This document shows positions 1-64,000 of a stretch of DNA of 64,000 nucleotides, one piece after another. The stretch's first letter is position 1. The number at the start of each line of letters is the position of its first letter. A program made the translations under genes and the position numbers. The stretch is from Blastococcus saxobsidens (GTDB lineage: Bacteria > Actinomycetota > Actinomycetes > Mycobacteriales > Geodermatophilaceae), in assembly GCF_002938435.1 (NCBI RefSeq), contig NZ_POQT01000005.1, positions 62,001-126,000 of the forward strand, read 5' to 3'. The notes below the pieces were generated by a model, which saw only the letters and a program-made list of their open reading frames with translations, did no database searches and was not told the DNA's origin.

Positions 1-408
1 CTGGCCGCGGTCCCCGAGCTCGTCCTCGCCCGTCCCGACGGCGACGGCGGGTGGGAGCTGTCGGTGGTGCGGTTCGGCCGGCTCGTCTCCGCCGGCTGCA
101 CACCGCGCGGGACGACGGTCCGGAGCGTGCTGGGCACGCTGCTGGCGACCGCCGAGATGCTGCCGAACACCGACGGCACCCCGACCACGTCGGTCGACGA
201 GACCGAGCTCGTGCTGCGGTGGCTGGAGAAGCCCGGCACCCGGTTGGTCCAGCTGACGGGGACACTGGCCAGCCCCGCACCTGGCACCGGCGCCTTCAGC
301 GGGTTCCTCAGCCAGGTGGAGGCCGGCCGCACCGGTCAGGATCCCTTCGCCGACTCCCGCTCGCTGGGCACGCGCGCCCGGCCGGAACGGATAGCATCGC
401 CGGCGTGA
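1..408 (+). CDS. DEDD exonuclease, C-terminal fragment (5' end outside window)
   Basis: The open frame runs in from the left edge and ends at TGA 406-408, giving the last 135 residues. The sequence around the RFGRLVSAG and ETELVLRWLEKPGTRLV stretches resembles the C-terminal part of actinobacterial DEDDh exonucleases (DNA polymerase III epsilon-like, often with a UvrC-like GIY-YIG domain), the Rv2191-type protein that precedes trpD in mycobacteria. The nuclease motifs themselves lie outside the window, so the assignment rests on the C-terminal resemblance and on synteny. The stop overlaps the GTG of the next gene (GTGA), which suggests translational coupling. Confidence 0.6.
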   Translation: MAAVPELVLARPDGDGGWELSVVRFGRLVSAGCTPRGTTVRSVLGTLLATAEMLPNTDGTPTTSVDETELVLRWLEKPGTRLVQLTGTLASPAPGTGAFSGFLSQVEAGRTGQDPFADSRSLGTRARPERIASPA

Positions 409-692
409 TCACCGCCATCGTGATGATCGACGCCGCGACCGACTCGATCGCCGAGGTGGCGCAGGCCGTCGCCGAGCTCGACGGGGTCAGCGAGGTCTAC
501 TCCGTCGCCGGCGAGGCCGATCTGATCGCCATCGTCCGCGTCCGGGAGTTCGAGCAGGTCGCCCAGGTGATCGCCGGACGCATCAACAAGGTGCCGGGGG
601 TGGTCGACACCGACACGCACATCGCCTTCCGCGCCTACTCCCGGCACGACCTCGAGGCGGCGTTCTCGATCGGTTTCGACAGCACCGACTGA
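405..692 (+). CDS. Stand-alone Lrp/AsnC ligand-binding (RAM) domain protein
   Basis: A 95-residue protein starting at GTG 405, whose first bases overlap the upstream stop. It begins ITAIVMIDAATDSIAEVAQAV and continues with a VSEVYSVAGEADLIAIVRV core and a PGVVDTDTHIAFRAYS tail, the typical alpha-beta RAM fold of Lrp/AsnC regulators without the helix-turn-helix half. Such single-domain forms bind small ligands or modify full-length Lrp proteins. The GTG start was chosen because the longer upstream frame is Arg/His-rich shadow sequence. Its end is 12 bp from the convergent trpD. The ligand cannot be told from sequence. Confidence 0.8.
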   Translation: MITAIVMIDAATDSIAEVAQAVAELDGVSEVYSVAGEADLIAIVRVREFEQVAQVIAGRINKVPGVVDTDTHIAFRAYSRHDLEAAFSIGFDSTD

Positions 693-704
693 ACGGCGCG
701 GCCT

Positions 705-1778
705 TCACCCCTGCGTCGCGGACACCTCACGGCTGACCGCGATCCACCGGTCGAGCAGCGCCGCCGCCCGCCCGTCGTCGATCGCCGCCGCGGCGCGCTG
801 CAGCCCCGCCCCGAGCGCGTCGTGCAGCCGCGACGGGCGCGGGTCGAACGCCGCCAGCGCAGCGGCTGCGTTCAGCAGCACGGCATCGCGCACCGGCCCC
901 CGCCCGCCGTCGACCAGCCGGCGGAAGACGTCGGCGTTGGCCCGCGCGTCACCCCCGCGCAGCGCATCGGGCCCGGGGACCTCGAGGCCCAGCGCCGAGG
1001 GGTCCACCCGGTCGGGCTCCACCTCGCCGTCGCGGACGACCCACACCGACGAGGTGGTCGCGGTGGTCAGCTCGTCGAGCCCGTCGTCACCGCGGAACAC
1101 CAGGGCCCGCATGCCCCGGCCGGCGAGCACCTCGGCCATCACCGGGGCCATCCGTGCGTCGGCGCAGCCGATCGCGGCAGCCACCGGGCGTGCCGGGTTG
1201 GTGAGCGGTCCCAGGAAGTTGAACACCGTCGCGATGCGCATCTCCCGTCGCGCGGGCCCGGCATGACGCATGCCCGGGTGGAACACGGGCGCGAAGAAGA
1301 AGCCGATCCCCGCCTCCGTGACGCAGTGCGCCACGCCGTCGGCCGGCAGGTCGATGACGACGCCCAGCGCCTCGAGCACGTCGGCGGCACCGGAGGACGA
1401 CGACGCCGCCCGGCCCCCGTGCTTGGCCACGGGCACACCGGCGGCGGCCGTGACCACCGAGGCCATCGTGGAGATGTTCACGGTGTGGGCGCCGTCGCCG
1501 CCGGTGCCGACGATGTCGACGCAGTCCATGGCCAGCCGGACCGGCGTCGCCTGCTCGAGCATCTCCGCGGCCAGCCCGGCCACCTCCGCGGCCGACTCGC
1601 CCTTGGCGCGCAGCGCGACGGCGAAGGCCGCCACCTGGACGGGAGTCGCCTCCCCGGTCATGACCTCGCGCATCGCCCAGCGGGCGTCGTCGCCGCCCAG
1701 GTCCTCCCGGGCCAGCAGGCGGTTGAGCACCACGGGCCAGGTGGGCGCACCGGTGGAGGTGGCGGCCACCGGCGTCAT
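705..1778 (-). CDS. trpD: Anthranilate phosphoribosyltransferase
   Basis: This 357-residue enzyme transfers the phosphoribosyl group of PRPP to anthranilate, the second step of tryptophan synthesis. The PRPP-binding GTGGD motif ([18 protein letters not shown]), the [12 protein letters not shown] segment (family KHGNR) and the [12 protein letters not shown] motif are all present in order, and the length matches the family. The ATG at 1778 was chosen because it overlaps the stop of the upstream gene (ATGA); the open frame extends further but as an Arg-rich shadow. It is isolated from other trp genes, as in many actinobacteria, and sits beside the respiratory cluster as in Mycobacterium. Confidence 0.96.
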
Positions 1779-2203
1779 GGGCGCACGACCGGACGCCGGA
1801 CGTGGTCGCGCAGCAGGTCGGCGACGACCTTCGGGGCGACGAGCGGGTCGACCGGGAAGGGCAGCGTGGCCTCGGCCCGTGACCAGTGCGCCAGCCAGCG
1901 GTCGGGCTGGCGGGCGATCAGGAGGCAGACGGCCGGGCGGTCGGCGACCTCGACCTCGAGCTGGCGGGTCAGCGCCATCCCACCGGTCGGCTGCGCCTCG
2001 CCGTCGAGGATGCAGAGGTCGACGCCCCCGGCGTCGACCGCGGACACGACCTCGTCGGCCGTGGCGCACTCCACCCAGGTGAGCGGACCCACGTCCGCGG
2101 CGGGTCGCCGGCCGACCGCGGTGCGGACGGCGTCGCGCACCTCCGGGCGGTGGCTGTAGAGCAGCACGGTGGCCGGTGCGGTGGACGTCTCGGCAGCGCT
2201 CAC
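1775..2203 (-). CDS. Single-domain response-regulator (receiver-like) protein
   Basis: A 142-residue protein with an N-terminal strand [16 protein letters not shown], a central [14 protein letters not shown] segment whose Asp is placed like a receiver phospho-acceptor, and a C-terminal [15 protein letters not shown] that may carry the conserved Lys. No output domain follows, so it is a lone receiver or pseudo-receiver. It starts at GTG 2203, with a TAGTCT box 7 nt upstream (plus-strand 2211-2216) as expected for a leaderless transcript, and its stop overlaps trpD by ATGA. It is divergent from ctaE. The function is unknown; no cognate histidine kinase is nearby. Confidence 0.65.
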
Positions 2204-2210
2204 GCGGCCG

Positions 2211-2216
2211 AGACTA
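2211..2216 (-). promoter_or_regulatory. -10 box of a leaderless promoter for the receiver-trpD pair
   Basis: TAGTCT on the minus strand ends 7 nt before the GTG at 2203, so transcription would begin at the start codon or within a base of it. No ribosome-binding site is visible there, which agrees with leaderless translation. Confidence 0.55.
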
Positions 2217-2324
2217 GTGCCCGGGCGCTTCTTCGCAGGCCAACACCTGCGAGTCGGTATCGAGCTGATCACATCGGCGCCACGCCGTCACCACCCGCGG
2301 TCGTGACGAGGGCCCGCCGATGCC

Positions 2325-2951
2325 ATGATGAGCCTCGTGACAACGGCTCCCGTGGCGAGCAGCACCTTCGACCCTTCGCGGGTGCACTCCCTGACCCGAC
2401 CGAACATGGTCAGCGTCGGCACGATCATCTGGCTCTCCAGCGAGCTGATGTTCTTCGCCGGCCTGTTCGCCATGTATTTCACAGCGCGAGCCCGGGCCAC
2501 CGATGGGTGGCCGCCGGAGCCGACCGAGCTGAACCTGCCCTACGCCACCGTCTTCACGGTCATCCTGGTGCTCTCCTCGGTGACCTGCCAGTTCGGTGTC
2601 TTCGCGGCGGAGAACGGCAACGTCTTCGGCCTCCGGCGCTGGTTCACCATCACCTTCGTGATGGGCCTGGTCTTCGTGCTGGCCCAGGCGAACGAGTACC
2701 GGGTCCTGGTCGTGGACCACGGCACGACGATCTCGTCATCGACGTACGGCTCGGTCTTCTACATCACGACCGGCTTCCACGCGCTGCACGTGATCGGCGG
2801 GCTCGTAGCCTTCGTCTACGTGCTCATCAGATCGACGATGGGCCGTTTCACGCCGGCACAGGCGACCTCGGCCATCGTGGTCTCCTACTACTGGCACTTC
2901 GTCGACGTCGTGTGGGTCGGGCTCTTCGCCACGATCTACCTGATCCGCTAG
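2325..2951 (+). CDS. ctaE: Cytochrome c oxidase subunit III
   Basis: A 208-residue membrane protein with about five transmembrane helices, including [20 protein letters not shown], and the [16 protein letters not shown] and [19 protein letters not shown] helices typical of heme-copper oxidase subunit III. It belongs to the aa3 oxidase that takes electrons from the bc1 complex encoded just downstream. The start is uncertain between ATG 2325, ATG 2328 and GTG 2337; 2325 was taken because a GAGG lies about 13 nt upstream. It heads the ctaE-qcrC-qcrA-qcrB operon, 7 bp before qcrC. Confidence 0.95.
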
Positions 2952-2958
2952 GGAACCG

Positions 2959-3801
2959 GTGTCCACCACGAACCCGCACTCCGACGCCCTGCCCGCCGAC
3001 GCCGGGACCCCGGGTGACCGGGCCCGCGCGCGCCGCCGCTCCAAGCAGCGCCGCCGCGTCGCCAACGTCGCCGGCCTCATGGCCTCCCTGGTGCTGACCG
3101 GCGCCCTGTACTCGGTCTTCGCACCGGCGCAGGCGGCCGACGACACCACGACGGAGTCCGCCGCCGAGGCCGCCGGGCGGGAGCTGTACGAGAACAGCTG
3201 CATCACCTGCCACGGCTCCAACCTCGAGGGCGAGCCCAACCGTGGGCCCTCGCTGATCGGCGTCGGCGAGGCAGCCGTCTACTTCCAGGTGCACACCGGC
3301 CGCATGCCGCTCGTGCGCCAGGAGGCAGACGCCCCCGACAAGCCGGCCGTGTTCTCCGACCAGGAGATCGACCAGCTGATGGCCTACATCCAGGCCAACG
3401 GTGGCGGCCCCACGCTGCCCTCGGGCAACCTGCGCGACGGCGACCTCGCCCAGGGTGGCGAGCTGTTCCGCCTGAACTGCGCCTCGTGCCACAACTTCGT
3501 CGGCGAGGGCGGCGCCCTGTCCTCCGGCAAGGCGGCCCCCAGCCTCGCGGACTCCAACGACCTCGAGATCTACACGGCGATGCTGTCCGGGCCGGAGAAC
3601 ATGCCGGTCTTCGGCGACAACCAGCTGACCCCCGAGGAGAAGCGCTCCATCATCAACTACATCCAGACGATCCAGCAGCAGGCGGACCCGGGCGGCGCGG
3701 GCGTCGGCCGCATCGGTCCGGTCGCCGAGGGCCTGGTCATCTGGGTCGTCGGTGTCGGCGTGCTGATGTTCGGCATCTTCTGGATGGGGAGCAAGGCGTG
3801 A
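2959..3801 (+). CDS. qcrC: Cytochrome bc1 complex diheme cytochrome c subunit
   Basis: A 280-residue membrane-anchored diheme cytochrome c that replaces cytochrome c1 and a mobile cytochrome c in actinobacteria and passes electrons directly to the aa3 oxidase. Two heme-binding motifs are visible: CITCH at residues 81-85 and CASCH at 174-178. A hydrophobic segment near residues 35-60 forms an N-terminal anchor or signal, and a C-terminal helix near 255-275 ends in a short basic tail. The GTG start follows an AGGGA sequence. It lies between ctaE and qcrA in the operon. Confidence 0.96.
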   Translation: MSTTNPHSDALPADAGTPGDRARARRRSKQRRRVANVAGLMASLVLTGALYSVFAPAQAADDTTTESAAEAAGRELYENSCITCHGSNLEGEPNRGPSLIGVGEAAVYFQVHTGRMPLVRQEADAPDKPAVFSDQEIDQLMAYIQANGGGPTLPSGNLRDGDLAQGGELFRLNCASCHNFVGEGGALSSGKAAPSLADSNDLEIYTAMLSGPENMPVFGDNQLTPEEKRSIINYIQTIQQQADPGGAGVGRIGPVAEGLVIWVVGVGVLMFGIFWMGSKA

Positions 3802-3878
3802 GCGAGCTGTCCCGCTCCCAGGTCACCACGGCTGCCGTGCGATCGCTGTTCCCGATCGCCGGCGAGGAGGAAGCGTGA
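3798..3878 (+). CDS. Possible 26-residue peptide linking qcrC and qcrA
   Basis: A small frame starts at GTG 3798, overlapping the qcrC stop (GTGA), and ends at TGA 3876-3878, overlapping the qcrA GTG (GTGA). A good ribosome-binding sequence, GGGGAG, lies about 9 nt before the start. The peptide begins VSELSRSQVTTAAV and ends IAGEEEA, with no membrane segment. It fills the whole gap between the two genes. It may serve only to keep ribosomes moving from qcrC into qcrA, or it may be a real small protein; sequence alone does not decide. Confidence 0.4.
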   Translation: MSELSRSQVTTAAVRSLFPIAGEEEA

Positions 3879-4987
3879 GCACGCGCGACTCGCACCCCGG
3901 TTCCACCGGCGGTGCGGACACCCCGGGACCGCTGCACGGCGGCCCGGACGAGGACTACACCCCTGAGCAGCTCGCGGCCATGAGCCGCGAGGAGCTCGAC
4001 ATCCTGGGCGCCCGCTACGACGGCGTCGAGATCCTCCACGTCGACCCGGGCCCGGAGCCGGGGTCGCGGCTGGAGAAGCGTGCCGTCCGCCAGGTCGGCT
4101 GGACCTTCGCCGCAGCCGGTCTGTCCGCGTTCCTCTTCCTGGTCGTCTACGCCGGCTCCGGCTGGTTCCTGCCGGAGTGGAACTGGGCCCGCGAGGGGAC
4201 GACCTGGAGTGCGATGTTCAACCCGCTCCTCGGTCTCTTCATGGGTCTGTCCCTCACGCTGGCCGGTGTCGGGCTCGTGCTCTACACGAAGAAGCTGCTG
4301 CCGCACGAGACCGCGGTGCAGGACAAGCACGACGGGTCACACTTCGACCGCGTCACCACCGGGGCGACCCTGGTGGGTGGCCTGCACAACAGCGGCCTGG
4401 CCCGGCGCAAGCTGATCACCCGCTCCCTCGGCTTCATGGGCGCCGGCGTGGGCCTCATGCTGATCGCCCCGCTCGGCGGTCTGATCAAGAACCCCAACAC
4501 CGGTAACCCGTTGGGGCGCACCAACTGGGCCGAGGGCGTCCGTCTCGTCCGCGACGACGGCAGCCCGATCCGTCCCGGCGACCAGGAGCCCGGGTCCCTG
4601 GAGACGGTGTTCCCGGCCGTGGCCGGGGGCAACCTGCAGCCCGACGCGGCGACGATGCTCATCCGCCTGCGCCCGGAGCAGCTCGCCGCCGACCGCCCCA
4701 AGCCGGGGCAGGAGGACTACGGCTACGGCGACTACGTGGCGTACTCCAAGATCTGCACGCACGCCGGTTGCCCGGTGTCGCTGTACGAGCAGGAGACGAG
4801 CCGCATCCTCTGCCCGTGCCACCAGTCGCAGTTCGACGTGACCCAGGGCGCGAAGCCGGTCTTCGGTCCGGCCACCCGCTCGCTGCCGCAGCTGCCCATC
4901 ACTGTCGACGACGAGGGCTACTTCGTGGCGCGCAGCGACTACCCTGAGGCCACAGGCCCCACGTACTGGAACCGGGAGCGCATCTGA
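3875..4987 (+). CDS. qcrA: Ubiquinol-cytochrome c reductase Rieske iron-sulfur subunit
   Basis: A 370-residue Rieske protein of the actinobacterial type, with a long N-terminal region and three transmembrane helices (about residues 72-95, 112-135 and 185-208) before the soluble domain. The cluster-binding boxes are CTHAGC at residues 294-299 and CPCH at 313-316. It moves electrons from menaquinol to QcrC. The GTG at 3875 follows a strong GAGGAGGA site and overlaps the stop of the 26-residue frame; the end overlaps qcrB (TGATG). Confidence 0.97.
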
Positions 4988-6669
4988 TGGCAGCTACCGC
5001 CACGACGCCGGGTGCGCCGACGTCACGGCTCGGCAAGGCCGCGACGGAGTTCGACGACCGGCTCATCGTCGCCGGCCCCGTCCGGCGCACGCTCAACAAG
5101 GTCTTCCCCGACCACTGGTCGTTCCTCCTCGGGGAGATCGCGCTCTACGCCTTCCTCATCGCCCTGCTCTCGGGCACGTACCTGACCTTCTTCTTCGACG
5201 CGTCGATGGTCGAGGTCGAGTACGAAGGCGAGTACGACCCCCTGCGGGGCACCGAGATGTCGGCGGCCTACGCCTCGGCGCTGGACCTGTCGTTCGACGT
5301 GCGCGGCGGCCTCTTCATGCGCCAGATGCACCACTGGGCGGCACTGTTGTTCGTCGCCGCGATCGTCGTGCACCTGGTGCGCATCTTCTTCACCGGCGCC
5401 TTCCGGCGTCCGCGGGAGAGCAACTGGCTCATCGGTGTCGTGATGCTGGTGCTGTCGCTGCTCATGGGCGTCACCGGCTACACCCTCCCCGACGACCTGC
5501 TCTCGGGCACCGGGCTCCGCATCATCAGCGCGATCCTGCTCTCCATCCCGGTGATCGGGACGTGGGCGCACTTCGCGGTCTTCAACGGCGACTTCGTCGG
5601 CACGGAGATCATCGGGCGGTTCTACATCGCCCACGTGCTGATCTTCCCGGCGATCCTGCTGGCGCTCATCGCGGTGCACCTGCTGATCCTGGTCAAGCAG
5701 AAGCACACCCAGTTCCCCGGTCCCGGTCGCACCGAGCACAACGTGGTCGGCAACCGCCTCTTCCCGACGTTCGCCGGGAAGGCCACCGGGCTGCTGCTGG
5801 TCGTGTTCGGCGTCATCGCCGGCCTGGCCGGCCTGGTCCAGATCAACCCGATCTGGCTCTGGGGTCCGTACAACCCGGCGCAGGTCTCCGCGGCCTCGCA
5901 GCCGGACTGGTACATCGGCTTCCTCGACGGGTCGACCCGCATCTTCCCCGCCTGGGACATCAACCTCCCCGGCGACTACACGATCCCGGCGCTGTTCTGG
6001 CCCACGGTCGTGGTGGCCGGTGCGATGTTCACGGTGCTCGCGCTGTACCCGATGATCGAGCGCAAGCTCACCGGCGACACCGCCTCGCACCACCTGCTGC
6101 AGCGCCCGCGTGACGTCCCCGTGCGCACCTCGCTCGGCATGATGGCGCTGACGTTCTACTTCTGGCTGATGGTGGCCGGCGGCAACGACGTCATCGCGGA
6201 CAAGTTCGACATCAGCCTGAACGCGATGACCTGGGTCGGCCGGATCGGCGTGATCGTGCTCCCGCCGATCGTCTACGTGATCACCTACCGCATCTGCCTC
6301 GGCCTGCAGCAGCACGATCGCGAGGTCCTCGAGCACGGCATCGAGACCGGCATCATCCGCCGGCTGCCGAGCGGCGAGTTCATCGAGGTGCACCAGCCGC
6401 TGGGCCCGGTCGACGAGCACGGCCACGGCCAGCTCGCCTACGGCGGCGCTCCGGTGCCCAAGAAGATGAACCAGGTGGGTGGTGCCCGCCGGGCCATCCG
6501 GGGCTTCTTCACCCCGATCGAGCAGCCGTCCGCGGTCGAGCTCGAGCAGCAGGGTGAGGGCCGTGGGCTCTCGGCCGCCGAGGGCTCGCGTGAGCTCACC
6601 AGCTCGGGTCGTCCCTCCGACGGTGGCCGTCCCTCCGACGGTGGCCGCCCGCAGGACACGCGCGACTGA
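4987..6669 (+). CDS. qcrB: Cytochrome bc1 complex cytochrome b subunit
   Basis: A 560-residue cytochrome b with paired heme-ligand histidines in the [20 protein letters not shown] helix and in the [13 protein letters not shown] to [11 protein letters not shown] region, and a PDWY quinone-site motif (usual PEWY). It is fused to the C-terminal helices in the actinobacterial manner. The ATG overlaps the qcrA stop. The C-terminal tail (about residues 542-558) contains a short tandem repeat, GRPSDG twice then GRPQD, built from a 15-bp DNA repeat near 6606-6650. It ends the operon before a strong terminator. Confidence 0.97.
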
Positions 6670-6686
6670 TCACCCGTAGTGCAGAT

Positions 6687-6714
6687 GGGCCCCGGTGGAC
6701 ATCCACCGGGGCCC
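6687..6714 (+). terminator. Terminator after qcrB
   Basis: Inverted repeat with arms GGGCCCCGGTGGA and TCCACCGGGGCCC, a loop of only a few bases, then TTCTGCTT. It lies 18 nt after the qcrB stop. Confidence 0.8.
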
Positions 6715-7240
6715 TTCTGCTTCGCCGGAGCGCCGGACACGCCGTGGCACTCGCCCGTGCACATCGCACCCGTGCTGAGCCGCTCGGGGGATCGGCACGC
6801 CCGCTCCGTGACCGCCCGGATCGGCTTGGGCGGCCCTTCCGTCGGGGCGCGCGGGCGAGGCAGACGGCCGCCCCGGCCGCCTCAGGAGAGGAAGAGGAGG
6901 GCGGCCGTGCGCGGGTCGATCGGCGACGTCGACCAGGGGCCCACGCCGCCTCGCGGCGGGGGTCCACGCCGCCTGGCGGGCCGGCCAGCTCCTGGGGCAC
7001 GTGCCCTGGCATCCCCCGGGCCAGGCCAGGCCGACGTGCCACCGCCTGCGTGATCCGAGGGTCGACGCCCCTGCCCGGCCTCTGCGGCCTCCCCCCACAG
7101 CCGGCCCGTTCTTCGGTGCCCGCACACGGGCCCTCAGGGCCCTCCGCGGCCTGCCTGCTGGGGGCCTGACCCCGTGGCGCGAATCCCGCGCCACGGGGGT
7201 CTCGTGACAACGCCCGGCGGATCCAGCCGCAGACGACGAC
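6715..7240. other. Gap between qcrB and ctaF with no recognised gene
   Basis: About 525 bp between convergent genes. Frames across it are Arg/Pro/Gly-rich shadows with no family resemblance, and no conserved pattern of RNase P, tmRNA or SRP RNA was seen. It holds a GGGCCCTCAGGGCCCT palindrome near 7128-7143 and a strong hairpin at 7169-7200 (arms ACCCCGTGGCGCG and CGCGCCACGGGGGT). In mycobacteria this position holds Rv2197c and mmpS3, which are absent here. Confidence 0.5.
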
Positions 7241-7271
7241 GGGCCCCTCCCGCGGGTGGCGGAAGGGGCCC
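7241..7271 (-). terminator. Terminator after ctaF
   Basis: Near-perfect hairpin with arms GGGCCCCTCCCGC and GCGGAAGGGGCCC, located 20 nt beyond the ctaF stop in the direction of its transcription. Confidence 0.65.
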
Positions 7272-7290
7272 GGTGGTCGGTGCGTGCGGT

Positions 7291-7695
7291 TCAGCTCTGG
7301 ACGGCGTTCTGCCCCACGTAGAACTCGAAGAGCAGCCCGCCCACGGTGATCAGGAGCGCGGCCCCGGCGATGAGCATGAGCCAGAAGTAGAAGAACGCCA
7401 GGGCCAGACCCATCAGCGCGGCGGACAGCGCCAGCCCGAAGGGCCAGTAGCTGGCCGGCGGGAAGAAGCCGAGCTCCCCGGCACCCTCGGCGATGTCGGC
7501 GTCCTTGCGGTCCTCGGGTCGGGCGTCGATGCGCCGCGACACGAACCAGAAGAACCCACCGATGAGGCCGGTCAGACCACCGGAGAGAGCCAGCGCCGTC
7601 GTGCCGATGGGCTCACGGCTCCAGAGGCCGTAGACGATCGCTGCCACGATGCAGAACACCGTGATCAGGTTGAAGATCAGCGCCTCGACCTTCAC
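7291..7695 (-). CDS. ctaF: Cytochrome c oxidase subunit IV (actinobacterial)
   Basis: A 134-residue protein with four transmembrane helices; the first starts MKVEALIFNLITVFCIVAAIVYGLW and the second includes GGLTGLIGGFFWFV. Length and pattern match the actinobacterial subunit IV of the aa3 oxidase (Rv2199c type). It starts at GTG 7695 with a GAGGAGG site upstream and lies 45 bp downstream of ctaC, so the two are probably one operon convergent to qcrB. Confidence 0.92.
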   Translation of the reverse strand: MKVEALIFNLITVFCIVAAIVYGLWSREPIGTTALALSGGLTGLIGGFFWFVSRRIDARPEDRKDADIAEGAGELGFFPPASYWPFGLALSAALMGLALAFFYFWLMLIAGAALLITVGGLLFEFYVGQNAVQS

Positions 7696-7740
7696 GGCCG
7701 TGCCTCCTCGTGCGTCTTTCGGGTGCGGGGAACCGACACG

Positions 7741-8628
7741 TCAGTCACCGGCGGACTGCTGCTGGTCGACGGTCTTGGTCTGTGCCAGGTCCAGCGGGGT
7801 GGTCGTGCCGGCGTCGCCGGGCTGACCGATGGATTCCAGCGCCTCGTAGGTGTCCAGGCCGGACTCGCGCGCCTCCAGGTAGGCGTCGTAGTCCTCGGGC
7901 GACACCGAGCGGACCTCGAAGTTCATGTACGCGTGGTAGGTGCCGCACAGCTCGGCGCAGCGGCCGACGTAGGCACCCTCCTCGCGGACGGTCACCTCGA
8001 AGACGTTGTCCCGGCCGTTCTCGTTGCCCGGGATGACGTCGAGCTTGAAGAGGAACTCCGGGACCCAGAACGAGTGGATGACGTCGGCGGAGGCGAGCTC
8101 GAAGCGGATGGTGCGGTCGGTCGGGAGCACGAGGATCGGGATCTGCGTGCTGGTGCCGACCGTGCTCACCGGGTTGCCGTCCTCGCCCTGCGTGTCGGGG
8201 TAGACGAACTCCCAGTTCCACTTGAACGCGTTGACCGCGATCGTCTCGTCCGGGTTCTCGCTGCGCTCCATCACGCGGTTCTGCGTCACCACGGTGAAGA
8301 AGAACAGGCCGGCGATGATGATGAACGGGATGACCGTGAGGACGATCTCCAGCGGCAGGTTGTACGCCGTCTGGCGAGGGAGCTCGTCGCCCCGCTTCCG
8401 GTACCGCAGCACCGCGTAGCCGATCAGGCCCCAGACGATGAAGCCGACGATCAGGGCGGCGATGACCGACCCCGTCCACAGCTCACGCATCTCGGTGGCC
8501 TCTTCGGTGATCCCCTCGGGCCAGCCGAACCGCCAGAACTCGTTGTTGGGCATCTCGCATCCGGTGAGGGTCAGCACCCCCAGGAGACCGAGCGCGGCCA
8601 GCCGCGCGAGCCTGCTGCCTCGAGCCAC
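7741..8628 (-). CDS. ctaC: Cytochrome c oxidase subunit II
   Basis: A 295-residue lipoprotein-type subunit II. The N-terminus is a signal peptide ending in the lipobox LTGC, followed by two transmembrane helices and a cupredoxin domain. The CuA site is visible as the His of ADVIHSFWVPEF and the C-x3-C-x3-H-x2-M motif CAELCGTYHAYM. It receives electrons from QcrC. GTG 8628 was chosen because GAGGAGG lies about 11 nt upstream and the signal peptide begins there; upstream frame sequence is a shadow. Confidence 0.96.
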   Translation of the reverse strand: MARGSRLARLAALGLLGVLTLTGCEMPNNEFWRFGWPEGITEEATEMRELWTGSVIAALIVGFIVWGLIGYAVLRYRKRGDELPRQTAYNLPLEIVLTVIPFIIIAGLFFFTVVTQNRVMERSENPDETIAVNAFKWNWEFVYPDTQGEDGNPVSTVGTSTQIPILVLPTDRTIRFELASADVIHSFWVPEFLFKLDVIPGNENGRDNVFEVTVREEGAYVGRCAELCGTYHAYMNFEVRSVSPEDYDAYLEARESGLDTYEALESIGQPGDAGTTTPLDLAQTKTVDQQQSAGD

Positions 8629-8732
8629 TGCTCGCTGCCTCCTCGTCCTCCGCCCGGTCCCGGGCGGTCCTTCCAGCGGGTCCTCCACCGGTCTTCGGCG
8701 GAGTCGATCCACGCCGATCACAGTGTGGGCCG

Positions 8733-8738
8733 AGACTA
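8733..8738 (-). promoter_or_regulatory. Candidate -10 box for ctaC-ctaF
   Basis: TAGTCT on the minus strand about 105 nt before the ctaC start, giving a 5' leader near 100 nt. No clear -35 was seen. Confidence 0.35.
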
Positions 8739-8910
8739 GCCGACCCGCCTCCGGTGCCGACCACCGGAGATGGCCACCGGCGGGTCGCGGGGACCCGGGC
8801 AGCCTCGCACGTCCGGGCGCCGGCGGTCCCGCGGCGGATCGGCGCCGGGCTCCGGCGCACTCCCCCTCCGTGCTGCCCCCGAGCCCGTCCGGCCGCCGCG
8901 GCGCGACGGT

Positions 8911-8916
8911 TAGAGT
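8911..8916 (+). promoter_or_regulatory. -10 box of a leaderless promoter
   Basis: TAGAGT is followed by exactly 7 nt and then the GTG at 8924. Confidence 0.5.
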
Positions 8917-8923
8917 CGAGGGC

Positions 8924-9292
8924 GTGTACACCCGGCTGCTGACCCCGAAGTGGGTGCTCCTGCACCTGCTCGTGGCCGCCTTGTTCGTCGCGACGTTCTT
9001 CCTCGGCTACTGGCAGCTCAGCAAGGCAGAGGCCGGCGGCGGGGCGGTCAACTGGAGCTACGCGATGCAGTGGCCCCTCTACGGGTTCATGGGGCTGTGG
9101 TTCTACCTGCGCATGGTGCGCGACGAGCTGCGCCGCGACCCCGACGAGGGGGCGCCCACCAACGCCGTCGTCCTCTACCAGCGGCCGCGCATCGACACCT
9201 CCGGCGACCCGGAGCTGGCCGCCTACAACGCCTACCTCGCCGAGCTCAACGAGCGGGCGCTCGGCCAGCGGAGCGCCGGCAATGGCCGCTGA
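8924..9292 (+). CDS. Small membrane protein with SURF1-like N-terminus
   Basis: A 122-residue protein. The opening YTRLLTPKWVLLHLLVAALF and the FFLGYWQLSKAE turn resemble the first helix of SURF1 oxidase-assembly proteins, but the periplasmic SURF1 domain is missing. A second helix (MQWPLYGFMGLWFYLRM) follows, then a soluble Asp/Tyr-rich tail. Similar short actinobacterial proteins are often labelled hypothetical or glucitol-operon regulator; neither is supported here. GTG 8924 was chosen for its leaderless TAGAGT box. The neighbourhood (ctaC divergent, DUF3817 downstream) hints at oxidase biogenesis, which is inference. Confidence 0.6.
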   Translation: MYTRLLTPKWVLLHLLVAALFVATFFLGYWQLSKAEAGGGAVNWSYAMQWPLYGFMGLWFYLRMVRDELRRDPDEGAPTNAVVLYQRPRIDTSGDPELAAYNAYLAELNERALGQRSAGNGR

Positions 9293-9632
9293 GCGCACCA
9301 CGCCCGCCCGCGACTCGGAGCAGGCCATCGCCGCAGCGCTCCAGCGGTACCGGGTCATGGCCATCGTCGTCGGCGTCCTGCTGGTCCTGCTCTTCGTCGT
9401 CGCCATGCCGCTGAAGTACTGGGCGGACATGCCGACCATGGTCACCGTGCTGGGCACCGCCCACGGCTGGCTCTACGCCCTGTTCTTCCTCTCCGCCGTC
9501 GACCTCGCACTGCGGGCGAAGTGGACCCTCAAGGGCACGGTGATCGCCCTCGTGCTCGGGACCATCCCTTTCCTGTCGTTCGTCGGCGAGCACGACGTCA
9601 CGCGGAAGATGCGCGCCGGCGAGCGCGTGTGA
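9282..9632 (+). CDS. DUF3817 membrane protein
   Basis: A 116-residue integral membrane protein with about three helices, including IVVGVLLVLLFVVAMPLKYW and GTAHGWLYALFFLSAVDLAL, typical of the DUF3817 family found widely in actinobacteria. The ATG lies inside the end of the previous gene (11-nt overlap), so the two are probably cotranslated. Function is unknown; the family is often found next to cytochrome oxidase genes. Confidence 0.8.
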   Translation: MAAERTTPARDSEQAIAAALQRYRVMAIVVGVLLVLLFVVAMPLKYWADMPTMVTVLGTAHGWLYALFFLSAVDLALRAKWTLKGTVIALVLGTIPFLSFVGEHDVTRKMRAGERV

Positions 9633-9675
9633 CCTCCACCGCCCGCTTCTCCCCCACCCCGAGGACCTGCGCCTG

Positions 9676-11607
9676 ATGTGTGGCCTGCTCGCCTACTTCT
9701 CCACCGACGCCGCGCGCGTCACCGACACCACCGTCGCCGCCGTGCGGGGAGCGCAGCACTGCCTGCGCCACCGCGGGCCCGACGAGACCGAGGCCTGGTG
9801 GGACGGCCGGGCGGTGTTCGGCTTCAACCGGCTGTCGTTCATCGACATCGAGCACAGCCACCAGCCGATGCCCTACGCCGACGGCCGCTACCGGATCGTC
9901 TTCAACGGTGAGATCTACAACTACCTCGAGCTCCGCGAGGAGCTGAAGGCGGCCGGCGCCACCTTCGCCACCGAGGGCGACACCGAGGCGATCGTCGCCG
10001 GCTACCACCACTGGGGTGAGGACGTCGTCCACCGGCTGCGGGGCATGTTCGCCTTCCTCATCTGGGACACCCAGGAGGAGAAGGTCTTCGGGGCCCGTGA
10101 CCCGTTCGGCATCAAGCCGCTGTTCACCGCCCGCATGGCCGACGGCGGGCTGGTCTTCAGCTCGGAGAAGAAGGCCGTGCTGGAGATGCTGGGCGGCAGC
10201 GGGGCGGCCGGTGGCGTCGACGCCGCGTCGCTGCAGCACTACCTGACCCTGCAGTACGTGCCCGAGCCCGCCACGCTGCACCGCGGCATCCGCCGCATCG
10301 AGAGCGGCACCAGCTTCACCGTCGTCGACGGCGAGCTGACGACGACGCGCTACTTCCACCCGACGTTCCCGATCCGGCCGGTCGCGAAGGACGAGCAGCA
10401 GGCGCTGTACGACCGCATCGCCGACGTGCTCGACGACTCGGTGCGCATGCACATGCGCGCCGACGTCACGGTCGGGTCGTTCCTCTCCGGGGGCATCGAC
10501 TCCACGGCGATCGCGGCGCTGGCGAAGCGCTACAACCCGAAGCTGCTGACCTTCACCACCGGGTTCGAGCGTCACGGCTTCTCCGAGATCGACGTCGCGG
10601 CCGAGTCCGCCGCCGCGATCGGGGTGGAGCACATCACCAAGGTGGTCACCGCCCAGGAGTTCGCCGAGTCCATCCCGCTGGTGGTCTGGTACCTCGACGA
10701 CCCGGTGGCCGACCCGGCGCTGGTGCCGCTGTACTTCATCGCCCGCGAGGCCCGCAAGCACGTGAAGGTGGTGCTCTCCGGCGAGGGCGCCGACGAGCTC
10801 TTCGGCGGCTACAACATCTACCGCGAGCCGCTCTCCCTGGCGGCGTTCGAGAAGCTGCCCGGAGGCATCCGCCGCGCGCTGGGGGCGCTGTCGACCAGGC
10901 TGCCCGACGGCATGCGGGGCAAGGACCTGCTGCGGCGGGGCGCGATCCCGCTGGAACAGCGCTACTACGGCAACGCCCGGCTCTTCCGCGACGACGAGCT
11001 GGGCTTCCTGCGCAGCCGCGACCCCGACCTCTCGCACGTCACGGTCACCCGCGAGCTCTACGAGCGCACCCGCGCCGCGGGCTACGACGACGTCACGGCC
11101 ATGCAGTACGTGGACCTGTTCACCTGGCTGCGCGGCGACATCCTGGTCAAGGCGGACAAGATGACGATGGCGAACTCGCTGGAGCTGCGGGTCCCGTTCC
11201 TCGATCCCGAGGTCTTCAGGGTCGCCTCCACGATCCCGGTCGACCAGCGGGTCACCAAGGAGACGACGAAGTACGCGCTGCGCCGGGCGCTGGAGCAGAT
11301 CGTGCCCGCGCACGTGCTGAACCGCCGCAAGCTCGGCTTCCCGGTGCCCACCCGCCACTGGCTCGCCGAGGACCTGCACGACTGGGCGCGCCAGGTGATC
11401 GAGGACAGCGGCACCGACGAGTGGCTGGACTCTTCTCAGGTGCTGGCGATGCTCGCCGCGCACCGGCAGAACCAGCGGGCCGGCTCCCCGGTGGACTACT
11501 CGCGCAAGCTCTGGACGCTGCTGGTCTTCATGATCTGGCACGGCATCTTCGTCGAGGGCCGGATCACCCCGGTGGTCCCGGAGACGGTCTACCCCGTCCG
11601 GCTCTGA
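9676..11607 (+). CDS. asnB: Asparagine synthase (glutamine-hydrolysing)
   Basis: A 643-residue class II amidotransferase. Cys2 of MCGLLAYFS is the glutaminase nucleophile; the NGEIYNYLELR and EGDTEAI motifs of the glutaminase domain follow, and the synthetase domain carries the ATP-binding SGGIDS motif and SGEGADELFGGY. It makes asparagine from aspartate, glutamine and ATP; the actinobacterial form (Rv2201 type) has also been linked to amidation of cell-wall precursors. It occupies the same place after the ctaC region as in Mycobacterium. Confidence 0.95.
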   Translation: MCGLLAYFSTDAARVTDTTVAAVRGAQHCLRHRGPDETEAWWDGRAVFGFNRLSFIDIEHSHQPMPYADGRYRIVFNGEIYNYLELREELKAAGATFATEGDTEAIVAGYHHWGEDVVHRLRGMFAFLIWDTQEEKVFGARDPFGIKPLFTARMADGGLVFSSEKKAVLEMLGGSGAAGGVDAASLQHYLTLQYVPEPATLHRGIRRIESGTSFTVVDGELTTTRYFHPTFPIRPVAKDEQQALYDRIADVLDDSVRMHMRADVTVGSFLSGGIDSTAIAALAKRYNPKLLTFTTGFERHGFSEIDVAAESAAAIGVEHITKVVTAQEFAESIPLVVWYLDDPVADPALVPLYFIAREARKHVKVVLSGEGADELFGGYNIYREPLSLAAFEKLPGGIRRALGALSTRLPDGMRGKDLLRRGAIPLEQRYYGNARLFRDDELGFLRSRDPDLSHVTVTRELYERTRAAGYDDVTAMQYVDLFTWLRGDILVKADKMTMANSLELRVPFLDPEVFRVASTIPVDQRVTKETTKYALRRALEQIVPAHVLNRRKLGFPVPTRHWLAEDLHDWARQVIEDSGTDEWLDSSQVLAMLAAHRQNQRAGSPVDYSRKLWTLLVFMIWHGIFVEGRITPVVPETVYPVRL

Positions 11608-11612
11608 GGACG

Positions 11613-11648
11613 ACGACGGCCCGGCTCCCTCGGGAGCCGGGCCGTCGT
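11613..11648 (+). terminator. Terminator after asnB
   Basis: Perfect 17-bp hairpin, arms ACGACGGCCCGGCTCCC and GGGAGCCGGGCCGTCGT, with a 2-nt loop, 5 nt after the asnB stop. Confidence 0.85.
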
Positions 11649-11660
11649 GACGTACCGGGC

Positions 11661-11715
11661 GGCCCCTCTACAGGGCCCCGCCGCGAGCGTGCGAGCGGTG
11701 GGGGGCAGAGGGGTC
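11661..11715. repeat. Dispersed two-stem hairpin element, copy A
   Basis: An outer stem (CCCCTCT at 11663-11669 with AGAGGGG at 11707-11713) encloses CAGGG and an inner stem (CCCCGCCGC at 11676-11684 with GCGGTGGGG at 11695-11703) capped by a GAGC..GCGA loop, and ends GGTCCTT. Copies B (20158-20210) and C (59935-59990) keep the architecture with different outer-stem sequences. It lies between the convergent asnB and ErpA-like genes. Confidence 0.75.
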
Positions 11716-11720
11716 CTTCC

Positions 11721-12092
11721 TCAGCTGAAGCTGTCCCCGCAGGCGCACGAGCTGCCGGCGTTGGGGTTGTCGATCGTGAAGCCCTGCTTCTCGATGGAGT
11801 CGACGAAGTCGATCGTCGCGCCACCGAGGTACGGCCCGCTCATGCGGTCGACGATGACCTCGACCCCACCGAACTCGTAGGTCTGGTCGCCGTCGAGGAA
11901 CCGCTCGTCGAAGAACAGCTGGTAGCGCAGACCCGAGCAGCCGCCCGGCTGGACGGCGATGCGCAGCCGCAGGTCGTCGCGACCCTCCTGGTCCAGCAGC
12001 GCCTTGACCTTCGCCGCCGCCGGGTCGCTGAGTACGACGCCGGTGACGCCGGGCGCCCCGCCGTCGACGGTCGTGGTGTCCTGCACCGACAT
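11721..12092 (-). CDS. erpA: A-type iron-sulfur carrier protein (ErpA/IscA-like)
   Basis: A 123-residue HesB/IscA family protein with the three conserved cysteines: one in VQPGGCSGLRYQL and two in the C-terminal CACGDSFS. It holds and passes on Fe-S clusters to client proteins, in keeping with nearby Rieske and lipoyl synthase genes. ATG 12092 follows a GGGAGGA site; the long upstream frame is a shadow. It matches the position of Rv2204c. The ErpA rather than IscA name is by synteny only. Confidence 0.9.
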   Translation of the reverse strand: MSVQDTTTVDGGAPGVTGVVLSDPAAAKVKALLDQEGRDDLRLRIAVQPGGCSGLRYQLFFDERFLDGDQTYEFGGVEVIVDRMSGPYLGGATIDFVDSIEKQGFTIDNPNAGSSCACGDSFS

Positions 12093-12232
12093 GTTGTGTC
12101 CTCCCAGATCCGAGGTGCCCGCTGCGGCACTTCCTGCAGCGGACCAACACCGCCGTGGCGGTGGCTCTTCCCCTGCTGCCGTCCACTGTACGGCTCCGGG
12201 CTCGACCTCCGGGGCAGCGTTGCTCACACACG

Positions 12233-12238
12233 TAGACT
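12233..12238 (+). promoter_or_regulatory. -10 box of a leaderless promoter for the DUF3043 gene
   Basis: TAGACT followed by 8 nt and then the GTG at 12247; no ribosome-binding site is visible. Confidence 0.45.
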
Positions 12239-12246
12239 TCCGGGCC

Positions 12247-12864
12247 GTGAAGCTCCGCCTGCCCGGCCGCCGTGACAGCACCCCCACGCCCGACGCCACC
12301 TCCGGCGACGACGGTGAGCTCACCGCGCAGCTCATGAAGTCCGGCGGCAAGGGGCGCCCGACCCCGAGGCGCGCCGAGGCCCAGGGCCGCCGGCAGGGTC
12401 CTCCCCCGCCGCCGCCCACCACGCGCAAGGAGGCCTACCGGCGGATGCGCGAGCAGCAGGCCGCCCGCCGTGCGGAGACCCGCCAGGGTGCTGCCCGCGG
12501 TGACGACGCCTACCTGCCCGCCCGCGACCGCGGCCCGGTGCGCAAGCTCGTGCGCGACGTCGTCGACAGCCGCCGCAACGTGGGCAGCTTGTTCCTCGCC
12601 GTCGCCGCCGTGGCGCTGATCGGCACGTTCGTGCCGAGCCTGGCCGTGAAGACGTACTCCAGCTTCGTGCTGTTCGGCTTCTTCCTGGTGCTGATCGTGG
12701 ACTCGGTGGTGCTCGGCCGGAAGATCAAGAGCGCCGTCACCGCCCGGTTCCCCGACGAGGACCACAAGATGAAGGGCCTGGTCTGGTACGGCATCAGCCG
12801 GTCGACCATGATCCGCCGGTGGCGCTTCCCCAAGCCCGAGGTCCCGCTCGGCGCGAACGTCTGA
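12247..12864 (+). CDS. DUF3043 membrane protein
   Basis: A 205-residue protein with a basic, Pro-rich N-terminal half (about residues 1-100, with RKEAYRRMREQQAARRAE) and two transmembrane helices (LFLAVAAVALIGTFVPSL and FVLFGFFLVLIVDSVVLG), then the conserved IKSAVTARFPDEDHKMKGLVW segment. This is the DUF3043 family (Rv2206 type). Function is unknown. The start was chosen for the leaderless box and because the conserved KLRLPGRR opening begins there. Confidence 0.85.
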   Translation: MKLRLPGRRDSTPTPDATSGDDGELTAQLMKSGGKGRPTPRRAEAQGRRQGPPPPPPTTRKEAYRRMREQQAARRAETRQGAARGDDAYLPARDRGPVRKLVRDVVDSRRNVGSLFLAVAAVALIGTFVPSLAVKTYSSFVLFGFFLVLIVDSVVLGRKIKSAVTARFPDEDHKMKGLVWYGISRSTMIRRWRFPKPEVPLGANV

Positions 12865-12893
12865 CGCAGGCCCCCCCCTGCGCGGGGGCGCTG

Positions 12894-13697
12894 ATGCGGG
12901 TCACCCTCCTGGGCACGGGCGCCGCCGACGGCTGGCCCAACCCGTGGTGCGAGGGCCCGTCGTGCGCCGACGCACGCCTGCGCGGCGAGCTGCGCCGTCC
13001 GACGTCGGCACTGGTGGACGGCGTGCTGCTGCTCGACCTCTCCCCCGCACCACCACCGGTCGAGGTGTCCCTGGCCCGGGTGCACACGGTCCTGGTCACC
13101 CACGACCACCCCGACCACTGCGCACCCCTGTCGCTGCTCGCCCGCCAGTGGGTCCGCCGGTCCCAGCCGCTCGCCGTCGCCGGTCCCGCCCCGGCACTGG
13201 AGGCGGTGCGGCCGTGGCTCGCCCCCGACGACCCGGTGGACCTGGTCCCCGTCGCCCCCGGCACGGCTCTCGAGCGGTCGGGCTACCGCGTGCGCGCGCT
13301 GCACGCCGCCCACGAGGTGCCCGCCGTGCTCTACGACGTGACCGGACCCGACGGCGCCCGGCTGTTGTACGCCACCGACACCGGCCCGCTCCCCGAGGCG
13401 ACGCTCGAGGCCACCCGCGGCGCCGCCTACGACCTGGTGCTCCTGGAGGAGACGTTCGGGACGGTGACCGGCCACGGGACCGGGCACCTGGACCTGGCGA
13501 CCTTCCCGGCGCAGTTGGACCGGCTGACGGACGTCGGGGCGGTGACCCCCGGCACCGACGTCGTCGCCGTGCACCTGGGGCACCACAACCCGCCGGCCGC
13601 GGAGCTGACCGGGGTGCTGGCCCGGCTCGGCGCGCGCCTCCTCGCCGACGGCGACTCCGTGACGACCCGGTGCGCGGCGGCCGTCCCCGGCGCCTAA
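12894..13697 (+). CDS. MBL-fold metal-dependent hydrolase
   Basis: A 267-residue metallo-beta-lactamase fold protein. It has the N-terminal LLGTGAADGWPNPWCEGPSCADARLR type opening of PhnP-like hydrolases (Cys-containing metal loop) and the metal-binding THDHPDH motif; further ligands are likely in HAAHEVPA, YATDTG and HLGHHN. Closest in style to cyclic-phosphate or RNA-processing MBL enzymes, but the substrate cannot be named. It lies between the DUF3043 and aldo/keto reductase genes, same strand. Confidence 0.8.
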   Translation: MRVTLLGTGAADGWPNPWCEGPSCADARLRGELRRPTSALVDGVLLLDLSPAPPPVEVSLARVHTVLVTHDHPDHCAPLSLLARQWVRRSQPLAVAGPAPALEAVRPWLAPDDPVDLVPVAPGTALERSGYRVRALHAAHEVPAVLYDVTGPDGARLLYATDTGPLPEATLEATRGAAYDLVLLEETFGTVTGHGTGHLDLATFPAQLDRLTDVGAVTPGTDVVAVHLGHHNPPAAELTGVLARLGARLLADGDSVTTRCAAAVPGA

Positions 13698-13708
13698 CGT
13701 CCCCCTTC

Positions 13709-14692
13709 GTGGAATTCAGACGCCTCGGCCGCTCCGGCCTGACCATCTCCGAGATCGCGTACGGCAACTGGCTCACCCACGGCGGGCAGGTCGAGGAGGA
13801 CGCGGCGCACGCCTGCGTCCGCGCGGCCCTCGACGCCGGGATCACCACGTTCGACACCGCCGACGTCTACGCCGGCACTCGCGCCGAGACCGTGCTCGGG
13901 GCCGCCCTCGACGGCCACCGCCGGGAGTCCATCGAGCTGTTCACGAAGGTCTACTGGCCCACCGGGCCCGGGCGGAACGACCGCGGCCTCGGGCGCAAGC
14001 ACGTCATCGAGAGCTGCCACGCCTCGCTGCGCCGGCTGCGAACCGACTACGTCGACCTGTACCAGGCCCACCGCTACGACCCGTCCGTGCCGCTCGAGGA
14101 GACGATGACCGCCTTCGCCGACCTGGTGCGGCAGGGCAAGGCGCTCTACATCGGCGTCTCGGAGTGGAACGCCGGGCAGATCGCCGCCGGTGCCGCGCTG
14201 GCCCGGGAGCTCGGCATCCACCTGATCAGCAACCAGCCGCAGTACTCGATGCTGTGGCGGGTCATCGAGGCCGAGGTCGTGCCGACGTCGGAGCAGGAGG
14301 GGCTGTCCCAGATCGTCTGGTCGCCGCTGGCGCAGGGCATCCTCACCGGCAAGTACCAGCCGGGGCAGCAGCCACCCCCGGACAGCCGGGCCGGCCACGC
14401 CGAGGCGGGTCAGTCGATGCAGCCCTTCATGCGCGACGACATCCTCGCGCGGGTCCAGGAGCTGCGGCCGGTCGCCGACGACCTGGGGCTGTCGATGGCC
14501 CAGCTGGCCGTGGCCTGGGTGCTGCAGAACCGGAACGTGGCCGCGGCCATCATCGGCGCCAGCCGGCCCGAGCAGGTGGCGGACAACGTCAAGGCCGCCG
14601 GCGTGACGCTGGACGCGGACGTCCTGACGCGCATCGACGACGTGCTGGGCGAGGTCGTGGAGCGCGACTCGTCCAAGACCGCCCGCGGCTGA
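13709..14692 (+). CDS. Aldo/keto reductase
   Basis: A 327-residue AKR barrel protein. The opening EFRRLGRSGLTISEIAYGNW, the FDTADVYAGTRAE motif (catalytic Asp and Tyr), the Lys of LFTKVYW and the His of LYQAHRYD are all in order, with a C-terminal IIGASRPEQVADN cofactor-binding loop. It resembles the potassium-channel beta-subunit/YghZ branch that reduces carbonyls with NADPH. The GTG at 13709 has TAACGT 8 nt upstream, overlapping the previous stop codon, so it may have its own leaderless promoter. Confidence 0.93.
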   Translation: MEFRRLGRSGLTISEIAYGNWLTHGGQVEEDAAHACVRAALDAGITTFDTADVYAGTRAETVLGAALDGHRRESIELFTKVYWPTGPGRNDRGLGRKHVIESCHASLRRLRTDYVDLYQAHRYDPSVPLEETMTAFADLVRQGKALYIGVSEWNAGQIAAGAALARELGIHLISNQPQYSMLWRVIEAEVVPTSEQEGLSQIVWSPLAQGILTGKYQPGQQPPPDSRAGHAEAGQSMQPFMRDDILARVQELRPVADDLGLSMAQLAVAWVLQNRNVAAAIIGASRPEQVADNVKAAGVTLDADVLTRIDDVLGEVVERDSSKTARG

Positions 14693-14700
14693 TCCGTGAC

Positions 14701-14733
14701 CTCTCCCGGCTCCGGCAGCCGGAGCCGGGAGAG
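14701..14733. terminator. Terminator between convergent genes
   Basis: Hairpin with arms CTCTCCCGGCTCCGG and CCGGAGCCGGGAGAG and a 3-nt loop, 8 nt after the aldo/keto reductase stop and close to the end of the convergent 70-residue gene. Confidence 0.8.
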
Positions 14734-14766
14734 GATCCCGGCCGAGCCTCCACCTCGACCTGAGGG

Positions 14767-14979
14767 TCAGGTGGCGGCGAGCCCCATCGGGCCGTAGGCC
14801 TTCTCGTCCCCGTCGAAGAGGGTGACCGTGGCGACGCCGCGGTCGAGCAGCTCCCGCCAGTTCTCCCCCAGCCACGACTCCGCGTCGCTCTGGTTGTCGG
14901 AGTCGGGTACCTCCACCCCGACCGAGGCCGGGTCGAGGGTGGATCCGGACGGGTCCTCGAGACGCCAGTGCCAGCTCAT
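14767..14979 (-). CDS. Small conserved actinobacterial protein
   Basis: A 70-residue acidic protein, starting MSWHWRLEDPSGSTL and containing SQSD-like SDAESWLGENWRELLDRGVATVTLF and a KAYGPMGL end. Short proteins with this WxWR start, AESWLGE core and YGPM ending occur across actinobacteria without known function. Start ATG 14979 is supported by TAACCT 6 nt upstream on the minus strand (14986-14991), a leaderless layout. Confidence 0.75.
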   Translation of the reverse strand: MSWHWRLEDPSGSTLDPASVGVEVPDSDNQSDAESWLGENWRELLDRGVATVTLFDGDEKAYGPMGLAAT

Positions 14980-14985
14980 GCAGGG

Positions 14986-14991
14986 AGGTTA
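14986..14991 (-). promoter_or_regulatory. -10 box of a leaderless promoter
   Basis: TAACCT on the minus strand followed by 6 nt and the ATG at 14979. Confidence 0.5.
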
Positions 14992-15087
14992 GCGGCCCAG
15001 ACCGTTGCCCCGATGTGATCGCGTCCTCGATTACCGGCCCACCCGGACGGGCATGGCAGGTCATCGACCGCGTCTACCGGAGGACCG

Positions 15088-15534
15088 ATGACCGCACCCC
15101 GCCCGCACGCCACGGCCGGCGCCACGAGCGCCGACGTGGACCCCTTGCCCGAGAACGCCTCGACAGGTCAGCTGATCGGCCAGCTCACCGAGCAGATCAG
15201 CCGCCTGGTGCGCGACGAGGCAAAGCTGGCCCAGGCCGAGGTGACCCAGAAGGCGAAGAAGCTCGGGTTGGGCGCCGGCCTCTTCGGCGGCGCCGGCCTG
15301 GTCGCCTTCTTCGGGCTGGCCGCGCTGATCACCGCCGCCATCCTCGCCCTGGCCCTCGTGCTGCCCGCCTGGCTGGCCGCCCTCCTCGTCGGCGTCGTCC
15401 TGCTCGCCGTGGCGGGCGCGCTCGCCCTGGTCGGCAAGAAGGACGTGCAGCAGGGTTCGCCGCCCGTCCCCACGGAGGCCATCGCCGGCGTCAAGACCGA
15501 CATCGCGACCGTGAAGGAGAGTGCTCGCCGGTGA
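15088..15534 (+). CDS. Phage holin family (holin-X/DUF1469) membrane protein
   Basis: A 148-residue protein with a soluble N-terminus ending in LTEQISRLVRDEAKLAQAEV and two long helices (FGGAGLVAFFGLAALITAAI and LAALLVGVVLLAVAGALALV), the layout of the actinobacterial holin-X family. These are chromosomal envelope proteins rather than phage lysis genes. A GGAGG lies 6 nt before the ATG. It is first of three overlapping genes with DUF3618 and DUF4235 partners. Confidence 0.85.
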   Translation: MTAPRPHATAGATSADVDPLPENASTGQLIGQLTEQISRLVRDEAKLAQAEVTQKAKKLGLGAGLFGGAGLVAFFGLAALITAAILALALVLPAWLAALLVGVVLLAVAGALALVGKKDVQQGSPPVPTEAIAGVKTDIATVKESARR

Positions 15535-15980
15535 CCAGCTCCGACAGCACCCGCCCGGACGCCGCGAAGGCCGACGGCGCCCCCACGACCCCGGACGAGA
15601 TCAGGGCCGACATCGAGGCGACCCGGCAGGAGCTCGGGCGCACGGTGGACGAGCTCAGCCAGCGCCTCGACGTGCCCGCCCGCGCCAAGGAGGGCGCGGC
15701 CCGCGCGAAGGACACCGCCGTCGAGACCTACCGCGAGAGCCCACCGGCGTTCGCCGGTGCCGGAGCGGCCCTGGCTGGGCTGGTGGGCCTGGTCCTGTGG
15801 CGTCGGCGTCGGGCGCGGCGGCGGGCCAGCACGGAGGACCTCGTCCTCGATGCGCGCGTCGGCCGCAAGCGCCGGGCGCGACGAGCAGGCAGGGAACTGG
15901 CCGCCCGGCGAGCCGCCGCGCGGAAGACCACCAGGAGGGCCGAGAAGGAGGCCCGCCGCATCATGAGGAGAGCGCGTTGA
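15531..15980 (+). CDS. DUF3618 protein
   Basis: A 149-residue protein with the DUF3618 signature TPDEIRADIEATRQELGRTVDELSQRLDV, one transmembrane segment (AGAGAALAGLVGLVLW) and a very basic, Arg/Lys-rich C-terminal tail. It starts at GTG 15531, overlapping the previous stop (GTGA), and its own end overlaps the next start (TTGA). It probably acts at the membrane with its two neighbours; function unknown. Confidence 0.85.
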   Translation: MTSSDSTRPDAAKADGAPTTPDEIRADIEATRQELGRTVDELSQRLDVPARAKEGAARAKDTAVETYRESPPAFAGAGAALAGLVGLVLWRRRRARRRASTEDLVLDARVGRKRRARRAGRELAARRAAARKTTRRAEKEARRIMRRAR

Positions 15981-16249
15981 GCAAGGGAGCCAAGTTCGCC
16001 TACCGGCCGGTCGGCCTGCTGGCCGGCATCGTGGCCGGTTCGCTGAGCGGCATCGTCTTCAAGCAGATCTGGAAGGCGGTCGCCAACGAGGACGACGCCC
16101 CGTCGGCGCTGCAGAGCGAGTACCCGATGCGCGAGGTCGTCCTCGCCGCCGCCATCCAGGGCGCGATCTTCGCGGCCACCAAGGCGGCCATCGACCGCGC
16201 CGGGGCGCGTGGCTTCACCAAGCTGACGGGCAGTTGGCCCGGCGACTGA
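15977..16249 (+). CDS. DUF4235 membrane protein
   Basis: A 90-residue protein starting at TTG 15977, which overlaps the DUF3618 stop and has GAGGAG upstream. The opening SKGAKFAYRPVGLLAGIVAG, the VLAAAIQGAIFAATKAAIDRAGARG segment and the small size match DUF4235. Two short hydrophobic stretches are present. The TTG start and TTGA overlap complete a tightly coupled three-gene set. Confidence 0.85.
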   Translation: MSKGAKFAYRPVGLLAGIVAGSLSGIVFKQIWKAVANEDDAPSALQSEYPMREVVLAAAIQGAIFAATKAAIDRAGARGFTKLTGSWPGD

Positions 16250-16345
16250 CGTCCGCGGCGGCGGGCCGGGAGCACCTCCGCCCGCCGCCGCCCGCTCCGC
16301 ACCACCAGCGGCCGCATCCCGGCGGCGACCACCAGGGGGACGGCG

Positions 16346-17479
16346 ATGGCCGACACGAAGCGCCACGAGAGCGCGGTCGACCGCATCCGGCAGCGCGTCG
16401 AGGAGAAGGCGGCCCGCCGCGCGGCCGCCGCCGAGGCCGCGCGCAGCGGCGGCACACCGCCGGACCCCGAGCGGCTCCCCGACGGCGCCCCGGGCCCCGC
16501 CGAGCTGCCGGGCGTCCACGCACGGACGCCGACGCAGATCCCGTGGAGCGGCTGGAAGCAGATCGTCAAGCGGGCGTGGGCCGAGAACAAGGCCGACAAC
16601 ATGCCGATCATCGCCGGCGGGGTGGCGTTCTTCGGCTTCCTGTCGATCTTCCCCGCGCTGATCGCGCTGATCTCGATCTACGGGCTGATCGCCTCCCCCG
16701 AGACCGTCGCGCGGCAGGTGGAGGACCTGTCGGCACAGCTGCCGGAGGACGCCGCCGGGCTGATCGAGGAGCAGCTGACCGCGATCGTGGCCAACAGCGG
16801 GAGCGCCCTCAGCATCAGCCTCGTCGTCTCCATCCTCGCCGCGCTCTGGAGCGCCTCGGGTGGGGTGGGGAACGTGGTCACCGCGGTCAACATCGCCTAC
16901 GACGAGGTGGAGGCGCGCAGCTTCATCAAGCTGAAGCTCACCTCGCTGGCCCTGACGCTGGGCGCCATCGTCTTCGTGCTGATCACCTTCAGCCTCGTGG
17001 CGGTCGTCCCGGCCGTGCTCGAGGCGCTCCCGCTGGGCGTCGTCGGGACGATCCTCGCCCAGGTGGCGCGGTGGGTGCTGCTGCTCACCGTCTTCGCCGG
17101 GGCCCTCGCCGTCCTCTACCGGGTGGCCCCGGACCGGGATGCGCCGCGGTTCAGCTGGGTCAGCCTCGGGGCCGTCGTCGTCACCGTCATCTGGGCCGCG
17201 GTCAGCGTCGGCTTCGCGGTGTACGTGGACAACTTCGGGTCCTACGACAAGACCTACGGCGCGATCGCCGGCGTGATCGTGCTGATGCTGTGGCTGTACC
17301 TCACCTGCTACCTGGTGCTGCTGGGCGCGGAGATCAACGCGGAGGCCGAGCACCAGACGGCGCGGGACACCACCGACGGCGAGCCGGAGCCGATGGGCGA
17401 CCGCGGCGCCGTCGTCGCCGACACGCTGCCTCCCAAGCCGGAGCCGGAGAAGGGCGACAGCGACCCGACCCGCAAGTAG
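16346..17479 (+). CDS. YihY/BrkB family inner-membrane protein
   Basis: A 377-residue protein with a charged N-terminal region (about 1-70), then six or so transmembrane helices beginning at NMPIIAGGVAFFGFLSIFPALIAL and including LWSASGGVGNVVTAVNIAYDE and MLWLYLTCYLVLLGAEINAE, the YihY/BrkB family pattern. The family was once called ribonuclease BN in error. Its role is unclear (envelope or transport). It lies 96 bp after the DUF4235 gene, same strand. Confidence 0.88.
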   Translation: MADTKRHESAVDRIRQRVEEKAARRAAAAEAARSGGTPPDPERLPDGAPGPAELPGVHARTPTQIPWSGWKQIVKRAWAENKADNMPIIAGGVAFFGFLSIFPALIALISIYGLIASPETVARQVEDLSAQLPEDAAGLIEEQLTAIVANSGSALSISLVVSILAALWSASGGVGNVVTAVNIAYDEVEARSFIKLKLTSLALTLGAIVFVLITFSLVAVVPAVLEALPLGVVGTILAQVARWVLLLTVFAGALAVLYRVAPDRDAPRFSWVSLGAVVVTVIWAAVSVGFAVYVDNFGSYDKTYGAIAGVIVLMLWLYLTCYLVLLGAEINAEAEHQTARDTTDGEPEPMGDRGAVVADTLPPKPEPEKGDSDPTRK

Positions 17480-17491
17480 CGGACGGCCCGG

Positions 17492-18595
17492 TCAGCGGAC
17501 GCGGGAGGGCATGAACGGCGGCCGGACGGCCTCGACCGCCAGCGTGCGCCCACGGACGTCGACGGCCAGCCCGGCCCCCTCGACGACCCCCGCGGCCGAG
17601 TCGAGGAGGGCCAGGCCGATCCCCACCCGCAGCGAGGGCGAGAACGTCCCGCTGGTCACCGTGCCGACCGACGCGCCGTCCGGGCCCAGCACGGTCATGC
17701 CCGGGCGCGGGCTCTGCCGCCCGGCCGCCCGCAGCCCCCAGAGCAGCCGGGCGGGCCCGGCCTCCTTCTCCGCCAGCAGCGCCTCGCGCCCCCAGAAGGC
17801 CGGCTTGCCCCAGCCGACCGCCCAGCCGGCCCGCGCCTGCACCGGGGTGATGTCCCCGGAGAGCTCGTGGCCGTGCAGCGGGTAGCCCATCTCGGTGCGC
17901 AGGGTGTCCCGCGCGCCCAGCCCGCACGGGCGGATGCCGAGGTCCTGCCCCGCCTCGAGCAGGGCGTCCCACAGGGCGGCGGCGTGCTCCGCCCCGACCA
18001 TCAGCTCGTAGCCGTGCTCGCCGGTGTAGCCGGTGCGGCAGACCGTCACCTCGGCACCGCCCGCGCCGGACCCGGTCACGAAGGACATGTAGGACAGCTC
18101 GCCCGGCATGCCGAGCAGCTCGAGGACCTGCAGCGACCGCGGCCCCTGCACCGCCAGCACGGCGACGTCGGCGTGCCGGTCGGTCACCGCCACCCCCGCG
18201 GGCGCCGCCTCGGCCAGCCGGCGGAGGACCCCGGCGGCGTTCGCCGCGTTGGGCACCAGCAGCACGTCGTCGTCGCCGCGCAGGTAGACGATCAGGTCGT
18301 CGACGACACCGCCGTCGTCCTGGCAGCACAGCGTGTACTGCGCGCGACCGGGCCCGATGCGGGACAGGTCGTTGGTCAGGCAGCTGTCCACGAACGCTGC
18401 CGCGCCCGGTCCGCGCACCGTGCCGGTGCCCAGGTGGGAGACGTCGAAGAGCCCCACGCCCTCGCGGACGGCGGCGTGCTCGGCCAGCACCCCACCCCCG
18501 GCGTACTCGATCGGCATCGACCAGCCGCTGAAGTCGGCCAGCTTGGCGCCGGCGGCCACGTGCCGGTCGTGCAACGGGGAGGTCAGCGGGCTCAC
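17492..18595 (-). CDS. gcvT: Glycine cleavage system T protein (aminomethyltransferase)
   Basis: A 367-residue tetrahydrofolate-dependent aminomethyltransferase. The opening [20 protein letters not shown], the [14 protein letters not shown] motif and the [15 protein letters not shown] segment are characteristic. It releases ammonia and transfers the methylene group from the lipoylated H protein, so it depends on the lipB/lipA products. The GTG at 18595 has TAGCGT 7 nt upstream on the minus strand. The gene is divergent from pepA with only 35 bp between starts. Confidence 0.95.
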
Positions 18596-18602
18596 GCGCT
18601 GC

Positions 18603-18608
18603 ACGCTA
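18603..18608 (-). promoter_or_regulatory. -10 box of the gcvT leaderless promoter
   Basis: TAGCGT on the minus strand, 7 nt before the gcvT GTG. It is 10 bp from the facing -10 box of pepA. Confidence 0.5.
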
Positions 18609-18618
18609 GCGGGATGCC

Positions 18619-18624
18619 TACGAT
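18619..18624 (+). promoter_or_regulatory. -10 box of the pepA leaderless promoter
   Basis: TACGAT on the plus strand, 6 nt before the pepA GTG at 18631. Confidence 0.5.
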
Positions 18625-18630
18625 CAGGCG

Positions 18631-20142
18631 GTGCCACCGACGATCTCCGCGACCGACCACCCGCTCGAGAAGCTGACCGCCGACGCCGTCGTCGTCGCCG
18701 TCGGCAAGGGTCCCGACGGCCCCCTCCCCACACCAGGCGCCGAGGCCGTCGACCGCCTGCTCGGCGGACGGCTCTTCGGCGCGCTGGCCGACCTGGGGGC
18801 CCGCGGGGCGGAGGACGAGGTCACCCGGCTGCCGTCGTTCGGGCAGGGCCCCTTCCCGGTGGTCGCCGTCGTGGGTCTCGGCGCGCCCGACGCGTCCGGC
18901 GGCTACGCCCCGGACGCGGTCCGCCGTGCGGCCGGTGCCGCGAGCCGTGCGCTGCGCGGCCGTCGCACCGTGGTCACCCTGCTCGCCGCCGTCGGGGGCA
19001 CGCCCGACGCCGACCGGCTGCACGCCGTCGGCGAGGGCTCCCTGCTCGGCGCCTACGAGTTCACCGCCTACAAGTCCGACCTGCCGGCCAACCGTCCGAC
19101 GCCGCCGCAGGAGTTCACGGTGGTCGTCCCCGGCGCCGCCGCCGCGGAGACCGCGCTGCGCCGGGTCCGCGCCGTCGCCGACGCCGTCACGCTGGTGCGC
19201 GACCTGGTGAACACCCCGCCCAACGACCTCTTCCCCGCCGAGCTGGCCGCGCGCGGCGCCGCCGCCGGCGAGAAGCTGGGCCTGGCCGCGGAGATCCTCG
19301 ACGAGGACGCGCTCGCCGCCGGTGGCTACGGCGGCATCCTCGCGGTCGGCGGCGGTTCCAGCCGCAAGCCCCGGCTGCTGCGGCTGACCTACTCGGGTGC
19401 GAACGCGCGCAAGAAGATCGCGCTGGTCGGCAAGGGCATCACCTTCGACAGCGGCGGCATCTCGATCAAGCCCGCCGCGAAGATGGAGGACATGAAGAGC
19501 GACATGGCCGGCGCGGCGGCCGTGATCGCCACCGTCTGCCTCGTCGCGCAGCTCCGCCTGCCGGTCGAGGTCATCGCCACCGTGCCGATCGCCGAGAACC
19601 TGCCGAGCGCGACCTCCTACCGCCCGGCCGACGTGGTCACCTTCCGCAACGGCAAGAAGGCCGAGATCACGAACACCGACGCCGAGGGCCGGGTCGTGCT
19701 CGCCGACGCGATCGCCCGCGCCGCCGAGGACCAGCCCGACGTGCTCCTGGAGACCGCCACCCTGACCGGCGCGCAGCTGGTCGCGCTGGGCGGGCGCACC
19801 GCCGGCGTCATGGGCAGCGACGACCTGCGCGACGCCGTCGTCGCCGCGTCCCGGCGCACCGGCGAGGCCATGTGGCCGATGCCGCTGCCGGCCGAGCTGC
19901 GCAAGGGCCTGGACTCCGCGGTCGCCGACATGGTGAACGCCAACGCCGACCGCATGGGCGGCATGCTCGTGGGCGGGCACTTCCTGGCGGAGTTCGTGCC
20001 CGACGGCCTGCCCTGGGCGCACATCGACATCGCCGGGCCGAGCTACAACACCGGCGCCGCGTGGGGCTACACCCCCAAGGGCGGCACCGGTGTGCCGGTG
20101 CGCACCCTGCTGGCGACCATCGAGGCCCTGATCGCCGACTAG
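18631..20142 (+). CDS. pepA: Leucyl aminopeptidase (M17)
   Basis: A 503-residue cytosolic zinc aminopeptidase. The N-terminal macro-like domain is followed by the catalytic domain with [24 protein letters not shown] and the M17 signature NTDAEGR, which carry metal ligands and the catalytic Lys and Arg. It releases N-terminal residues from peptides and in some bacteria also binds DNA. Length is typical. The stop is 15 nt before repeat copy B, which may end its transcript. Confidence 0.95.
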
Positions 20143-20157
20143 GTGACGTGCTGGAAC

Positions 20158-20210
20158 GGCCACCGGCAGGGGCCCGCCGCGAGCTAGCGAGTGGTGGGGG
20201 GCCGGTGGTC
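20158..20210. repeat. Dispersed two-stem hairpin element, copy B
   Basis: Outer stem CCACCGGC (20160-20167) with GCCGGTGG (20201-20208); inner stem CCCGCCGC (20173-20180) with GTGGTGGG (20191-20198); loop GAGCTAGCGA; ends GGTCCTT. Its right half encodes the last residues and the stop of the convergent 119-residue gene. Confidence 0.75.
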
Positions 20211-20543
20211 CTTGGACCAGTCGCGCATCCGCTGCGGGTAGCCGGTCACCTGCGCGTCGTACACCGGGATCGTGAGCTCGCGGGACAGCCGCCGCGCGAC
20301 GTCGGGGCCTCCGATGCGCCGGCGGGTCCACTCGCCGTCGGCGGCCACGAGCACGATCGTCGCCTCCGTGACGGCGGTGCGCGGCTCCACGTAGCCCTCC
20401 ACCCCGCGGCGGGTCGCGACGAACTGCTCGAGGTGGCTGAGGTCGGCGCGCTCCGCGGCGCGGTCCAGCGTCGCGCGCCGGCCGGCGCCACCGCTCCCCC
20501 CGGTGCGGGCCGCTCGCCCGCGCAACCGGTCGAACAGACCCAT
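20184..20543 (-). CDS. Conserved hypothetical protein (119 residues)
   Basis: Starts at ATG 20543 after a GAGGGAGA site, MGLFDRLRGRAARTGG. The C-terminal half, ATIVLVAADGEWTRRRIGGPDVARRLSRELTIPVYDAQVTGYPQRM in two parts, reads as a compact alpha-beta domain known from uncharacterised actinobacterial proteins next to lpd. The last nine residues (KDHRPPTTR) and the stop codon come from repeat copy B, so the C-terminus may have been altered by the element. Function unknown. Confidence 0.7.
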   Translation of the reverse strand: MGLFDRLRGRAARTGGSGGAGRRATLDRAAERADLSHLEQFVATRRGVEGYVEPRTAVTEATIVLVAADGEWTRRRIGGPDVARRLSRELTIPVYDAQVTGYPQRMRDWSKDHRPPTTR

Positions 20544-20696
20544 GCGCTCTCCCTCGCCGATCCGGCGACCGTGATCACCACGACGCTCGCGAGAGCAACG
20601 GTGGTCCCCGCCGGCTCGTTCCCGGAGTGGCAGGATGGGCACCAGCCCCCGCCCGCCTCGAGCGGGGCCGCCGTCCGCCGCACCTGAGGAGCACCC

Positions 20697-22076
20697 GTGA
20701 GCGCACCCGCCTCCCCTGCCGACCTGGTCATCCTGGGAGGTGGCTCGGGTGGCTACGCCGCTGCCTTCCGCGCCTCGGAGCTCGGCCTGGACGTCGTCCT
20801 CATCGAGAAGGACAAGGTCGGCGGCACCTGCCTGCACCGCGGCTGCATCCCCACCAAGGCGCTGCTGCACGCCGGTGAGGTGGCCGACCTGGCCCGCGAG
20901 GGCGAGCAGTTCGGCGTGAAGACCTCGCTGGCCGGCATCGACATGGACGGTGTCAACGCCTACAAGGACGGCGTCATCGCCAAGCTCTACAAGGGGCTGC
21001 AGGGGCTGGTGAAGGCCCGCAAGATCACCTACGTCGAGGGCGAGGGCCGGCTGACGTCCCCCACGACGGTCGAGGTGAACGGCCAGTCCTACGAGGGCAA
21101 GCACGTCCTGCTGGCCACCGGTTCCTACCCCCGCTCGCTGCCGGGCCTGGAGATCGACGGCACGAAGGTCATCACCAGCGACCACGCGCTGAAGCTCGAC
21201 CGGGTGCCCGCGTCGGCGATCATCCTCGGCGGCGGCGTCATCGGCTGCGAGTTCGCCAGCGCGTGGAAGTCCTTCGGCGTCGACGTCACCATCGTCGAGG
21301 CGCTCCCCCATCTCGTCCCGCTCGAGGACGAGTCCGCCTCCAAGCTGCTCGAGCGCGCCTTCCGCCGTCGCAAGATCGGCTTCGAGCTGGGCAGCCGCTT
21401 CTCCGGTGTGCAGAGCACCGAGAACGGCGTCAAGGTCTCGCTGGAGAACGGCAAGGAGATCGAGGCCGAGCTGCTGCTCGTCGCCGTCGGTCGCGGGCCG
21501 GTCAGCTCCGGCATCGGCTACGAGGAGGTGGGCGTCCAGATGGACCGCGGCTACGTCCTCGTCGACGAGTACATGCGCACGAACCTGCCCACGGTCTCCG
21601 CCGTCGGCGACCTCGTCCCGACCCTGCAGCTGGCGCACGTCGGTTTCGGCGAGGGCATCCTCGTCGCCGAGCGGGTGGCCGGCCTCGAGCCCGCCCCCAT
21701 CGACTACGCCGGCGTCCCGCGCATCACCTACTCCGACCCAGAGGTGGCCTCGGTCGGGCTCACCGAGGCCCAGGCCAAGGAGCGCTACGGCGAGGTCAAG
21801 ACCCTCACCTACGACCTCGCCGGCAACGGCCGCAGCCAGATCCTGAAGACCACGGGCGCGGTCAAGCTCATCCAGGCCCCCGACGGCCCGGTCGTCGGCA
21901 TCCACATGGTGGGCAGCCGCGTCGGCGAGCTCATCGCCGAGGCACAGCTCATCTACAACTGGGAGGCCGAGGCCGACGACGTCGCCAGCCTCATCCACCC
22001 GCACCCGACCCAGAGCGAGGCTCTCGGCGAGGCCCACCTGGCCCTCGCCGGCAAGCCCCTGCACGTGCACGGCTGA
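20697..22076 (+). CDS. lpd: Dihydrolipoyl dehydrogenase (E3)
   Basis: A 459-residue flavoprotein. The FAD-binding [10 protein letters not shown] opening, the redox-active disulfide CLHRGC ([14 protein letters not shown]), the NAD-binding [11 protein letters not shown] and the C-terminal HPHPTQSE with its catalytic His-Glu are present. It reoxidises dihydrolipoyl groups of the E2 enzyme encoded next, and of the glycine cleavage H protein. GTG start with GAGGAG upstream; sucB begins 50 bp downstream, so the two form an operon. Confidence 0.96.
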
Positions 22077-22126
22077 ACGACCCCACTCCCCCATCCCCGC
22101 ACCGCGCCAGAAGGAGCACTGCCCCG

Positions 22127-23953
22127 ATGCCGACGTCCGTCACCATGCCCGCCCTGGGCGAGAGCGTCACCGAGGGCACGGTCACCCGCTGGCTCAAGCA
22201 GGAGGGTGACCAGGTCGAGGTCGACGAGCCCCTCCTCGAGGTGTCGACCGACAAGGTCGACACCGAGATCCCGTCGCCGGCCGCCGGGGTGCTGACCAAG
22301 ATCCTGGTCGCCGAGGACGAGACGGTCGACGTCGGCGCCGAGCTCGCCGTCATCGGTGGGGAGGGCGACGGCGGTGGCTCGGCCCCCGCCGGCGACGCGG
22401 CCTCCGCGGACGACGAGACCATGCCCGAGACCCCGGCCCAGCAGGTCGAGGACGCCGCCCCGGCCGCGCAGGAGGAGTCCGCCGCCGAGCCCCAGCCCGA
22501 GCCGGAGCCCGCGCAGGCCTCGGACGGCGGCAGCGCCGGCGGTGGTGGTGGCGGTGAGGGCACTCCGGTGACCATGCCGGCGCTGGGCGAGAGCGTCACC
22601 GAGGGCACGGTCACGCGCTGGCTCAAGGCCGTGGGCGACGACGTCACCGTCGACGAGCCGCTCCTCGAGGTCTCCACCGACAAGGTCGACACCGAGATCC
22701 CGTCGCCGGTCAGCGGCACCCTGCTCGAGATCACCGTCGCCGAGGACGAGACCGTCGACGTCGGCGCCCAGCTCGCCGTGATCGGTTCGGGTACCGGCGG
22801 CGGCTCGGCCCCGGCCCCCGCGCCGCAGCAGGAGGCGCCCGCCGAAGAGAAGCCGCAGGCCGCGCCGGAGGCCAAGCCGGCCGCCACCGAGACCGCGCAG
22901 CCCGGCGGCGACTACGGCGCCAGCGGCGCCCAGCCCGCCGCCTCCCCCACGTCGGCGCCGGCTCCCCAGGTGGCTCCCCAGGCGCCTGCCGCCGCACCGT
23001 CCGGCGACGGCGGCGGCCAGTACGTGACGCCGCTGGTGCGCCGGCTGGCGGCCGAGCACGGCGTCGACCTGAACACCGTCTCCGGCACCGGTGTGGGTGG
23101 CCGGATCCGCAAGCAGGACGTGCTGGCCGCGGCGGAGCAGAAGTCGGCCCCGGCCGCCGCGCCCGCCACCCCGGCCGCGTCCGGCGGCGCCCGGACCCCG
23201 TCGCCGGCCGCCACGCCGGACACCTCGGTGCGGGGCCGCACGGAGAAGATGTCGCGCCTGCGCACGGTGATCGCCCGTCGCATGGTGGAGTCGCTGCAGG
23301 TGAGCGCGCAGCTCACCACGGTGGTCGAGGCCGACGTCACGCGCATCGCCAAGCTGCGGCAGCAGGCCAAGGCCGACTTCGAGGCCCGCGAGGGCGTCAA
23401 GCTGTCGTTCCTGCCCTTCTTCGCCAAGGCCGCGGTCGAGGCGCTGAAGCAGCACCCGTCGGTGAACTGCTCGATCGACCAGGAGGCCGGCACGGTCACC
23501 TACCACGACACCGAGAACCTCGGCGTCGCGGTGGACACCGAGCGCGGGCTGCTGGTGCCGGTGATCCACGAGGCCGGTGACCTGAGCCTCGGTGGGATCG
23601 CCCGCAAGATCGCCGACCTGGCCGAGCGCACCCGCACCAACAAGGTGACGCCGGACGAGCTGGGCGGGGGCACGTTCACGCTGACCAACACCGGCAGCCG
23701 CGGCGCGCTGTTCGACACCCCGATCATCAACCAGCCGCAGGTGGCCATCCTGGGCACCGGCTCGGTGGTGAAGCGCCCGGTCGTCGTCCAGGACCCCGAC
23801 CTCGGTGAGGTCATCGCCGTCCGGTCGATGGTCTACCTGGCCCTCACCTACGACCACCGGATCGTCGACGGCGCCGACGCCGCCCGGTTCCTCACCACGG
23901 TGCGGGAGCGGCTCGAGGCCGGCCAGTTCCACGGCGAGCTCGGGCTCGCCTGA
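22127..23953 (+). CDS. sucB: 2-oxo acid dehydrogenase E2 with two lipoyl domains (dihydrolipoamide succinyl-/acyltransferase)
   Basis: A 608-residue E2. Two lipoyl domains (about residues 3-77 and 147-222) carry lipoylation lysines K43 and K186 in [12 protein letters not shown]; they are nearly identical in DNA, a tandem duplication. Ala/Pro/Glu-rich linkers connect to a peripheral-subunit-binding domain (about 299-336, [16 protein letters not shown]) and a catalytic domain with DHRIVDG (576-582). The name sucB follows actinobacterial usage, where this protein can serve both pyruvate and 2-oxoglutarate complexes. It follows lpd in one operon and ends at a strong terminator. Confidence 0.94.
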
Positions 23954-23963
23954 TCGACGCCCG

Positions 23964-23995
23964 CTCGGGGCCCCGGTGACCACCGGGGCCCCGAG
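23964..23995 (+). terminator. Terminator after sucB
   Basis: Perfect 15-bp hairpin, arms CTCGGGGCCCCGGTG and CACCGGGGCCCCGAG, 2-nt loop, 10 nt after the stop. Confidence 0.85.
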
Positions 23996-24037
23996 CCCGT
24001 TCTGCCCTGCACGCGGGTGCACACCGGGGAGTGCCGC

Positions 24038-24943
24038 ATGAAGATCGCCGTCGCCGGGGCCTCCGGCCTCATCGGCAGCGCCCTGCTGCCCGCCCTGCGC
24101 GCCGACGGGCACGAGGTGGTGCAGCTGGTCCGGCGCACGCCGCGCACCAGCGAGGAGCACCGCTGGGACCCCCAGCACCGGCGGATCGACCCGGCGGTCC
24201 TGCAGGACGTCGATGCGGTGGTGAACCTGGCCGGCGTGGGCGTCGGTGACCGCCGCTGGACCGAGAAGCACAAGCGGGCCGTGCTGACCAGCCGCGTGGA
24301 CACGACCACCACGCTCAGCGAGACACTCGCCGGTCTCGCCGCCTCCGATCCCGACCGTTCCCGTGTGCTGGTGAACGCCTCGGGCGTGGGCTGGTACGGC
24401 GACACCGGTGACCGGATCGTCGACGAGTCCGCCCCGCCCGGCGACGACTTCCTCGCCGAGGTGTGCGTCGCCTGGGAGGGCGCCACCCGGCCGGCCGCCG
24501 ACGCCGGCGTGCGGGTGGTCCGGCTGCGTACCGGCCTGGTGCTGGCGCGCGGCGGTCTGCTGGGCCGGCTGCTGCCGATCTTCCGGGCCGGGCTCGGCGG
24601 TCGGCTCGGTTCCGGGCGGCAGTACATGCCCTGGATCAGCCTGGACGACGAGGTCGCCGCCATCCGGTTCCTGCTGACCTCCCCGGTCAGCGGGCCGGTC
24701 AACCTCTGCGGGCCGGCGCCGGTGACCAACGCCGAGTTCACCGCGGCGCTGGGCCGGGTCCTGCACCGGCCGGCCGTGCTGGTCGTCCCACCACCGGCGC
24801 TGTGGGTCGCGCTCGGGGAGTTCGCCCGCGTCGGGGCGCTGGCAGGTCAGCGGGCCGTGCCCGCCGCGCTCACCGACGCCGGCTTCCGCTTCACGCACAC
24901 CGACCTCGAGTCGGCGCTGCGCGCGGTGCTGGCCCGCGGCTGA
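24038..24943 (+). CDS. TIGR01777 family epimerase/SDR protein
   Basis: A 301-residue extended short-chain dehydrogenase-like protein with the nucleotide-binding GASGLIGSALLPAL opening, VVNLAGVGVGDRRWTEKHK, the catalytic-region SGVGWYGDTGD and the family's MPWISLDDEVAAIRFLL segment. This is the TIGR01777 (SDR39U1-like) family, of unknown substrate. ATG 24038 was chosen because GGGGAG lies 7 nt upstream. Its stop is 3 bp from the convergent kinase stop. Confidence 0.88.
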   Translation: MKIAVAGASGLIGSALLPALRADGHEVVQLVRRTPRTSEEHRWDPQHRRIDPAVLQDVDAVVNLAGVGVGDRRWTEKHKRAVLTSRVDTTTTLSETLAGLAASDPDRSRVLVNASGVGWYGDTGDRIVDESAPPGDDFLAEVCVAWEGATRPAADAGVRVVRLRTGLVLARGGLLGRLLPIFRAGLGGRLGSGRQYMPWISLDDEVAAIRFLLTSPVSGPVNLCGPAPVTNAEFTAALGRVLHRPAVLVVPPPALWVALGEFARVGALAGQRAVPAALTDAGFRFTHTDLESALRAVLARG

Positions 24944-24946
24944 GCC

Positions 24947-26545
24947 TCAGCCCAGCCGCTCCGCCGCATCGATCCGCCAGCCCTCCGGCGTCCGCACCAG
25001 CAGCAGGCGGACCTCGGCGTCGGCGCGGCCCGGAACCGTGCGCAGCGCCGGCCCGTCGGGCTGATCGGCGGCGACGACGCGGTGGTCCGGCCGGCGATCG
25101 GTCACCCGGAGCTCCGCCCGCGTCCCCGCGACCTCGACCACGACCACCTCGACGACCACCGGCGCGAACCCGACGAGCACCTCCCCCGTGGCCTCGAGCG
25201 CCCGCGCGGCCTCCTGGTCGGCGGTCAGCAACGCGCTCCCCGTCGTGTAGACGGCGAGAAGCCGCTCCGGCCCCTGACCCGCGAAGGCCTCGGCGCGTCG
25301 CTGGTACAGCTCCTCCAGCAGCACCCGCCACTCCTCCGGGGTGCTCGGCGTCGCCCCCTCGGGCGATCCGGGAGAAGCCGGGTCGCCGCCCTCGGGGGGA
25401 GCAGGGGTGGGCAGCGGTGGGGACGGCTCCGCCGGCGCCGGCGCGGTGGCGGCAGCGACGGAGGGGCTGCCGGCCTCCTCGCCCCAGCGCCCGCCCAGCC
25501 ACGCGGTGAGGGAGAGCGCGATCAGCACCGCGGTGGCGACGAGCAGTCCGCGCACCACCGTGGGACGGCCGACGGCACGCAGCCGGGCACGGGCATGCCG
25601 GCCGCGCTCGGGAGCCGTCACCACCGGCGCCGGCCGCGGCCGCCGGCCGGGCACCACGTGCGTCATGGCCGAGCGCACGTCCGGCCGGCCCCCCTGCGAT
25701 CCGACCGGCGCGGCGGACAGCGACACCGGCGCGGCCGGGCAGGCGTGCCGCAGCTCGAAGGCGAACGCCGCTGCCGTGCCGCGTTCGTGCGGATCAGCCG
25801 CCAGGCCACGGCGGATCACCTGGACGAGGCCCGCCGGCGCCCCCGGGGCCAGCTCGGCCACGTCGGGCAGGTGGCCGTCCGCGGCCACCGCGAGCGTGTC
25901 CGCGGGTGTCGCCGCGTTCCAGGGCGCGATGCCGGTGAGCGCGTGGAAGGCAGCTGCCGCCACCCCGAAGACGTCGGAGGCGGGGCCGGGCGCACCGCCG
26001 CGGGCGACGACCGGGTCGACGTAGGCGGGGGTCACCTCCGCGGCCGCCGACTCCCCGAGGACCCGGGCCACGCCCAGATCGGTGAGCACCGGGCGGCCCT
26101 CCGCGGTGAACAGGATGTTGCCCGGCGACAGGTCGCCGTGGACCACCCCGGAGTCGTGCGCGTGCGCGAGCGCCGCGGCCACCGGCGCGAGGGCTGTCAC
26201 CACCTCCCCCGGCGTCAGGCGGCCCCGCCGGGCGAGCAGCCCGGCGAGGCTCCCGCCGGCGAGCAGCTCGAGGACCAGCGCCACCCGCGGCACGCCCCCA
26301 CGACGCGGCTGGTGGACCACCTCGACGAGCCGCACCAGGTGCGGGTGGTCCAGCTCTCCCAGCAGGGCCGCCTCCCGCGCCTGCCGCTCGGGCTCCCCCG
26401 CCACCAGCACCTTGACCGCCACGGGGTTGCCGCCGCCACGTGGCACCGCCCGCCACACCTCGCCCGAGCCGCCCCGGCCGAGCAGCTCCTGGAGGGTGTA
26501 ACCCGGGACGACGGGAGGCACCGGGGTCGGGTCGGCAGCGGGCAT
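24947..26545 (-). CDS. Membrane-anchored Ser/Thr protein kinase
   Basis: A 532-residue protein. The kinase domain (about residues 14-265) has the GRGGSGEVW nucleotide loop, the VAVKVL lysine, the catalytic loop HGDLSPGN (HRD replaced by HGD) and DLG in place of DFG. A Pro-rich linker, one transmembrane helix (VVRGLLVATAVLIALSLTAWL) and an extracellular domain follow; the outer part resembles a SnoaL/NTF2-like fold by its RRAEAFAGQGPERLLAVYT start, which is a guess. ATG 26545 has TACGGT 7 nt upstream. Activity is likely but the HGD/DLG changes deserve note. Confidence 0.85.
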   Translation of the reverse strand: MPAADPTPVPPVVPGYTLQELLGRGGSGEVWRAVPRGGGNPVAVKVLVAGEPERQAREAALLGELDHPHLVRLVEVVHQPRRGGVPRVALVLELLAGGSLAGLLARRGRLTPGEVVTALAPVAAALAHAHDSGVVHGDLSPGNILFTAEGRPVLTDLGVARVLGESAAAEVTPAYVDPVVARGGAPGPASDVFGVAAAAFHALTGIAPWNAATPADTLAVAADGHLPDVAELAPGAPAGLVQVIRRGLAADPHERGTAAAFAFELRHACPAAPVSLSAAPVGSQGGRPDVRSAMTHVVPGRRPRPAPVVTAPERGRHARARLRAVGRPTVVRGLLVATAVLIALSLTAWLGGRWGEEAGSPSVAAATAPAPAEPSPPLPTPAPPEGGDPASPGSPEGATPSTPEEWRVLLEELYQRRAEAFAGQGPERLLAVYTTGSALLTADQEAARALEATGEVLVGFAPVVVEVVVVEVAGTRAELRVTDRRPDHRVVAADQPDGPALRTVPGRADAEVRLLLVRTPEGWRIDAAERLG

Positions 26546-26552
26546 GACGGGC

Positions 26553-26558
26553 ACCGTA
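26553..26558 (-). promoter_or_regulatory. -10 box of the kinase leaderless promoter
   Basis: TACGGT on the minus strand with 7 nt to the kinase ATG at 26545. Confidence 0.5.
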
Positions 26559-26638
26559 GACGGATCCGGCCAGGTGCCGTCCCCGTTGTCCACAGGCCGC
26601 GGCGACCTCCCGGGCGGCCCGGTGGCGCCCGCCCCGGT

Positions 26639-26644
26639 TACGGT
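26639..26644 (+). promoter_or_regulatory. -10 box of the FAD oxidoreductase leaderless promoter
   Basis: TACGGT on the plus strand with 6 nt to the GTG at 26651; the divergent kinase gene uses the same hexamer. Confidence 0.5.
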
Positions 26645-26650
26645 CGGGCG

Positions 26651-27895
26651 GTGTCCATGCCGCTGCAGGCCGAGGTCGTCGTGGTCGGGGCGGGACTGGC
26701 GGGCCTGTCGGCGGCGCACCGGCTGGCCGGTGCCGGACTCGACGTCCACGTGCTGGAGGCGTCCGGGCACGTGGGTGGGCGGGTGGCCTCCGAGCGGATC
26801 GACGGTTTCGTCGTGGACCGCGGCTTCCAGGTGTTCAACACCGGCTACCCGCGGGCGGCCGATCTGGATCTGCCCGCGCTGGAGCTCGGCTGGTTCCAGC
26901 GGGGCGCGGTCATCCGGGTCGACGGCCGTCCGCACCGGGTGGTCGACCCGCGACGGCGCCCGGACGCCGTGCTCGGCACGGCCGCAGCACCGCTGGGCAA
27001 CCTCCGCGAGAAGGCGGCCCTCGTGGCGTTCTCGCTGCGCGCCGGCTACGGCCCCGTCGCCGCCCTGCTGAGCAGGCCGGAGGCCACGGCGGAGGAGGCA
27101 CTGCGCCGGGCCGGCGTGGGCGACGCCGCCATCGAACGGTTCCTCCGCCCCTTCCTCGCCGGCGTCCTGCTGGAGGACCGGCTCGCCACCTCCAGCCGCT
27201 ACGTGGACCTGCTGTGGCGCAGCTTCGTCCGGGGTGCCACCGGCCTGCCGGCGGCCGGTATGCAGGCCATCGGCGAGCAGCTGGCCGGGCGCCTCCAACC
27301 CGGCCGCGTCCACCTGGGCACCCCGGTCCGGTCGGTGTCCCCCGGCACGGTCGGCACCGACGACGGCACGTGGTCGGCCGCCGCCGTCGTCGTCGCCACC
27401 GATCCGGGGACGGCGGCCGGCCTGCTCCCGGCCGTGGAGGCGGCCGCCCCGCGGCAGGTCACCACCCACCTGCACGTGCTGCCGCGGTCCCCGTGGCCGA
27501 GCGCGCTCATCGTGCTCGGGCAGCCCGGCGGCCGGCTGGTCAACTCGGCGGTCGTGTCCGACGCCCAGCCGCGGTACAGCCCGGACGGCCGGGCGCTCGT
27601 CGCCAGCTCCACCCTCGAGCCGACGCGGGAGGCCGAGGTCCGCGCCGAGGTCGCCGCGGTGCACGGGGTCTCCCCCTCCGACCTCGAGCACCTGACCACG
27701 GTCACCGTCCCGGGGGCGCAGCCGGCCGCACTGCCGCCGTTGCGGCTGCGGCGACCGGTCGACCTCGGCGACGGCGTCTACGTGTGCGGCGACCACCGGG
27801 ACACCCCGTCCATCCAGGGCGCCATGGCCAGCGGCGCCCGGGCGGCGCGCGCGGTCCTCCGCGCGCTGCGCCCCGACGCCCCGAGGAGCGGCTGA
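26651..27895 (+). CDS. FAD-dependent amine oxidase/desaturase-like protein
   Basis: A 414-residue flavoprotein. The dinucleotide-binding motif VVVVGAGLAGLSAAHRL and the following LEASGHVGGRVASERIDGF are diagnostic of the amine oxidase/phytoene desaturase superfamily, and the C-terminal VYVCGDHRDTPSIQGAMASG closes the FAD fold. The substrate cannot be told. GTG 26651 was chosen for its leaderless TACGGT box; an in-frame ATG lies two codons later. The end overlaps the peptidase E start (TGATG). Confidence 0.88.
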   Translation: MSMPLQAEVVVVGAGLAGLSAAHRLAGAGLDVHVLEASGHVGGRVASERIDGFVVDRGFQVFNTGYPRAADLDLPALELGWFQRGAVIRVDGRPHRVVDPRRRPDAVLGTAAAPLGNLREKAALVAFSLRAGYGPVAALLSRPEATAEEALRRAGVGDAAIERFLRPFLAGVLLEDRLATSSRYVDLLWRSFVRGATGLPAAGMQAIGEQLAGRLQPGRVHLGTPVRSVSPGTVGTDDGTWSAAAVVVATDPGTAAGLLPAVEAAAPRQVTTHLHVLPRSPWPSALIVLGQPGGRLVNSAVVSDAQPRYSPDGRALVASSTLEPTREAEVRAEVAAVHGVSPSDLEHLTTVTVPGAQPAALPPLRLRRPVDLGDGVYVCGDHRDTPSIQGAMASGARAARAVLRALRPDAPRSG

Positions 27896-28629
27896 TGCCC
27901 GCGAGCGCACCCACGATCCTGGCCACCAGCATGGGTCTCGCCACCCGCGGGCGTGGACCGTACGACTGGGCACCGGGGCCGGTCTTCGACCTCGCCTTCT
28001 CCCTCGCCGGCGCGCCCGAGCGGCCGCGGCTGTGCTACCTGGGGACGGCGACCGGCGACGACCCCGCCCGCGTCGCGGGGATCTACGGGGCGTTCGCCGG
28101 CAGCTCGGTCCGGGTCAGCCACCTGAGCCTCTTCCCGATGCCGACGGTGCCCGACGTGCGCGCGCACCTGCTGGCGCAGGACGTGGTGTGGGTGGGCGGT
28201 GGCAGCGTCGCCAACCTGCTCGCCGTCTGGCGGGTGCACGGCCTGGACGACGTGTTCCGCGAGGCCTGGGAGGCCGGTGTCGTGCTCGCCGGGGTCTCGG
28301 CCGGATCCCTCTGCTGGCACCGCGGCGGGACCACCGACTCCTACGGCCCCGACCTGCGGCCGGTCACCGACGGCCTGGGGCTGATCCCCACGTCCAACGG
28401 GGTCCACTACGACTCCGAGCCGCAGCGCCGGCCGCTGTACCACCGGCTGGTCGCCGACGGCACGCTGCCGGCCGGGCACGCCACCGACGACGGCGCCGGC
28501 CTGGTGTACCGGGGCACCGACCTGGTCGAGGTCGTCGCCGACCGCCCGTCGGCCGCGGCCTACCGGGTCGCGCGCGGCCCGGACGGGACCGCCGTCGAGA
28601 CCCGGGTGGCGCCCCGTCGGCTGGCCTGA
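27895..28629 (+). CDS. Peptidase E (S51 family)
   Basis: A 244-residue protein with the S51 nucleophile motif GVSAGSLCW, a VVWVGGGSVANLLAVWR strand-turn, and the FLxY-like opening ILATSMGLATRGRG. The family cleaves N-terminal Asp-X dipeptides or related substrates (cyanophycinase-like fold). The ATG overlaps the stop of the FAD oxidoreductase, so the two genes are translated together; a functional link between them is not obvious. Confidence 0.85.
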   Translation: MPASAPTILATSMGLATRGRGPYDWAPGPVFDLAFSLAGAPERPRLCYLGTATGDDPARVAGIYGAFAGSSVRVSHLSLFPMPTVPDVRAHLLAQDVVWVGGGSVANLLAVWRVHGLDDVFREAWEAGVVLAGVSAGSLCWHRGGTTDSYGPDLRPVTDGLGLIPTSNGVHYDSEPQRRPLYHRLVADGTLPAGHATDDGAGLVYRGTDLVEVVADRPSAAAYRVARGPDGTAVETRVAPRRLA

Positions 28630-28735
28630 TCCCGGTGCGCCCCCCGTGCCGACGGGGTAGGGGCACCGCACGAGCGGGGAGACCCGTGCGGACCGCGACA
28701 GCGATGTCCGACCGCCGGGCGTTCTCACCCGGGCC

Positions 28736-28741
28736 TACGCT
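28736..28741 (+). promoter_or_regulatory. -10 box of the lipB leaderless promoter
   Basis: TACGCT followed by 6 nt and the lipB GTG. Confidence 0.5.
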
Positions 28742-28747
28742 GGGGCC

Positions 28748-29401
28748 GTGACGCTCGAGGTGCTCCGGCTCGGTCTGGTCGACTACGAGGAGGCGTGGGC
28801 GCGGCAGCGCGAGCTGCACGCCCGGCGGGTCGCCGGGGAGGCGCCCGACACGCTGCTGCTGCTGGAGCACCCCCCGGTCTACACGGCCGGCCGGCGCACC
28901 GAGCCGCACGAGCGCCCGTTCGACGGGACGCCCGTCATCGACGTCGACCGCGGCGGAAAGATCACCTGGCACGGTCCCGGCCAGCTGGTGGGCTACCCGA
29001 TCGTCGCGCTGCCCGACCCGGTCGACGTCGTCGCCTACGTCCGGCGGCTCGAGGGCGCGCTGATCGAGGTGTGCGCCGGTCTGGGGGTGGCGGCGGGACG
29101 CGTCGAGGGCCGCAGCGGCGTCTGGCTGCCCGAGGACCCGCCCGGCACCGGCCACCGGCCCGAGCGCAAGGTCGCCGCCATCGGGATCCGGGTGGCCCGC
29201 GGGGTGACGATGCACGGATTCGCCCTCAACTGCGACCCCGACCTGACCGCGTTCGCGAACATGATCCCGTGCGGCATCCCGGACGCCGGGGTGACCTCGC
29301 TGTCGGCCGAGCTGGGCCGCGACGTCCCGGTCGCGGAGGCGATCGATGCGGTCGAGGCGGCGATGCGCCGAGCCCTGACCGTGGCGCCCGCGCCGGCATG
29401 A
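28748..29401 (+). CDS. lipB: Octanoyl-[acyl carrier protein]-protein octanoyltransferase
   Basis: A 217-residue enzyme that moves octanoate from acyl carrier protein to lipoyl domains, the first step of lipoylation. The [38 protein letters not shown] (catalytic Lys) and [11 protein letters not shown] (catalytic-site) motifs and the Cys of MIPCGI are present. lipA lies 10.8 kb downstream; the E2 substrate (sucB) lies 5 kb upstream. GTG 28748 is supported by the leaderless box; the end overlaps the next gene (ATGA). Confidence 0.96.
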
Positions 29402-29781
29402 CGCCGCTCCCCCGGAGCGAGTACGTCAGCCTGACCACCTTCCGGCGCACCGGCGTGCCGGTGGCCACCCCGGTGTGGGCCGCGGCCGACGGCGACACGC
29501 TGGTGGTGTGGACCCGCGCCGATTCCGGCAAGGTGAAGCGGCTCCGGCACACGACCCGGGTGACGGTCGCGCCCTGCGACGTCCGCGGCCGGGTCCAGGG
29601 GCCGGCGGTCGACGGCGAGGCCGAGTTCGTCGCACCCGCCGACCGGCCGCGGGCGCTGGCGGCCCTGCGCCGCGACTACGGGCTGACGTTCCGCCTCGGC
29701 TACGTCACCTCACGGCTGTGGCACCGGCTCGGCCGCAGCGGAGAAGAGCGTCACGAGATCATCCGCGTCCACCCCGCCTGA
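29398..29781 (+). CDS. PPOX-class F420/FMN-dependent split-barrel protein
   Basis: A 127-residue pyridoxamine-5'-phosphate-oxidase-fold protein. The [18 protein letters not shown] opening, [26 protein letters not shown] core (lysine-rich cofactor loop) and a HEIIRVHPA ending match the small F420-binding PPOX group (TIGR03666 type). Such proteins use F420H2 or FMN for redox chemistry; the substrate is unknown. ATG overlaps the lipB stop. It ends 35 bp before the convergent leuS end. Confidence 0.85.
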
Positions 29782-29816
29782 CCCGCCCCGCCCGCGGACG
29801 GCGGGCCGGCGGGGCG

Positions 29817-32741
29817 TCACCCGAGGACGAAGTTGACCAGGCGGCCGGGGACGGCGACGACGCGTCGGATCGTGGCGCCCTCGAGGTGGCCGGCGATCTT
29901 CTCGTCGGCCCGCGCAGCCGCCTCCAGCGCGGCGGCGTCGGCGTCCGCGGGCACCGAGACCTGCGACCGGACCTTGCCGTTGACCTGGACGGCGACCTGC
30001 ACGGTGTCCTCGACCAGCCACCGCTGCTCGGCCACCGGGAAGGGCGCCCACGCCGACGACCCGTCGTGGCCCAGCCGCGACCACAGCTCCTCGGCCAGGT
30101 GCGGGGCCAACGGCCCGACCATCAGCACCAGCGGCTCGGCCACCGACCGCGGCACCGGTGTTTCGGCGCCGTAGGTCTGGGTCAGGTGGTTGGTCAGCTC
30201 GGTGATCCGCGCGATCGCGATGTTGAAGCGCAGCGTCCCGTAGCCGTCCCGGACACCGTCGATCGCCCTGTGCAGCGCGCGCAGCGTCGCCTCGGCCGGC
30301 TCGACGTCGTCGGCGGCGCGAACGGCACCGGTCTGCTCGTCGACCACCACCCGCCAGATGCGCTGCAGCAGCCGCTGCGACCCCACGACGGCCTTGGTCT
30401 CCCACGGCCGCGACTGCTCCAGCGGGCCGGTGGACATCTCGTACACCCGGAAGGTGTCGGCCCCGTAGGCGCCGATCATCTCGTCCGGCGTGACCATGTT
30501 CTTCAGGCTCTTGCCGATCTTCCCGTACTCGCGGTTGACCGGCTTGCCCTCGTGGAAGAACGTCCCGTCCTTCTCCACGACCTCGGAGGCCTGCACGTAG
30601 AACCCGCGCTCGTCCGTGTAGGCGTAGGCGGAGATGTAGCCCTGGTTGACCAGGCGGCGGAACGGCTCCTCGCTGGAGACGTGGCCCAGGTCGTGCAGCA
30701 CCTTGTGCCAGAAGCGCGCGTACAGCAGGTGCAGCACCGCGTGCTCGACGCCGCCGACGTACAGGTCCACGCCCCCGGTGTCGCCCTCGCCGCGCGGCCC
30801 CATCCAGTAGCGCTCCAGCTCCGGGTCGACCATCTGCGTGTCGTCGCCGGGGTCGAGGTAGCGCAGGTAGTACCAGCACGACCCGGCCCAGTTGGGCATC
30901 GTGTTGGTCTCCCGGCGGTACTTCCTCACGCCGTCGCCCAGGTCCAGCTCGACGGTCGTCCACTCCGAGGCCCGCGACAGCGGCGGCTCCGGCGCGGAGT
31001 CGGCGTCGTCGTCGGAGAAGGTCTTCGGTGAGTAGTCGTCGACCTCGGGCAGCAGGACCGGCAGCATCGACTGCGGCACGGCGACCGGCAGGTCGTCCTC
31101 GTCGTAGACGATCGGGAACGGCTCGCCCCAGTAGCGCTGCCGGCTGAAGAGCCAGTCGCGCAGCTTGTAGGTGGTGGTGGACTCCCCGGCGCCCCGGGCG
31201 ACCAGCCAGTCGGTGACCCGCGCGATGGCCGCGGCCTTGTCCAGGCCGTCCAGCGAGATCTCGTCGTTGGCGGAGTTGATCATCCGGCCCGGGCCGGTCC
31301 AGGCGCCGCTGTCGGGGTCGAATCCCTCGGGCCGCTCGACGGTCGGGACGATCTCCAGGCCGAACGTCTCCGCGAACTCCCAGTCCCGCTGGTCCTCGCC
31401 GGGCACGGCCATGATCGCGCCGGTGCCGTAGCCGGTCAGGACGTAGTCGGCGATGAACACCGGCAGCTCCCGGCCGTTCACCGGGTTGACCGCACTGACC
31501 CCCAGCCAGACGCCGGTCTTCTCCCGGCCGGCGTCCTGCCGGTCCAGCTCCGAGCGACGGGAGGCCTGGCGCTGGTACTCGCGCACCGCCTCCGCGGGGC
31601 TCGCGGCCCCGCCGGTCCAGCGGGGGTCGGCGCCGTCGGGCCACGCGTCGGCGGTCAGCTCGCCGACCAGCGGGTGCTCCGGGGCCAGCACCACGTACGT
31701 GGCCCCGAACAGCGTGTCCGGACGGGTGGTGAAGACCTCGATGGTCTCCCCGCTGCCTGATCCCGTGGTTTCGTCCCCATTCACCCCGAACCGGATGCGC
31801 GCACCCGTGGAGCGGCCGATCCAGTTGCGCTGCATCAGCTTCAGCGAGTCCGACCAGTCCAGCCGGTCCAGATCGCCCAGCAGCCGGTCGGCGTAGGCGG
31901 TGATCCGCATCATCCACTGCTTGAGCGGACGCCGGAACACGGGGAAGTTGCCGCGCTCGGAGCGCCCGTCGGGGGTGACCTCCTCGTTGGAGAGCACCGT
32001 GCCCAGGCCGGGACACCAGTTGACCGGCGCCTCGTTCAGGTAGGCCAGCCGGTGCGCGTCGACGACGGTCCTCCTCTCGCGCTCGTCCAACTCCGCCCAC
32101 GGACGGCCCGAGGGATTGGTCCCGGCGGCGGGCTCGCGCGTGCCGGCGTCCAGCTCGGCGATCAGCTCCTCGATCGGCCGGGCCTTGTTCGCGTCCTCGT
32201 CGAACCAGGAGCCGAAGATCTGCAGGAAGATCCACTGGGTCCACTTGTAGTAGCCCGGGTCGACCGTGGCGAAGGTGCGCCGCTGGTCGTGGTCGACACC
32301 CAGCCGGCGCAGCTGCGCGCTGATGGCGGCGATGTTGGCCTCGGTGGTGATCCGGGGGTGCTGCCCGGTCTGGACGGCGTACTGCTCCGCGGGCAGGCCG
32401 AAGGCGTCGTAGCCCATGGGGTGCAGCACGTTGTCGCCGTCCATGCGGCGGAACCGGCTGGTGACGTCGGTGCCCAGGTAGCCCAGCGGGTGGCCGACGT
32501 GCAGACCGGCGCCCGAGGGGTACGGGAACATGTCCATCGCGAAGAACTTCGGCCGGTCGGCGACCCGGTCGAAGCCTTCGCTCAGCCGGCCCGTGGGGTT
32601 GGGCGTGTGGAAGGTGCCCTCGGCCTCCCACCGGTCCTGCCAGCTCAGCTCGATCTGCTGCGCCAGTGCCGGGGTGTACCGGTGGGGCGGCACGTCACCG
32701 GGCACCTGCTCGACGTTCGGCTGGTCGGCGGTCTGGCTCAT
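29817..32741 (-). CDS. leuS: Leucyl-tRNA synthetase
   Basis: A 974-residue class I synthetase that charges tRNA-Leu. The HIGH motif appears as HVGH ([16 protein letters not shown]), the KMSKS loop as KIGKSLKN, and the long editing (CP1) domain includes [19 protein letters not shown] afterwards. Length matches the family with an acidic N-terminal extension. GGGAGC precedes the ATG. Upstream lies a Leu-rich leader peptide and an intrinsic terminator (32793-32893) that probably adjust expression to leucyl-tRNA supply. Confidence 0.97.
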
Positions 32742-32792
32742 CGCTGGTGCTCCCGGGTTCCAACTGGCGGCGCGGTACCGGCGGCGGACATC

Positions 32793-32817
32793 AAAAAACC
32801 CCTCACGCAGGAGGGGT
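32793..32817 (-). terminator. Attenuator terminator ahead of leuS
   Basis: On the minus strand a CCCCTC/GAGGGG hairpin with a 6-nt loop (plus 32799-32816) is followed by six T residues. A T-tract like this is rare in such GC-rich DNA. It sits between the leader peptide and leuS, 52 nt before the leuS ATG. Confidence 0.8.
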
Positions 32818-32856
32818 CGGCCGTGCTGTCTGGACGTTCTCGCCTCAGCACGGCCG
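32818..32856 (-). promoter_or_regulatory. Long inverted repeat in the leuS leader
   Basis: Perfect 11-bp arms CGGCCGTGCTG (32818-32828 on the plus strand) and CAGCACGGCCG (32846-32856). The upstream arm overlaps the stop codon region of the leader peptide, and the downstream arm abuts the terminator stem, so ribosome position could control which RNA folds form. Confidence 0.6.
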
Positions 32857-32880
32857 GCGAAGCAGCAGCCGCCCGGTCAC
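32845..32880 (-). CDS. Leucine-rich leader peptide of leuS
   Basis: An 11-residue frame, [11 protein letters not shown], from GTG 32880 to TGA 32845-32847. It contains three consecutive Leu codons (CTG CTG CTT) and lies just upstream of an inverted repeat and an intrinsic terminator, the layout of ribosome-mediated attenuation. A TAGGCT box lies 7 nt before the GTG, so the transcript would start at the leader peptide itself. How the upstream hairpin would block the terminator stem is not evident from simple base overlap. Confidence 0.65.
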
Positions 32881-32887
32881 GATCGGC

Positions 32888-32893
32888 AGCCTA
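32888..32893 (-). promoter_or_regulatory. -10 box of the leuS leader promoter
   Basis: TAGGCT on the minus strand with 7 nt to the leader-peptide GTG at 32880. Confidence 0.55.
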
Positions 32894-33027
32894 CCGCCTG
32901 CCCGCACGGCCGCGACCGGCCGTGGCGGAACCGCCCAGGCCCTGCAGTGGAAGGGGGTCTCCTCCCATGGGGCGAGGCCGGACCCGTTCACCTCGACAGG
33001 AGACCTCTCCGCGCCGATCACCGCACC

Positions 33028-35376
33028 GTGGACCGATCCGAGGCGACCGCCGGCGGTGGCCGCGTGCCCGTGACCGGCGGGCTGCTGCTCGCCTGCCTGG
33101 GCGCGCTGGCCGCCTACGCGCTGGGCGAGGTCTGGCGTCCGTCCGGCAACGCCGTCGCGATGATCTACGACCTCGTGGCCTACGACGCCGTCTACCTGAT
33201 CGGCGCGGCCCTCTGCCGGCGGACCGCGGTGCACCGCACGGACGACCGGCTGGTGTGGAACGCGCTGGCGGTCGCGCTCGCCGCCGTGGCGCTGAGCACC
33301 ACCCTCTACGCGGTCGCGCTCGCACCTGCCGCCGCGTACCTGCCGTCCTGGCTGCTCGTCGCGCTCTGGGCACCCGTCTACCCGGCGCTGGGGGTGGCGC
33401 TGGTCGGCGTGGTGCGGTCCCGGGTCGGCACACCGCACATGAGCATGTGGTTCGACGCGCTGACCGGCGCGTGCGGGGCGGTCATCTTCGCCGTCACGCT
33501 GCTGCCCGCGCTGGTGTCGGGTCCCGCCGACGGCCGGCTCGCGGTGGTGCAGCTCTACCCGGTCGCCGACACCCTGCTCCTGGCCGCCGTCTCCGCCGTG
33601 TGCGCCGTGATGGGCTTCCGCCGGGACTGGCCGCTGGTCCTGATCATCGCCGGACTGCTCTGCACCCTCGGTGCGGACGCCCTCCTCCTGTCCCGCGTCG
33701 TGGACGGAGAGGTGGCCGTCGACAGCCAGATGAAGCTCGCCTGGCTGGCCGGAGCGGCGTTCACCGCGCTGGCCGCCCACGTCGCCGGCCGGACCCCGGG
33801 CATCGTGCCCGCCGACGCCGACCCGGTGGCGCGCCTGAGCTGGCGGGTGGCGTTCCTACCCCTGGGTGCGAGCGTGATGAGCGTCGTCGTGCTGGTGTCC
33901 ACGTGGGGTTCGGCCGGCCTGGGCGTCGCCGGCTGGGCCGCCGTCACCTGCCTGCTCGCCACGCTGGCGCGGACGGCCATGTCCGTGCAGGAGCTGCGTG
34001 GGCTGCACGACATCCGGGAGCAGGCACGCACCGACGAGCTGACCGACCTGCCGAACCGGCGGGCGCTGCTCGAGCGGACCCGGGCGGCCCTCGAGGCCGC
34101 GGACGCGGGCCGGCCCGTGGCCCTGCTGCTGCTCGACCTCGACGGGTTCAAGGAGGTCAACGACAGCCTGGGGCATGCCGCCGGTGACGACCTGCTGCGG
34201 ATGATCGGACCACGGCTGTGGCCCGAGCTCGGCGGCGACGACCTGCTCGCGCGCCTGGGCGGCGACGAATTCGCCGTCCTGCTGCCCGGCACCGGTCTGG
34301 ACGACGCGATCGCCCGGGCCGACCGCGTGCGCGCCCTCGTCCTGGAACCGTTCGTCGTCCACGGCGTCCGCCTGCACGTCGGGGTCAGCGTCGGCATCGC
34401 CACCGGTCCGGTCCCGGCCGCGACCGTGACCGAGCTGCTGCGGTGCGCCGACGTCGCGATGTACGAGGCGAAGAACTCCCGGGACGGGGTGCGGTCCTAC
34501 GTGCCCGACGCCCGGGCCGGGGGCGGCGACAGGCTCCGGACCATGGAGGACCTCCGGACGGCGCTCGACGAGGGCCAGCTGCTGGTGCACCTGCAGCCGC
34601 AAGTGGCGCTCCACGGTCGCGCGGTCGTCGGCGTGGAGGCGCTCGTGCGCTGGCAGCACCCGGAGCGCGGGCTGCTCTCCCCCGCCGTCGTCCTGCCGGC
34701 GGCCGAGCAGGCCGGTCTGATGCGACCCCTGACCGGCGTCGTGCTCGGGCTCGCGCTCGAGGCCGCCGCCCAGTGGTGGCCGGAGCGGGCGGTGCCGGTC
34801 TCGGTGAACCTCTCCGCGGCCAGCGTCACGGACCTGGAGCTGCCGGCCACCGTCATCCGTCACCTCCAGGAGCACGGCCTCCCCCCGGAGGCGCTCACCC
34901 TGGAGCTGGTCGAGGACACCCTCATGGCCGACCCGGACCGCGGCCGCACCGTGCTGGGCGAACTGCGGCGACTGGGCATCCGGACCTCGATCGACGACTA
35001 CGGGACGGGCTACAGCTCGCTGGCCTACCTGCGGCACCTGCCCGCCGACGAGCTGAAGCTCGACCGGAGCCTCACCCACGACGTGGGCCGCGATGACAGG
35101 GCGACGGCGATCGTGCGGCACACCGTGGGGCTCGCACACGACCTCGGCCTGAGCCTGGTGGCCGAGGGGGTGGAGGACGAGGAGACCGCTGCCGCGCTCG
35201 CGGCCCTCGGCTGCGACATCGCACAGGGCTGGGCCATCGCCCGGCCGATGCCCGTCGTGGACTTCCTCGGCTGGCTGGCCGACCGCCCGGCCGCACCCTC
35301 CCGCACACCGGCCGTCCCGGCCCCGCGGCGGCCCGCCACGTGCCGGCCGGCGAACTCCCCCTCGACCGCACCCTGA
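33028..35376 (+). CDS. Membrane GGDEF-EAL protein, first of a tandem pair
   Basis: A 782-residue protein (from GTG 33028) with about eight to nine hydrophobic helices in the first 310 residues, then a GGDEF domain with intact GGDEF (411-415) and LDLDGFKEVNDSLGH, and an EAL domain with EALVRW (E537), SVNLSA and DDYGTGYSSLAYL. It could make and break c-di-GMP. The start is uncertain: GTG 33064 or 33070 are alternatives, and no clear ribosome site was found. The next gene is a paralogue sharing long near-identical stretches. Confidence 0.85.
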   Translation: MDRSEATAGGGRVPVTGGLLLACLGALAAYALGEVWRPSGNAVAMIYDLVAYDAVYLIGAALCRRTAVHRTDDRLVWNALAVALAAVALSTTLYAVALAPAAAYLPSWLLVALWAPVYPALGVALVGVVRSRVGTPHMSMWFDALTGACGAVIFAVTLLPALVSGPADGRLAVVQLYPVADTLLLAAVSAVCAVMGFRRDWPLVLIIAGLLCTLGADALLLSRVVDGEVAVDSQMKLAWLAGAAFTALAAHVAGRTPGIVPADADPVARLSWRVAFLPLGASVMSVVVLVSTWGSAGLGVAGWAAVTCLLATLARTAMSVQELRGLHDIREQARTDELTDLPNRRALLERTRAALEAADAGRPVALLLLDLDGFKEVNDSLGHAAGDDLLRMIGPRLWPELGGDDLLARLGGDEFAVLLPGTGLDDAIARADRVRALVLEPFVVHGVRLHVGVSVGIATGPVPAATVTELLRCADVAMYEAKNSRDGVRSYVPDARAGGGDRLRTMEDLRTALDEGQLLVHLQPQVALHGRAVVGVEALVRWQHPERGLLSPAVVLPAAEQAGLMRPLTGVVLGLALEAAAQWWPERAVPVSVNLSAASVTDLELPATVIRHLQEHGLPPEALTLELVEDTLMADPDRGRTVLGELRRLGIRTSIDDYGTGYSSLAYLRHLPADELKLDRSLTHDVGRDDRATAIVRHTVGLAHDLGLSLVAEGVEDEETAAALAALGCDIAQGWAIARPMPVVDFLGWLADRPAAPSRTPAVPAPRRPATCRPANSPSTAP

Positions 35377-35504
35377 CCGTCGTCGTCGCGGACACGGGCT
35401 CCGGGCCGTCGTCGCGCACGGCGCAGCACTCGCGGGTCACCCGTAGGGGTGGGCGGGCCGGCACGCGCATCCTGCACGTCCGGCCCCGTGCCGAGGTAGA
35501 TCGT

Positions 35505-37793
35505 GTGCTACTGATCTCCGGGGTATCGGAACGGCTGACCGCGTCGCGACTCGCGCTGACCGCCACCGTCGTCTCCCTCGCCCTGTTCGCGACCGGTGTC
35601 GGGCCGCGGCCCGCCGGCGAGCTCTGGGCGGCGTTCTACGACCTCGGTCTCTACAACGCCGTCTACGCCGGCGCGGCGGTCGTGTGCCTCCTGGCCGCGC
35701 GACGCCCCGGGCCGGACCGCCTGGCCTGGGCGGCCCTCGCCACCGCGATCGTGCTGGGCATCGTCGGGAACCTCGTCTACTCGCTGGCGATCGCGCCGAT
35801 GGAGGAGGAGCCCTTCCCGTCGGTCGCCGACCTCTTCTACCTCGGGTACTACCTGCCCCTCTACGTCGCCCTGGTGGCCCTGATCCGCACCCGGGTGTCC
35901 CGATTCCACGCGAGCATGTGGCTGGACGGGGTCGTCGGAGCCCTCGGGGCCGGCGCGGTGTCGGTCGCCGTCATGCTGGGCCCGGCGCTCGAGCTGACCG
36001 AGGGTGACCTGGCGGCGGTCGTCACCAGCCTGGCCTACCCGATCGTCGACGTCGTCCTGCTGGCGCTGCTGGTGGCCGTCGGTGCCATCCTGGGCGTCCG
36101 TCGGGACCGCACCCTGCTCCTGCTGGCTGGTGCCATCCTGGCGAACCTGGCCGGCGACATCGTCTTCCTCGACCTGGCCACGCAGGGCATCTACCTCGAG
36201 GGTGGGCCCCTCGACCTCACCTGGCTGACCGCCGTCACCCTGATGGCCGTCGCCGCCCACACCGGCGAGCGGCTCGGGCGGGAGACGGCCGCCCCGACCG
36301 CCCGGGTCGGCTGGCGGGTGCTCGCCGTCCCGCTGGCCTGCAACGTGGCCAGCCTCGTCGTGCTCGGGTTCGACGCCGGCACCCGTTTCAACCCGGCCGC
36401 CGCCTGGCTGGCCGTCGGGTGCGTGCTGGCCGCCCTCGCCCGCGTGGCGATCACCTTCCGGGAGGTCCGCGCGTTCAACGAGGTCCGCGAACAGGCCCGC
36501 ACCGACGAGCTGACCGGCCTGCCCAACCGCCGGTCGCTGTTCGAGCAGGCAACCTCCGCCCTCTCAACCGCCTCGGCCGGCCGGCCGGCGGCGCTGCTGC
36601 TGCTGGACCTCGACGGCTTCAAGGAGGTCAACGACAGCCTCGGCCACCACGCCGGCGACCACCTGCTGCGGCAGATCGGGCCCCGCTTGCTGCCGGCCCT
36701 GCGCGGTGGCGACCTGCTGGCCCGGCTCGGCGGCGACGAGTTCGCCGTCCTGCTGCCGGACGCCTCCCTCGACGAGGCCGAGGCGCTCGCCGGGCGGCTC
36801 CGCGAGCTGATCCTGCGACCGGTCACGGTGGAGGGCATCCGGCTGCACGTCGGCGTCAGCATCGGCGTCGCCAGTGCCCCCGTGCCCGCGGCCACGGTGG
36901 AGGAGCTCCTGCGCTGCGCGGACATCGCCATGTACGCGGCGAAGTCCAGCCGCTCGGGCGTCCAGGTCTACGTGCCCGATCCGCGCGGTGGCACCGGGGA
37001 CCGGCTGCGGACGATGGAGGACCTGCGCACCGCACTCGAGCGGGACGACCAGATCGAGGTGCACCTGCAGCCCCAGGTCGACCTGCGGGACGGAGCCGTC
37101 GTCGGTGCCGAGGCCCTGGTCCGCTGGCGGCACCCGGTCCGCGGTCTGCTGTCCCCCGCCGAACTGCTGCCGGCCGCCGAGCAGGCCGGTCTGCTGCGGC
37201 CGCTGGCCGACGCCGTCCTCGACCTGGCCCTGACCGCCGCGGCCGGCTGGTGGCCCGAGCGGGAGGTGCCCGTGTCGGTGAACCTGTCGGCCGCCGACGT
37301 CACCGACCTCGACCTCCCGGGGAAGGTCGCGCAGGCGCTCGTCCGCCACGGCCTGCCCGCTCGCGCGCTCACCCTCGAGCTGGTCGAGGACACCCTCATG
37401 AACGACCCCGAGCGCGGCCGCCGGGTGCTCGGCGAGCTGCGCCGGCTGGGCGTCCGCACGTCCATCGACGACTACGGGACCGGCTACAGCTCGCTGGCCT
37501 ACCTGCGGCACCTGCCCGCCGACGAGCTGAAGCTCGACCGCAGCCTCACCCACGACCTCGGCACCGACCGGCGGGCCGGCGCGATCATCCGCCACACGGT
37601 GGCGCTCGCCCACGACCTCGGCATCTCCGTGGTCGCCGAAGGGGTCGAGGACGGGGACACCGCGACGGCGCTCACCGACCTCGGTTGCGACGTCGCACAG
37701 GGCTTCGCCATCGCCCGCCCGATGCCGGTCGGGGACTTCCGCACCTGGCTGTCGGCCCCCCACGGCTGCGTCGTGGACCGCGCCGGCAGCTGA
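35505..37793 (+). CDS. Membrane GGDEF-EAL protein, second of a tandem pair
   Basis: About 762 residues from GTG 35505 (an earlier GTG at 35340 would overlap the previous gene and add 55 low-complexity residues). The N-terminal half has eight or more membrane helices; GGDEF is intact at 409-413 and EAL begins at E536 (EALVRWRHP). The catalytic domains are nearly the same as in the preceding gene, including a long almost identical stretch around DDYGTGYSSLAYLRHLPADE, whereas the sensory membrane halves differ. This indicates duplication with divergence of input, or gene conversion of output. Confidence 0.87.
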   Translation: MLLISGVSERLTASRLALTATVVSLALFATGVGPRPAGELWAAFYDLGLYNAVYAGAAVVCLLAARRPGPDRLAWAALATAIVLGIVGNLVYSLAIAPMEEEPFPSVADLFYLGYYLPLYVALVALIRTRVSRFHASMWLDGVVGALGAGAVSVAVMLGPALELTEGDLAAVVTSLAYPIVDVVLLALLVAVGAILGVRRDRTLLLLAGAILANLAGDIVFLDLATQGIYLEGGPLDLTWLTAVTLMAVAAHTGERLGRETAAPTARVGWRVLAVPLACNVASLVVLGFDAGTRFNPAAAWLAVGCVLAALARVAITFREVRAFNEVREQARTDELTGLPNRRSLFEQATSALSTASAGRPAALLLLDLDGFKEVNDSLGHHAGDHLLRQIGPRLLPALRGGDLLARLGGDEFAVLLPDASLDEAEALAGRLRELILRPVTVEGIRLHVGVSIGVASAPVPAATVEELLRCADIAMYAAKSSRSGVQVYVPDPRGGTGDRLRTMEDLRTALERDDQIEVHLQPQVDLRDGAVVGAEALVRWRHPVRGLLSPAELLPAAEQAGLLRPLADAVLDLALTAAAGWWPEREVPVSVNLSAADVTDLDLPGKVAQALVRHGLPARALTLELVEDTLMNDPERGRRVLGELRRLGVRTSIDDYGTGYSSLAYLRHLPADELKLDRSLTHDLGTDRRAGAIIRHTVALAHDLGISVVAEGVEDGDTATALTDLGCDVAQGFAIARPMPVGDFRTWLSAPHGCVVDRAGS

Positions 37794-37830
37794 CCGCCGC
37801 GGGACGGGCGGCCCGCGCGTGCGGGCGCCG

Positions 37831-38203
37831 TCAGGCGAGCTGAGGCGCCACCCCGTGCCGCCGGAGCTCGTCGACCTCCCGCCCGATCGCCGCGGCCCGG
37901 CGGGCGATCTCGGCCGCCGTTCATCTGGTCGACCTGCGCGACGCTGATCGCCAGCGGGCCGGGCAGCCGGAACGTGCCGGCCGTCATCAGGGTCCCCAGG
38001 CGGATCCGGCTGGTCTCGCGGGCCGGCCCGGCCAGCGTCATCCAGGCGTCGGTGGGACCGGGCAGCCCGTCCCCGCCCATGGTCAGGTGGTGGTCGGAAC
38101 GGAAGAAGGCGTCGAGGCCCGTCTCCTCCGTGCGGCGCGCCACGGCGAGCAGGTCGTCGTAGGTGGCGCCCATCTGCGGCTCGGTGCAGATGGGCGACTC
38201 CAC
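37831..38203 (-). pseudogene. Collapsed LLM-class F420-dependent oxidoreductase
   Basis: The N-terminal part reads GATYDDLLAVARRTEETGLDAFFRSDHH, then LPGPTDAWMTLAGPARETSRIRLGTL and PLAISVAQVDQMNGG, typical of luciferase-like F420 enzymes. Directly after NGG the frame changes and reads AEIARRAAAIGREVDELRR to a stop at 37831-37833, resembling the family's C-terminal helix. Normal members are about 280-310 residues, so roughly 150 central residues are lost and the frame is broken. The original start is probably GTG 38203. Confidence 0.65.
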
Positions 38204-38319
38204 GGTCGGACCGTGACCGGCGGCCAGGGTGCAGGTGCGCCGTCCCGCGGTCTCGGGGTGTGCTCACCGCCCGGACCGGGCAGGATGATCGCGAGACGAT
38301 CAACTCGGAGGTGCAGCTC

Positions 38320-39477
38320 GTGTTCCGCAAGAAGACGCGTGGTCAGGTCATCGGCGCCGAGCTCCAGGAGGCATTCACCCACATCGGGATCGCAGCGACC
38401 GAGGCCGGTCGACTCGCTGCCGAAGAGCTGGGGCCGCGTGTCGCGGCCACCCGGGAGGCAGCGGGCCCCGCGCTCGACGCGGCCCAGCGCGCGGTGGCAC
38501 CCAGGGTGGCGGCCGCCGTGGCGGTGGCGGCTCCGGCCGTCGCCAGCGCGCGCGACACCCTCGCCCCGCGCGTGGAAGCCGCCCGGGACGCTCTCGCCCC
38601 CCGCATCGAGGCCGCCCGGGACGCCGCGGCGCCGAAGGTCGCCGGTGCTGTCGTGGCCGCCCAGGCCGCGGCGAGCAAGGCCGCGGCGGATCTCGGTCCC
38701 CGGGTGGAAGCGGCTCAGAAGGCGCTGCGCGATGACGTCGCTCCCCGGCTGACCGCGGCCCAGAAGTCCGCCCAGAAGACGCTGGTCGACGACCTCGCCC
38801 CCCGGCTGACCGCGGCCCAGGCCGCCGCCCTCGCCTACGCCACCCCCCGGGTGACGGCGGCGCGGGACGCGGTGACGCCGGCACTGGAGAGCGCCCGGGA
38901 CACCCTCGCCGCCGGCGTGGACAGCGCCCGCAGCGAGCTCGACGCCCGACGGGCAGAGGCCGCCGCGGCCGCGGCCGAGTCCGGTCGCAGGGCTCGCAAG
39001 ACCGCCAAGAAGGCGCGCAAGAAGGCCGGCAAGAAGCACAAGGAGTTCGAGAAGGCGGCGCTGGCCACGGCCAGGACCGTCAAGCGCCGGGTGGGCGTCG
39101 AGCCCGAGCCGCGCCGCTGGCCGTGGGTGTTCGTGCTCCTCGCCGCGGGTACTGCCGTGTTCGTCCTGCTCCGCCGCTCGAAGAGCGACGCCTGGACCCC
39201 CGCTCCGGCCGGCGACGGCCCGGTGCCCAGCTACCGAGAGGACCCCGTGCCCAGTTCCCCCAGTTCCGACAGCTCCGGCAAGACTGTCTCCACCGCGGAC
39301 ACCACCGGCGACTCGGCTCCTGCCGAGTCCGACATGGGCGTCCGCGACGCCCAGTTCGTCGACGGTGACGGCGCGGACAGCGCGAGCGAGGACGTCAAGA
39401 ACACGCCGGAGCCCTTCAGCTCCGGTGGTAGCGCCACCTCCGGCCCGACCGCTGGCCCGGACGACCGCCAGGTCTGA
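38320..39477 (+). CDS. Alanine-rich coiled protein with one transmembrane segment
   Basis: A 385-residue protein. Residues about 10-230 are Ala/Arg/Asp/Glu-rich and built of loose repeats of the type [10 protein letters not shown], predicted to be long amphipathic helices like apolipoprotein or LEA proteins. A basic [18 protein letters not shown] stretch, a single helix ([18 protein letters not shown]) and a Ser/Asp-rich tail follow. Similar proteins are common in actinobacteria and unnamed. GTG 38320 was chosen for GGAG about 10 nt upstream. It ends at a strong terminator. Confidence 0.75.
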
Positions 39478-39498
39478 GGCGAGTTCCGGCTCACGTCC

Positions 39499-39530
39499 GA
39501 CGCCCCCGTTGCTCGCGCAACGGGGGCGTC
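39499..39530 (+). terminator. Terminator before lipA
   Basis: Perfect 14-bp hairpin, arms GACGCCCCCGTTGC and GCAACGGGGGCGTC, loop TCGC. Confidence 0.85.
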
Positions 39531-39543
39531 GTGCGTCCGGGAG

Positions 39544-39549
39544 TACCGT
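39544..39549 (+). promoter_or_regulatory. -10 box of the lipA leaderless promoter
   Basis: TACCGT followed by 7 nt and the lipA ATG at 39557. Confidence 0.5.
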
Positions 39550-39556
39550 GGGGATC

Positions 39557-40528
39557 ATGAGTGAACCGGCCGTTCCGACCTCGACGGGATCGACGATCGA
39601 GCCGGCCGGCCGGAAACTCCTCCGCCTCGAGGTCCGCAACAGCCAGGTGCCGATCGAGCGCAAGCCGGAGTGGATCAAGACACGGCTGAAGACCGGGCCG
39701 GAGTACACCGAGCTGAAGTCCCTGGTGCGCCGCGAGGGGCTGCACACGGTCTGCGAAGAGGCCGGCTGCCCCAACATCTACGAGTGCTGGGAGGACCGGG
39801 AGGCCACCTTCCTCATCGGTGGTGACCAGTGCACCCGGCGCTGCGACTTCTGCCAGATCGACACCGGCAAGCCCGCCGACTTCGACGCCGACGAGCCCCG
39901 TCGCGTGGCCGAGAGCGTCGCCACCATGGGCCTGAAGTACGCCACCGTCACCGGCGTCGCCCGTGACGACCTCCCCGACGGCGGCGCCTGGCTGTACGCC
40001 GAGACGGTGCGCCAGATCCACGCCGCACTGCCCGGCTGCGGCGTCGAGCTGCTCATCCCCGACTTCAACGCCGACCCCGGCCAGCTGGCCGAGGTCTTCT
40101 CCTCGCGGCCGGAGGTGCTGGCGCACAACGTCGAGACCGTGCCGCGCATCTTCAAGCGGATCCGTCCCGGCTTCCGCTTCGAGCGCTCGCTCGCCGTGAT
40201 AACCGCCGCCCGCGAGGCCGGCCTGGTCACCAAGTCGAACCTGATCCTGGGCATGGGCGAGGAATCGCACGAGGTCGTGGAGACGATGCAGGCGCTGCAC
40301 GACGCCGGCTGCGACCTGCTCACGATCACCCAGTACCTGCGCCCCTCCCCCCGCCACCACCCCGTGGTCCGCTGGGTCAAGCCCGACGAGTTCGTCGGCT
40401 TCCAGGCCGAGGCCGAGAAGATCGGGTTCCCGGGGGTGCTGGCCGGGCCCCTGGTGCGGAGCTCCTACCGGGCCGGCCGCCTGTACCAGCAGGCGATCGA
40501 GGCCCGCGGGCTCACCCCTCGGGGCTGA
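39557..40528 (+). CDS. lipA: Lipoyl synthase (radical SAM)
   Basis: A 323-residue radical SAM enzyme that inserts two sulfurs into octanoyl groups placed by LipB. The auxiliary-cluster cysteines are in [12 protein letters not shown] and the radical SAM cluster in CTRRCDFC. The C-terminal RSSYRAG carries the conserved auxiliary-cluster Ser. ATG 39557 fits the leaderless box; the long upstream frame is shadow. Fe-S supply may involve the ErpA-like protein in this window. Confidence 0.97.
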
Positions 40529-40578
40529 ACCGCCGGGCCGCCCAGCTCGGCGCACGTAGCCCCGGGAGGTCGCGGCCC

Positions 40579-40584
40579 TATCCT
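40579..40584 (+). promoter_or_regulatory. -10 box of the DUF4191 gene leaderless promoter
   Basis: TATCCT followed by 6 nt (GGGGAC) and the ATG at 40591. Confidence 0.5.
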
Positions 40585-40590
40585 GGGGAC

Positions 40591-41409
40591 ATGGCACGCA
40601 GCAAGTCCTCGGACCCGGCGACCCCCAGCGGGAGCGGTAAGGCCGCATCCTCGGCGAAGGGCGCCACCGCGTCGGGGGCGACGAAGGCTCCCAAGCTCGG
40701 CAAGGACGGCCAGCCGAAGGTGGGTCGCCTCAAGAAGCTCGGCAACAACGGCCGCATGATCAAGCAGGCCTACACCCTCACGCGGCGGAACGACCCGAAG
40801 CTGCCGTGGGTGATGCTCATCGCCTTCGTCGTGGCGTTCGCCGTCGTCGAGCTGATCGGCATCCTGCTGGACTCACCGTTCATCTTCCTGCCGCTGGCGC
40901 TGATCCTCGGCGGTCTGGCCGCGATGATCGTGTTCGGCCGGCGCGCGCAGGGGTCGGCCTACCGGCAGGTGGAGGGTCAGCCCGGTGCCGCGGCGTGGGT
41001 GCTCGAAGGCATGCGCGGTGACTGGCGGGTCAGCTCCGGCATCGCCGGCACCCCGCAGATGGACGCCGTCCACCGGGTCCTGGGCCGCCCCGGGATCATC
41101 CTGGTCGGCGAGGGCTCCCCCGGCCGGGTCCGCGGTCTCATCGCGCAGGAGAAGAAGAAGATCGCCCGCGTCGTCGGGGACACCCCGATCTACGACATCA
41201 TCGTCGGCGACGACGAGGGCCAGGTGCCGCTGAAGAAGCTGAGCACCCACGTCATGAAGCTCCCGCGCAACCTGTCCGCCGCCGAGGTCAACGCGCTGGG
41301 CCGGCGGATGAGCGCACTCGGGGGCGCCCGCATGCCCGTGCCCGGTGGGCCGCTGCCCGGTGGGCGGGCGATGTCGATCAGCCAGCGGCAGGTCCGCCGC
41401 CGCGGCTGA
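40591..41409 (+). CDS. DUF4191 membrane protein
   Basis: A 272-residue protein with a Lys/Ser-rich N-terminus, two transmembrane helices (VMLIAFVVAFAVVELIGILL and FIFLPLALILGGLAAMIVFG) and a soluble C-terminal domain with RPGIILVGEGSPGRVRGLIAQEKKK and LPRNLSAAEVNAL. This is the DUF4191 family (Rv2219 type), always near lipA and glnA in actinobacteria. Function unknown. Confidence 0.9.
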   Translation: MARSKSSDPATPSGSGKAASSAKGATASGATKAPKLGKDGQPKVGRLKKLGNNGRMIKQAYTLTRRNDPKLPWVMLIAFVVAFAVVELIGILLDSPFIFLPLALILGGLAAMIVFGRRAQGSAYRQVEGQPGAAAWVLEGMRGDWRVSSGIAGTPQMDAVHRVLGRPGIILVGEGSPGRVRGLIAQEKKKIARVVGDTPIYDIIVGDDEGQVPLKKLSTHVMKLPRNLSAAEVNALGRRMSALGGARMPVPGGPLPGGRAMSISQRQVRRRG

Positions 41410-41426
41410 CACCTCGCTGCTCGAGG

Positions 41427-41450
41427 ACCCCGCACCCACCGGTGCGGGGT
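41427..41450 (+). terminator. Terminator after the DUF4191 gene
   Basis: Hairpin with arms ACCCCGCACC and GGTGCGGGGT and a 4-nt loop, 17 nt after the stop. Confidence 0.8.
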
Positions 41451-41477
41451 TCCCGTCGTCTCGGCAGCCGCTTCGGT

Positions 41478-41557
41478 GATCAGGTGACCTGATCATGGAC
41501 CGGCCTCCCTCACCGTGGACCGTGAGGGAGGACCCCCGATGACCAGGTCAGCTGATC
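41478..41557. repeat. Long imperfect inverted repeat with two 19-bp palindromes
   Basis: Two 36-bp arms (41478-41513 and 41522-41557) match at 27 of 36 positions around an 8-bp centre; the inner 10 bp (CCTCCCTCAC/GTGAGGGAGG) are perfect. The outer left part contains the palindrome TGATCAGGTGACCTGATCA (41477-41495) and the right part a related, imperfect one (41540-41558). It lies between convergent genes. Confidence 0.75.
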
Positions 41558-41578
41558 ATCATCGGGACGGACCCATGG

Positions 41579-41998
41579 TCAGGCGTTGACGACGGCGGTC
41601 CTCGTCACCCGGTCGTGCAGACCGCGGCCGTCGCCGTCGGTGATCAGCGCCGGGACCAGCAGCATGAGCAGCGCGGTGCGGACCAGCGCGCGCCACGGCG
41701 CCAGCCGCGACTGCGGCGTCGGGTGGGCCAGGCGCAGGCCGAGCAGCCGGTGGCCCGGCGTCTGGCCGAACACCACGAGCGTGCCGACCGTGAGGGCGCC
41801 GAAGACGACCAGGCTCCAGTTGCCGGGGCCGTACGGGGCGGTGAAGGCCCACGCGATCAGGGCCGAGGCGACGGCGTCGACGGCGTATCCCGCCGCCCGG
41901 TCGCTGAAGGATGCCAGGGATCCGGGGCCCTCGGCCGGCAACCCCAGAGAGGCGCCACGGACGGGGGCCTGAGAAGGTTGATCGACGCTCCTGACCAT
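41579..41998 (-). CDS. RDD family membrane protein
   Basis: A 139-residue protein with the RDD pattern: [21 protein letters not shown] in the first helix (Arg-Asp pair), a second helix around [17 protein letters not shown], then [16 protein letters not shown], the conserved loop. The gene order DUF4191, RDD, glnA1 matches mycobacteria (Rv2219A). ATG 41998 has TACTCT 6 nt upstream on the minus strand, a leaderless layout. Function unknown. Confidence 0.88.
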
Positions 41999-42004
41999 GC
42001 CGCC

Positions 42005-42010
42005 AGAGTA
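42005..42010 (-). promoter_or_regulatory. -10 box of the RDD gene leaderless promoter
   Basis: TACTCT on the minus strand with 6 nt to the ATG at 41998. Confidence 0.5.
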
Positions 42011-42075
42011 GGACCCCGCCGACCGGCTTCCGGCCCGCGCGCAGAACTGCCCCGCCGCGACACGCCGCGAGCGTT

Positions 42076-42113
42076 GTTACCGCCCCGAAACACTCGGGAC
42101 ACGGCGGGGCAAC
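42076..42113 (+). promoter_or_regulatory. GlnR binding site of glnA1
   Basis: Four half-sites in perfect register: GTTAC (42076-42080), GAAAC (42087-42091), GACAC (42098-42102) and GCAAC (42109-42113), each separated by 6 nt, as in the published actinobacterial GlnR consensus gTnAC-n6-GaAAC. It lies just upstream of the TAGGTT -10 box at 42124-42129. Confidence 0.8.
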
Positions 42114-42123
42114 TCCCCGCTCG

Positions 42124-42129
42124 TAGGTT
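42124..42129 (+). promoter_or_regulatory. -10 box of glnA1
   Basis: TAGGTT about 11 bp after the GlnR box and 31 bp before the glnA1 ATG, which has its own GGAGG, so this transcript has a short leader. Confidence 0.5.
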
Positions 42130-42160
42130 TCGTTCGGCCGTCCACAATCCCGGAGGATCG

Positions 42161-43594
<1,434 letters not shown>

Positions 43595-43599
43595 GGCGC

Positions 43600-43860
43600 C
43601 CTCTCCTCGCCGACCTGCGGGGCCCCTCGTAGGTCGCGTCGTGGTCAGCACCGGGTCCGCACGAGCCGCCAGAACTGCACCGCCGGCGGCTCGTGCGGAC
43701 TCGTCGCTGTCCCACCTGGCTCGTCACGAGCTCGTCGAGCCACCGGCGCGCCTTCGACTCCTCCACGTCGTGGAGCGCTCGTCCTGCACGTAGTGGAACG
43801 CTCGGGCGTCCTCCTCACCCGCGGCGTCCTTGTCGTGCACCCGGCAGCGCGTGCCCTGCC
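43600..43860 (-). pseudogene. Tyrosine integrase remnant (N- and C-terminal pieces joined)
   Basis: On the minus strand the sequence reads CRVHDKDAAGEEDARAF, a frameshift within an imperfect 23-bp tandem duplication, then EESKARRWLDELVTSQV, which resembles integrase arm-binding domains. This is followed at 43714 by WDSDESARAAGGAVLAARAD, which resembles the end of actinobacterial tyrosine integrases (HLWPDSDE..RAA). The whole catalytic middle is missing. The C-terminal part contains a 16-bp hairpin (43655-43670 with 43685-43700) that could end glnA1 transcription. Identification is by eye. Confidence 0.5.
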
Positions 43861-44157
43861 CGCGCCGGACGCTCGGTGGGCACTTCGCCTGGCCGGTAGC
43901 CGGCAGGTGCCCGCGGTCGGATCTCGAGCCGACGCCGCAGCCATCCTGAAGGCCGCCCGAGCGGGCTGGTGCGCGACCCGGGAGCGCGTCCCACCGGCAG
44001 CGCCGAACCGACCGCCTTGCGGTGATCGTGCGGTGCCCATGCGCTGCACCTGCGGGTGCACCACCCATCGGGGTGATCTCACGCGGAGTAGCTGGTCAAT
44101 CACGTCTTGCTGACGCACTGTCCTCCCGACAGACACCAAACGAGGGGGACGACTCGC
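43861..44157. other. Spacer before the subtilase, no recognised gene
   Basis: About 300 bp with only shadow frames. A GGGGG tract at 44146-44150 gives the ribosome site of the next gene; no promoter was clear. Confidence 0.4.
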
Positions 44158-46020
44158 ATGATCGCGAGACAAGTAGGCAAGAAGGCACGGCGACGCCCCG
44201 CCACACGTGCCGCGGCCGTGGCGATCGCCTCGGCCACGCTGGCCGGCATGGGGGTGACTCCCTCCGCAGCGGCTGCCGAGGCGCCCACCGGCCCCCTGGT
44301 TCCCGTGATCGTGGAGGGCGGCGCCGCCGCTGCCGCGGCCGAGGTGCAGCGGCTGGGCGGGGTGGTCGACCTCCGGCTGGACATCCTGGACGGGCTGCAG
44401 GCCCGTGTCCCGGCCGGCGGCCTCCCGCTGCTCAGTCGGGTGGACGGGGTTCGCGCGGTGACGCCGGACGGCCCCCTGGTCACGCTCGACCAGGTGTGGG
44501 GCGACGACACCACCGGGGAGGGCCGGGAGGCCACCCTGAAGACCGGATCCTGGCTGGCCAGCGTGGACCAGGGGTCGGCGTTCACCGTCACCAAGGACAC
44601 CGGCGCCCAGGACGTCTGGGGCAAGTCGGACCCCGGCAACGGCGACCGCAAGCTGACCGGCGTCGGCGTCGGCGTCGCGCTCATCGACACCGGTGTCACC
44701 CGGGTGCCGGGCCTCGACGCCGCCGGCAAGGTCGTCGACGGCCCGGACCTGTCCCTGGACTCCCAGGCGGACAACCTCCGGCACGGCGACGGCTACGGCC
44801 ACGGCACGCACCTGGCCGGACTGATCGCCGGTCGCGACTCCGCCGCGCCACGCGGGAACGAGAAGGACGAGAAGTGGTTCGTCGGGATGGCCCCCGATGC
44901 GACGATCGTCAACGTCAAGGTCGGCGCCGCCGACGGCAGCGTCGACGTCTCCCAGGTCATCGCCGGCATCGACTGGGTGGTCACGAACAAGGCCAGCCAC
45001 AACATCCGGGTGCTGAACCTGTCCTACGGCACCGACTCGACGCAGTCCTACCAGCTCGATCCGCTCGCGCACGCGGTGGAGAGCGCCTGGCGGGCCGGCA
45101 TCGTGGTGGTCGTCGCGGCGGGCAACGACGGGGCTTCCGGCGCTCGGCCGCTGACCATGCCGGCGATCGACCCGTACGTCATCGCCGTCGGGTCCAGCAA
45201 CAACCACGGCACTCCTGCGCCGGAGGACGACCTCGTCGGCGCGTGGACCAACTCCGGGACCACCGCCCGTCGGCCCGACCTGCTGGCACCGGGCAAGTCG
45301 GTGGTCAGCCTGCGTGTCCCCAGCTCCTACGCCGACGTCGGCCACCCTGAGGGCCTGGTCTACGGCGACGACACCGGACGGCTGTTCCGCGGCTCCGGCA
45401 CGTCGCAGTCGGCCGCCGTGGTCTCCGGTGCCGCTGCGCTGCTGCTGCAGCGCAATCCCAAGCTGACCCCGGACCAGGTCAAGGGCCTGCTCAAGGACAG
45501 CGCGGACAAGCTGATGCTGGACACCAGTCCCGTGCAGGGCGCCGGCGACCTCGACGTCAAGGGGGCTGTGGAGCTGCTGGAGAAGGGCTCGGTCCCCAAG
45601 TACGCGCAGTCGTTCACCCGCTCGAGCGGCACCGGGACGCTCGACGCCGCCCGCGGCGGGGCGTACCTGACCGACCCGGCCACCGGGACGGCGCTGCGGG
45701 GCGAGCAGGACGTGTTCGGTGTCGCGTGGGACGCCACCGCCTGGGCGGCCGCGTCCTCGGCCCGCACCGCGTGGTCGGGCGGCACCTGGCGCGGCACGGC
45801 GTGGACCGGCAGCGCCTGGGTCGACGGAGTCTGGCCGGCCGTCGTCTGGACCGAGCCGTCCTGGACCGGCATCGCCTGGACCGATCGCCCGTGGTCCCGG
45901 ATGAGCTGGCGGGCCGACGACTGGCAGCGGATGAGCTGGCGGGGTGACCACTGGGCGCGCATGAGCTGGCGGGCCGACGACTGGCAGCGGATGAGCTGGC
46001 GGAACGCGGACAACTGGTAG
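44158..46020 (+). CDS. Secreted subtilisin-like serine protease (S8) with Trp-rich C-terminal repeats
   Basis: A 620-residue protein. A basic N-terminus and an Ala-rich signal peptide ending near PSAAAAEA are followed by an inhibitor-like propeptide and a subtilase domain with catalytic D177 (ALIDTG), H215 (GHGTHLAG) and S416 (GTSQSAA). The last 100 residues are a Trp-rich region, one Trp about every five residues, ending in four 10-residue units of the type MSWRADDWQR (45901-46017). Similar W-rich tails occur in other actinobacterial subtilases; their role is unknown. A strong terminator follows. Confidence 0.9.
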   Translation: MIARQVGKKARRRPATRAAAVAIASATLAGMGVTPSAAAAEAPTGPLVPVIVEGGAAAAAAEVQRLGGVVDLRLDILDGLQARVPAGGLPLLSRVDGVRAVTPDGPLVTLDQVWGDDTTGEGREATLKTGSWLASVDQGSAFTVTKDTGAQDVWGKSDPGNGDRKLTGVGVGVALIDTGVTRVPGLDAAGKVVDGPDLSLDSQADNLRHGDGYGHGTHLAGLIAGRDSAAPRGNEKDEKWFVGMAPDATIVNVKVGAADGSVDVSQVIAGIDWVVTNKASHNIRVLNLSYGTDSTQSYQLDPLAHAVESAWRAGIVVVVAAGNDGASGARPLTMPAIDPYVIAVGSSNNHGTPAPEDDLVGAWTNSGTTARRPDLLAPGKSVVSLRVPSSYADVGHPEGLVYGDDTGRLFRGSGTSQSAAVVSGAAALLLQRNPKLTPDQVKGLLKDSADKLMLDTSPVQGAGDLDVKGAVELLEKGSVPKYAQSFTRSSGTGTLDAARGGAYLTDPATGTALRGEQDVFGVAWDATAWAAASSARTAWSGGTWRGTAWTGSAWVDGVWPAVVWTEPSWTGIAWTDRPWSRMSWRADDWQRMSWRGDHWARMSWRADDWQRMSWRNADNW

Positions 46021-46031
46021 TCCGTCCGGCG

Positions 46032-46076
46032 GGACAGCAGGGGCAGGGGGTCGCGGACCTCCTGCCCCTGCTGTCC
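46032..46076 (+). terminator. Terminator after the subtilase
   Basis: Perfect 16-bp hairpin, arms GGACAGCAGGGGCAGG and CCTGCCCCTGCTGTCC, 13-nt loop. Confidence 0.8.
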
Positions 46077-46183
46077 TCTGCCCCTACGGGGTGATCGATC
46101 GGGGAACCGGCTCAAGGCCCCGCGACGGCGTGCCGATGTCCGACGCGACAGCCACCTTCCCCGGGCGGCGACAGGAGACGACC

Positions 46184-48673
46184 ATGGCTGGATCCGACCG
46201 TCGGCGCGACGCCGTGGTCGTCCTGCTCGCCGTCCTCATGGCGGCCGGCGCGTTCGCCCTGGTCAGCGGGCCACTCCGCGGTCTCGACGCCGCCGTCCCC
46301 AGCCACGAGCTGCCCTGGTGGGCGCTGGCCCCGCTGTTCACCGCCACCGAGCTGTTCCGGGTGCACCTGCCGGTCCGTCGAGAGTCCATCGCGATCTCTT
46401 TCGCCGAGATCCCCCTCGTCCTCGGCCTCGCCTTCTGCGCCCCCGCCGACTACGTCGCAGCCAGCGTGCTCGGCTCGGCCATGGGCCTGGCGTGGCACCG
46501 CCGCTTCGGCCTCGCCCTGCCCTTCAACCTCGCGCTCTTCGCACTCGAGGCCGCGGTGGCCCAGACGGTGTACCACGCGGTCCTGGCCGAGGGCGACGCC
46601 ACGGGCGGCCGAGGCCTCGCCGCCGCACTGGCCACGATCGTCGTGGCCCACGCGGTCAGCTCCGTTGCTCTCGCCGCGGTCATCTTCATCACCTCGGGCC
46701 GGTTCGACGGCCGGGAGATCGCCCGCACCATCATGACGGCACTCGTCGCCGCGTTGGCCAACAGCAGCGTGGGGCTGCTGGTCGTGGTCCTCCTGGTCAC
46801 CCGCCCGGATGCTCTCGCTTTGATGGTGGTCATCGTCGCCACGCTCGCCGTGGCCTACCGCGGCTACTCGGTCCTCAGCCGCGGCCACACCCGCTTGGAG
46901 TCCCTCTACCGCTTCACCGACCGCATCGGCGGCGCCGTCCGCACCGACCGGGTCGCCGAGGCCGTCCTCACCGAGGCTCGCGACGAGCTGGCCGCCGACG
47001 CCGCCGAGCTGATCCTGCTGCCCACGGCCACCGAGGCCGGAACACACCTGCGCCTGACCGGCAGCAGCGTCGTCCCCTTGCCGTTCGACGAGGCGCCGTC
47101 CTGGTGGGCGCCTACCCGGGACGGCGAGCCGGTGCTGCTCCCCCGCGGCGACGAGGCCGCCCCCGGGCGGCCCAAGGACGGCATGGCCGCCCCGCTGCGG
47201 GTGGATGACACGGTCATGGGTGTGCTGCTGGTGACCGGCCGGCCGCAGCACCTCGACACCTTCGGCGACGCCGACCTGCGCCTGTTCGCCTCGCTGGCCA
47301 ACCACGCGAGCGTGTCGCTGCACAAGGCGCACCTGGTCGACCAGCTCGCCGTCGAGGCCGCGGTCCAGGAGCACCGCTCGCTGCACGACCCCCTCACCGG
47401 GCTGCCCAACCGCCGGCACTTCCTGCGCCTGCTCCGCACCCGGCTGGCCGACGAACCCCGGACGGCGGTGGTGATGCTCGACCTCGACGGCTTCAAGGAC
47501 GTCAACGACGCCTTCGGCCACGGGACCGGTGACCTGCTGCTGGTCGAGGTGGGCCGCCGGCTCGGCGAGCGACTGGGCACGGCCTCGGTGGCCCGGCTCG
47601 GTAATGACGAGTTCGCCGCCCTGGTGCCCGCCGTCGCCGACGCCGAGGACGCCCGCACCCGGGTGGCTGCGCTGGTCTCGGCCTTGTCCGTCCCGTTCCC
47701 GGTAGAGGGCCTGACCGTCGACGTCCGGGTCACCGCGGGCCTGGCCGTGGCACCCGAGCACGGCGACGAGCCGGCTGAACTGCTGCAGCACGCCGACACC
47801 GCGCTCTACACGGCCAAGCTCCGGCGTCATGACGTCGAGGTGTACGACAGCACTGCGGACCGCGCCGCCCACCGGGTGCGGATGATCGGGCACCTGCGTG
47901 ACGCCATCACCGCGGGGGACCTGTCCGTGCACTATCAGCCCAAGACCGACCCAGCGACCGGCCAGGTGCACGGCGCGGAGGCGCTGGTGCGCTGGGAGCA
48001 CCCCGAGCACGGCCGCGTGAGCCCGGACGAGTTCATCCCGCTCGCCGAGCAGACCGGCCTCATCCGCCCGCTCACCACGCTGGTCCTCGACACCGCACTG
48101 GCGACCTGCGCCGAGTGGCGCCGGCAGGGCCACCACCTCGGGGTCGCGGTCAACCTCTCGGCCCGCAGCCTGAGCGACACCGAGCTTCCGACGCGAGTGG
48201 GCAAGGCGCTGCGTCGAGCAGGGCTGCCTGCGGCCGCACTCACGCTGGAGATCACCGAGACCGCCGTCATGGCCGACCTCGGGCGGTCGGTGGCTGTGCT
48301 GCAGGACCTGCGTGCCCTGGGGGTACGGCTGTCGGTCGACGACTTCGGGACCGGGCAGTCCTCCCTGGCCTACCTCAAGCAGCTGCCCATCCACGAGATG
48401 AAGATCGACAGGACCTTCGTCCTCGGCCTCGCCGACGACCAGGGCGACGCCGCCATCGTGCGCGCCGCTCTCGGTCTGGGCCACGCCCTGGGCCTGCGAG
48501 TGGTCGCCGAGGGTGTCGAGGACGCCGTCGCCCTCGCGCTGCTGGCGGACTGGGGCTGCGACCTCGTGCAGGGCTACCACGTCAGCCGCCCGCTACCGCC
48601 CGACGGCTTCCAGCAGTGGCTGGACACGAGGAATGCCTCAGTCGCGTTGGCCGGCGTACTCGGGGCGCCCTGA
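46184..48673 (+). CDS. Membrane GAF-GGDEF-EAL protein with degenerate GGDEF
   Basis: An 829-residue protein. Seven or so hydrophobic helices in the first 230 residues are followed by a GAF-like region (about 240-400, with LESLYRFTDRIGGAV and MGVLLVTG), a GGDEF domain whose signature is GNDEF (473-477) and an EAL domain with EALVRWEHP (E599) and DDFGTGQSSLAYL. The changed second Gly suggests weak or no cyclase activity, so it is probably mainly a phosphodiesterase. ATG 46184 was chosen for AGGAGA upstream; GTG 46091 and ATG 46136 are alternatives. Confidence 0.87.
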   Translation: MAGSDRRRDAVVVLLAVLMAAGAFALVSGPLRGLDAAVPSHELPWWALAPLFTATELFRVHLPVRRESIAISFAEIPLVLGLAFCAPADYVAASVLGSAMGLAWHRRFGLALPFNLALFALEAAVAQTVYHAVLAEGDATGGRGLAAALATIVVAHAVSSVALAAVIFITSGRFDGREIARTIMTALVAALANSSVGLLVVVLLVTRPDALALMVVIVATLAVAYRGYSVLSRGHTRLESLYRFTDRIGGAVRTDRVAEAVLTEARDELAADAAELILLPTATEAGTHLRLTGSSVVPLPFDEAPSWWAPTRDGEPVLLPRGDEAAPGRPKDGMAAPLRVDDTVMGVLLVTGRPQHLDTFGDADLRLFASLANHASVSLHKAHLVDQLAVEAAVQEHRSLHDPLTGLPNRRHFLRLLRTRLADEPRTAVVMLDLDGFKDVNDAFGHGTGDLLLVEVGRRLGERLGTASVARLGNDEFAALVPAVADAEDARTRVAALVSALSVPFPVEGLTVDVRVTAGLAVAPEHGDEPAELLQHADTALYTAKLRRHDVEVYDSTADRAAHRVRMIGHLRDAITAGDLSVHYQPKTDPATGQVHGAEALVRWEHPEHGRVSPDEFIPLAEQTGLIRPLTTLVLDTALATCAEWRRQGHHLGVAVNLSARSLSDTELPTRVGKALRRAGLPAAALTLEITETAVMADLGRSVAVLQDLRALGVRLSVDDFGTGQSSLAYLKQLPIHEMKIDRTFVLGLADDQGDAAIVRAALGLGHALGLRVVAEGVEDAVALALLADWGCDLVQGYHVSRPLPPDGFQQWLDTRNASVALAGVLGAP

Positions 48674-49228
48674 GCGGGTGCTGCTCAGCCCTCCGGGGAG
48701 ACTTCGGGTCTCGACAGTCCGAGGTGACGCGCACGTAGGCCTGTCCTGCACCTCGCCGCCGGCCATGAGCAGGAGCGGCGACGATCGCGGTGCAGCCGTA
48801 CGAGGTGGCTCGTTCGGCCAGGGTGGACGGCGGAGGCCGGTCAGCGCGGTGGGCCCGAGTTCGGTAGCAAGCGTTTCGTCGGTGCCTGAGGGTCGGTGCT
48901 CGCTGCATGCCGCCCTGGTCAGATGCCCGGGCACCGCCATGCTGCACGCGTGGCTAGACCGGACCCGGCGCTCGGACCACTCGGTCGACGGGGCGCTGCT
49001 GCTCCCCACAGCGCTGCCCGCGCCCCGCCCGGTCCGGTCGCCGCTGGTCGTGGGAAGGGCCGGCCGCAGCCCGATCCCGGAGGGACGCGAACCGCCCTTC
49101 GACCGCGACCGAGGCAGCCGGCAGGCTGATCGGGTGGGGCAACGCTCGTCGCCGATACCGCGGGCGTGCCCACGAGGGAGCCCGATCCCGTTCCGCAGCC
49201 TGGGTCAGGGCAGCCCACCGCGCGCCGC
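48674..49228. other. Spacer with no recognised gene
   Basis: About 550 bp of GC-rich sequence between the GGDEF-EAL gene and an integrase remnant. Both strands carry long open frames, but their Arg/Pro/Ala-rich translations match nothing known to me. Probably decayed mobile-element DNA. Confidence 0.4.
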
Positions 49229-49340
49229 GCCCTCACCGTGGACACCTGCGGGCACCTGTGGCCCGACAGCGACGAGCACGCACGAGCCGCCGTGGGTGCA
49301 GCAATGGCGGCTCGTGCGGACCCTGGTGCACCGGCGTCGT
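49229..49340 (+). pseudogene. Tyrosine integrase C-terminal remnant
   Basis: Reads TVDTCGHLWPDSDEHARAAV and then GAAMAARADPGAP, the typical end of actinobacterial phage-type integrases, where the motif is DTYGHLWPDSDE. The catalytic Tyr is Cys here, and no integrase core is found upstream. A hairpin (49280-49291 with 49306-49317) arises from the ARAA/AARA codons. It is inverted relative to the remnant at 43600-43860, to which about 65 bp is closely similar. Confidence 0.6.
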
Positions 49341-49625
49341 CTCCGCGCTCCCTGCCGGTGGCGGTGCTGGGCGACCTTCACGTCGGGGCCGTTCGCCATC
49401 GGCAGAGAGGCCGGACAGGGGTACGGGTCGTGGAACCGGAAGCCCTCGGGCAGCCTCGGGAACCTCGGACGGGCGGCCCGCACGATCGCCAGGTCGGCAC
49501 CGACCGGCCCGACCCGTCGGTGCCGACCTATCCGGCGACCGTGGCGGTGACCTGCTCCCGGCGGCGCTGGCAGGAACTGCTGGGCGGCCGGACCGGCTGG
49601 ATCCCTGGTGCGCTGCAGACGGCGG

Positions 49626-50990
49626 TCACGACCACGACGGCAGCGAGTTCAACTGACCGGCCAACCACGAGGACTGGCTCTGCAGGCCGCTGAGCGCCGT
49701 CTCCATGGCGGTGAACTGGCGGGTGAGCGCCGTCCTGCGGGCGATCAGCCGGACGTCCCAGGCCTCGATCTTGTCCTGGAGGTCACCGGCCAGGTCGTCA
49801 CGCCCCTCGGCCAGCAGGGTGAGCGTGCCGATGGTCGTGTCGGACGCGGCCTTGGCGGCGTCGAGCAGCCGCTGGGCCACACCCGGGACGACGTCGTCGG
49901 CGTTGCCGCTGACACCGTCCGGACCGGGGCCGGCGGGCCCACCGGCGCCGAGCCGCTGTGCCAGTGCCGGATCGTCGGCCAGCGCGGCGCTGAACTTCGC
50001 CGCGTCGAAGGCGATCGTGCCGTCCTTGGTGAGCTGGAGCCCGATCGTCGCCGGCGAACCGTCGGCGCCGACGGCGAAGGACACCGCTTCGAGCACCCGG
50101 CCGGCCAGCGCGCGCAGCGCGCTGTCGCCCTTGAGGGTCGCGGCGGCCCCGCCGTCGGGGTCGGTGTTGGTCTTGATCCCGCTCAACGCCTGGTTGGCGG
50201 CGTCCACCAGCGCCTGCATCTTGCTCACGACGGCCCCGGGGTCGGCGGCGACCTCCACGGTGACGGCGGTCTCGGGCTTGCTGACGGTGATCGTCACGCC
50301 GCTCATGAGGTCGGCGAAGGTGTTGGTCGAGGAGGTCACGTCGTAGGCGCCGGTGCCGCTGCCCACGGTGAGCGTGGCGTCGACCCCCTGCGTGGCGACG
50401 GCGAAGGTGCCGGCGGTGCCGAGGTCGAACGAGGTCGCCGCGCCGGAGGTCTCCGAGGTCACCTGCAGCCGGTACTGCCCGTCGGCGACCTTGACCGCGG
50501 TGGCGCTGAGCCCGAACTCGCTGTCGTTGATGGCCTGCACAGCGTCGGCAAGGGTGCCGCTCCCGCCGACGGTGATCGTGCCCTTCACGCTGCCGTCGGC
50601 GGCCCGGACCTCGATCGGCGAGGTCATCCCGTACGGGTCGGTGGTCGCCGTCCAGTTGATGCCGCTCACCACCGAGTGGGCGGCCGCGGTGTTCTTCACG
50701 TCGAAGGTCAACGAGCCGGTGGGCGCACCCGCGGTAGCGGACGCGGCGACGCTGGACGCGCTGCTGGTGGCCTTGACCGCGCTCCAGGCCTCCGGCTTCA
50801 GCATGGCCTCCGCCGCCGTGCGCACGGCGTCGAAGCGGGTGTTGACCGACCGGTACGCCTCGGCCGTGGCCTTGGCGATCGACAGCCGGGTCTTCAGCGC
50901 CGCCTGCGGGACGGCCTCCGCCCTGAGCAGTTGAGTGATCAGCGAATTCGTGTCGAGCCCGGAGATGAGGCCGCCGATGCTTGCCGTCAT
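49626..50990 (-). CDS. fliD: Flagellar filament-capping protein
   Basis: A 454-residue FliD. The N-terminus ASIGGLISGLDTNSLITQLL is the FliD_N signature; the middle contains the hook-like domains with SLTFDVKNTAAAHSVV and the C-terminus the coiled FliD_C region ending in LTRQFTAMETALSGLQSQSSWLAGQL. It caps the growing flagellum outside the cell. ATG 50990 follows a GGAGGTAGG site. No other flagellar gene is in the window, so this copy is orphaned unless the rest lies far away. Confidence 0.93.
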   Translation of the reverse strand: MTASIGGLISGLDTNSLITQLLRAEAVPQAALKTRLSIAKATAEAYRSVNTRFDAVRTAAEAMLKPEAWSAVKATSSASSVAASATAGAPTGSLTFDVKNTAAAHSVVSGINWTATTDPYGMTSPIEVRAADGSVKGTITVGGSGTLADAVQAINDSEFGLSATAVKVADGQYRLQVTSETSGAATSFDLGTAGTFAVATQGVDATLTVGSGTGAYDVTSSTNTFADLMSGVTITVSKPETAVTVEVAADPGAVVSKMQALVDAANQALSGIKTNTDPDGGAAATLKGDSALRALAGRVLEAVSFAVGADGSPATIGLQLTKDGTIAFDAAKFSAALADDPALAQRLGAGGPAGPGPDGVSGNADDVVPGVAQRLLDAAKAASDTTIGTLTLLAEGRDDLAGDLQDKIEAWDVRLIARRTALTRQFTAMETALSGLQSQSSWLAGQLNSLPSWS

Positions 50991-51270
50991 GTTCCTACCT
51001 CCTGCGTTTCCTGGTTCGTGAACGGATTCGATGCGCACTCGTCACGCTCTCCGCGTCGGGCCCCCGATCACCGGGCCCGGGACCCTGGGGTGCGCCGGGC
51101 CACCGTGGCGGGTTCACGAGCGAGCGCCCGGGACCCGGCTCCCCGCCATCTCCGATGGGTCGCCCTTGTCGGTGGAGATCCCGAACTCCAGGACCTCTCA
51201 GCCTCTACATCGACCGGAACGCCATGTGGGCTACGCCGGGGGGGCGCCATCTCCCCCCACTGAGGGAGAC
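50991..51270. other. Spacer upstream of fliD with no recognised gene
   Basis: Nothing convincing on either strand. It may contain the fliD promoter, but no clear sigma-28 or TANNNT box was picked. Confidence 0.35.
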
Positions 51271-51274
51271 GACG

Positions 51275-51800
51275 AGCGAACTGCACCTCGTTCCGAGCCC
51301 GTCGCCGAGGAGCTGCGGCGGCGGCCGGCTCGGCTCAACCCCGCCGCATCGGTGCTGCACCCCGAGGGTGTCGACCTGGCTCAGGCCTCCGAGAGCCACG
51401 AAGCTCTCGCCGCTGCCCCGGTGCCCCCGTTGCCGGCGGGGCGCCACCTGGCCGGCGTGGCGTCCGTCTCGGTGGCACTGACCGGCCCCGTGGACCGCAA
51501 GCCTTTGCCGACCGGGTGTCGGCTCTCCTGCCCGCCCACGGCGACCGGGTGCTGCGATTGAAGGCCCTGCTGGACACCGGGAGCGCAAGGCCGGTCGTCC
51601 TCGACGCCGTCCAGCACGCGGTCCACCCCCCTCGTCATCCGGCCGAGTGGAACGGCGCCAGGGGCTCCTCGTTGGTCGTGATCACCCGCGACCTGCGGCG
51701 GAGCTCGTCATCGAGGCGCTGGGTCGGTTCCTCGACCGCGGTACCGAGCGCCGCCCTGGACACGACTCCCGCCGCGACGGCGTACCGCTCAGGTGCGGAA
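51275..51800 (+). pseudogene. CobW-type GTP-binding protein, C-terminal remnant
   Basis: Pieces in shifting frames resemble the CobW C-terminal domain: EPVAEELRRRPARLNPAAS, then ASVSVALTGPVDR, a frameshift, FADRVSALLPAHGDRVLRLK, ALLDTGSARPVVLDAVQHAV, HPPRHPAEW, and after another shift PAAELVIEALGRFLDRG. The N-terminal GTPase domain is absent. Intact members are metallochaperones for zinc or cobalt. At least two frameshifts mean it is not functional. Confidence 0.6.
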
Positions 51801-52328
51801 GGAACCGGCGTCCTGCGTCGGGGATCCGGTGAGCACCCCGACGGCCCGTTCGACGACCCCGTAGACCAGCAGCGCGGCGGCGATGAGCACCGCCGGCGGC
51901 ACGACGACCGGTGCCGCCAGGAGCGAGATGGCCAGCACGCCCGGGGCGCTGATCCACCAGCCCTTCCCGCGGACCGGGTCACCGAAGGCCCCCCAGCGGA
52001 CGCCGCACCACATCAGCCAGCGCCGGACCACCGGCACCCCGCTCTCCCGCATCACCCGCCGGAAGATCCCGTCGGCCTGCCGGGCCGTCACGACGCCCCC
52101 GGCGATGCCCTCGGTGACCAACCAGTCGTGCAGGATCGCCGCAGCCGTGTAGCGGCCGAACCTGGGCACCAGCCACACCACGACCCGGGGAACCGTGGCG
52201 AAGTCGGTCACGAACCCGGCCGGCACGACGAAGCGGTCCCATTTCCCCCGGTAGGCCAGCGGCTCGACGACCGCCCAGTGCTCGTCGTCCAGCCGCCGGA
52301 CGACGACGTCCCCCACCTCGAACGGCAC
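51789..52328 (-). CDS. DUF1353 domain protein
   Basis: A 179-residue protein. The FVVPAGFVTDFATVPRVVVWLVP motif and the AAILHDWLVTEG segment are the DUF1353 signature, followed by RRWLMWCGVRWGAFG and a C-terminal hydrophobic helix pair (VLAISLLAAPVVVPPAVLIAAALLVYG) that would anchor it in the membrane. DUF1353 is widespread in phages and bacteria without known function. GTG 52328 was chosen for GGGGAGG upstream. Confidence 0.8.
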   Translation of the reverse strand: MPFEVGDVVVRRLDDEHWAVVEPLAYRGKWDRFVVPAGFVTDFATVPRVVVWLVPRFGRYTAAAILHDWLVTEGIAGGVVTARQADGIFRRVMRESGVPVVRRWLMWCGVRWGAFGDPVRGKGWWISAPGVLAISLLAAPVVVPPAVLIAAALLVYGVVERAVGVLTGSPTQDAGSFRT

Positions 52329-52496
52329 GAAGCCTCCCCGATCCCCGTCAGCGCAACGCCGCGCCGCGCCGCGACCGGTCACCGGCGGCAGCACGCGGAG
52401 CGGCACGATCATGCCAAGCGGTCGGCGGAATCCCACCGGGGGACATCACATCGGTGCGGTGCATCGTTCCGGGAACCGGTGGGCAAGCAGAGGACC

Positions 52497-53510
52497 ATGC
52501 GCCTGCCCGAGCCCAGGGGTCCGCTGACCGCCGCCCTCACCCACGACCTCGCCACCCGCCCCACGGTGTCCGCGAGGACGGCGGAGATCGCCGAGCAGGT
52601 CGTCGCGGGGGTCGACGACGCGCTCGCCGACGACGACCTGCAACTGGCCCTGGCCAGCTGCTACGAGCTCCACTACCGCGGCTTCGACGGGGTCTCCGAC
52701 GACTGGGAGTGGGAGCCCGGCCTCCTGCAGCTGCGGGCCGGCCTCGAACGCGCGCACCTGGCGGCCCTGCACCGGGTGGCCGGCCCGATGACGCCCACGG
52801 ACGAGTCGATCGACCGGCAGATCACCGCGCTGATCGACGCCGACGACAGCCCGTCGCTGTCGTCCTACATGGCCAAGCAGGGCACGGCGGAGCAGTGGCG
52901 CGAGTACCTGACGCTGCGGTCGGTGTACCACCTCAAGGAGGCCGACCCGCACACCTTCGCCATCCCCCGGCTCTCCGGCCGGGCGAAGGCGGCGATGGTG
53001 GAGATCCAGGCCGACGAGTACGGCGGCGGCTCCGCGGCACGCATGCACAGCGAGCTGTTCGCCGGGCTGCTGCGCGACCTCGGGCTGGACGCCGGCTACG
53101 GGGCGCTCTGGGACGAGGCGCCGGCCGCCGCGTTCGCCTCGGTGAACACCATGTCGCTGTTCGGCCTGCACCGCCGCTGGCGCGGGGCCGCCCTGGGCCA
53201 CCTGACCGCGGTGGAGATGACCTCCTCGGAGCCGAGCCGCCGCTACTCGGCCGGCCTGCGCCGGCTCGGCCACGGTGAGCGGACGACGGTCTTCTACGAC
53301 GAGCACGTCGAGGCCGACGCCGTGCACGAGCAGATCGCCTCGGTGGACATGTGCGGCTCGCTCGTCGCCGAGGAGCCCGAGCTCGCCGCCGACGTCCTCT
53401 TCGGCGCCGCCTGCTCGCTGGCCATGGACGGCCTGGCCGCCTCCCACCTGCTCACGGCCTGGGAGGCGGGCCACTCCGCCCTCTACCGGGAGCGCGCGCT
53501 GGCCGCCTGA
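52497..53510 (+). CDS. Iron-containing redox enzyme (heme-oxygenase-like fold)
   Basis: A 337-residue all-helical protein of the iron-containing redox family (HDO fold). Candidate metal ligands are in CYELHYRGFDG, EIQADEYGGG and FYDEHVEADAVHEQ, the spacing of Glu/His ligands expected in a diiron site. It often accompanies CDGSH proteins in actinobacteria, as here (54535-54849). The ATG follows AGAGGA. Its end overlaps the convergent transporter gene by 28 bp. Substrate unknown. Confidence 0.8.
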   Translation: MRLPEPRGPLTAALTHDLATRPTVSARTAEIAEQVVAGVDDALADDDLQLALASCYELHYRGFDGVSDDWEWEPGLLQLRAGLERAHLAALHRVAGPMTPTDESIDRQITALIDADDSPSLSSYMAKQGTAEQWREYLTLRSVYHLKEADPHTFAIPRLSGRAKAAMVEIQADEYGGGSAARMHSELFAGLLRDLGLDAGYGALWDEAPAAAFASVNTMSLFGLHRRWRGAALGHLTAVEMTSSEPSRRYSAGLRRLGHGERTTVFYDEHVEADAVHEQIASVDMCGSLVAEEPELAADVLFGAACSLAMDGLAASHLLTAWEAGHSALYRERALAA

Positions 53511-54376
53511 TCGGCGGGAGCCCCGGCCCCCCGGCTGATGACCCAGCCGAAGGCCGCGGCCAGCGGGAACATGAGCACCCCGTAGACGGCCGCGGGCACG
53601 GCGAGCTCGACGTTGCCCAGGACGCTCAGCGCCACGGTGATGGCCAGCGTGCTGTTGTGCACGCCGATCTCGAACGCGCAGGCGATCGCCTGGCCGCGCG
53701 CCACCCCCAGCAGGCGCGGCACGGCGAAGCCGAGGCCGAGGCCGAGCAGGCAGAAGAGCACCGCCGGCAGCCCCACCTGGCGGAGGTACTCCCCCACCCG
53801 GTCCTGCTCGGCCACGATCGTCCCGACGATCACCAGTGCGAGCACCACCGCCGACATGATCCGGACCGGCTCGTCCATGCGGTCGGCGAAGCCCGGGGCC
53901 CGGTTGCGCACGAACATGCCCAGCAGCACCGGCACCAGGACGATGGAGAAGACCTGCAGCGTCTTGCCGAACTGCAGGCCGAGCGCACCGGCGTCGACCG
54001 GGTCGAAGAAGCCGATGGCGAGGTTCGTGACCACGGGCAGGGTGACCACGGCGACCACCGAGTTGATCGCGGTGAGGCTGATGTTGAGCGCGACGTCGCC
54101 CCGGAAGAGGTGGCTGAACAGGTTCGCGGTGGTCCCGCCCGGCGAGGCGGCCAGCAGCAGCATGCCGACGGCGAGCAGCGGTGGGAGGTCGAAGGCCAGC
54201 ACCAGGCCGAAGCACAGCACCGGCAGGACGAGCAGCTGGAGCCCCAGCGCCAGGAGCACGACCTTCGGCCGGCGACCGACCTCGGCGAAGTCCCGCGCGG
54301 TCAGGGACAGGCCGAGCCCGAACATGACGACGGCGAGCGCCACGGGCAGGGCGACGGTGACGAGCGCGGAACTCAT
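53483..54376 (-). CDS. Bile acid:sodium symporter (BASS) family transporter
   Basis: A 297-residue membrane protein with about nine helices. The ASPGGTTANLFSHLFRGDVALNISLTAI stretch, read in two parts, and EIGVHNSTLAITVAL carry the BASS-family sodium-site motifs, and the length is typical. Members move organic acids such as bile acids, pyruvate or pantoate; the substrate is not clear. ATG 54376 follows GGAGGT. Confidence 0.88.
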   Translation of the reverse strand: MSSALVTVALPVALAVVMFGLGLSLTARDFAEVGRRPKVVLLALGLQLLVLPVLCFGLVLAFDLPPLLAVGMLLLAASPGGTTANLFSHLFRGDVALNISLTAINSVVAVVTLPVVTNLAIGFFDPVDAGALGLQFGKTLQVFSIVLVPVLLGMFVRNRAPGFADRMDEPVRIMSAVVLALVIVGTIVAEQDRVGEYLRQVGLPAVLFCLLGLGLGFAVPRLLGVARGQAIACAFEIGVHNSTLAITVALSVLGNVELAVPAAVYGVLMFPLAAAFGWVISRGAGAPADQAASARSR

Positions 54377-54534
54377 CGGACCTCCGATCGGACACCGCCG
54401 GCGGCGGGGGGTGCCCGCATCATGGGGGACGCAGGTCACAAGTCCCGCGTCCGACCGCCGTGTCCCCCGACCGGGTGTCCGGTCGAAGCCGCCCCGCCCA
54501 TGGCTCGCCCGCTGGCGGGGGAGCTACTGGCGGG

Positions 54535-54849
54535 TCAGGCCTCCCGGCGGAGCTGCGCGGCCGGGCGCGGCCGGCTCGGTGCGCTGGGTGCCGAGAAGCC
54601 GGACCGCTTGTGCGACCCGTCGCAGAACGGCTTGATGCCGGACTTGCCGCACCGGCACAGGGCGATCGTCTCCCGGCCGGGGTCGATCTCGTTGCCGTCC
54701 TGGTCCAGCAGCCGGAAGTCCCCGCGGACGATCAGCGGTCCGTCGCGGTAGGGCGTGATGGTGGCGCCGTCGGTGCTCCCGCCGGGCGGTCCGTCCTCGG
54801 CGTCGACGTCCTCGGGCAGGTCCGGCTCGGCCGGCAGCGGTCGTGACAC
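54535..54849 (-). CDS. CDGSH iron-sulfur domain protein
   Basis: A 104-residue protein with the CDGSH motif CRCGKSGIKPFCDGSHKRSGF read in order as C-x-C, Ser, C and His ligands of a 2Fe-2S cluster. The N-terminus is acidic and the core begins ATITPYRDGPLIVRGDFRLLD. Such proteins handle electrons or clusters; the nearby iron redox enzyme is a likely partner. Starts at GTG 54849, with CATGCT (partial -10 match) 6 nt upstream. Confidence 0.92.
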   Translation of the reverse strand: MSRPLPAEPDLPEDVDAEDGPPGGSTDGATITPYRDGPLIVRGDFRLLDQDGNEIDPGRETIALCRCGKSGIKPFCDGSHKRSGFSAPSAPSRPRPAAQLRREA

Positions 54850-54892
54850 GTTCCCAGCATGCCCTGCCGGCGGCCGCGGGGATCGGCACGGG

Positions 54893-55963
54893 TCAGGGGT
54901 CGGGGAACGTGAGCGTCTCCACCATGCGGTCCAGCACGGGGACGTTGCGCGCGTAGTCGAACTGCGGCAGGCCGACCGTGTCGATCACCAGTGTCCGCGG
55001 CCCCTGCGCTCCACTCCCGAGGTCGACCACGTAGCCGGTCGTCGGCACACCCGCGGGCCACAGCCCCTCGCCCACGGAGATCCGCTCGACCCGCACCGCC
55101 GGCCGGCCACCGACCGTGGTCGTGCCGCGGCTCAGCTCCCGCCCGGCGCCCGGTCCGGCCACCTGCTCGAACGGCGCCTGCTGCACCGAGGCGGTCACCG
55201 CACCCACCCGGGCGTCGGTGCCCGGCGGCACGGTGAAGGGCTCGGGGGCGAACCGGGTGCACGCCGCCACCGTCTCCCCCAGGTTGACCGACCACCCCTC
55301 TGGATAGGACACCGAGAAGCCGGCCGGGCTGTCGCAGCGCTGCGACAGCGCCACGGGGGGCGCGACCTCGTCCGCGAACAGGTCGACGACGATCCGCTGC
55401 GGGGAGTTCGCCGTCCCGACCGCGAACGGACGCCGCTCGTCCGTCCCGGCGAAGAAGGAGTACCGGCCCTCGACGAGTGCGGCGTCGACGAGCGCCTCCA
55501 GCACGGCGGCCCCGGCGACCGCCTGCCGCTGCGGTCCCTGCCAGACCAGGGCGTCGGCCCCCGCGTCGCCCGGCAGGGCGATGTTGGTCAGCGTGATGCC
55601 GAGGAAGGCCTGGCCGGGCACCTCGACCGGGGCGCCGGAACCCGGCGCCCGCGGCTCGTCGACCCAGCCGACCTGCCAGCCGGCAAGACCGTCGCCGGCG
55701 ACCTCGAAGACGATCCGGTCGAAGCCGTCGTGCGTCCCGAGCCGCACGTCGGTGACGGTCACGGCCGGGCCGCCGCCGGTGGCGACGGACTCGGCGATGT
55801 CCCCGTCGCCGACCGGGCGCACCGCGTCCGGGGCGTCCGGTCCGGGCCCCGGGTGCCCGCTGGACGCGGTCCCGGTGGGGCGGGCGCCGGTGGCGGCGCC
55901 GTCCGCGCCGCAACCGGTCACGAGCAGAGCCGCGCAGGCGACCGCTGCGGGGAGAAGACGCAT
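54893..55963 (-). CDS. AMIN-like domain lipoprotein
   Basis: A 356-residue lipoprotein: signal MRLLPAAVACAALLVTGCG with lipobox LVTGC. A first domain around TVTDVRLGTHDGFDRIVFEV and RIVVDLFADEV resembles AMIN-like domains that bind the cell wall; the second half (FSVSYPEGWSVN to DRMVETLTFP) is a separate beta-rich domain. It probably sits on the outer face of the membrane. Role unknown. It lies 119 bp downstream of glnE on the same strand. Confidence 0.82.
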   Translation of the reverse strand: MRLLPAAVACAALLVTGCGADGAATGARPTGTASSGHPGPGPDAPDAVRPVGDGDIAESVATGGGPAVTVTDVRLGTHDGFDRIVFEVAGDGLAGWQVGWVDEPRAPGSGAPVEVPGQAFLGITLTNIALPGDAGADALVWQGPQRQAVAGAAVLEALVDAALVEGRYSFFAGTDERRPFAVGTANSPQRIVVDLFADEVAPPVALSQRCDSPAGFSVSYPEGWSVNLGETVAACTRFAPEPFTVPPGTDARVGAVTASVQQAPFEQVAGPGAGRELSRGTTTVGGRPAVRVERISVGEGLWPAGVPTTGYVVDLGSGAQGPRTLVIDTVGLPQFDYARNVPVLDRMVETLTFPDP

Positions 55964-56082
55964 CAGTGCCCGCCCAGGTCTCGCCGGTCAGTTCCGCACC
56001 GGGACGTAGCCGCCGGGCGGCGTCGCGAACCGGCGCGCCGCCCGATGCCACCGGATCGTCACACGCCACGGTGCCCCCGGAG

Positions 56083-59000
56083 CTAGCCCGGACCGGACAG
56101 CGGCAGGCCGTAGAACACCTGCTCGACGACCGCCCGCGCACGCCGGGTCGTGCGGCGGTAGTCGTCGACGAACTGGCCGGGGTCCTGGTCCGGGCCGTAC
56201 CCGCAGGCCCGTGCCACGCCGGCCAGCTCGAGCCCGGGGCGCGGTAGCTGGTCGCTGGGCCGCCCGCGGACCAGGAAGATCGCGTTGCGGGCCGTGGTGG
56301 CCAGCGCCCATGCCTCGCGCAGGGACGCCGCCTGGTCCGCGTCGAGGTGCCCGGCGGCGGTGAGCGCGTCCAGCGCCGGGGCGGTCGCCGGCACTCGCAG
56401 CGCCTCGGAGCCGGCGGCGTGCTGCAGCTGGAGCAGCTGGACGGTCCACTCGACGTCGGACAGTCCGCCACGGCCGAGCTTGGTGTGCGTCGCCGGGTCC
56501 GCCCCGCGGGGCAGCCGCTCCCGTTCCACCCGCGCCTTGATGCGCCGGATCTCCGCGACCTGCTCCTGGGTGAGGCCGGCGGCCGGGTAGCGGATCGGGT
56601 CGACCAGCGCCACGAAGTCCGCGCCCAGCTGCTCGTCCCCCGCGACGGGGACCGCCCGCAGCAGCGCCTGCACCTCCCACACCGAGACCCAGCGTTCGTA
56701 GTACTCGCGGAACGCCGACAGGCTGCGCACCAGGGCGCCCTGCCGACCCTCGGGGCGCAGGTCGGCGTCCACCTCGAACGCCGGGTCCGGCCCCGCCTCG
56801 GTGAGCAGCCGGCGCAGGCCGTGGGCGACGGCGTTGGCCGCCGCCGAGGCCTTGGTCTCGTCCGCGCCGGGCCGGGCGCGGTGCACGAACAGGACGTCGG
56901 CGTCGGACCCGAAACCCAGCTCTCCGCCCCCGAGCCGGCCCATCCCGATCACCGCGAGGTCCATCGGCAGGTCGGCGACGTCGGTCCCGGCATCGGCCGC
57001 GTGCGCGCGCAGCGCGACGTCCAGCCCCGCCTGCAGCGTGGCGACGGCGACGTCGGTCAGCGCCCGGCCGACCCGGTGCACGTCCAGCCGGCCGAGCAGG
57101 TCGGCCACCGCGATCCGGAGGAGCTCCTGCCGCCGCAGCCCCCGGACCACGCGGATGCCCGCCTGCGGATCGGGGGCACGCCCGGCGGCCGACCGCCAGG
57201 CCTTGGCCAGTGCGCCGGCATCCCGCGGCTCGAGCTCCGCGTCGTCGGCAAGCAGGCGCAGCGCCTCCGGGGTGCGGGTGAGCAGCGAGGCCACGTACTG
57301 GCTGGAGCCGAGCAGCTGGGCCAGCCGCTCCACCACCTGGCCCTCGTCACGCAGCAGCCGCAGGTACCACTGGTTGCCACCGAGGGCCTCGCTGACCTGG
57401 CGGTAGGCGAGCAGGCCGGCGTCCGGGTTGGGGCAGGACGCGAAGGTCTGGAGCAGGACCGGCAGCAGGTACTTCTGCATCGACGCCGACCGGGACACCC
57501 CACCCGTCAGCGCGGACAGGTGGCGCAGCGCGCCCTCGGGGTCGGCGAAGCCCAGCGCGCGGAGCCAGTCGCCGGCCGCCTTGGAGCCGAGCTGGAGGTG
57601 TTCCCCCGGCACGCGGGCGACCGCGGACAGCAGCGGCCGGTAGAAGAGCTTCTCGTGCAGCCGCCGCACCTCGCGGGTGTGCAGCGCCAGCTCCGCGCGC
57701 AGCACGTCCACGGCGTCCCCGCGGTGGTCGGGCTTGTAGCCCAGCGAGCGGGCCAGCCAGCGCAGCTGCTGCTCGTCGGTGGGCAGCAGGTGGGTGCGGC
57801 GCAGCCGCAGCAGCTGCAGCCGGTGCTCCACGGTGCGGAGGAACCGGTAGGAGGCGACGAGGGTCGCGGCGTCCTCGCGGCCGACGTAGCCGCCGGCCGA
57901 CAGGGCCTGCAGCGCCGGCACGGTGCCGCCCACGCGCAGGTTGGGATCGGCCCGCCCGTGCACCATCTGCAGCAGCTGGACGGCGAACTCGACGTCCCGC
58001 AGCCCGCCACGACCGAGCTTGAGCTCCCGCTCGGCCTGGGCCGGGGGGATGTTGGCCTCGACCCGGCGGCGCATGGCCTGCACCTCGCCGACGAACCCCG
58101 GCCGGTCCCCGGCCTTCCACACCAGGGGCCAGAGCGCGTCGACGTAGGCCCGGCCCAGGTCGGGGTCACCGGCGACCGGCCGCATCTTCAGCAGCGCCTG
58201 GAACTCCCAGGTGTCGGCCCACTGCTCGTAGTAGGCGGTGTGGCCGGCCACGGTCCGCACCAGCGCCCCGCGCTTGCCCTCCGGGCGCAGTGCGGCGTCG
58301 ACCTCCCACGCGGCCTCGTGGCAGATCCGCATGAGGGCCGCGGACACCCGCGTGGCGCTGGCCAGCGCGGCGCTCTCGGCGTCCGTGGGGTCGACCGCCT
58401 CGGCCACGAAGACCACGTCGACGTCGCTGACGTAGTTGAGCTCCCGGCCACCGGTCTTGCCCAGGGCGATGACGCTGAGCCGGCAGGCCGCGGCGTCGTC
58501 GGGCTGCTCGGCGACGGCGACGGCCAGGCCGGCGGTGAGCACGGCGGCGGCGATGTCGGCCAGCTCGACGGCGACCTCCTCCGCCGGCACGGCCTCGCCC
58601 AGGTCACGGCCGGCGAGCGAGAGGATCGCCCGGCGGTAGGCCAGCCGGAGGGCGGCCACCCGCTCGGGACCGGCGTCGGGCGCCCCCTTGCCCAGTCGCA
58701 CGCCCCACGGCGGGTCGTCCGGGTCGGCGCCGACCGCCGCCAGCATCTGGCGCTCGAGCGCCTCCGGCGTGGGCCGCCACGTGCCGTGCCGGTCGTCGTC
58801 GAGCACCTGCCAGTCCAGCGGCCGGGCGGCCAGGTGGTCGGCGAGGCCGGAGCTGGCGCCGAGGACGGAGACCAGGCGGGCGCGCAGGTGCCCGGGGCCG
58901 CGGAGCCGGGCAAGCAGGGCCGCAGCGGCACCGCCGTCGGGATCCTCGGCGTCCAGCGCCTCGACCAGCCGGTGCAGCGAGCGCACGGCGAGGTCGGGGT

Positions 59001-59187
59001 CGCCGGCGCGCGCCAGCGCCGCCACCACCGGACCGGCCTCCGGGTCGGCCGGCTCGTTGCGCCCCAGGTCCCACAGCCCGAGGGCGGGGTCGGAGAGCAA
59101 CCGGGCGGCACGCTCGCCGTCGCCGAAGCCGAAGCGCACCAGCCGGACGACGGCGGGGCGCGGGATCTCCGGGAGCGGAGCGGTCAC
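56083..59187 (-). CDS. glnE: Glutamine synthetase adenylyltransferase/adenylyl-removing enzyme
   Basis: A 1034-residue bifunctional enzyme with two nucleotidyltransferase domains, each with its motif: GKTGGRELNYVSDVDVVF in the N-terminal half and GMGRLGGGELGFGSDADVLF in the C-terminal half, plus LKLGRGGLRDVEF and TKLGRGGLSDVEW linkers. It adds AMP to, or removes it from, the Tyr of GlnA1 (Y405 here). GTG 59187 overlaps the amidotransferase stop (GTGA), so the two are translationally coupled. Convergent order glnA1, glnE, glnA2 matches mycobacteria. Confidence 0.97.
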   Translation of the reverse strand: MTAPLPEIPRPAVVRLVRFGFGDGERAARLLSDPALGLWDLGRNEPADPEAGPVVAALARAGDPDLAVRSLHRLVEALDAEDPDGGAAAALLARLRGPGHLRARLVSVLGASSGLADHLAARPLDWQVLDDDRHGTWRPTPEALERQMLAAVGADPDDPPWGVRLGKGAPDAGPERVAALRLAYRRAILSLAGRDLGEAVPAEEVAVELADIAAAVLTAGLAVAVAEQPDDAAACRLSVIALGKTGGRELNYVSDVDVVFVAEAVDPTDAESAALASATRVSAALMRICHEAAWEVDAALRPEGKRGALVRTVAGHTAYYEQWADTWEFQALLKMRPVAGDPDLGRAYVDALWPLVWKAGDRPGFVGEVQAMRRRVEANIPPAQAERELKLGRGGLRDVEFAVQLLQMVHGRADPNLRVGGTVPALQALSAGGYVGREDAATLVASYRFLRTVEHRLQLLRLRRTHLLPTDEQQLRWLARSLGYKPDHRGDAVDVLRAELALHTREVRRLHEKLFYRPLLSAVARVPGEHLQLGSKAAGDWLRALGFADPEGALRHLSALTGGVSRSASMQKYLLPVLLQTFASCPNPDAGLLAYRQVSEALGGNQWYLRLLRDEGQVVERLAQLLGSSQYVASLLTRTPEALRLLADDAELEPRDAGALAKAWRSAAGRAPDPQAGIRVVRGLRRQELLRIAVADLLGRLDVHRVGRALTDVAVATLQAGLDVALRAHAADAGTDVADLPMDLAVIGMGRLGGGELGFGSDADVLFVHRARPGADETKASAAANAVAHGLRRLLTEAGPDPAFEVDADLRPEGRQGALVRSLSAFREYYERWVSVWEVQALLRAVPVAGDEQLGADFVALVDPIRYPAAGLTQEQVAEIRRIKARVERERLPRGADPATHTKLGRGGLSDVEWTVQLLQLQHAAGSEALRVPATAPALDALTAAGHLDADQAASLREAWALATTARNAIFLVRGRPSDQLPRPGLELAGVARACGYGPDQDPGQFVDDYRRTTRRARAVVEQVFYGLPLSGPG

Positions 59188-59915
59188 GCCCGGGCCCCGG
59201 CGGAGTCGCGCACCAATGCGGCGAACCGGGTCGCGAACGGCTGCCAGGCCTCGGCGACGTCGTCGTGCGCGGCGGCGGCGCGCAGGCACAGGGTCTCGAG
59301 GTCCAGCGGGGCGGCGGCCACGCCGACCGGGTCGCTCTCCGCCCAGGCCCGGACCATCTCCGGCGTCGTCTCGATGTGGAACTGGAGGGCGTAGACGTTG
59401 CGCCCGACCCGGAAGGCCTGGTGGGGGTAGTGCGGGTTGCTCGCCAGCAGGGTGGCGTTCCGCGGCAGCTCCGAGATCTCGTCGTGGTGCCACTGGATGA
59501 CGTCGGGCGACAGCGGGACCGGGCCGAAGACCGGGTCGGCGTCGGCGGCGTCGCGCTTGGCCACCAGCGTGGCGCCGACCTCGGGCCCGTCGACCCCGAC
59601 CCGGGTGCGGCCACCGCCGACCTGCGCCAGCAGCTGCGCCCCCAGGCAGACGGCGAGCGTGGGCACGTCGCCGTCGACCGCCTGGCGCAGGAGCGCACGG
59701 ACGCCGACGAGCTCGGGGCTGGTCGTCTCGTCGTCCATCGAGGACTGCGGACCGCCCAGGACGAGCAGGCCGTCGACACCGTCGAGGGACCCCGGCAGCG
59801 GGTCGCCGAGCCCGAGGTGCCGCTCGTCCAGCTCCAGACCGGCCGCGCGCAGCCACTCCCCCAGCCGAGCGGGCGGGTCGGTCTCGCTCGGGACGACGAC
59901 GAGCAGGCGGGTCAC
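59184..59915 (-). CDS. Class I glutamine amidotransferase-like protein
   Basis: A 243-residue protein with the triad motifs of class I amidotransferases: Cys in LAVCLGAQLLAQ and His/Glu in ALQFHIETTPE. It resembles GMP-synthase-like stand-alone amidotransferases that act on glutamine or gamma-glutamyl compounds. It sits between glnA2 and glnE and overlaps glnE, so a role in glutamine metabolism is likely (inference). GTG 59915 has TAAGCT 7 nt upstream (59923-59928), a leaderless layout. Confidence 0.85.
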   Translation of the reverse strand: MTRLLVVVPSETDPPARLGEWLRAAGLELDERHLGLGDPLPGSLDGVDGLLVLGGPQSSMDDETTSPELVGVRALLRQAVDGDVPTLAVCLGAQLLAQVGGGRTRVGVDGPEVGATLVAKRDAADADPVFGPVPLSPDVIQWHHDEISELPRNATLLASNPHYPHQAFRVGRNVYALQFHIETTPEMVRAWAESDPVGVAAAPLDLETLCLRAAAAHDDVAEAWQPFATRFAALVRDSAGARA

Positions 59916-59922
59916 GGAGGTG

Positions 59923-59928
59923 AGCTTA
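59923..59928 (-). promoter_or_regulatory. -10 box of the amidotransferase-glnE promoter
   Basis: TAAGCT on the minus strand with 7 nt to the GTG at 59915. It lies right after repeat copy C, so glnA2 transcription may stop there and a new transcript begin. Confidence 0.5.
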
Positions 59929-59934
59929 TGGAAC

Positions 59935-59990
59935 GGCCCCCTCGCAGGGACCCGCGGCGTGCGGAGCGCGTCGTGGGGAGCGAGGGGGTC
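59935..59990. repeat. Dispersed two-stem hairpin element, copy C
   Basis: Outer stem CCCCCTCGC (59937-59945) with GCGAGGGGG (59980-59988); inner stem CCCGCGGCG (59951-59959) with CGTCGTGGG (59969-59977); CAGGG between; ends GGTCCTT, 2 nt from the glnA2 stop codon. Confidence 0.75.
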
Positions 59991-59993
59991 CTT

Positions 59994-61343
59994 CTACAGG
60001 CCGGGCAGGTAGCGCTGCAGCTCGTAGGGCGTCACGTTCTGCCGGTAGGAGTTGAACTCCTCCCACTTGTTGCGGAGGAAGAACTCGAACACGTGCTCGC
60101 CGAGCGTCTCGGCCACCAGCTCGCTGCCCTGCATGGCGGTCAGCGCCTCGCCGAGGGAGACCGGGAGGTCCTCGTACCCGGCCGCCCGCCGCTCGGTGTC
60201 GGTGAGCGACCAGACGTCGTCCTCGGCCTCGGGCGGGAGCTCGTAGCCCTTCTCGATGCCGCGCAGCCCGGCGGCCAGGATGACGGCGAAGGTCAGGTAC
60301 GGGTTGCAGGCGGAGTCCGGCGAGCGCACCTCGACGCGGGCGGACTGCGCCTTGCTCGGCTTGTAGGAGGGCAACCGCACCAGGGCCGACCGGTTCGCCC
60401 GGCCCCAGGTCGCCGCCGTCGGGGCCTCGGTGCCGGCGAGCAGCCGGCGGTAGGAGTTGACCGTCTGGTTGGTGACGGCGGTCATCTCGCGGGCGTGGGT
60501 GAGCAGCCCGGCGATGAACTGCTTGCCGGTCGTGGACAGCCGCATCGGGTCGGCCGGGTCGTGGAAGGCGTTGCGGTCGCCCTCGAACAGCGACACGTGG
60601 GTGTGCATCGCCGACCCGGCCAGGTCGGTGAACGGTTTGGGCATGAAGGTGGCGTGCACGCCCTGGGCGAGCGCGACCTCGCGGACGACGTGCCGCAGCG
60701 TCATGATGTTGTCCGCCATGGACAGCGCGTCCGCGTAGCGCAGGTCGATCTCCTGCTGGCCGGGGGCGACCTCGTGGTGGCTGAACTCCACCGAGATGCC
60801 CATGGCCTCGAGCGCGAAGACGGCCTCACGGCGGAAGTCGTGCGCCACGTTGTGCGTGGAGAGGTCGAAGTAGCCGCCGGTGTCGGCCGGCGTCGGTGCG
60901 CTGCCGTCGGTCGGCAGGTCCTTGAGCAGGAAGAACTCGATCTCGGGGTGGGTGTAGAAGGTGAACCCCATGTCGGCCGCCTTGGCCAGCGCCCGGCGCA
61001 GCACGTGCCGGGGGTCGGCCCACGCCGGTGAGCCGTCGGGCAGCGTGATGTCGCAGAACATCCGCGCGGTGTCGCTGGCCCGGCCCTCGCGGGCGGGCAT
61101 CACCTGGAAGGTTCCCGGGTCGGGCTTGGCGAGCATGTCGGACTCGTAGACGCGGGCGAAGCCCTCGACCGCCGAGCCGTCGAAGCCGATGCCCTCGGCG
61201 AACGCCGCCTCGATCTCGGCGGGGGCCACCGCGACGGCCTTGAGGTAGCCGCTCACATCGGTGAACCACAACCGCACGAAGCGGATGTCGCGCTCTTCCA
61301 GGGTTCGCAGGACGAACTCCTGCTGTCGGTCCATGCCCGCCAT
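59994..61343 (-). CDS. glnA: Glutamine synthetase family protein (GlnA2)
   Basis: A 449-residue glutamine synthetase homologue of the GlnA2 type. The FVRLWFTDVSGYLKAVAV beta-grasp, EIEFFLLKDLP, HHEVAPGQQEIDLRYADAL and HATFMPKPFTDLAGSAMHTH metal and substrate motifs are intact, so it is probably active on glutamate or a related amine acceptor. Start is ATG 61343 or 61334; the upstream site is weak. A clear GlnR box was not seen upstream. Confidence 0.92.
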   Translation of the reverse strand: MAGMDRQQEFVLRTLEERDIRFVRLWFTDVSGYLKAVAVAPAEIEAAFAEGIGFDGSAVEGFARVYESDMLAKPDPGTFQVMPAREGRASDTARMFCDITLPDGSPAWADPRHVLRRALAKAADMGFTFYTHPEIEFFLLKDLPTDGSAPTPADTGGYFDLSTHNVAHDFRREAVFALEAMGISVEFSHHEVAPGQQEIDLRYADALSMADNIMTLRHVVREVALAQGVHATFMPKPFTDLAGSAMHTHVSLFEGDRNAFHDPADPMRLSTTGKQFIAGLLTHAREMTAVTNQTVNSYRRLLAGTEAPTAATWGRANRSALVRLPSYKPSKAQSARVEVRSPDSACNPYLTFAVILAAGLRGIEKGYELPPEAEDDVWSLTDTERRAAGYEDLPVSLGEALTAMQGSELVAETLGEHVFEFFLRNKWEEFNSYRQNVTPYELQRYLPGL

Positions 61344-61456
61344 GATCCAGTCCGCTCGTTTCCGGGAGGTGAATTCGCCCGCCAGCGTGCCCTGTCCGGG
61401 CGATTCGCACACGGTGCCGCGCTGCCGCGCCCGTCGCGGGAACCCGGATTCCCGGT

Positions 61457-61885
61457 TCAACCCTCCCAGGTGGGGGGGAAGAGCGCAGTGTCCTGCCGGC
61501 GCAGCTCGTCGCGGTGCAGGGCGCTCAGCCGGGCCAGGATGCGCTCCCCCTCGGCGGTCAGCTCCACCCGCACCGCCCGGGCGTCGGTCGGGTGCGGCGC
61601 CCGGTCCACCAGCCCCTGGCTCTGCGCCCGGTTGACCAGCTCCACCACGCTGTGGTGCCGCAGCTGCAGCCGGTCGGCCAGCTCCCGCACCGCGGCCCAG
61701 TCCCGGTCCGGGAAGCCCTTGATCGCCAGGAGCAGCTGGTACTGCTGCGGGGTGAGCCCGTGCCGGCGCACGGTCTCCTCGCTGAAGCGCAGGTACCGGC
61801 GGATGCCGAACCGGAAGCGGGCCAGCGCCTCGAAGTCCCGCTTGCTCAGCGGCGGACCGCTGGGGACGTCGTCGGGAGCGGCCAC
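61457..61885 (-). CDS. MarR family transcriptional regulator
   Basis: A 142-residue winged-helix regulator. The RYLRFSEETVRRHGLTPQQYQLLLAI helix region, LADRLQLRHHSVVELVNRAQSQGLV recognition helix and the wing DARAVRVELTAEGERI are typical of MarR. GTG 61885 is the best in-frame start. It is divergent from the UspA gene, and an operator-like inverted repeat lies between them (61934-61954), so it probably regulates itself and the neighbour. Confidence 0.88.
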   Translation of the reverse strand: MAAPDDVPSGPPLSKRDFEALARFRFGIRRYLRFSEETVRRHGLTPQQYQLLLAIKGFPDRDWAAVRELADRLQLRHHSVVELVNRAQSQGLVDRAPHPTDARAVRVELTAEGERILARLSALHRDELRRQDTALFPPTWEG

Positions 61886-61933
61886 GCCGACATGAGACCA
61901 CGATCCCCGCGCAGCGTCCCCTGTCCTGCGGCG

Positions 61934-61954
61934 ATGTATCGCGTTACGATGCAT
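61934..61954. promoter_or_regulatory. Candidate MarR operator
   Basis: Inverted repeat ATGTATCG-n5-CGATGCAT (7 of 8 arm bases symmetrical) in the 102-bp gap between the divergent MarR and UspA genes. It stands out as AT-rich in this GC-rich DNA. Confidence 0.55.
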
Positions 61955-61987
61955 AGCCGCGGTGCGGATCGCCCTGAGGAGGCGCTC

Positions 61988-63013
61988 GTGCTCAGTGACA
62001 GCGAACGACTGACCGTGCTGCAGATCGAGCGCGATCTGCTCTCCGACCCGGAGTTCGCGCGGATGGTGCGGCCCGTCGCCGACCGCGTCCGCGGGCTCGC
62101 CGCCCCCGTGGTCGTCGGGGTCAGCGCCCGGAGCGCTCCGACGGGACGCGCCGTGGAGTGGGCGGCCGCCGAGGCCGCGGCCCAGGGGTGCCCGCTGCAC
62201 GTGGTGCACACGTTCCGCCTCCCCCGGGGGCTGGGTCTCTCCGGGATGTTCCCCGGCACCGTGGACCTCCACGAGATCGAGGTCGCTGGTGCGCGGGCGC
62301 TGGAGACGGCGGTCGCCCGGGCGCGGTCGGTGCACCCGCACCTGGAGATCACCGCGCACCTGGCGCCCGGGAGCGTCGCGCCGGCCCTCCTCCGGCTCGG
62401 CCGCGACGCACGACTGCTCGTGCTGGGCAGTCGCGGGGACCGGCGGTCCTGGGGCGGGCCGGGGTGGCTGACGGGATCCCTCGCCGCGCGGCTCAGCGCC
62501 TCCGCGCGCTGCCCCGTCGCGGTGGTCCGCCCCGGGGTCGGGGCACCGTGCGCGGTCCGCCCGCACGTCGTGGTGGGGGTCGACGGAACACCGAGGTGCG
62601 ACGCCGCCGTCGGGTTCGCCTTCCGGGCGGCGCAGCAGCGGGGCCTGGGGGTCACGGCCGTCCACGCGTGGGCCCCCGACCGCCCCGCCGACCTGGAAGC
62701 CGTCACCGCACCGCTGATCACCACCGAGGTGGGGGCCCACGACCTCCTGCACCGTTCGCTCGCCCGCTGGCGCAGGGAGTACCCGGACGTCCCCGTGGTC
62801 CCCGAGGTGGTCCGCCGCGACCCGACGTCCGCCCTTCTCGACGAGGCGCGCGGCGCGGCACTCGTGGTCGTGGGGACTCGTGGCCGCGGGCCGGCGCGGG
62901 GCGCGGTCTTCGGGTCCGTGAGCCGTGCCGTGGTCGACGGCGTGCCGGGAGCGGTGGCCGTCGTCCCCGCGGCGGCGACGGGAGCACCGACCCGCCGCGG
63001 AGTGCGGACCTGA
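61988..63013 (+). CDS. Tandem universal stress protein with DUF3040-like N-terminus
   Basis: A 341-residue protein. The first 30 residues (LSDSERLTVLQIERDLLSDPEFARM) resemble the start of DUF3040 membrane proteins. Two UspA domains follow: one from VVVGVSARSAPTGRAVEWAA to LVLGSRGDRRSW.., the second from HVVVGVDGTPRCDAAVGFAF to VVVGTRGRGPARG, both with the GxRG ATP-binding type loop. GTG 61988 follows GAGGAGG. It is divergent from the MarR gene. Confidence 0.85.
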   Translation: MLSDSERLTVLQIERDLLSDPEFARMVRPVADRVRGLAAPVVVGVSARSAPTGRAVEWAAAEAAAQGCPLHVVHTFRLPRGLGLSGMFPGTVDLHEIEVAGARALETAVARARSVHPHLEITAHLAPGSVAPALLRLGRDARLLVLGSRGDRRSWGGPGWLTGSLAARLSASARCPVAVVRPGVGAPCAVRPHVVVGVDGTPRCDAAVGFAFRAAQQRGLGVTAVHAWAPDRPADLEAVTAPLITTEVGAHDLLHRSLARWRREYPDVPVVPEVVRRDPTSALLDEARGAALVVVGTRGRGPARGAVFGSVSRAVVDGVPGAVAVVPAAATGAPTRRGVRT

Positions 63014-63148
63014 CGCCCTGACGACCGCCGCGCAGACGCGGTTCGAGCAGCACCCCGCCCAGCCGGCCCACGGCCATGCCCGCACCGGCGCCGCCCGCCG
63101 TGCGCCCCACCTGGCCCTCCCCCGCGGCCAGCGGCGAGACTGTGCGGC

Positions 63149-64000
63149 GTGAACGAGCAGCCGGTGCAGTTGCGGGTGGCCATGGCCCAGGTCGACACCC
63201 GGGTCGGTGACCTGGCGGGCAACAGCGACCTCGTCGTCCGCTGGGCGGCGCAGGCGGCCGAGGCCGGCGCGCACCTCGTCGTCTTCCCGGAGATGACACT
63301 GACCGGCTACCCGCCCGAGGATCTCGTGCTGCGCGAGTCCTTCGCCCGGGCCAGCGAGCAGGCGCTCGTCGACCTGGGCGCCCGGCTGGCCGCCGAGGGG
63401 CTGGGCGACCTCGCCGTCGTCGTCGGCTACCTGGCGCACACCGAGGGCAGCGGTCCGGCGCCCGTCGACGAACCGGGCACCGACGACGACCGGCCCAGCG
63501 ACGCCAACCCGCGCCGAGGCGCCCCCCGCAACGCCGCCGCGCTGCTGCACGGTGGCGACGTCGTCGTCCGCTACTACAAGCGGCACCTGCCCAACTACGG
63601 CGTCTTCGACGAGGCCCGCTACTTCGTGCCGGGCACCGAGCTGCCGGTCGTCCGGCTGCACGGCGTGGACGTCGCGCTGACCGTCTGCGAGGACCTCTGG
63701 GTCGAGGGCGGCCCGTGCGGCGTGGCCGGCCAGGCGGGCGTCGATCTCGTCGTCTCCCCCAACGCCTCGCCCTACGAGCGCGCGAAGGACGACCTGCGGC
63801 TGCCCCTGGTGCAGCGGCGGGCCGCCGAGGCGCGGGCGGCGATCCTCTACTGCAACCAGGTCGGCGGCCAGGACGAGCTGGTGTTCGACGGCGACTCGAT
63901 GGCGGTCTCCCCCACCGGCGAGCTGCTGGCCCGGGCACCGCAGTTCGTCGAGCACCTGCTCACCGTCGACCTGGACCTGGACCCGTCCGCGGTGCCGGAG
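63149..64000 (+). CDS. nadE: Glutamine-dependent NAD+ synthetase, N-terminal part (runs off window)
   Basis: 284 codons are visible before the right edge. The protein begins with a nitrilase-fold glutaminase domain: catalytic Glu in FPEMTLTGYPPEDL, Lys in YYKRHLPNYGVFDE and Cys in TVCEDLW. This domain feeds ammonia to the C-terminal NAD synthetase domain, which lies outside the window. An Asp/Pro-rich insert (about residues 105-130) is unusual. GTG 63149 has GAGACT 7 nt upstream, a weaker leaderless-type box. Confidence 0.93.
   Translation, partial: MNEQPVQLRVAMAQVDTRVGDLAGNSDLVVRWAAQAAEAGAHLVVFPEMTLTGYPPEDLVLRESFARASEQALVDLGARLAAEGLGDLAVVVGYLAHTEGSGPAPVDEPGTDDDRPSDANPRRGAPRNAAALLHGGDVVVRYYKRHLPNYGVFDEARYFVPGTELPVVRLHGVDVALTVCEDLWVEGGPCGVAGQAGVDLVVSPNASPYERAKDDLRLPLVQRRAAEARAAILYCNQVGGQDELVFDGDSMAVSPTGELLARAPQFVEHLLTVDLDLDPSAVPE

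Follow-up and report, generated by a model that had tools for sequence, protein, structure and literature searches.

Within a 64,000-nt stretch of the Blastococcus saxobsidens genome (hereafter, the window), three hairpins lie at gene ends, with outer arms that change in sequence from copy to copy while remaining complementary. Are these terminators, regulatory RNAs or mobile repeats? We consider it probable that they are copies of a REP-like, non-autonomous mobile hairpin, the folded plus strand of which would be recognized by machinery acting in trans.

Three copies in the window

Reading the window confirmed the positions and sequences of the three predicted hairpins and placed them in the following context:

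11613..11648, no strand: terminator-like palindrome kept beside copy A; similar hairpins are found here in many relatives that lack the element
11647..11660, plus strand: degenerate left extension of copy A (compare GTGACGTGCTGGAAC), from comparison of left extensions across the family
11661..11716, plus strand: core hairpin of copy A, arms CCCCTCT/AGAGGGG, covariance model score 82.2 bits
11721..12092, minus strand: ErpA-like Fe-S gene (PF01521), closing with a TGA that is 2 nt from the AAGGACC end of copy A
18611..18624, plus strand: empty target at the pepA promoter (spacer and presumed -10 box TACGAT)
20143..20157, plus strand: left extension of copy B, directly 3' of the pepA TAG (20140-20142)
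20158..20211, plus strand: core hairpin of copy B, arms CCACCGGC/GCCGGTGG, covariance model score 72.7 bits
20184..20543, minus strand: opposing gene, made shorter by copy B; the element contains the final codons and the TAG (20184-20186) of this gene
59919..59934, plus strand: left extension of copy C (GGTGAGCTTATGGAAC), from the sequence
59935..59991, plus strand: core hairpin of copy C, arms CCCCCTCGC/GCGAGGGGG, covariance model score 77.7 bits
59994..61343, minus strand: glnA (PF00120), its TAG abutting the AAGGACC end of copy C

The cores are 54-57 nt long, and all three copies carry a left extension resembling GGTGACGTGCTGGAAC, which is degenerate in copy A and was not part of the element as originally predicted. 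RNAfold predicts an outer stem, an asymmetric loop and an inner stem for the plus strand of each copy, in every case more stable than the minus strand; compared with shuffled sequences, the folding energies have z = -1.2 (copy A), -2.5 (copy B) and -5.7 (copy C), so that the energy of copy A by itself is not unusual. The predicted location of all three copies at gene ends holds, as does that of copy B directly after pepA; however, the abutting end is the GGTCCTT end, which adjoins a gene on the opposite strand (the ErpA-like gene for copy A, glnA for copy C), and in copy B this end falls within the 3' end of the opposing gene, to which it provides the TAG.

Size of the family and constraint on its fold

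The covariance-model search called for in the original prediction yielded further copies in abundance. A model built from 10 copies matched 149 of the 150 scored candidates, that is, there are at least 149 copies in the 4.5 Mb genome; a BLAST search with a 201-base query around copy A gave 43 matches in the same genome, including the query itself and one self-match of the neighboring terminator-like palindrome. Matches to the repeat were detected in 85 of 96 Geodermatophilaceae genomes, where the per-genome counts are lower bounds (the best 54 or best 43 matches scored, under strict filters); the zero-match genomes G022 and G056 belong to the same genera as copy-rich genomes. Matches in two genomes outside the family, G152 and G161, may be contamination. 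By eye, over 134 copies, the consensus ends are GAAGGACC and GGCC, with GTTCC following GGCC in part of the copies; GGTGACGTGCTGGAAC precedes the hairpin in part of the copies, and the element spans about 55 nt as a core and up to about 75 nt with the left extension. As originally suggested, no named family was recognized: there were no Rfam matches above the gathering threshold over the window, and copy C and its surroundings gave none with E values up to 1. Copy C matched no plasmid or phage, and among the papers listed by literature searches, mostly papers outside subscription, none was seen to describe this repeat; one of those listed is a BOX-PCR paper that names Blastococcus.

Pairing of the arms is maintained across the family. 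Over 130 copies of this genome, 97.2% of the pair cells are paired and covariation is 0.394 (both values come from a model-fitted alignment), compared to 0.154 in shuffles and at most 0.062 with slid partners. A model-free parse, which took 120 of the 134 copies, found pairing in 1212 of the 1320 outer cells, as opposed to 953 when the right arms were dealt to other copies (standard deviation 12; maximum 996 in 200 permutations). We looked for copies with arms that no longer pair; nearly all pair, with two mismatched arm pairs in the copy at glnA of G005. Among the odd pairs, two conserved wobbles left out, 69 cells are G-U and 17 are A-C, which identifies the plus strand as the constrained one; the strand bias predicted from the three copies is thus supported in the family, where some A-C pairs are also present. 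The plus strand also folds better than the minus strand in 123 of 130 copies as RNA and in 120 of 130 as DNA. Each copy would form one nested hairpin with an asymmetric loop (CAGGG in 80 and CAGAG in 15 of the 130 copies) and a conserved G-U near the base (112 of 128 cells). Free diversification of the arms under a pairing constraint would produce dozens of compensated arm variants in one genome, a clean natural data set on folded-strand selection.

Occupied sites, insertion ends and gene context

At orthologous sites, the element is present in some relatives and missing from others. The 3' end of the ErpA gene, for example, is occupied in part of the relatives, and many of those that lack the element have terminator-like hairpins there; the pepA promoter, empty in this genome, carries the element or a degenerate form in 14 of 22 relatives; and many orthologous gene ends, with glnA included in the sites compared, lack it. 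Filled and empty sites are also paired between genomes of about 91% identity, for example, G008 and G001, suggesting that the family may still be active; even the most similar pairs compared nucleotide by nucleotide at a filled site diverge by about 9%, which blurs the left junctions. Filled orthologous sites may each stem from one old insertion, the content of which was later replaced. We infer movement of the element from such comparison of sites, not from direct observation.

The two ends of the element differ in precision. A facing stop codon lies within 8 nt of the GGTCCTT end in 84 of 114 copies of this genome and in 38 of 52 copies from relatives, compared to 3.0% of random intergenic points (gaps taken as they stand, repeat copies included). 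The set of 114 was obtained from the 149 copies by removing 15 that lacked sequence, 19 located within predicted genes (some of which are probably spurious) and 1 with a single neighbor, with genes called by a codon-score caller made for this analysis. The 52 copies, out of 63 matches (dropped were 3 same-place repeats, 2 in tandem at contig ends, 1 opposite-strand palindrome and 5 weaker matches), include some orthologous sites and two copies from G152. Of the 123 copies parsed, 105 have a TCA, CTA or TTA that begins no more than 10 nt beyond GGTCC, compared to 9 when the count is made twenty bases further on. The count of 105 is aided by the TTC of the element itself, bases of which are used in 17 TCA (offset 1) and 21 CTA (offset 2) triplets. 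In some copies, the GGTCCTT end is at a -10 box rather than a stop codon (in the set from relatives, the class labeled 'minus10-like' denotes a start codon within 35 nt, nothing more), whereas the end opposite GGTCCTT is variable. Among 78 stop-flush copies, 11 have GTAG immediately before AAGGACC, as the stop of the gene itself. Orientation of the repeat is tied to that of the gene.

These observations are consistent with a mechanism in which the GGTCCTTC end would be joined precisely beside TA- or TCA-type sites, which in this GC-rich genome would be provided mainly by the stop codons of facing genes and in some cases by -10 boxes, whereas the opposite end would be joined loosely. Stop-flush insertion, together with the stop codon supplied by copy B, indicates a way for repeats to settle at gene ends while doing little harm. 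A miniature element mobilized by a classical DDE transposase would likewise be small and dispersed, with ends resembling inverted repeats. However, no fixed-length target duplication was detected over the 114 copies (mean flank alignment score 5.684 versus 5.685 in shuffles; 2-3 bp are beyond the resolution of the test), the arm sequence is not conserved and the two ends are unequal in precision, so that we regard such an origin as very unlikely. An apparent duplication at L252:5853 is a single case, not a general feature. IS200/IS605 elements are likewise not known to generate a target duplication.

Occupied sites also turn over; at some of them, a full copy adjoins a stack of older left halves. 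This turnover bears on an explanation that involves no dedicated enzyme, namely, replication template switching with fold-back that would copy and stack left halves and make the arms complementary, yielding covariation without selection. The exact 45-nt tandem left halves at C7:71383-71518, stacks in which the old right halves are lost, one copy (L287:13201) in which the right half is exactly reverse-complementary across the loop, and the recombinant-looking glnA copy of G005 all fit this scenario. Nevertheless, we find it rather improbable: fold-back would erase the conserved G-U and the asymmetric loop, none of the 130 copies of this genome is perfectly complementary across the loop, and the scenario would leave unexplained how copies reach new sites with one of their ends precise. 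If the element is instead a mobile hairpin, pairing would be kept because copying needs it, with the copying performed by one trans-acting enzyme.

The gene context is unidirectional for 75 of the 114 copies, convergent for 30 and divergent for 9, so that 105 copies occupy the types of spaces that REPs prefer. A terminator or 3' mRNA element specific to the family, beneficial to the host, spreading occasionally and keeping its pairing for the sake of each host gene, would account for the location mostly 3' of genes, with just those nine copies between divergent ones, for the stable stems, and for the copy in G008 directly 3' of a tRNA-Val gene where G001 has a terminator-like hairpin. We nonetheless judge this unlikely and do not uphold the suggestion that the element is primarily a terminator or regulatory RNA. 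As insertions, the copies are missing from many orthologous gene ends, and next to copy A a terminator-like hairpin is kept. In 95 of 114 copies, a minus-strand gene stands at the precise end and thus reads the weaker-folding version; on the other side of the balance, 40 of these 114 have a plus-strand gene to their left that could read the stronger one. Where a copy sits at a -10 box, that side offers no gene in need of termination. The stem of an intrinsic terminator is followed by a U-run, which is found at neither end of the three window copies: the plus-strand ends are GGTCCTT(C/G), and the minus-strand ends are GGCC followed by GCCCG (copy A) or GTTCC (copies B and C).

Candidate mobilizers and comparison with known repeats

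The trans-acting machinery would recognize the folded plus strand in one of two forms, single-stranded DNA or RNA. Searches of family genomes for Y1 transposases (RAYT/TnpA_REP, PF01797) gave 0 of 57 (the control matched 5 of 14), which rejects membership in the REP/RAYT system. IS91-like Y2 transposases, in a weak test (control, 0 of 14), were detected in 1 of 57 genomes and were likewise rejected. IS110 is present in 36 of 57 genomes, with no relationship to copy number; it is absent from the copy-rich G013, G002 and G049, is present in the zero-match G056, and was discarded. Reverse transcriptases (RVT_1) were found in 4 of 23 genomes of the genus, this one not among them, and were rejected as the mobilizer. 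The same distribution makes a SINE-like retroelement, copied by target-primed reverse transcription, very improbable, even if the constant 3' end, variable 5' end and RNA-like structure of the plus strand would suit it. The left-extension pattern occurs at 59 sites with at most 3 mismatches, compared to 15 for the reversed control; part of the 3-mismatch sites were read, and no gene-bearing parent with the same left extension appeared among the places read. Eight further sites, read over 150-200 nt, were full, truncated and internally deleted copies as well as chance sites.

More tentatively, these repeats could be folded-strand mobile elements throughout the family, with an enzyme of their own other than Y1, IS110 or reverse transcriptase, that target stop codons and -10 boxes and diversify their arms under a pairing constraint. 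Because zero-match and copy-rich genomes occur in the same genera, the search for the mobilizer becomes a tractable presence/absence problem.

Mycobacterial MIRU repeats are short and are placed at stop or start codons, a likeness to the present element; covarying arms are not known in MIRU. The present repeats constitute a large group distributed across a single actinobacterial family. Bacterial high-copy palindromes are usually tied to Y1 transposases or spread without explanation (PMC3733652). The ends of IS200/IS605 elements are recognized as a folded single strand and have a target-flush end (PMC8266576, PMC6006769); the present element shares the latter and, as proposed here, the former, but differs in that no such transposase was found here and there is no room for a gene. 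REP-like affinity, one of the options in the original prediction, is supported, whereas membership in the tagged REP superfamilies is not: the Y1 transposase is missing from the 57 genomes and an unpaired GTAG or CGTC tag at the palindrome end was not seen by eye in 134 copies. REPs are described as high-copy palindromes of 20-50 nt (PMC8266576); the present repeat has a high copy number and, in the window copies, a core of 54-57 nt. CGTC-tagged REPs are high-copy palindromes for which one study found no dedicated transposase (PMC3733652); in the present element, in contrast, CGTC sits in the far left extension (minus strand) rather than unpaired at the stem, and the stem differs. Unlike the RAYT-associated GTAG-tagged REPs, the element has no conserved GTAG at the hairpin and combines its 54-57 nt core with a two-tier stem and an asymmetric loop. 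However, GTAG-tagged REPs are likewise high-copy short palindromes located mostly 3' of genes, with G-T pairs in the stem and termini that can supply a TAG stop, as copy B does (PMC3733652).

Three copies in the window and the extent of the repeat family

The original prediction described three copies of a short hairpin repeat in the window, and re-reading bore out their sequences:

copy A, 11661-11716, with the stop codon of an ErpA-like gene (PF01521) 2 nt from its GGTCCTT end
copy B, 20158-20211, directly 3' of pepA
copy C, 59935-59991, with the stop codon of glnA (PF00120) 0 nt from its GGTCCTT end

Each copy forms a two-tier stem that contains an asymmetric loop and is built, in order, from GGCC, a variable arm, CAGGG, an inner hairpin, the complement of the arm and GGTCC; the minus strand folds less well than the plus strand. 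The best named relatives of the ErpA-like gene beside copy A belong to Blastococcus, Geodermatophilus, Klenkia and Modestobacter. Copy B indeed adjoins pepA as claimed, its left extension beginning right after the pepA stop, and its right end lies inside the 3' part of an opposing predicted gene. The element supplies the last residues of the C-terminus (SKDHRPPTTR-stop) and the TAG (20184-20186), which falls in the apical loop: this is a repeat turned into coding sequence of a predicted gene. In relatives lacking the element at that place, the gene has a different continuation; the insertion is common to the related genome G009, with identical arms and one compensated inner pair.

A query around copy A produced 43 BLAST matches in the same genome (including itself and one terminator self-match). 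A covariance model, proposed originally for searching related genomes, was built from 10 copies and matched 149 of 150 scored candidates in the genome (at least 149 copies, 34-89 bits). At E <= 1e-5, matches occur in 85 of 96 genomes of the window's taxonomic family. This is probably Geodermatophilaceae, judging from the named relatives of the neighbour gene and from copies at named loci in Blastococcus haudaquaticus and several Geodermatophilus. The 11 that lack any match comprise G022 (same genus), G056, and the sampled members of genera g22 (4), g25 (4) and g27 (1). An order-wide sample of 121 genomes gave 17 with matches, 15 in this family and one in each of two further families, with 2 and 1 matches. 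G152, from another family of the order, carries two copies (L283:99-164 and 2600-2662), one adjoining stacked left halves, which may represent contamination or transfer. Three head-to-tail copies with a period of exactly 66 nt (L277:8445-8642) lie at the very end of a G013 contig and may be an assembly artefact.

Pairing, covariation and strand

That pairing is kept while sequence changes was upheld by two analyses. Among 130 own-genome copies, in an alignment itself fitted to the covariance model, 97.2% of pair cells are paired, 14 of 21 pairs show double changes (369 cells vs 118 shuffled), and covariation reaches 0.394; shuffling lowers it to 0.154, and sliding the partners to 0.062 or less. 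A model-free parse covered 120 of 134 copies and found 64 different left arms and 1212 of 1320 outer cells paired vs 953 expected. The loop reads CAGGG in 80 of the 130 copies and CAGAG in 15.

The odd pairs had been taken to indicate plus-strand RNA. G-U fills 112 of 128 cells at one pair near the stem base and 88 of 130 at one inner pair; the remaining 19 pairs contain 69 G-U vs 17 A-C. The plus strand is the more stable fold in 123 of 130 copies with RNA parameters and in 120 with DNA parameters, which settles the strand, as originally claimed; the folded molecule may be RNA, as then proposed, or single-stranded DNA.

In one copy (L287:13201-13269), the two halves flanking the loop are exact reverse complements of each other, a pattern that fold-back correction would leave.

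Insertion sites and turnover

The hairpin repeat is very probably a mobile element. Its right end is precise, with a facing stop codon no more than 8 nt away in 84 of 114 own copies and 38 of 52 copies from relatives, compared with 3.0% of random intergenic points. Of 123 copies, 105 have a TCA, CTA or TTA beginning no more than 10 nt beyond GGTCC (a count partly raised by the element's own TTC) vs 9 of 123 twenty bases farther. Because such triplets are found at -10 boxes as well, we read the target as a sequence preference with no requirement for a stop codon. Left ends are variable: TGGAAC or TGGAGC precedes GGCC in 46 of 114 parsed copies, and fewer carry the full extension GGTGACGTGCTGGAAC. 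No target duplication was detected in the flanks of these 114 copies.

Orthologous sites are filled or empty even between genome pairs about 91% identical. Reading the ErpA 3' end in 21 genomes showed the element in G000, the sister pair G001/G008 (arms alike), and G017 and G020 (arm type CCCCGTCC in common, interiors different), thus at least three arm types at a single site; G019 retains a remnant, and the others are empty or hold another repeat. Among named family loci, 1 of 16 has a copy there (Geodermatophilus aquaeductus). The pepA promoter, empty in the genome under study, is by eye filled in 14 of 22 relatives (6 of them degenerate, <40 bits), empty in 7 and ambiguous in G004; in the 13 filled relatives whose right end was displayed, the distance between GGTCC (GGCC in G016) and the TA of the -10 box is 3 nt (11) or 4 nt (2). 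At glnA, 4 of 23 genomes have the element, with a possible remnant in G013 (by eye).

At an occupied site, one full copy can be preceded by a stack of older left halves that break off near the apical loop (for example, in G005); a contig, C7, holds exact left-half repeats of 45 nt (71383-71518), and in G020 a short copy sits within the inner stem of that genome's copy C. The expectation that the outer arms pair, although borne out overall, fails for copy C of G005, where the resident left arm is joined to a foreign-looking right half with two arm pairs mismatched; this copy speaks against pairing being strictly kept everywhere.

In G008, a tRNA-Val gene (18016-18088) is followed directly by the element (L244:18101-18166); at the corresponding place G001 carries a terminator-like hairpin, and the element may have replaced a terminator. 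ErpA and pepA 3' ends elsewhere in the genus (L221, L216, L228, L226, L227, L224, L222, L220) carry all or part of another intergenic repeat, about 130 nt long and distinct from this element (TCGTCCCGAGTGG...CCGGGGGACGGCACCTGGCCGCGGTGCGATCCGGAGGATCGC); its core was not found in the window or in the own-genome sequence searched. Short palindromes, GCTTTTCCGCGGAAAAGC, GTGCACTTTCCGCC..GGCGGAAAGTGCAC, and GATCAGGTGACCTGATC with GTCCTCCCTCACCG-like repeats, occupy the pepA 3' end of various relatives (L195, L185, L205, L206, L183, L184).

Comparison with known mobile elements

IS110 and reverse transcriptases were rejected as mobilisers since the presence of neither follows element copy number. Membership in REP or IS200/IS605 was likewise rejected: none of 57 genomes encodes the Y1 transposase typical of these systems, and no GTAG or CGTC tag is conserved at the stem of own copies. 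In the papers seen, we found no description of the spread across one actinobacterial family, of the two-tier covarying structure, of -10-flush insertion, or of this combination without a Y1 enzyme. PMC3733652 places REPs between convergent and unidirectional genes and describes GT pairs in their stems as well as GTAG termini able to provide a TAG stop; on that account, stop adjacency and G-T bias are common to REPs and not new in themselves. We favour the reading that a trans-acting enzyme copies the element and that the fold is maintained for this purpose. The folded strand, target-flush end and absence of duplication resemble the single-strand transposition of IS200/IS605 and REP elements, as described in PMC8266576 and PMC6006769.
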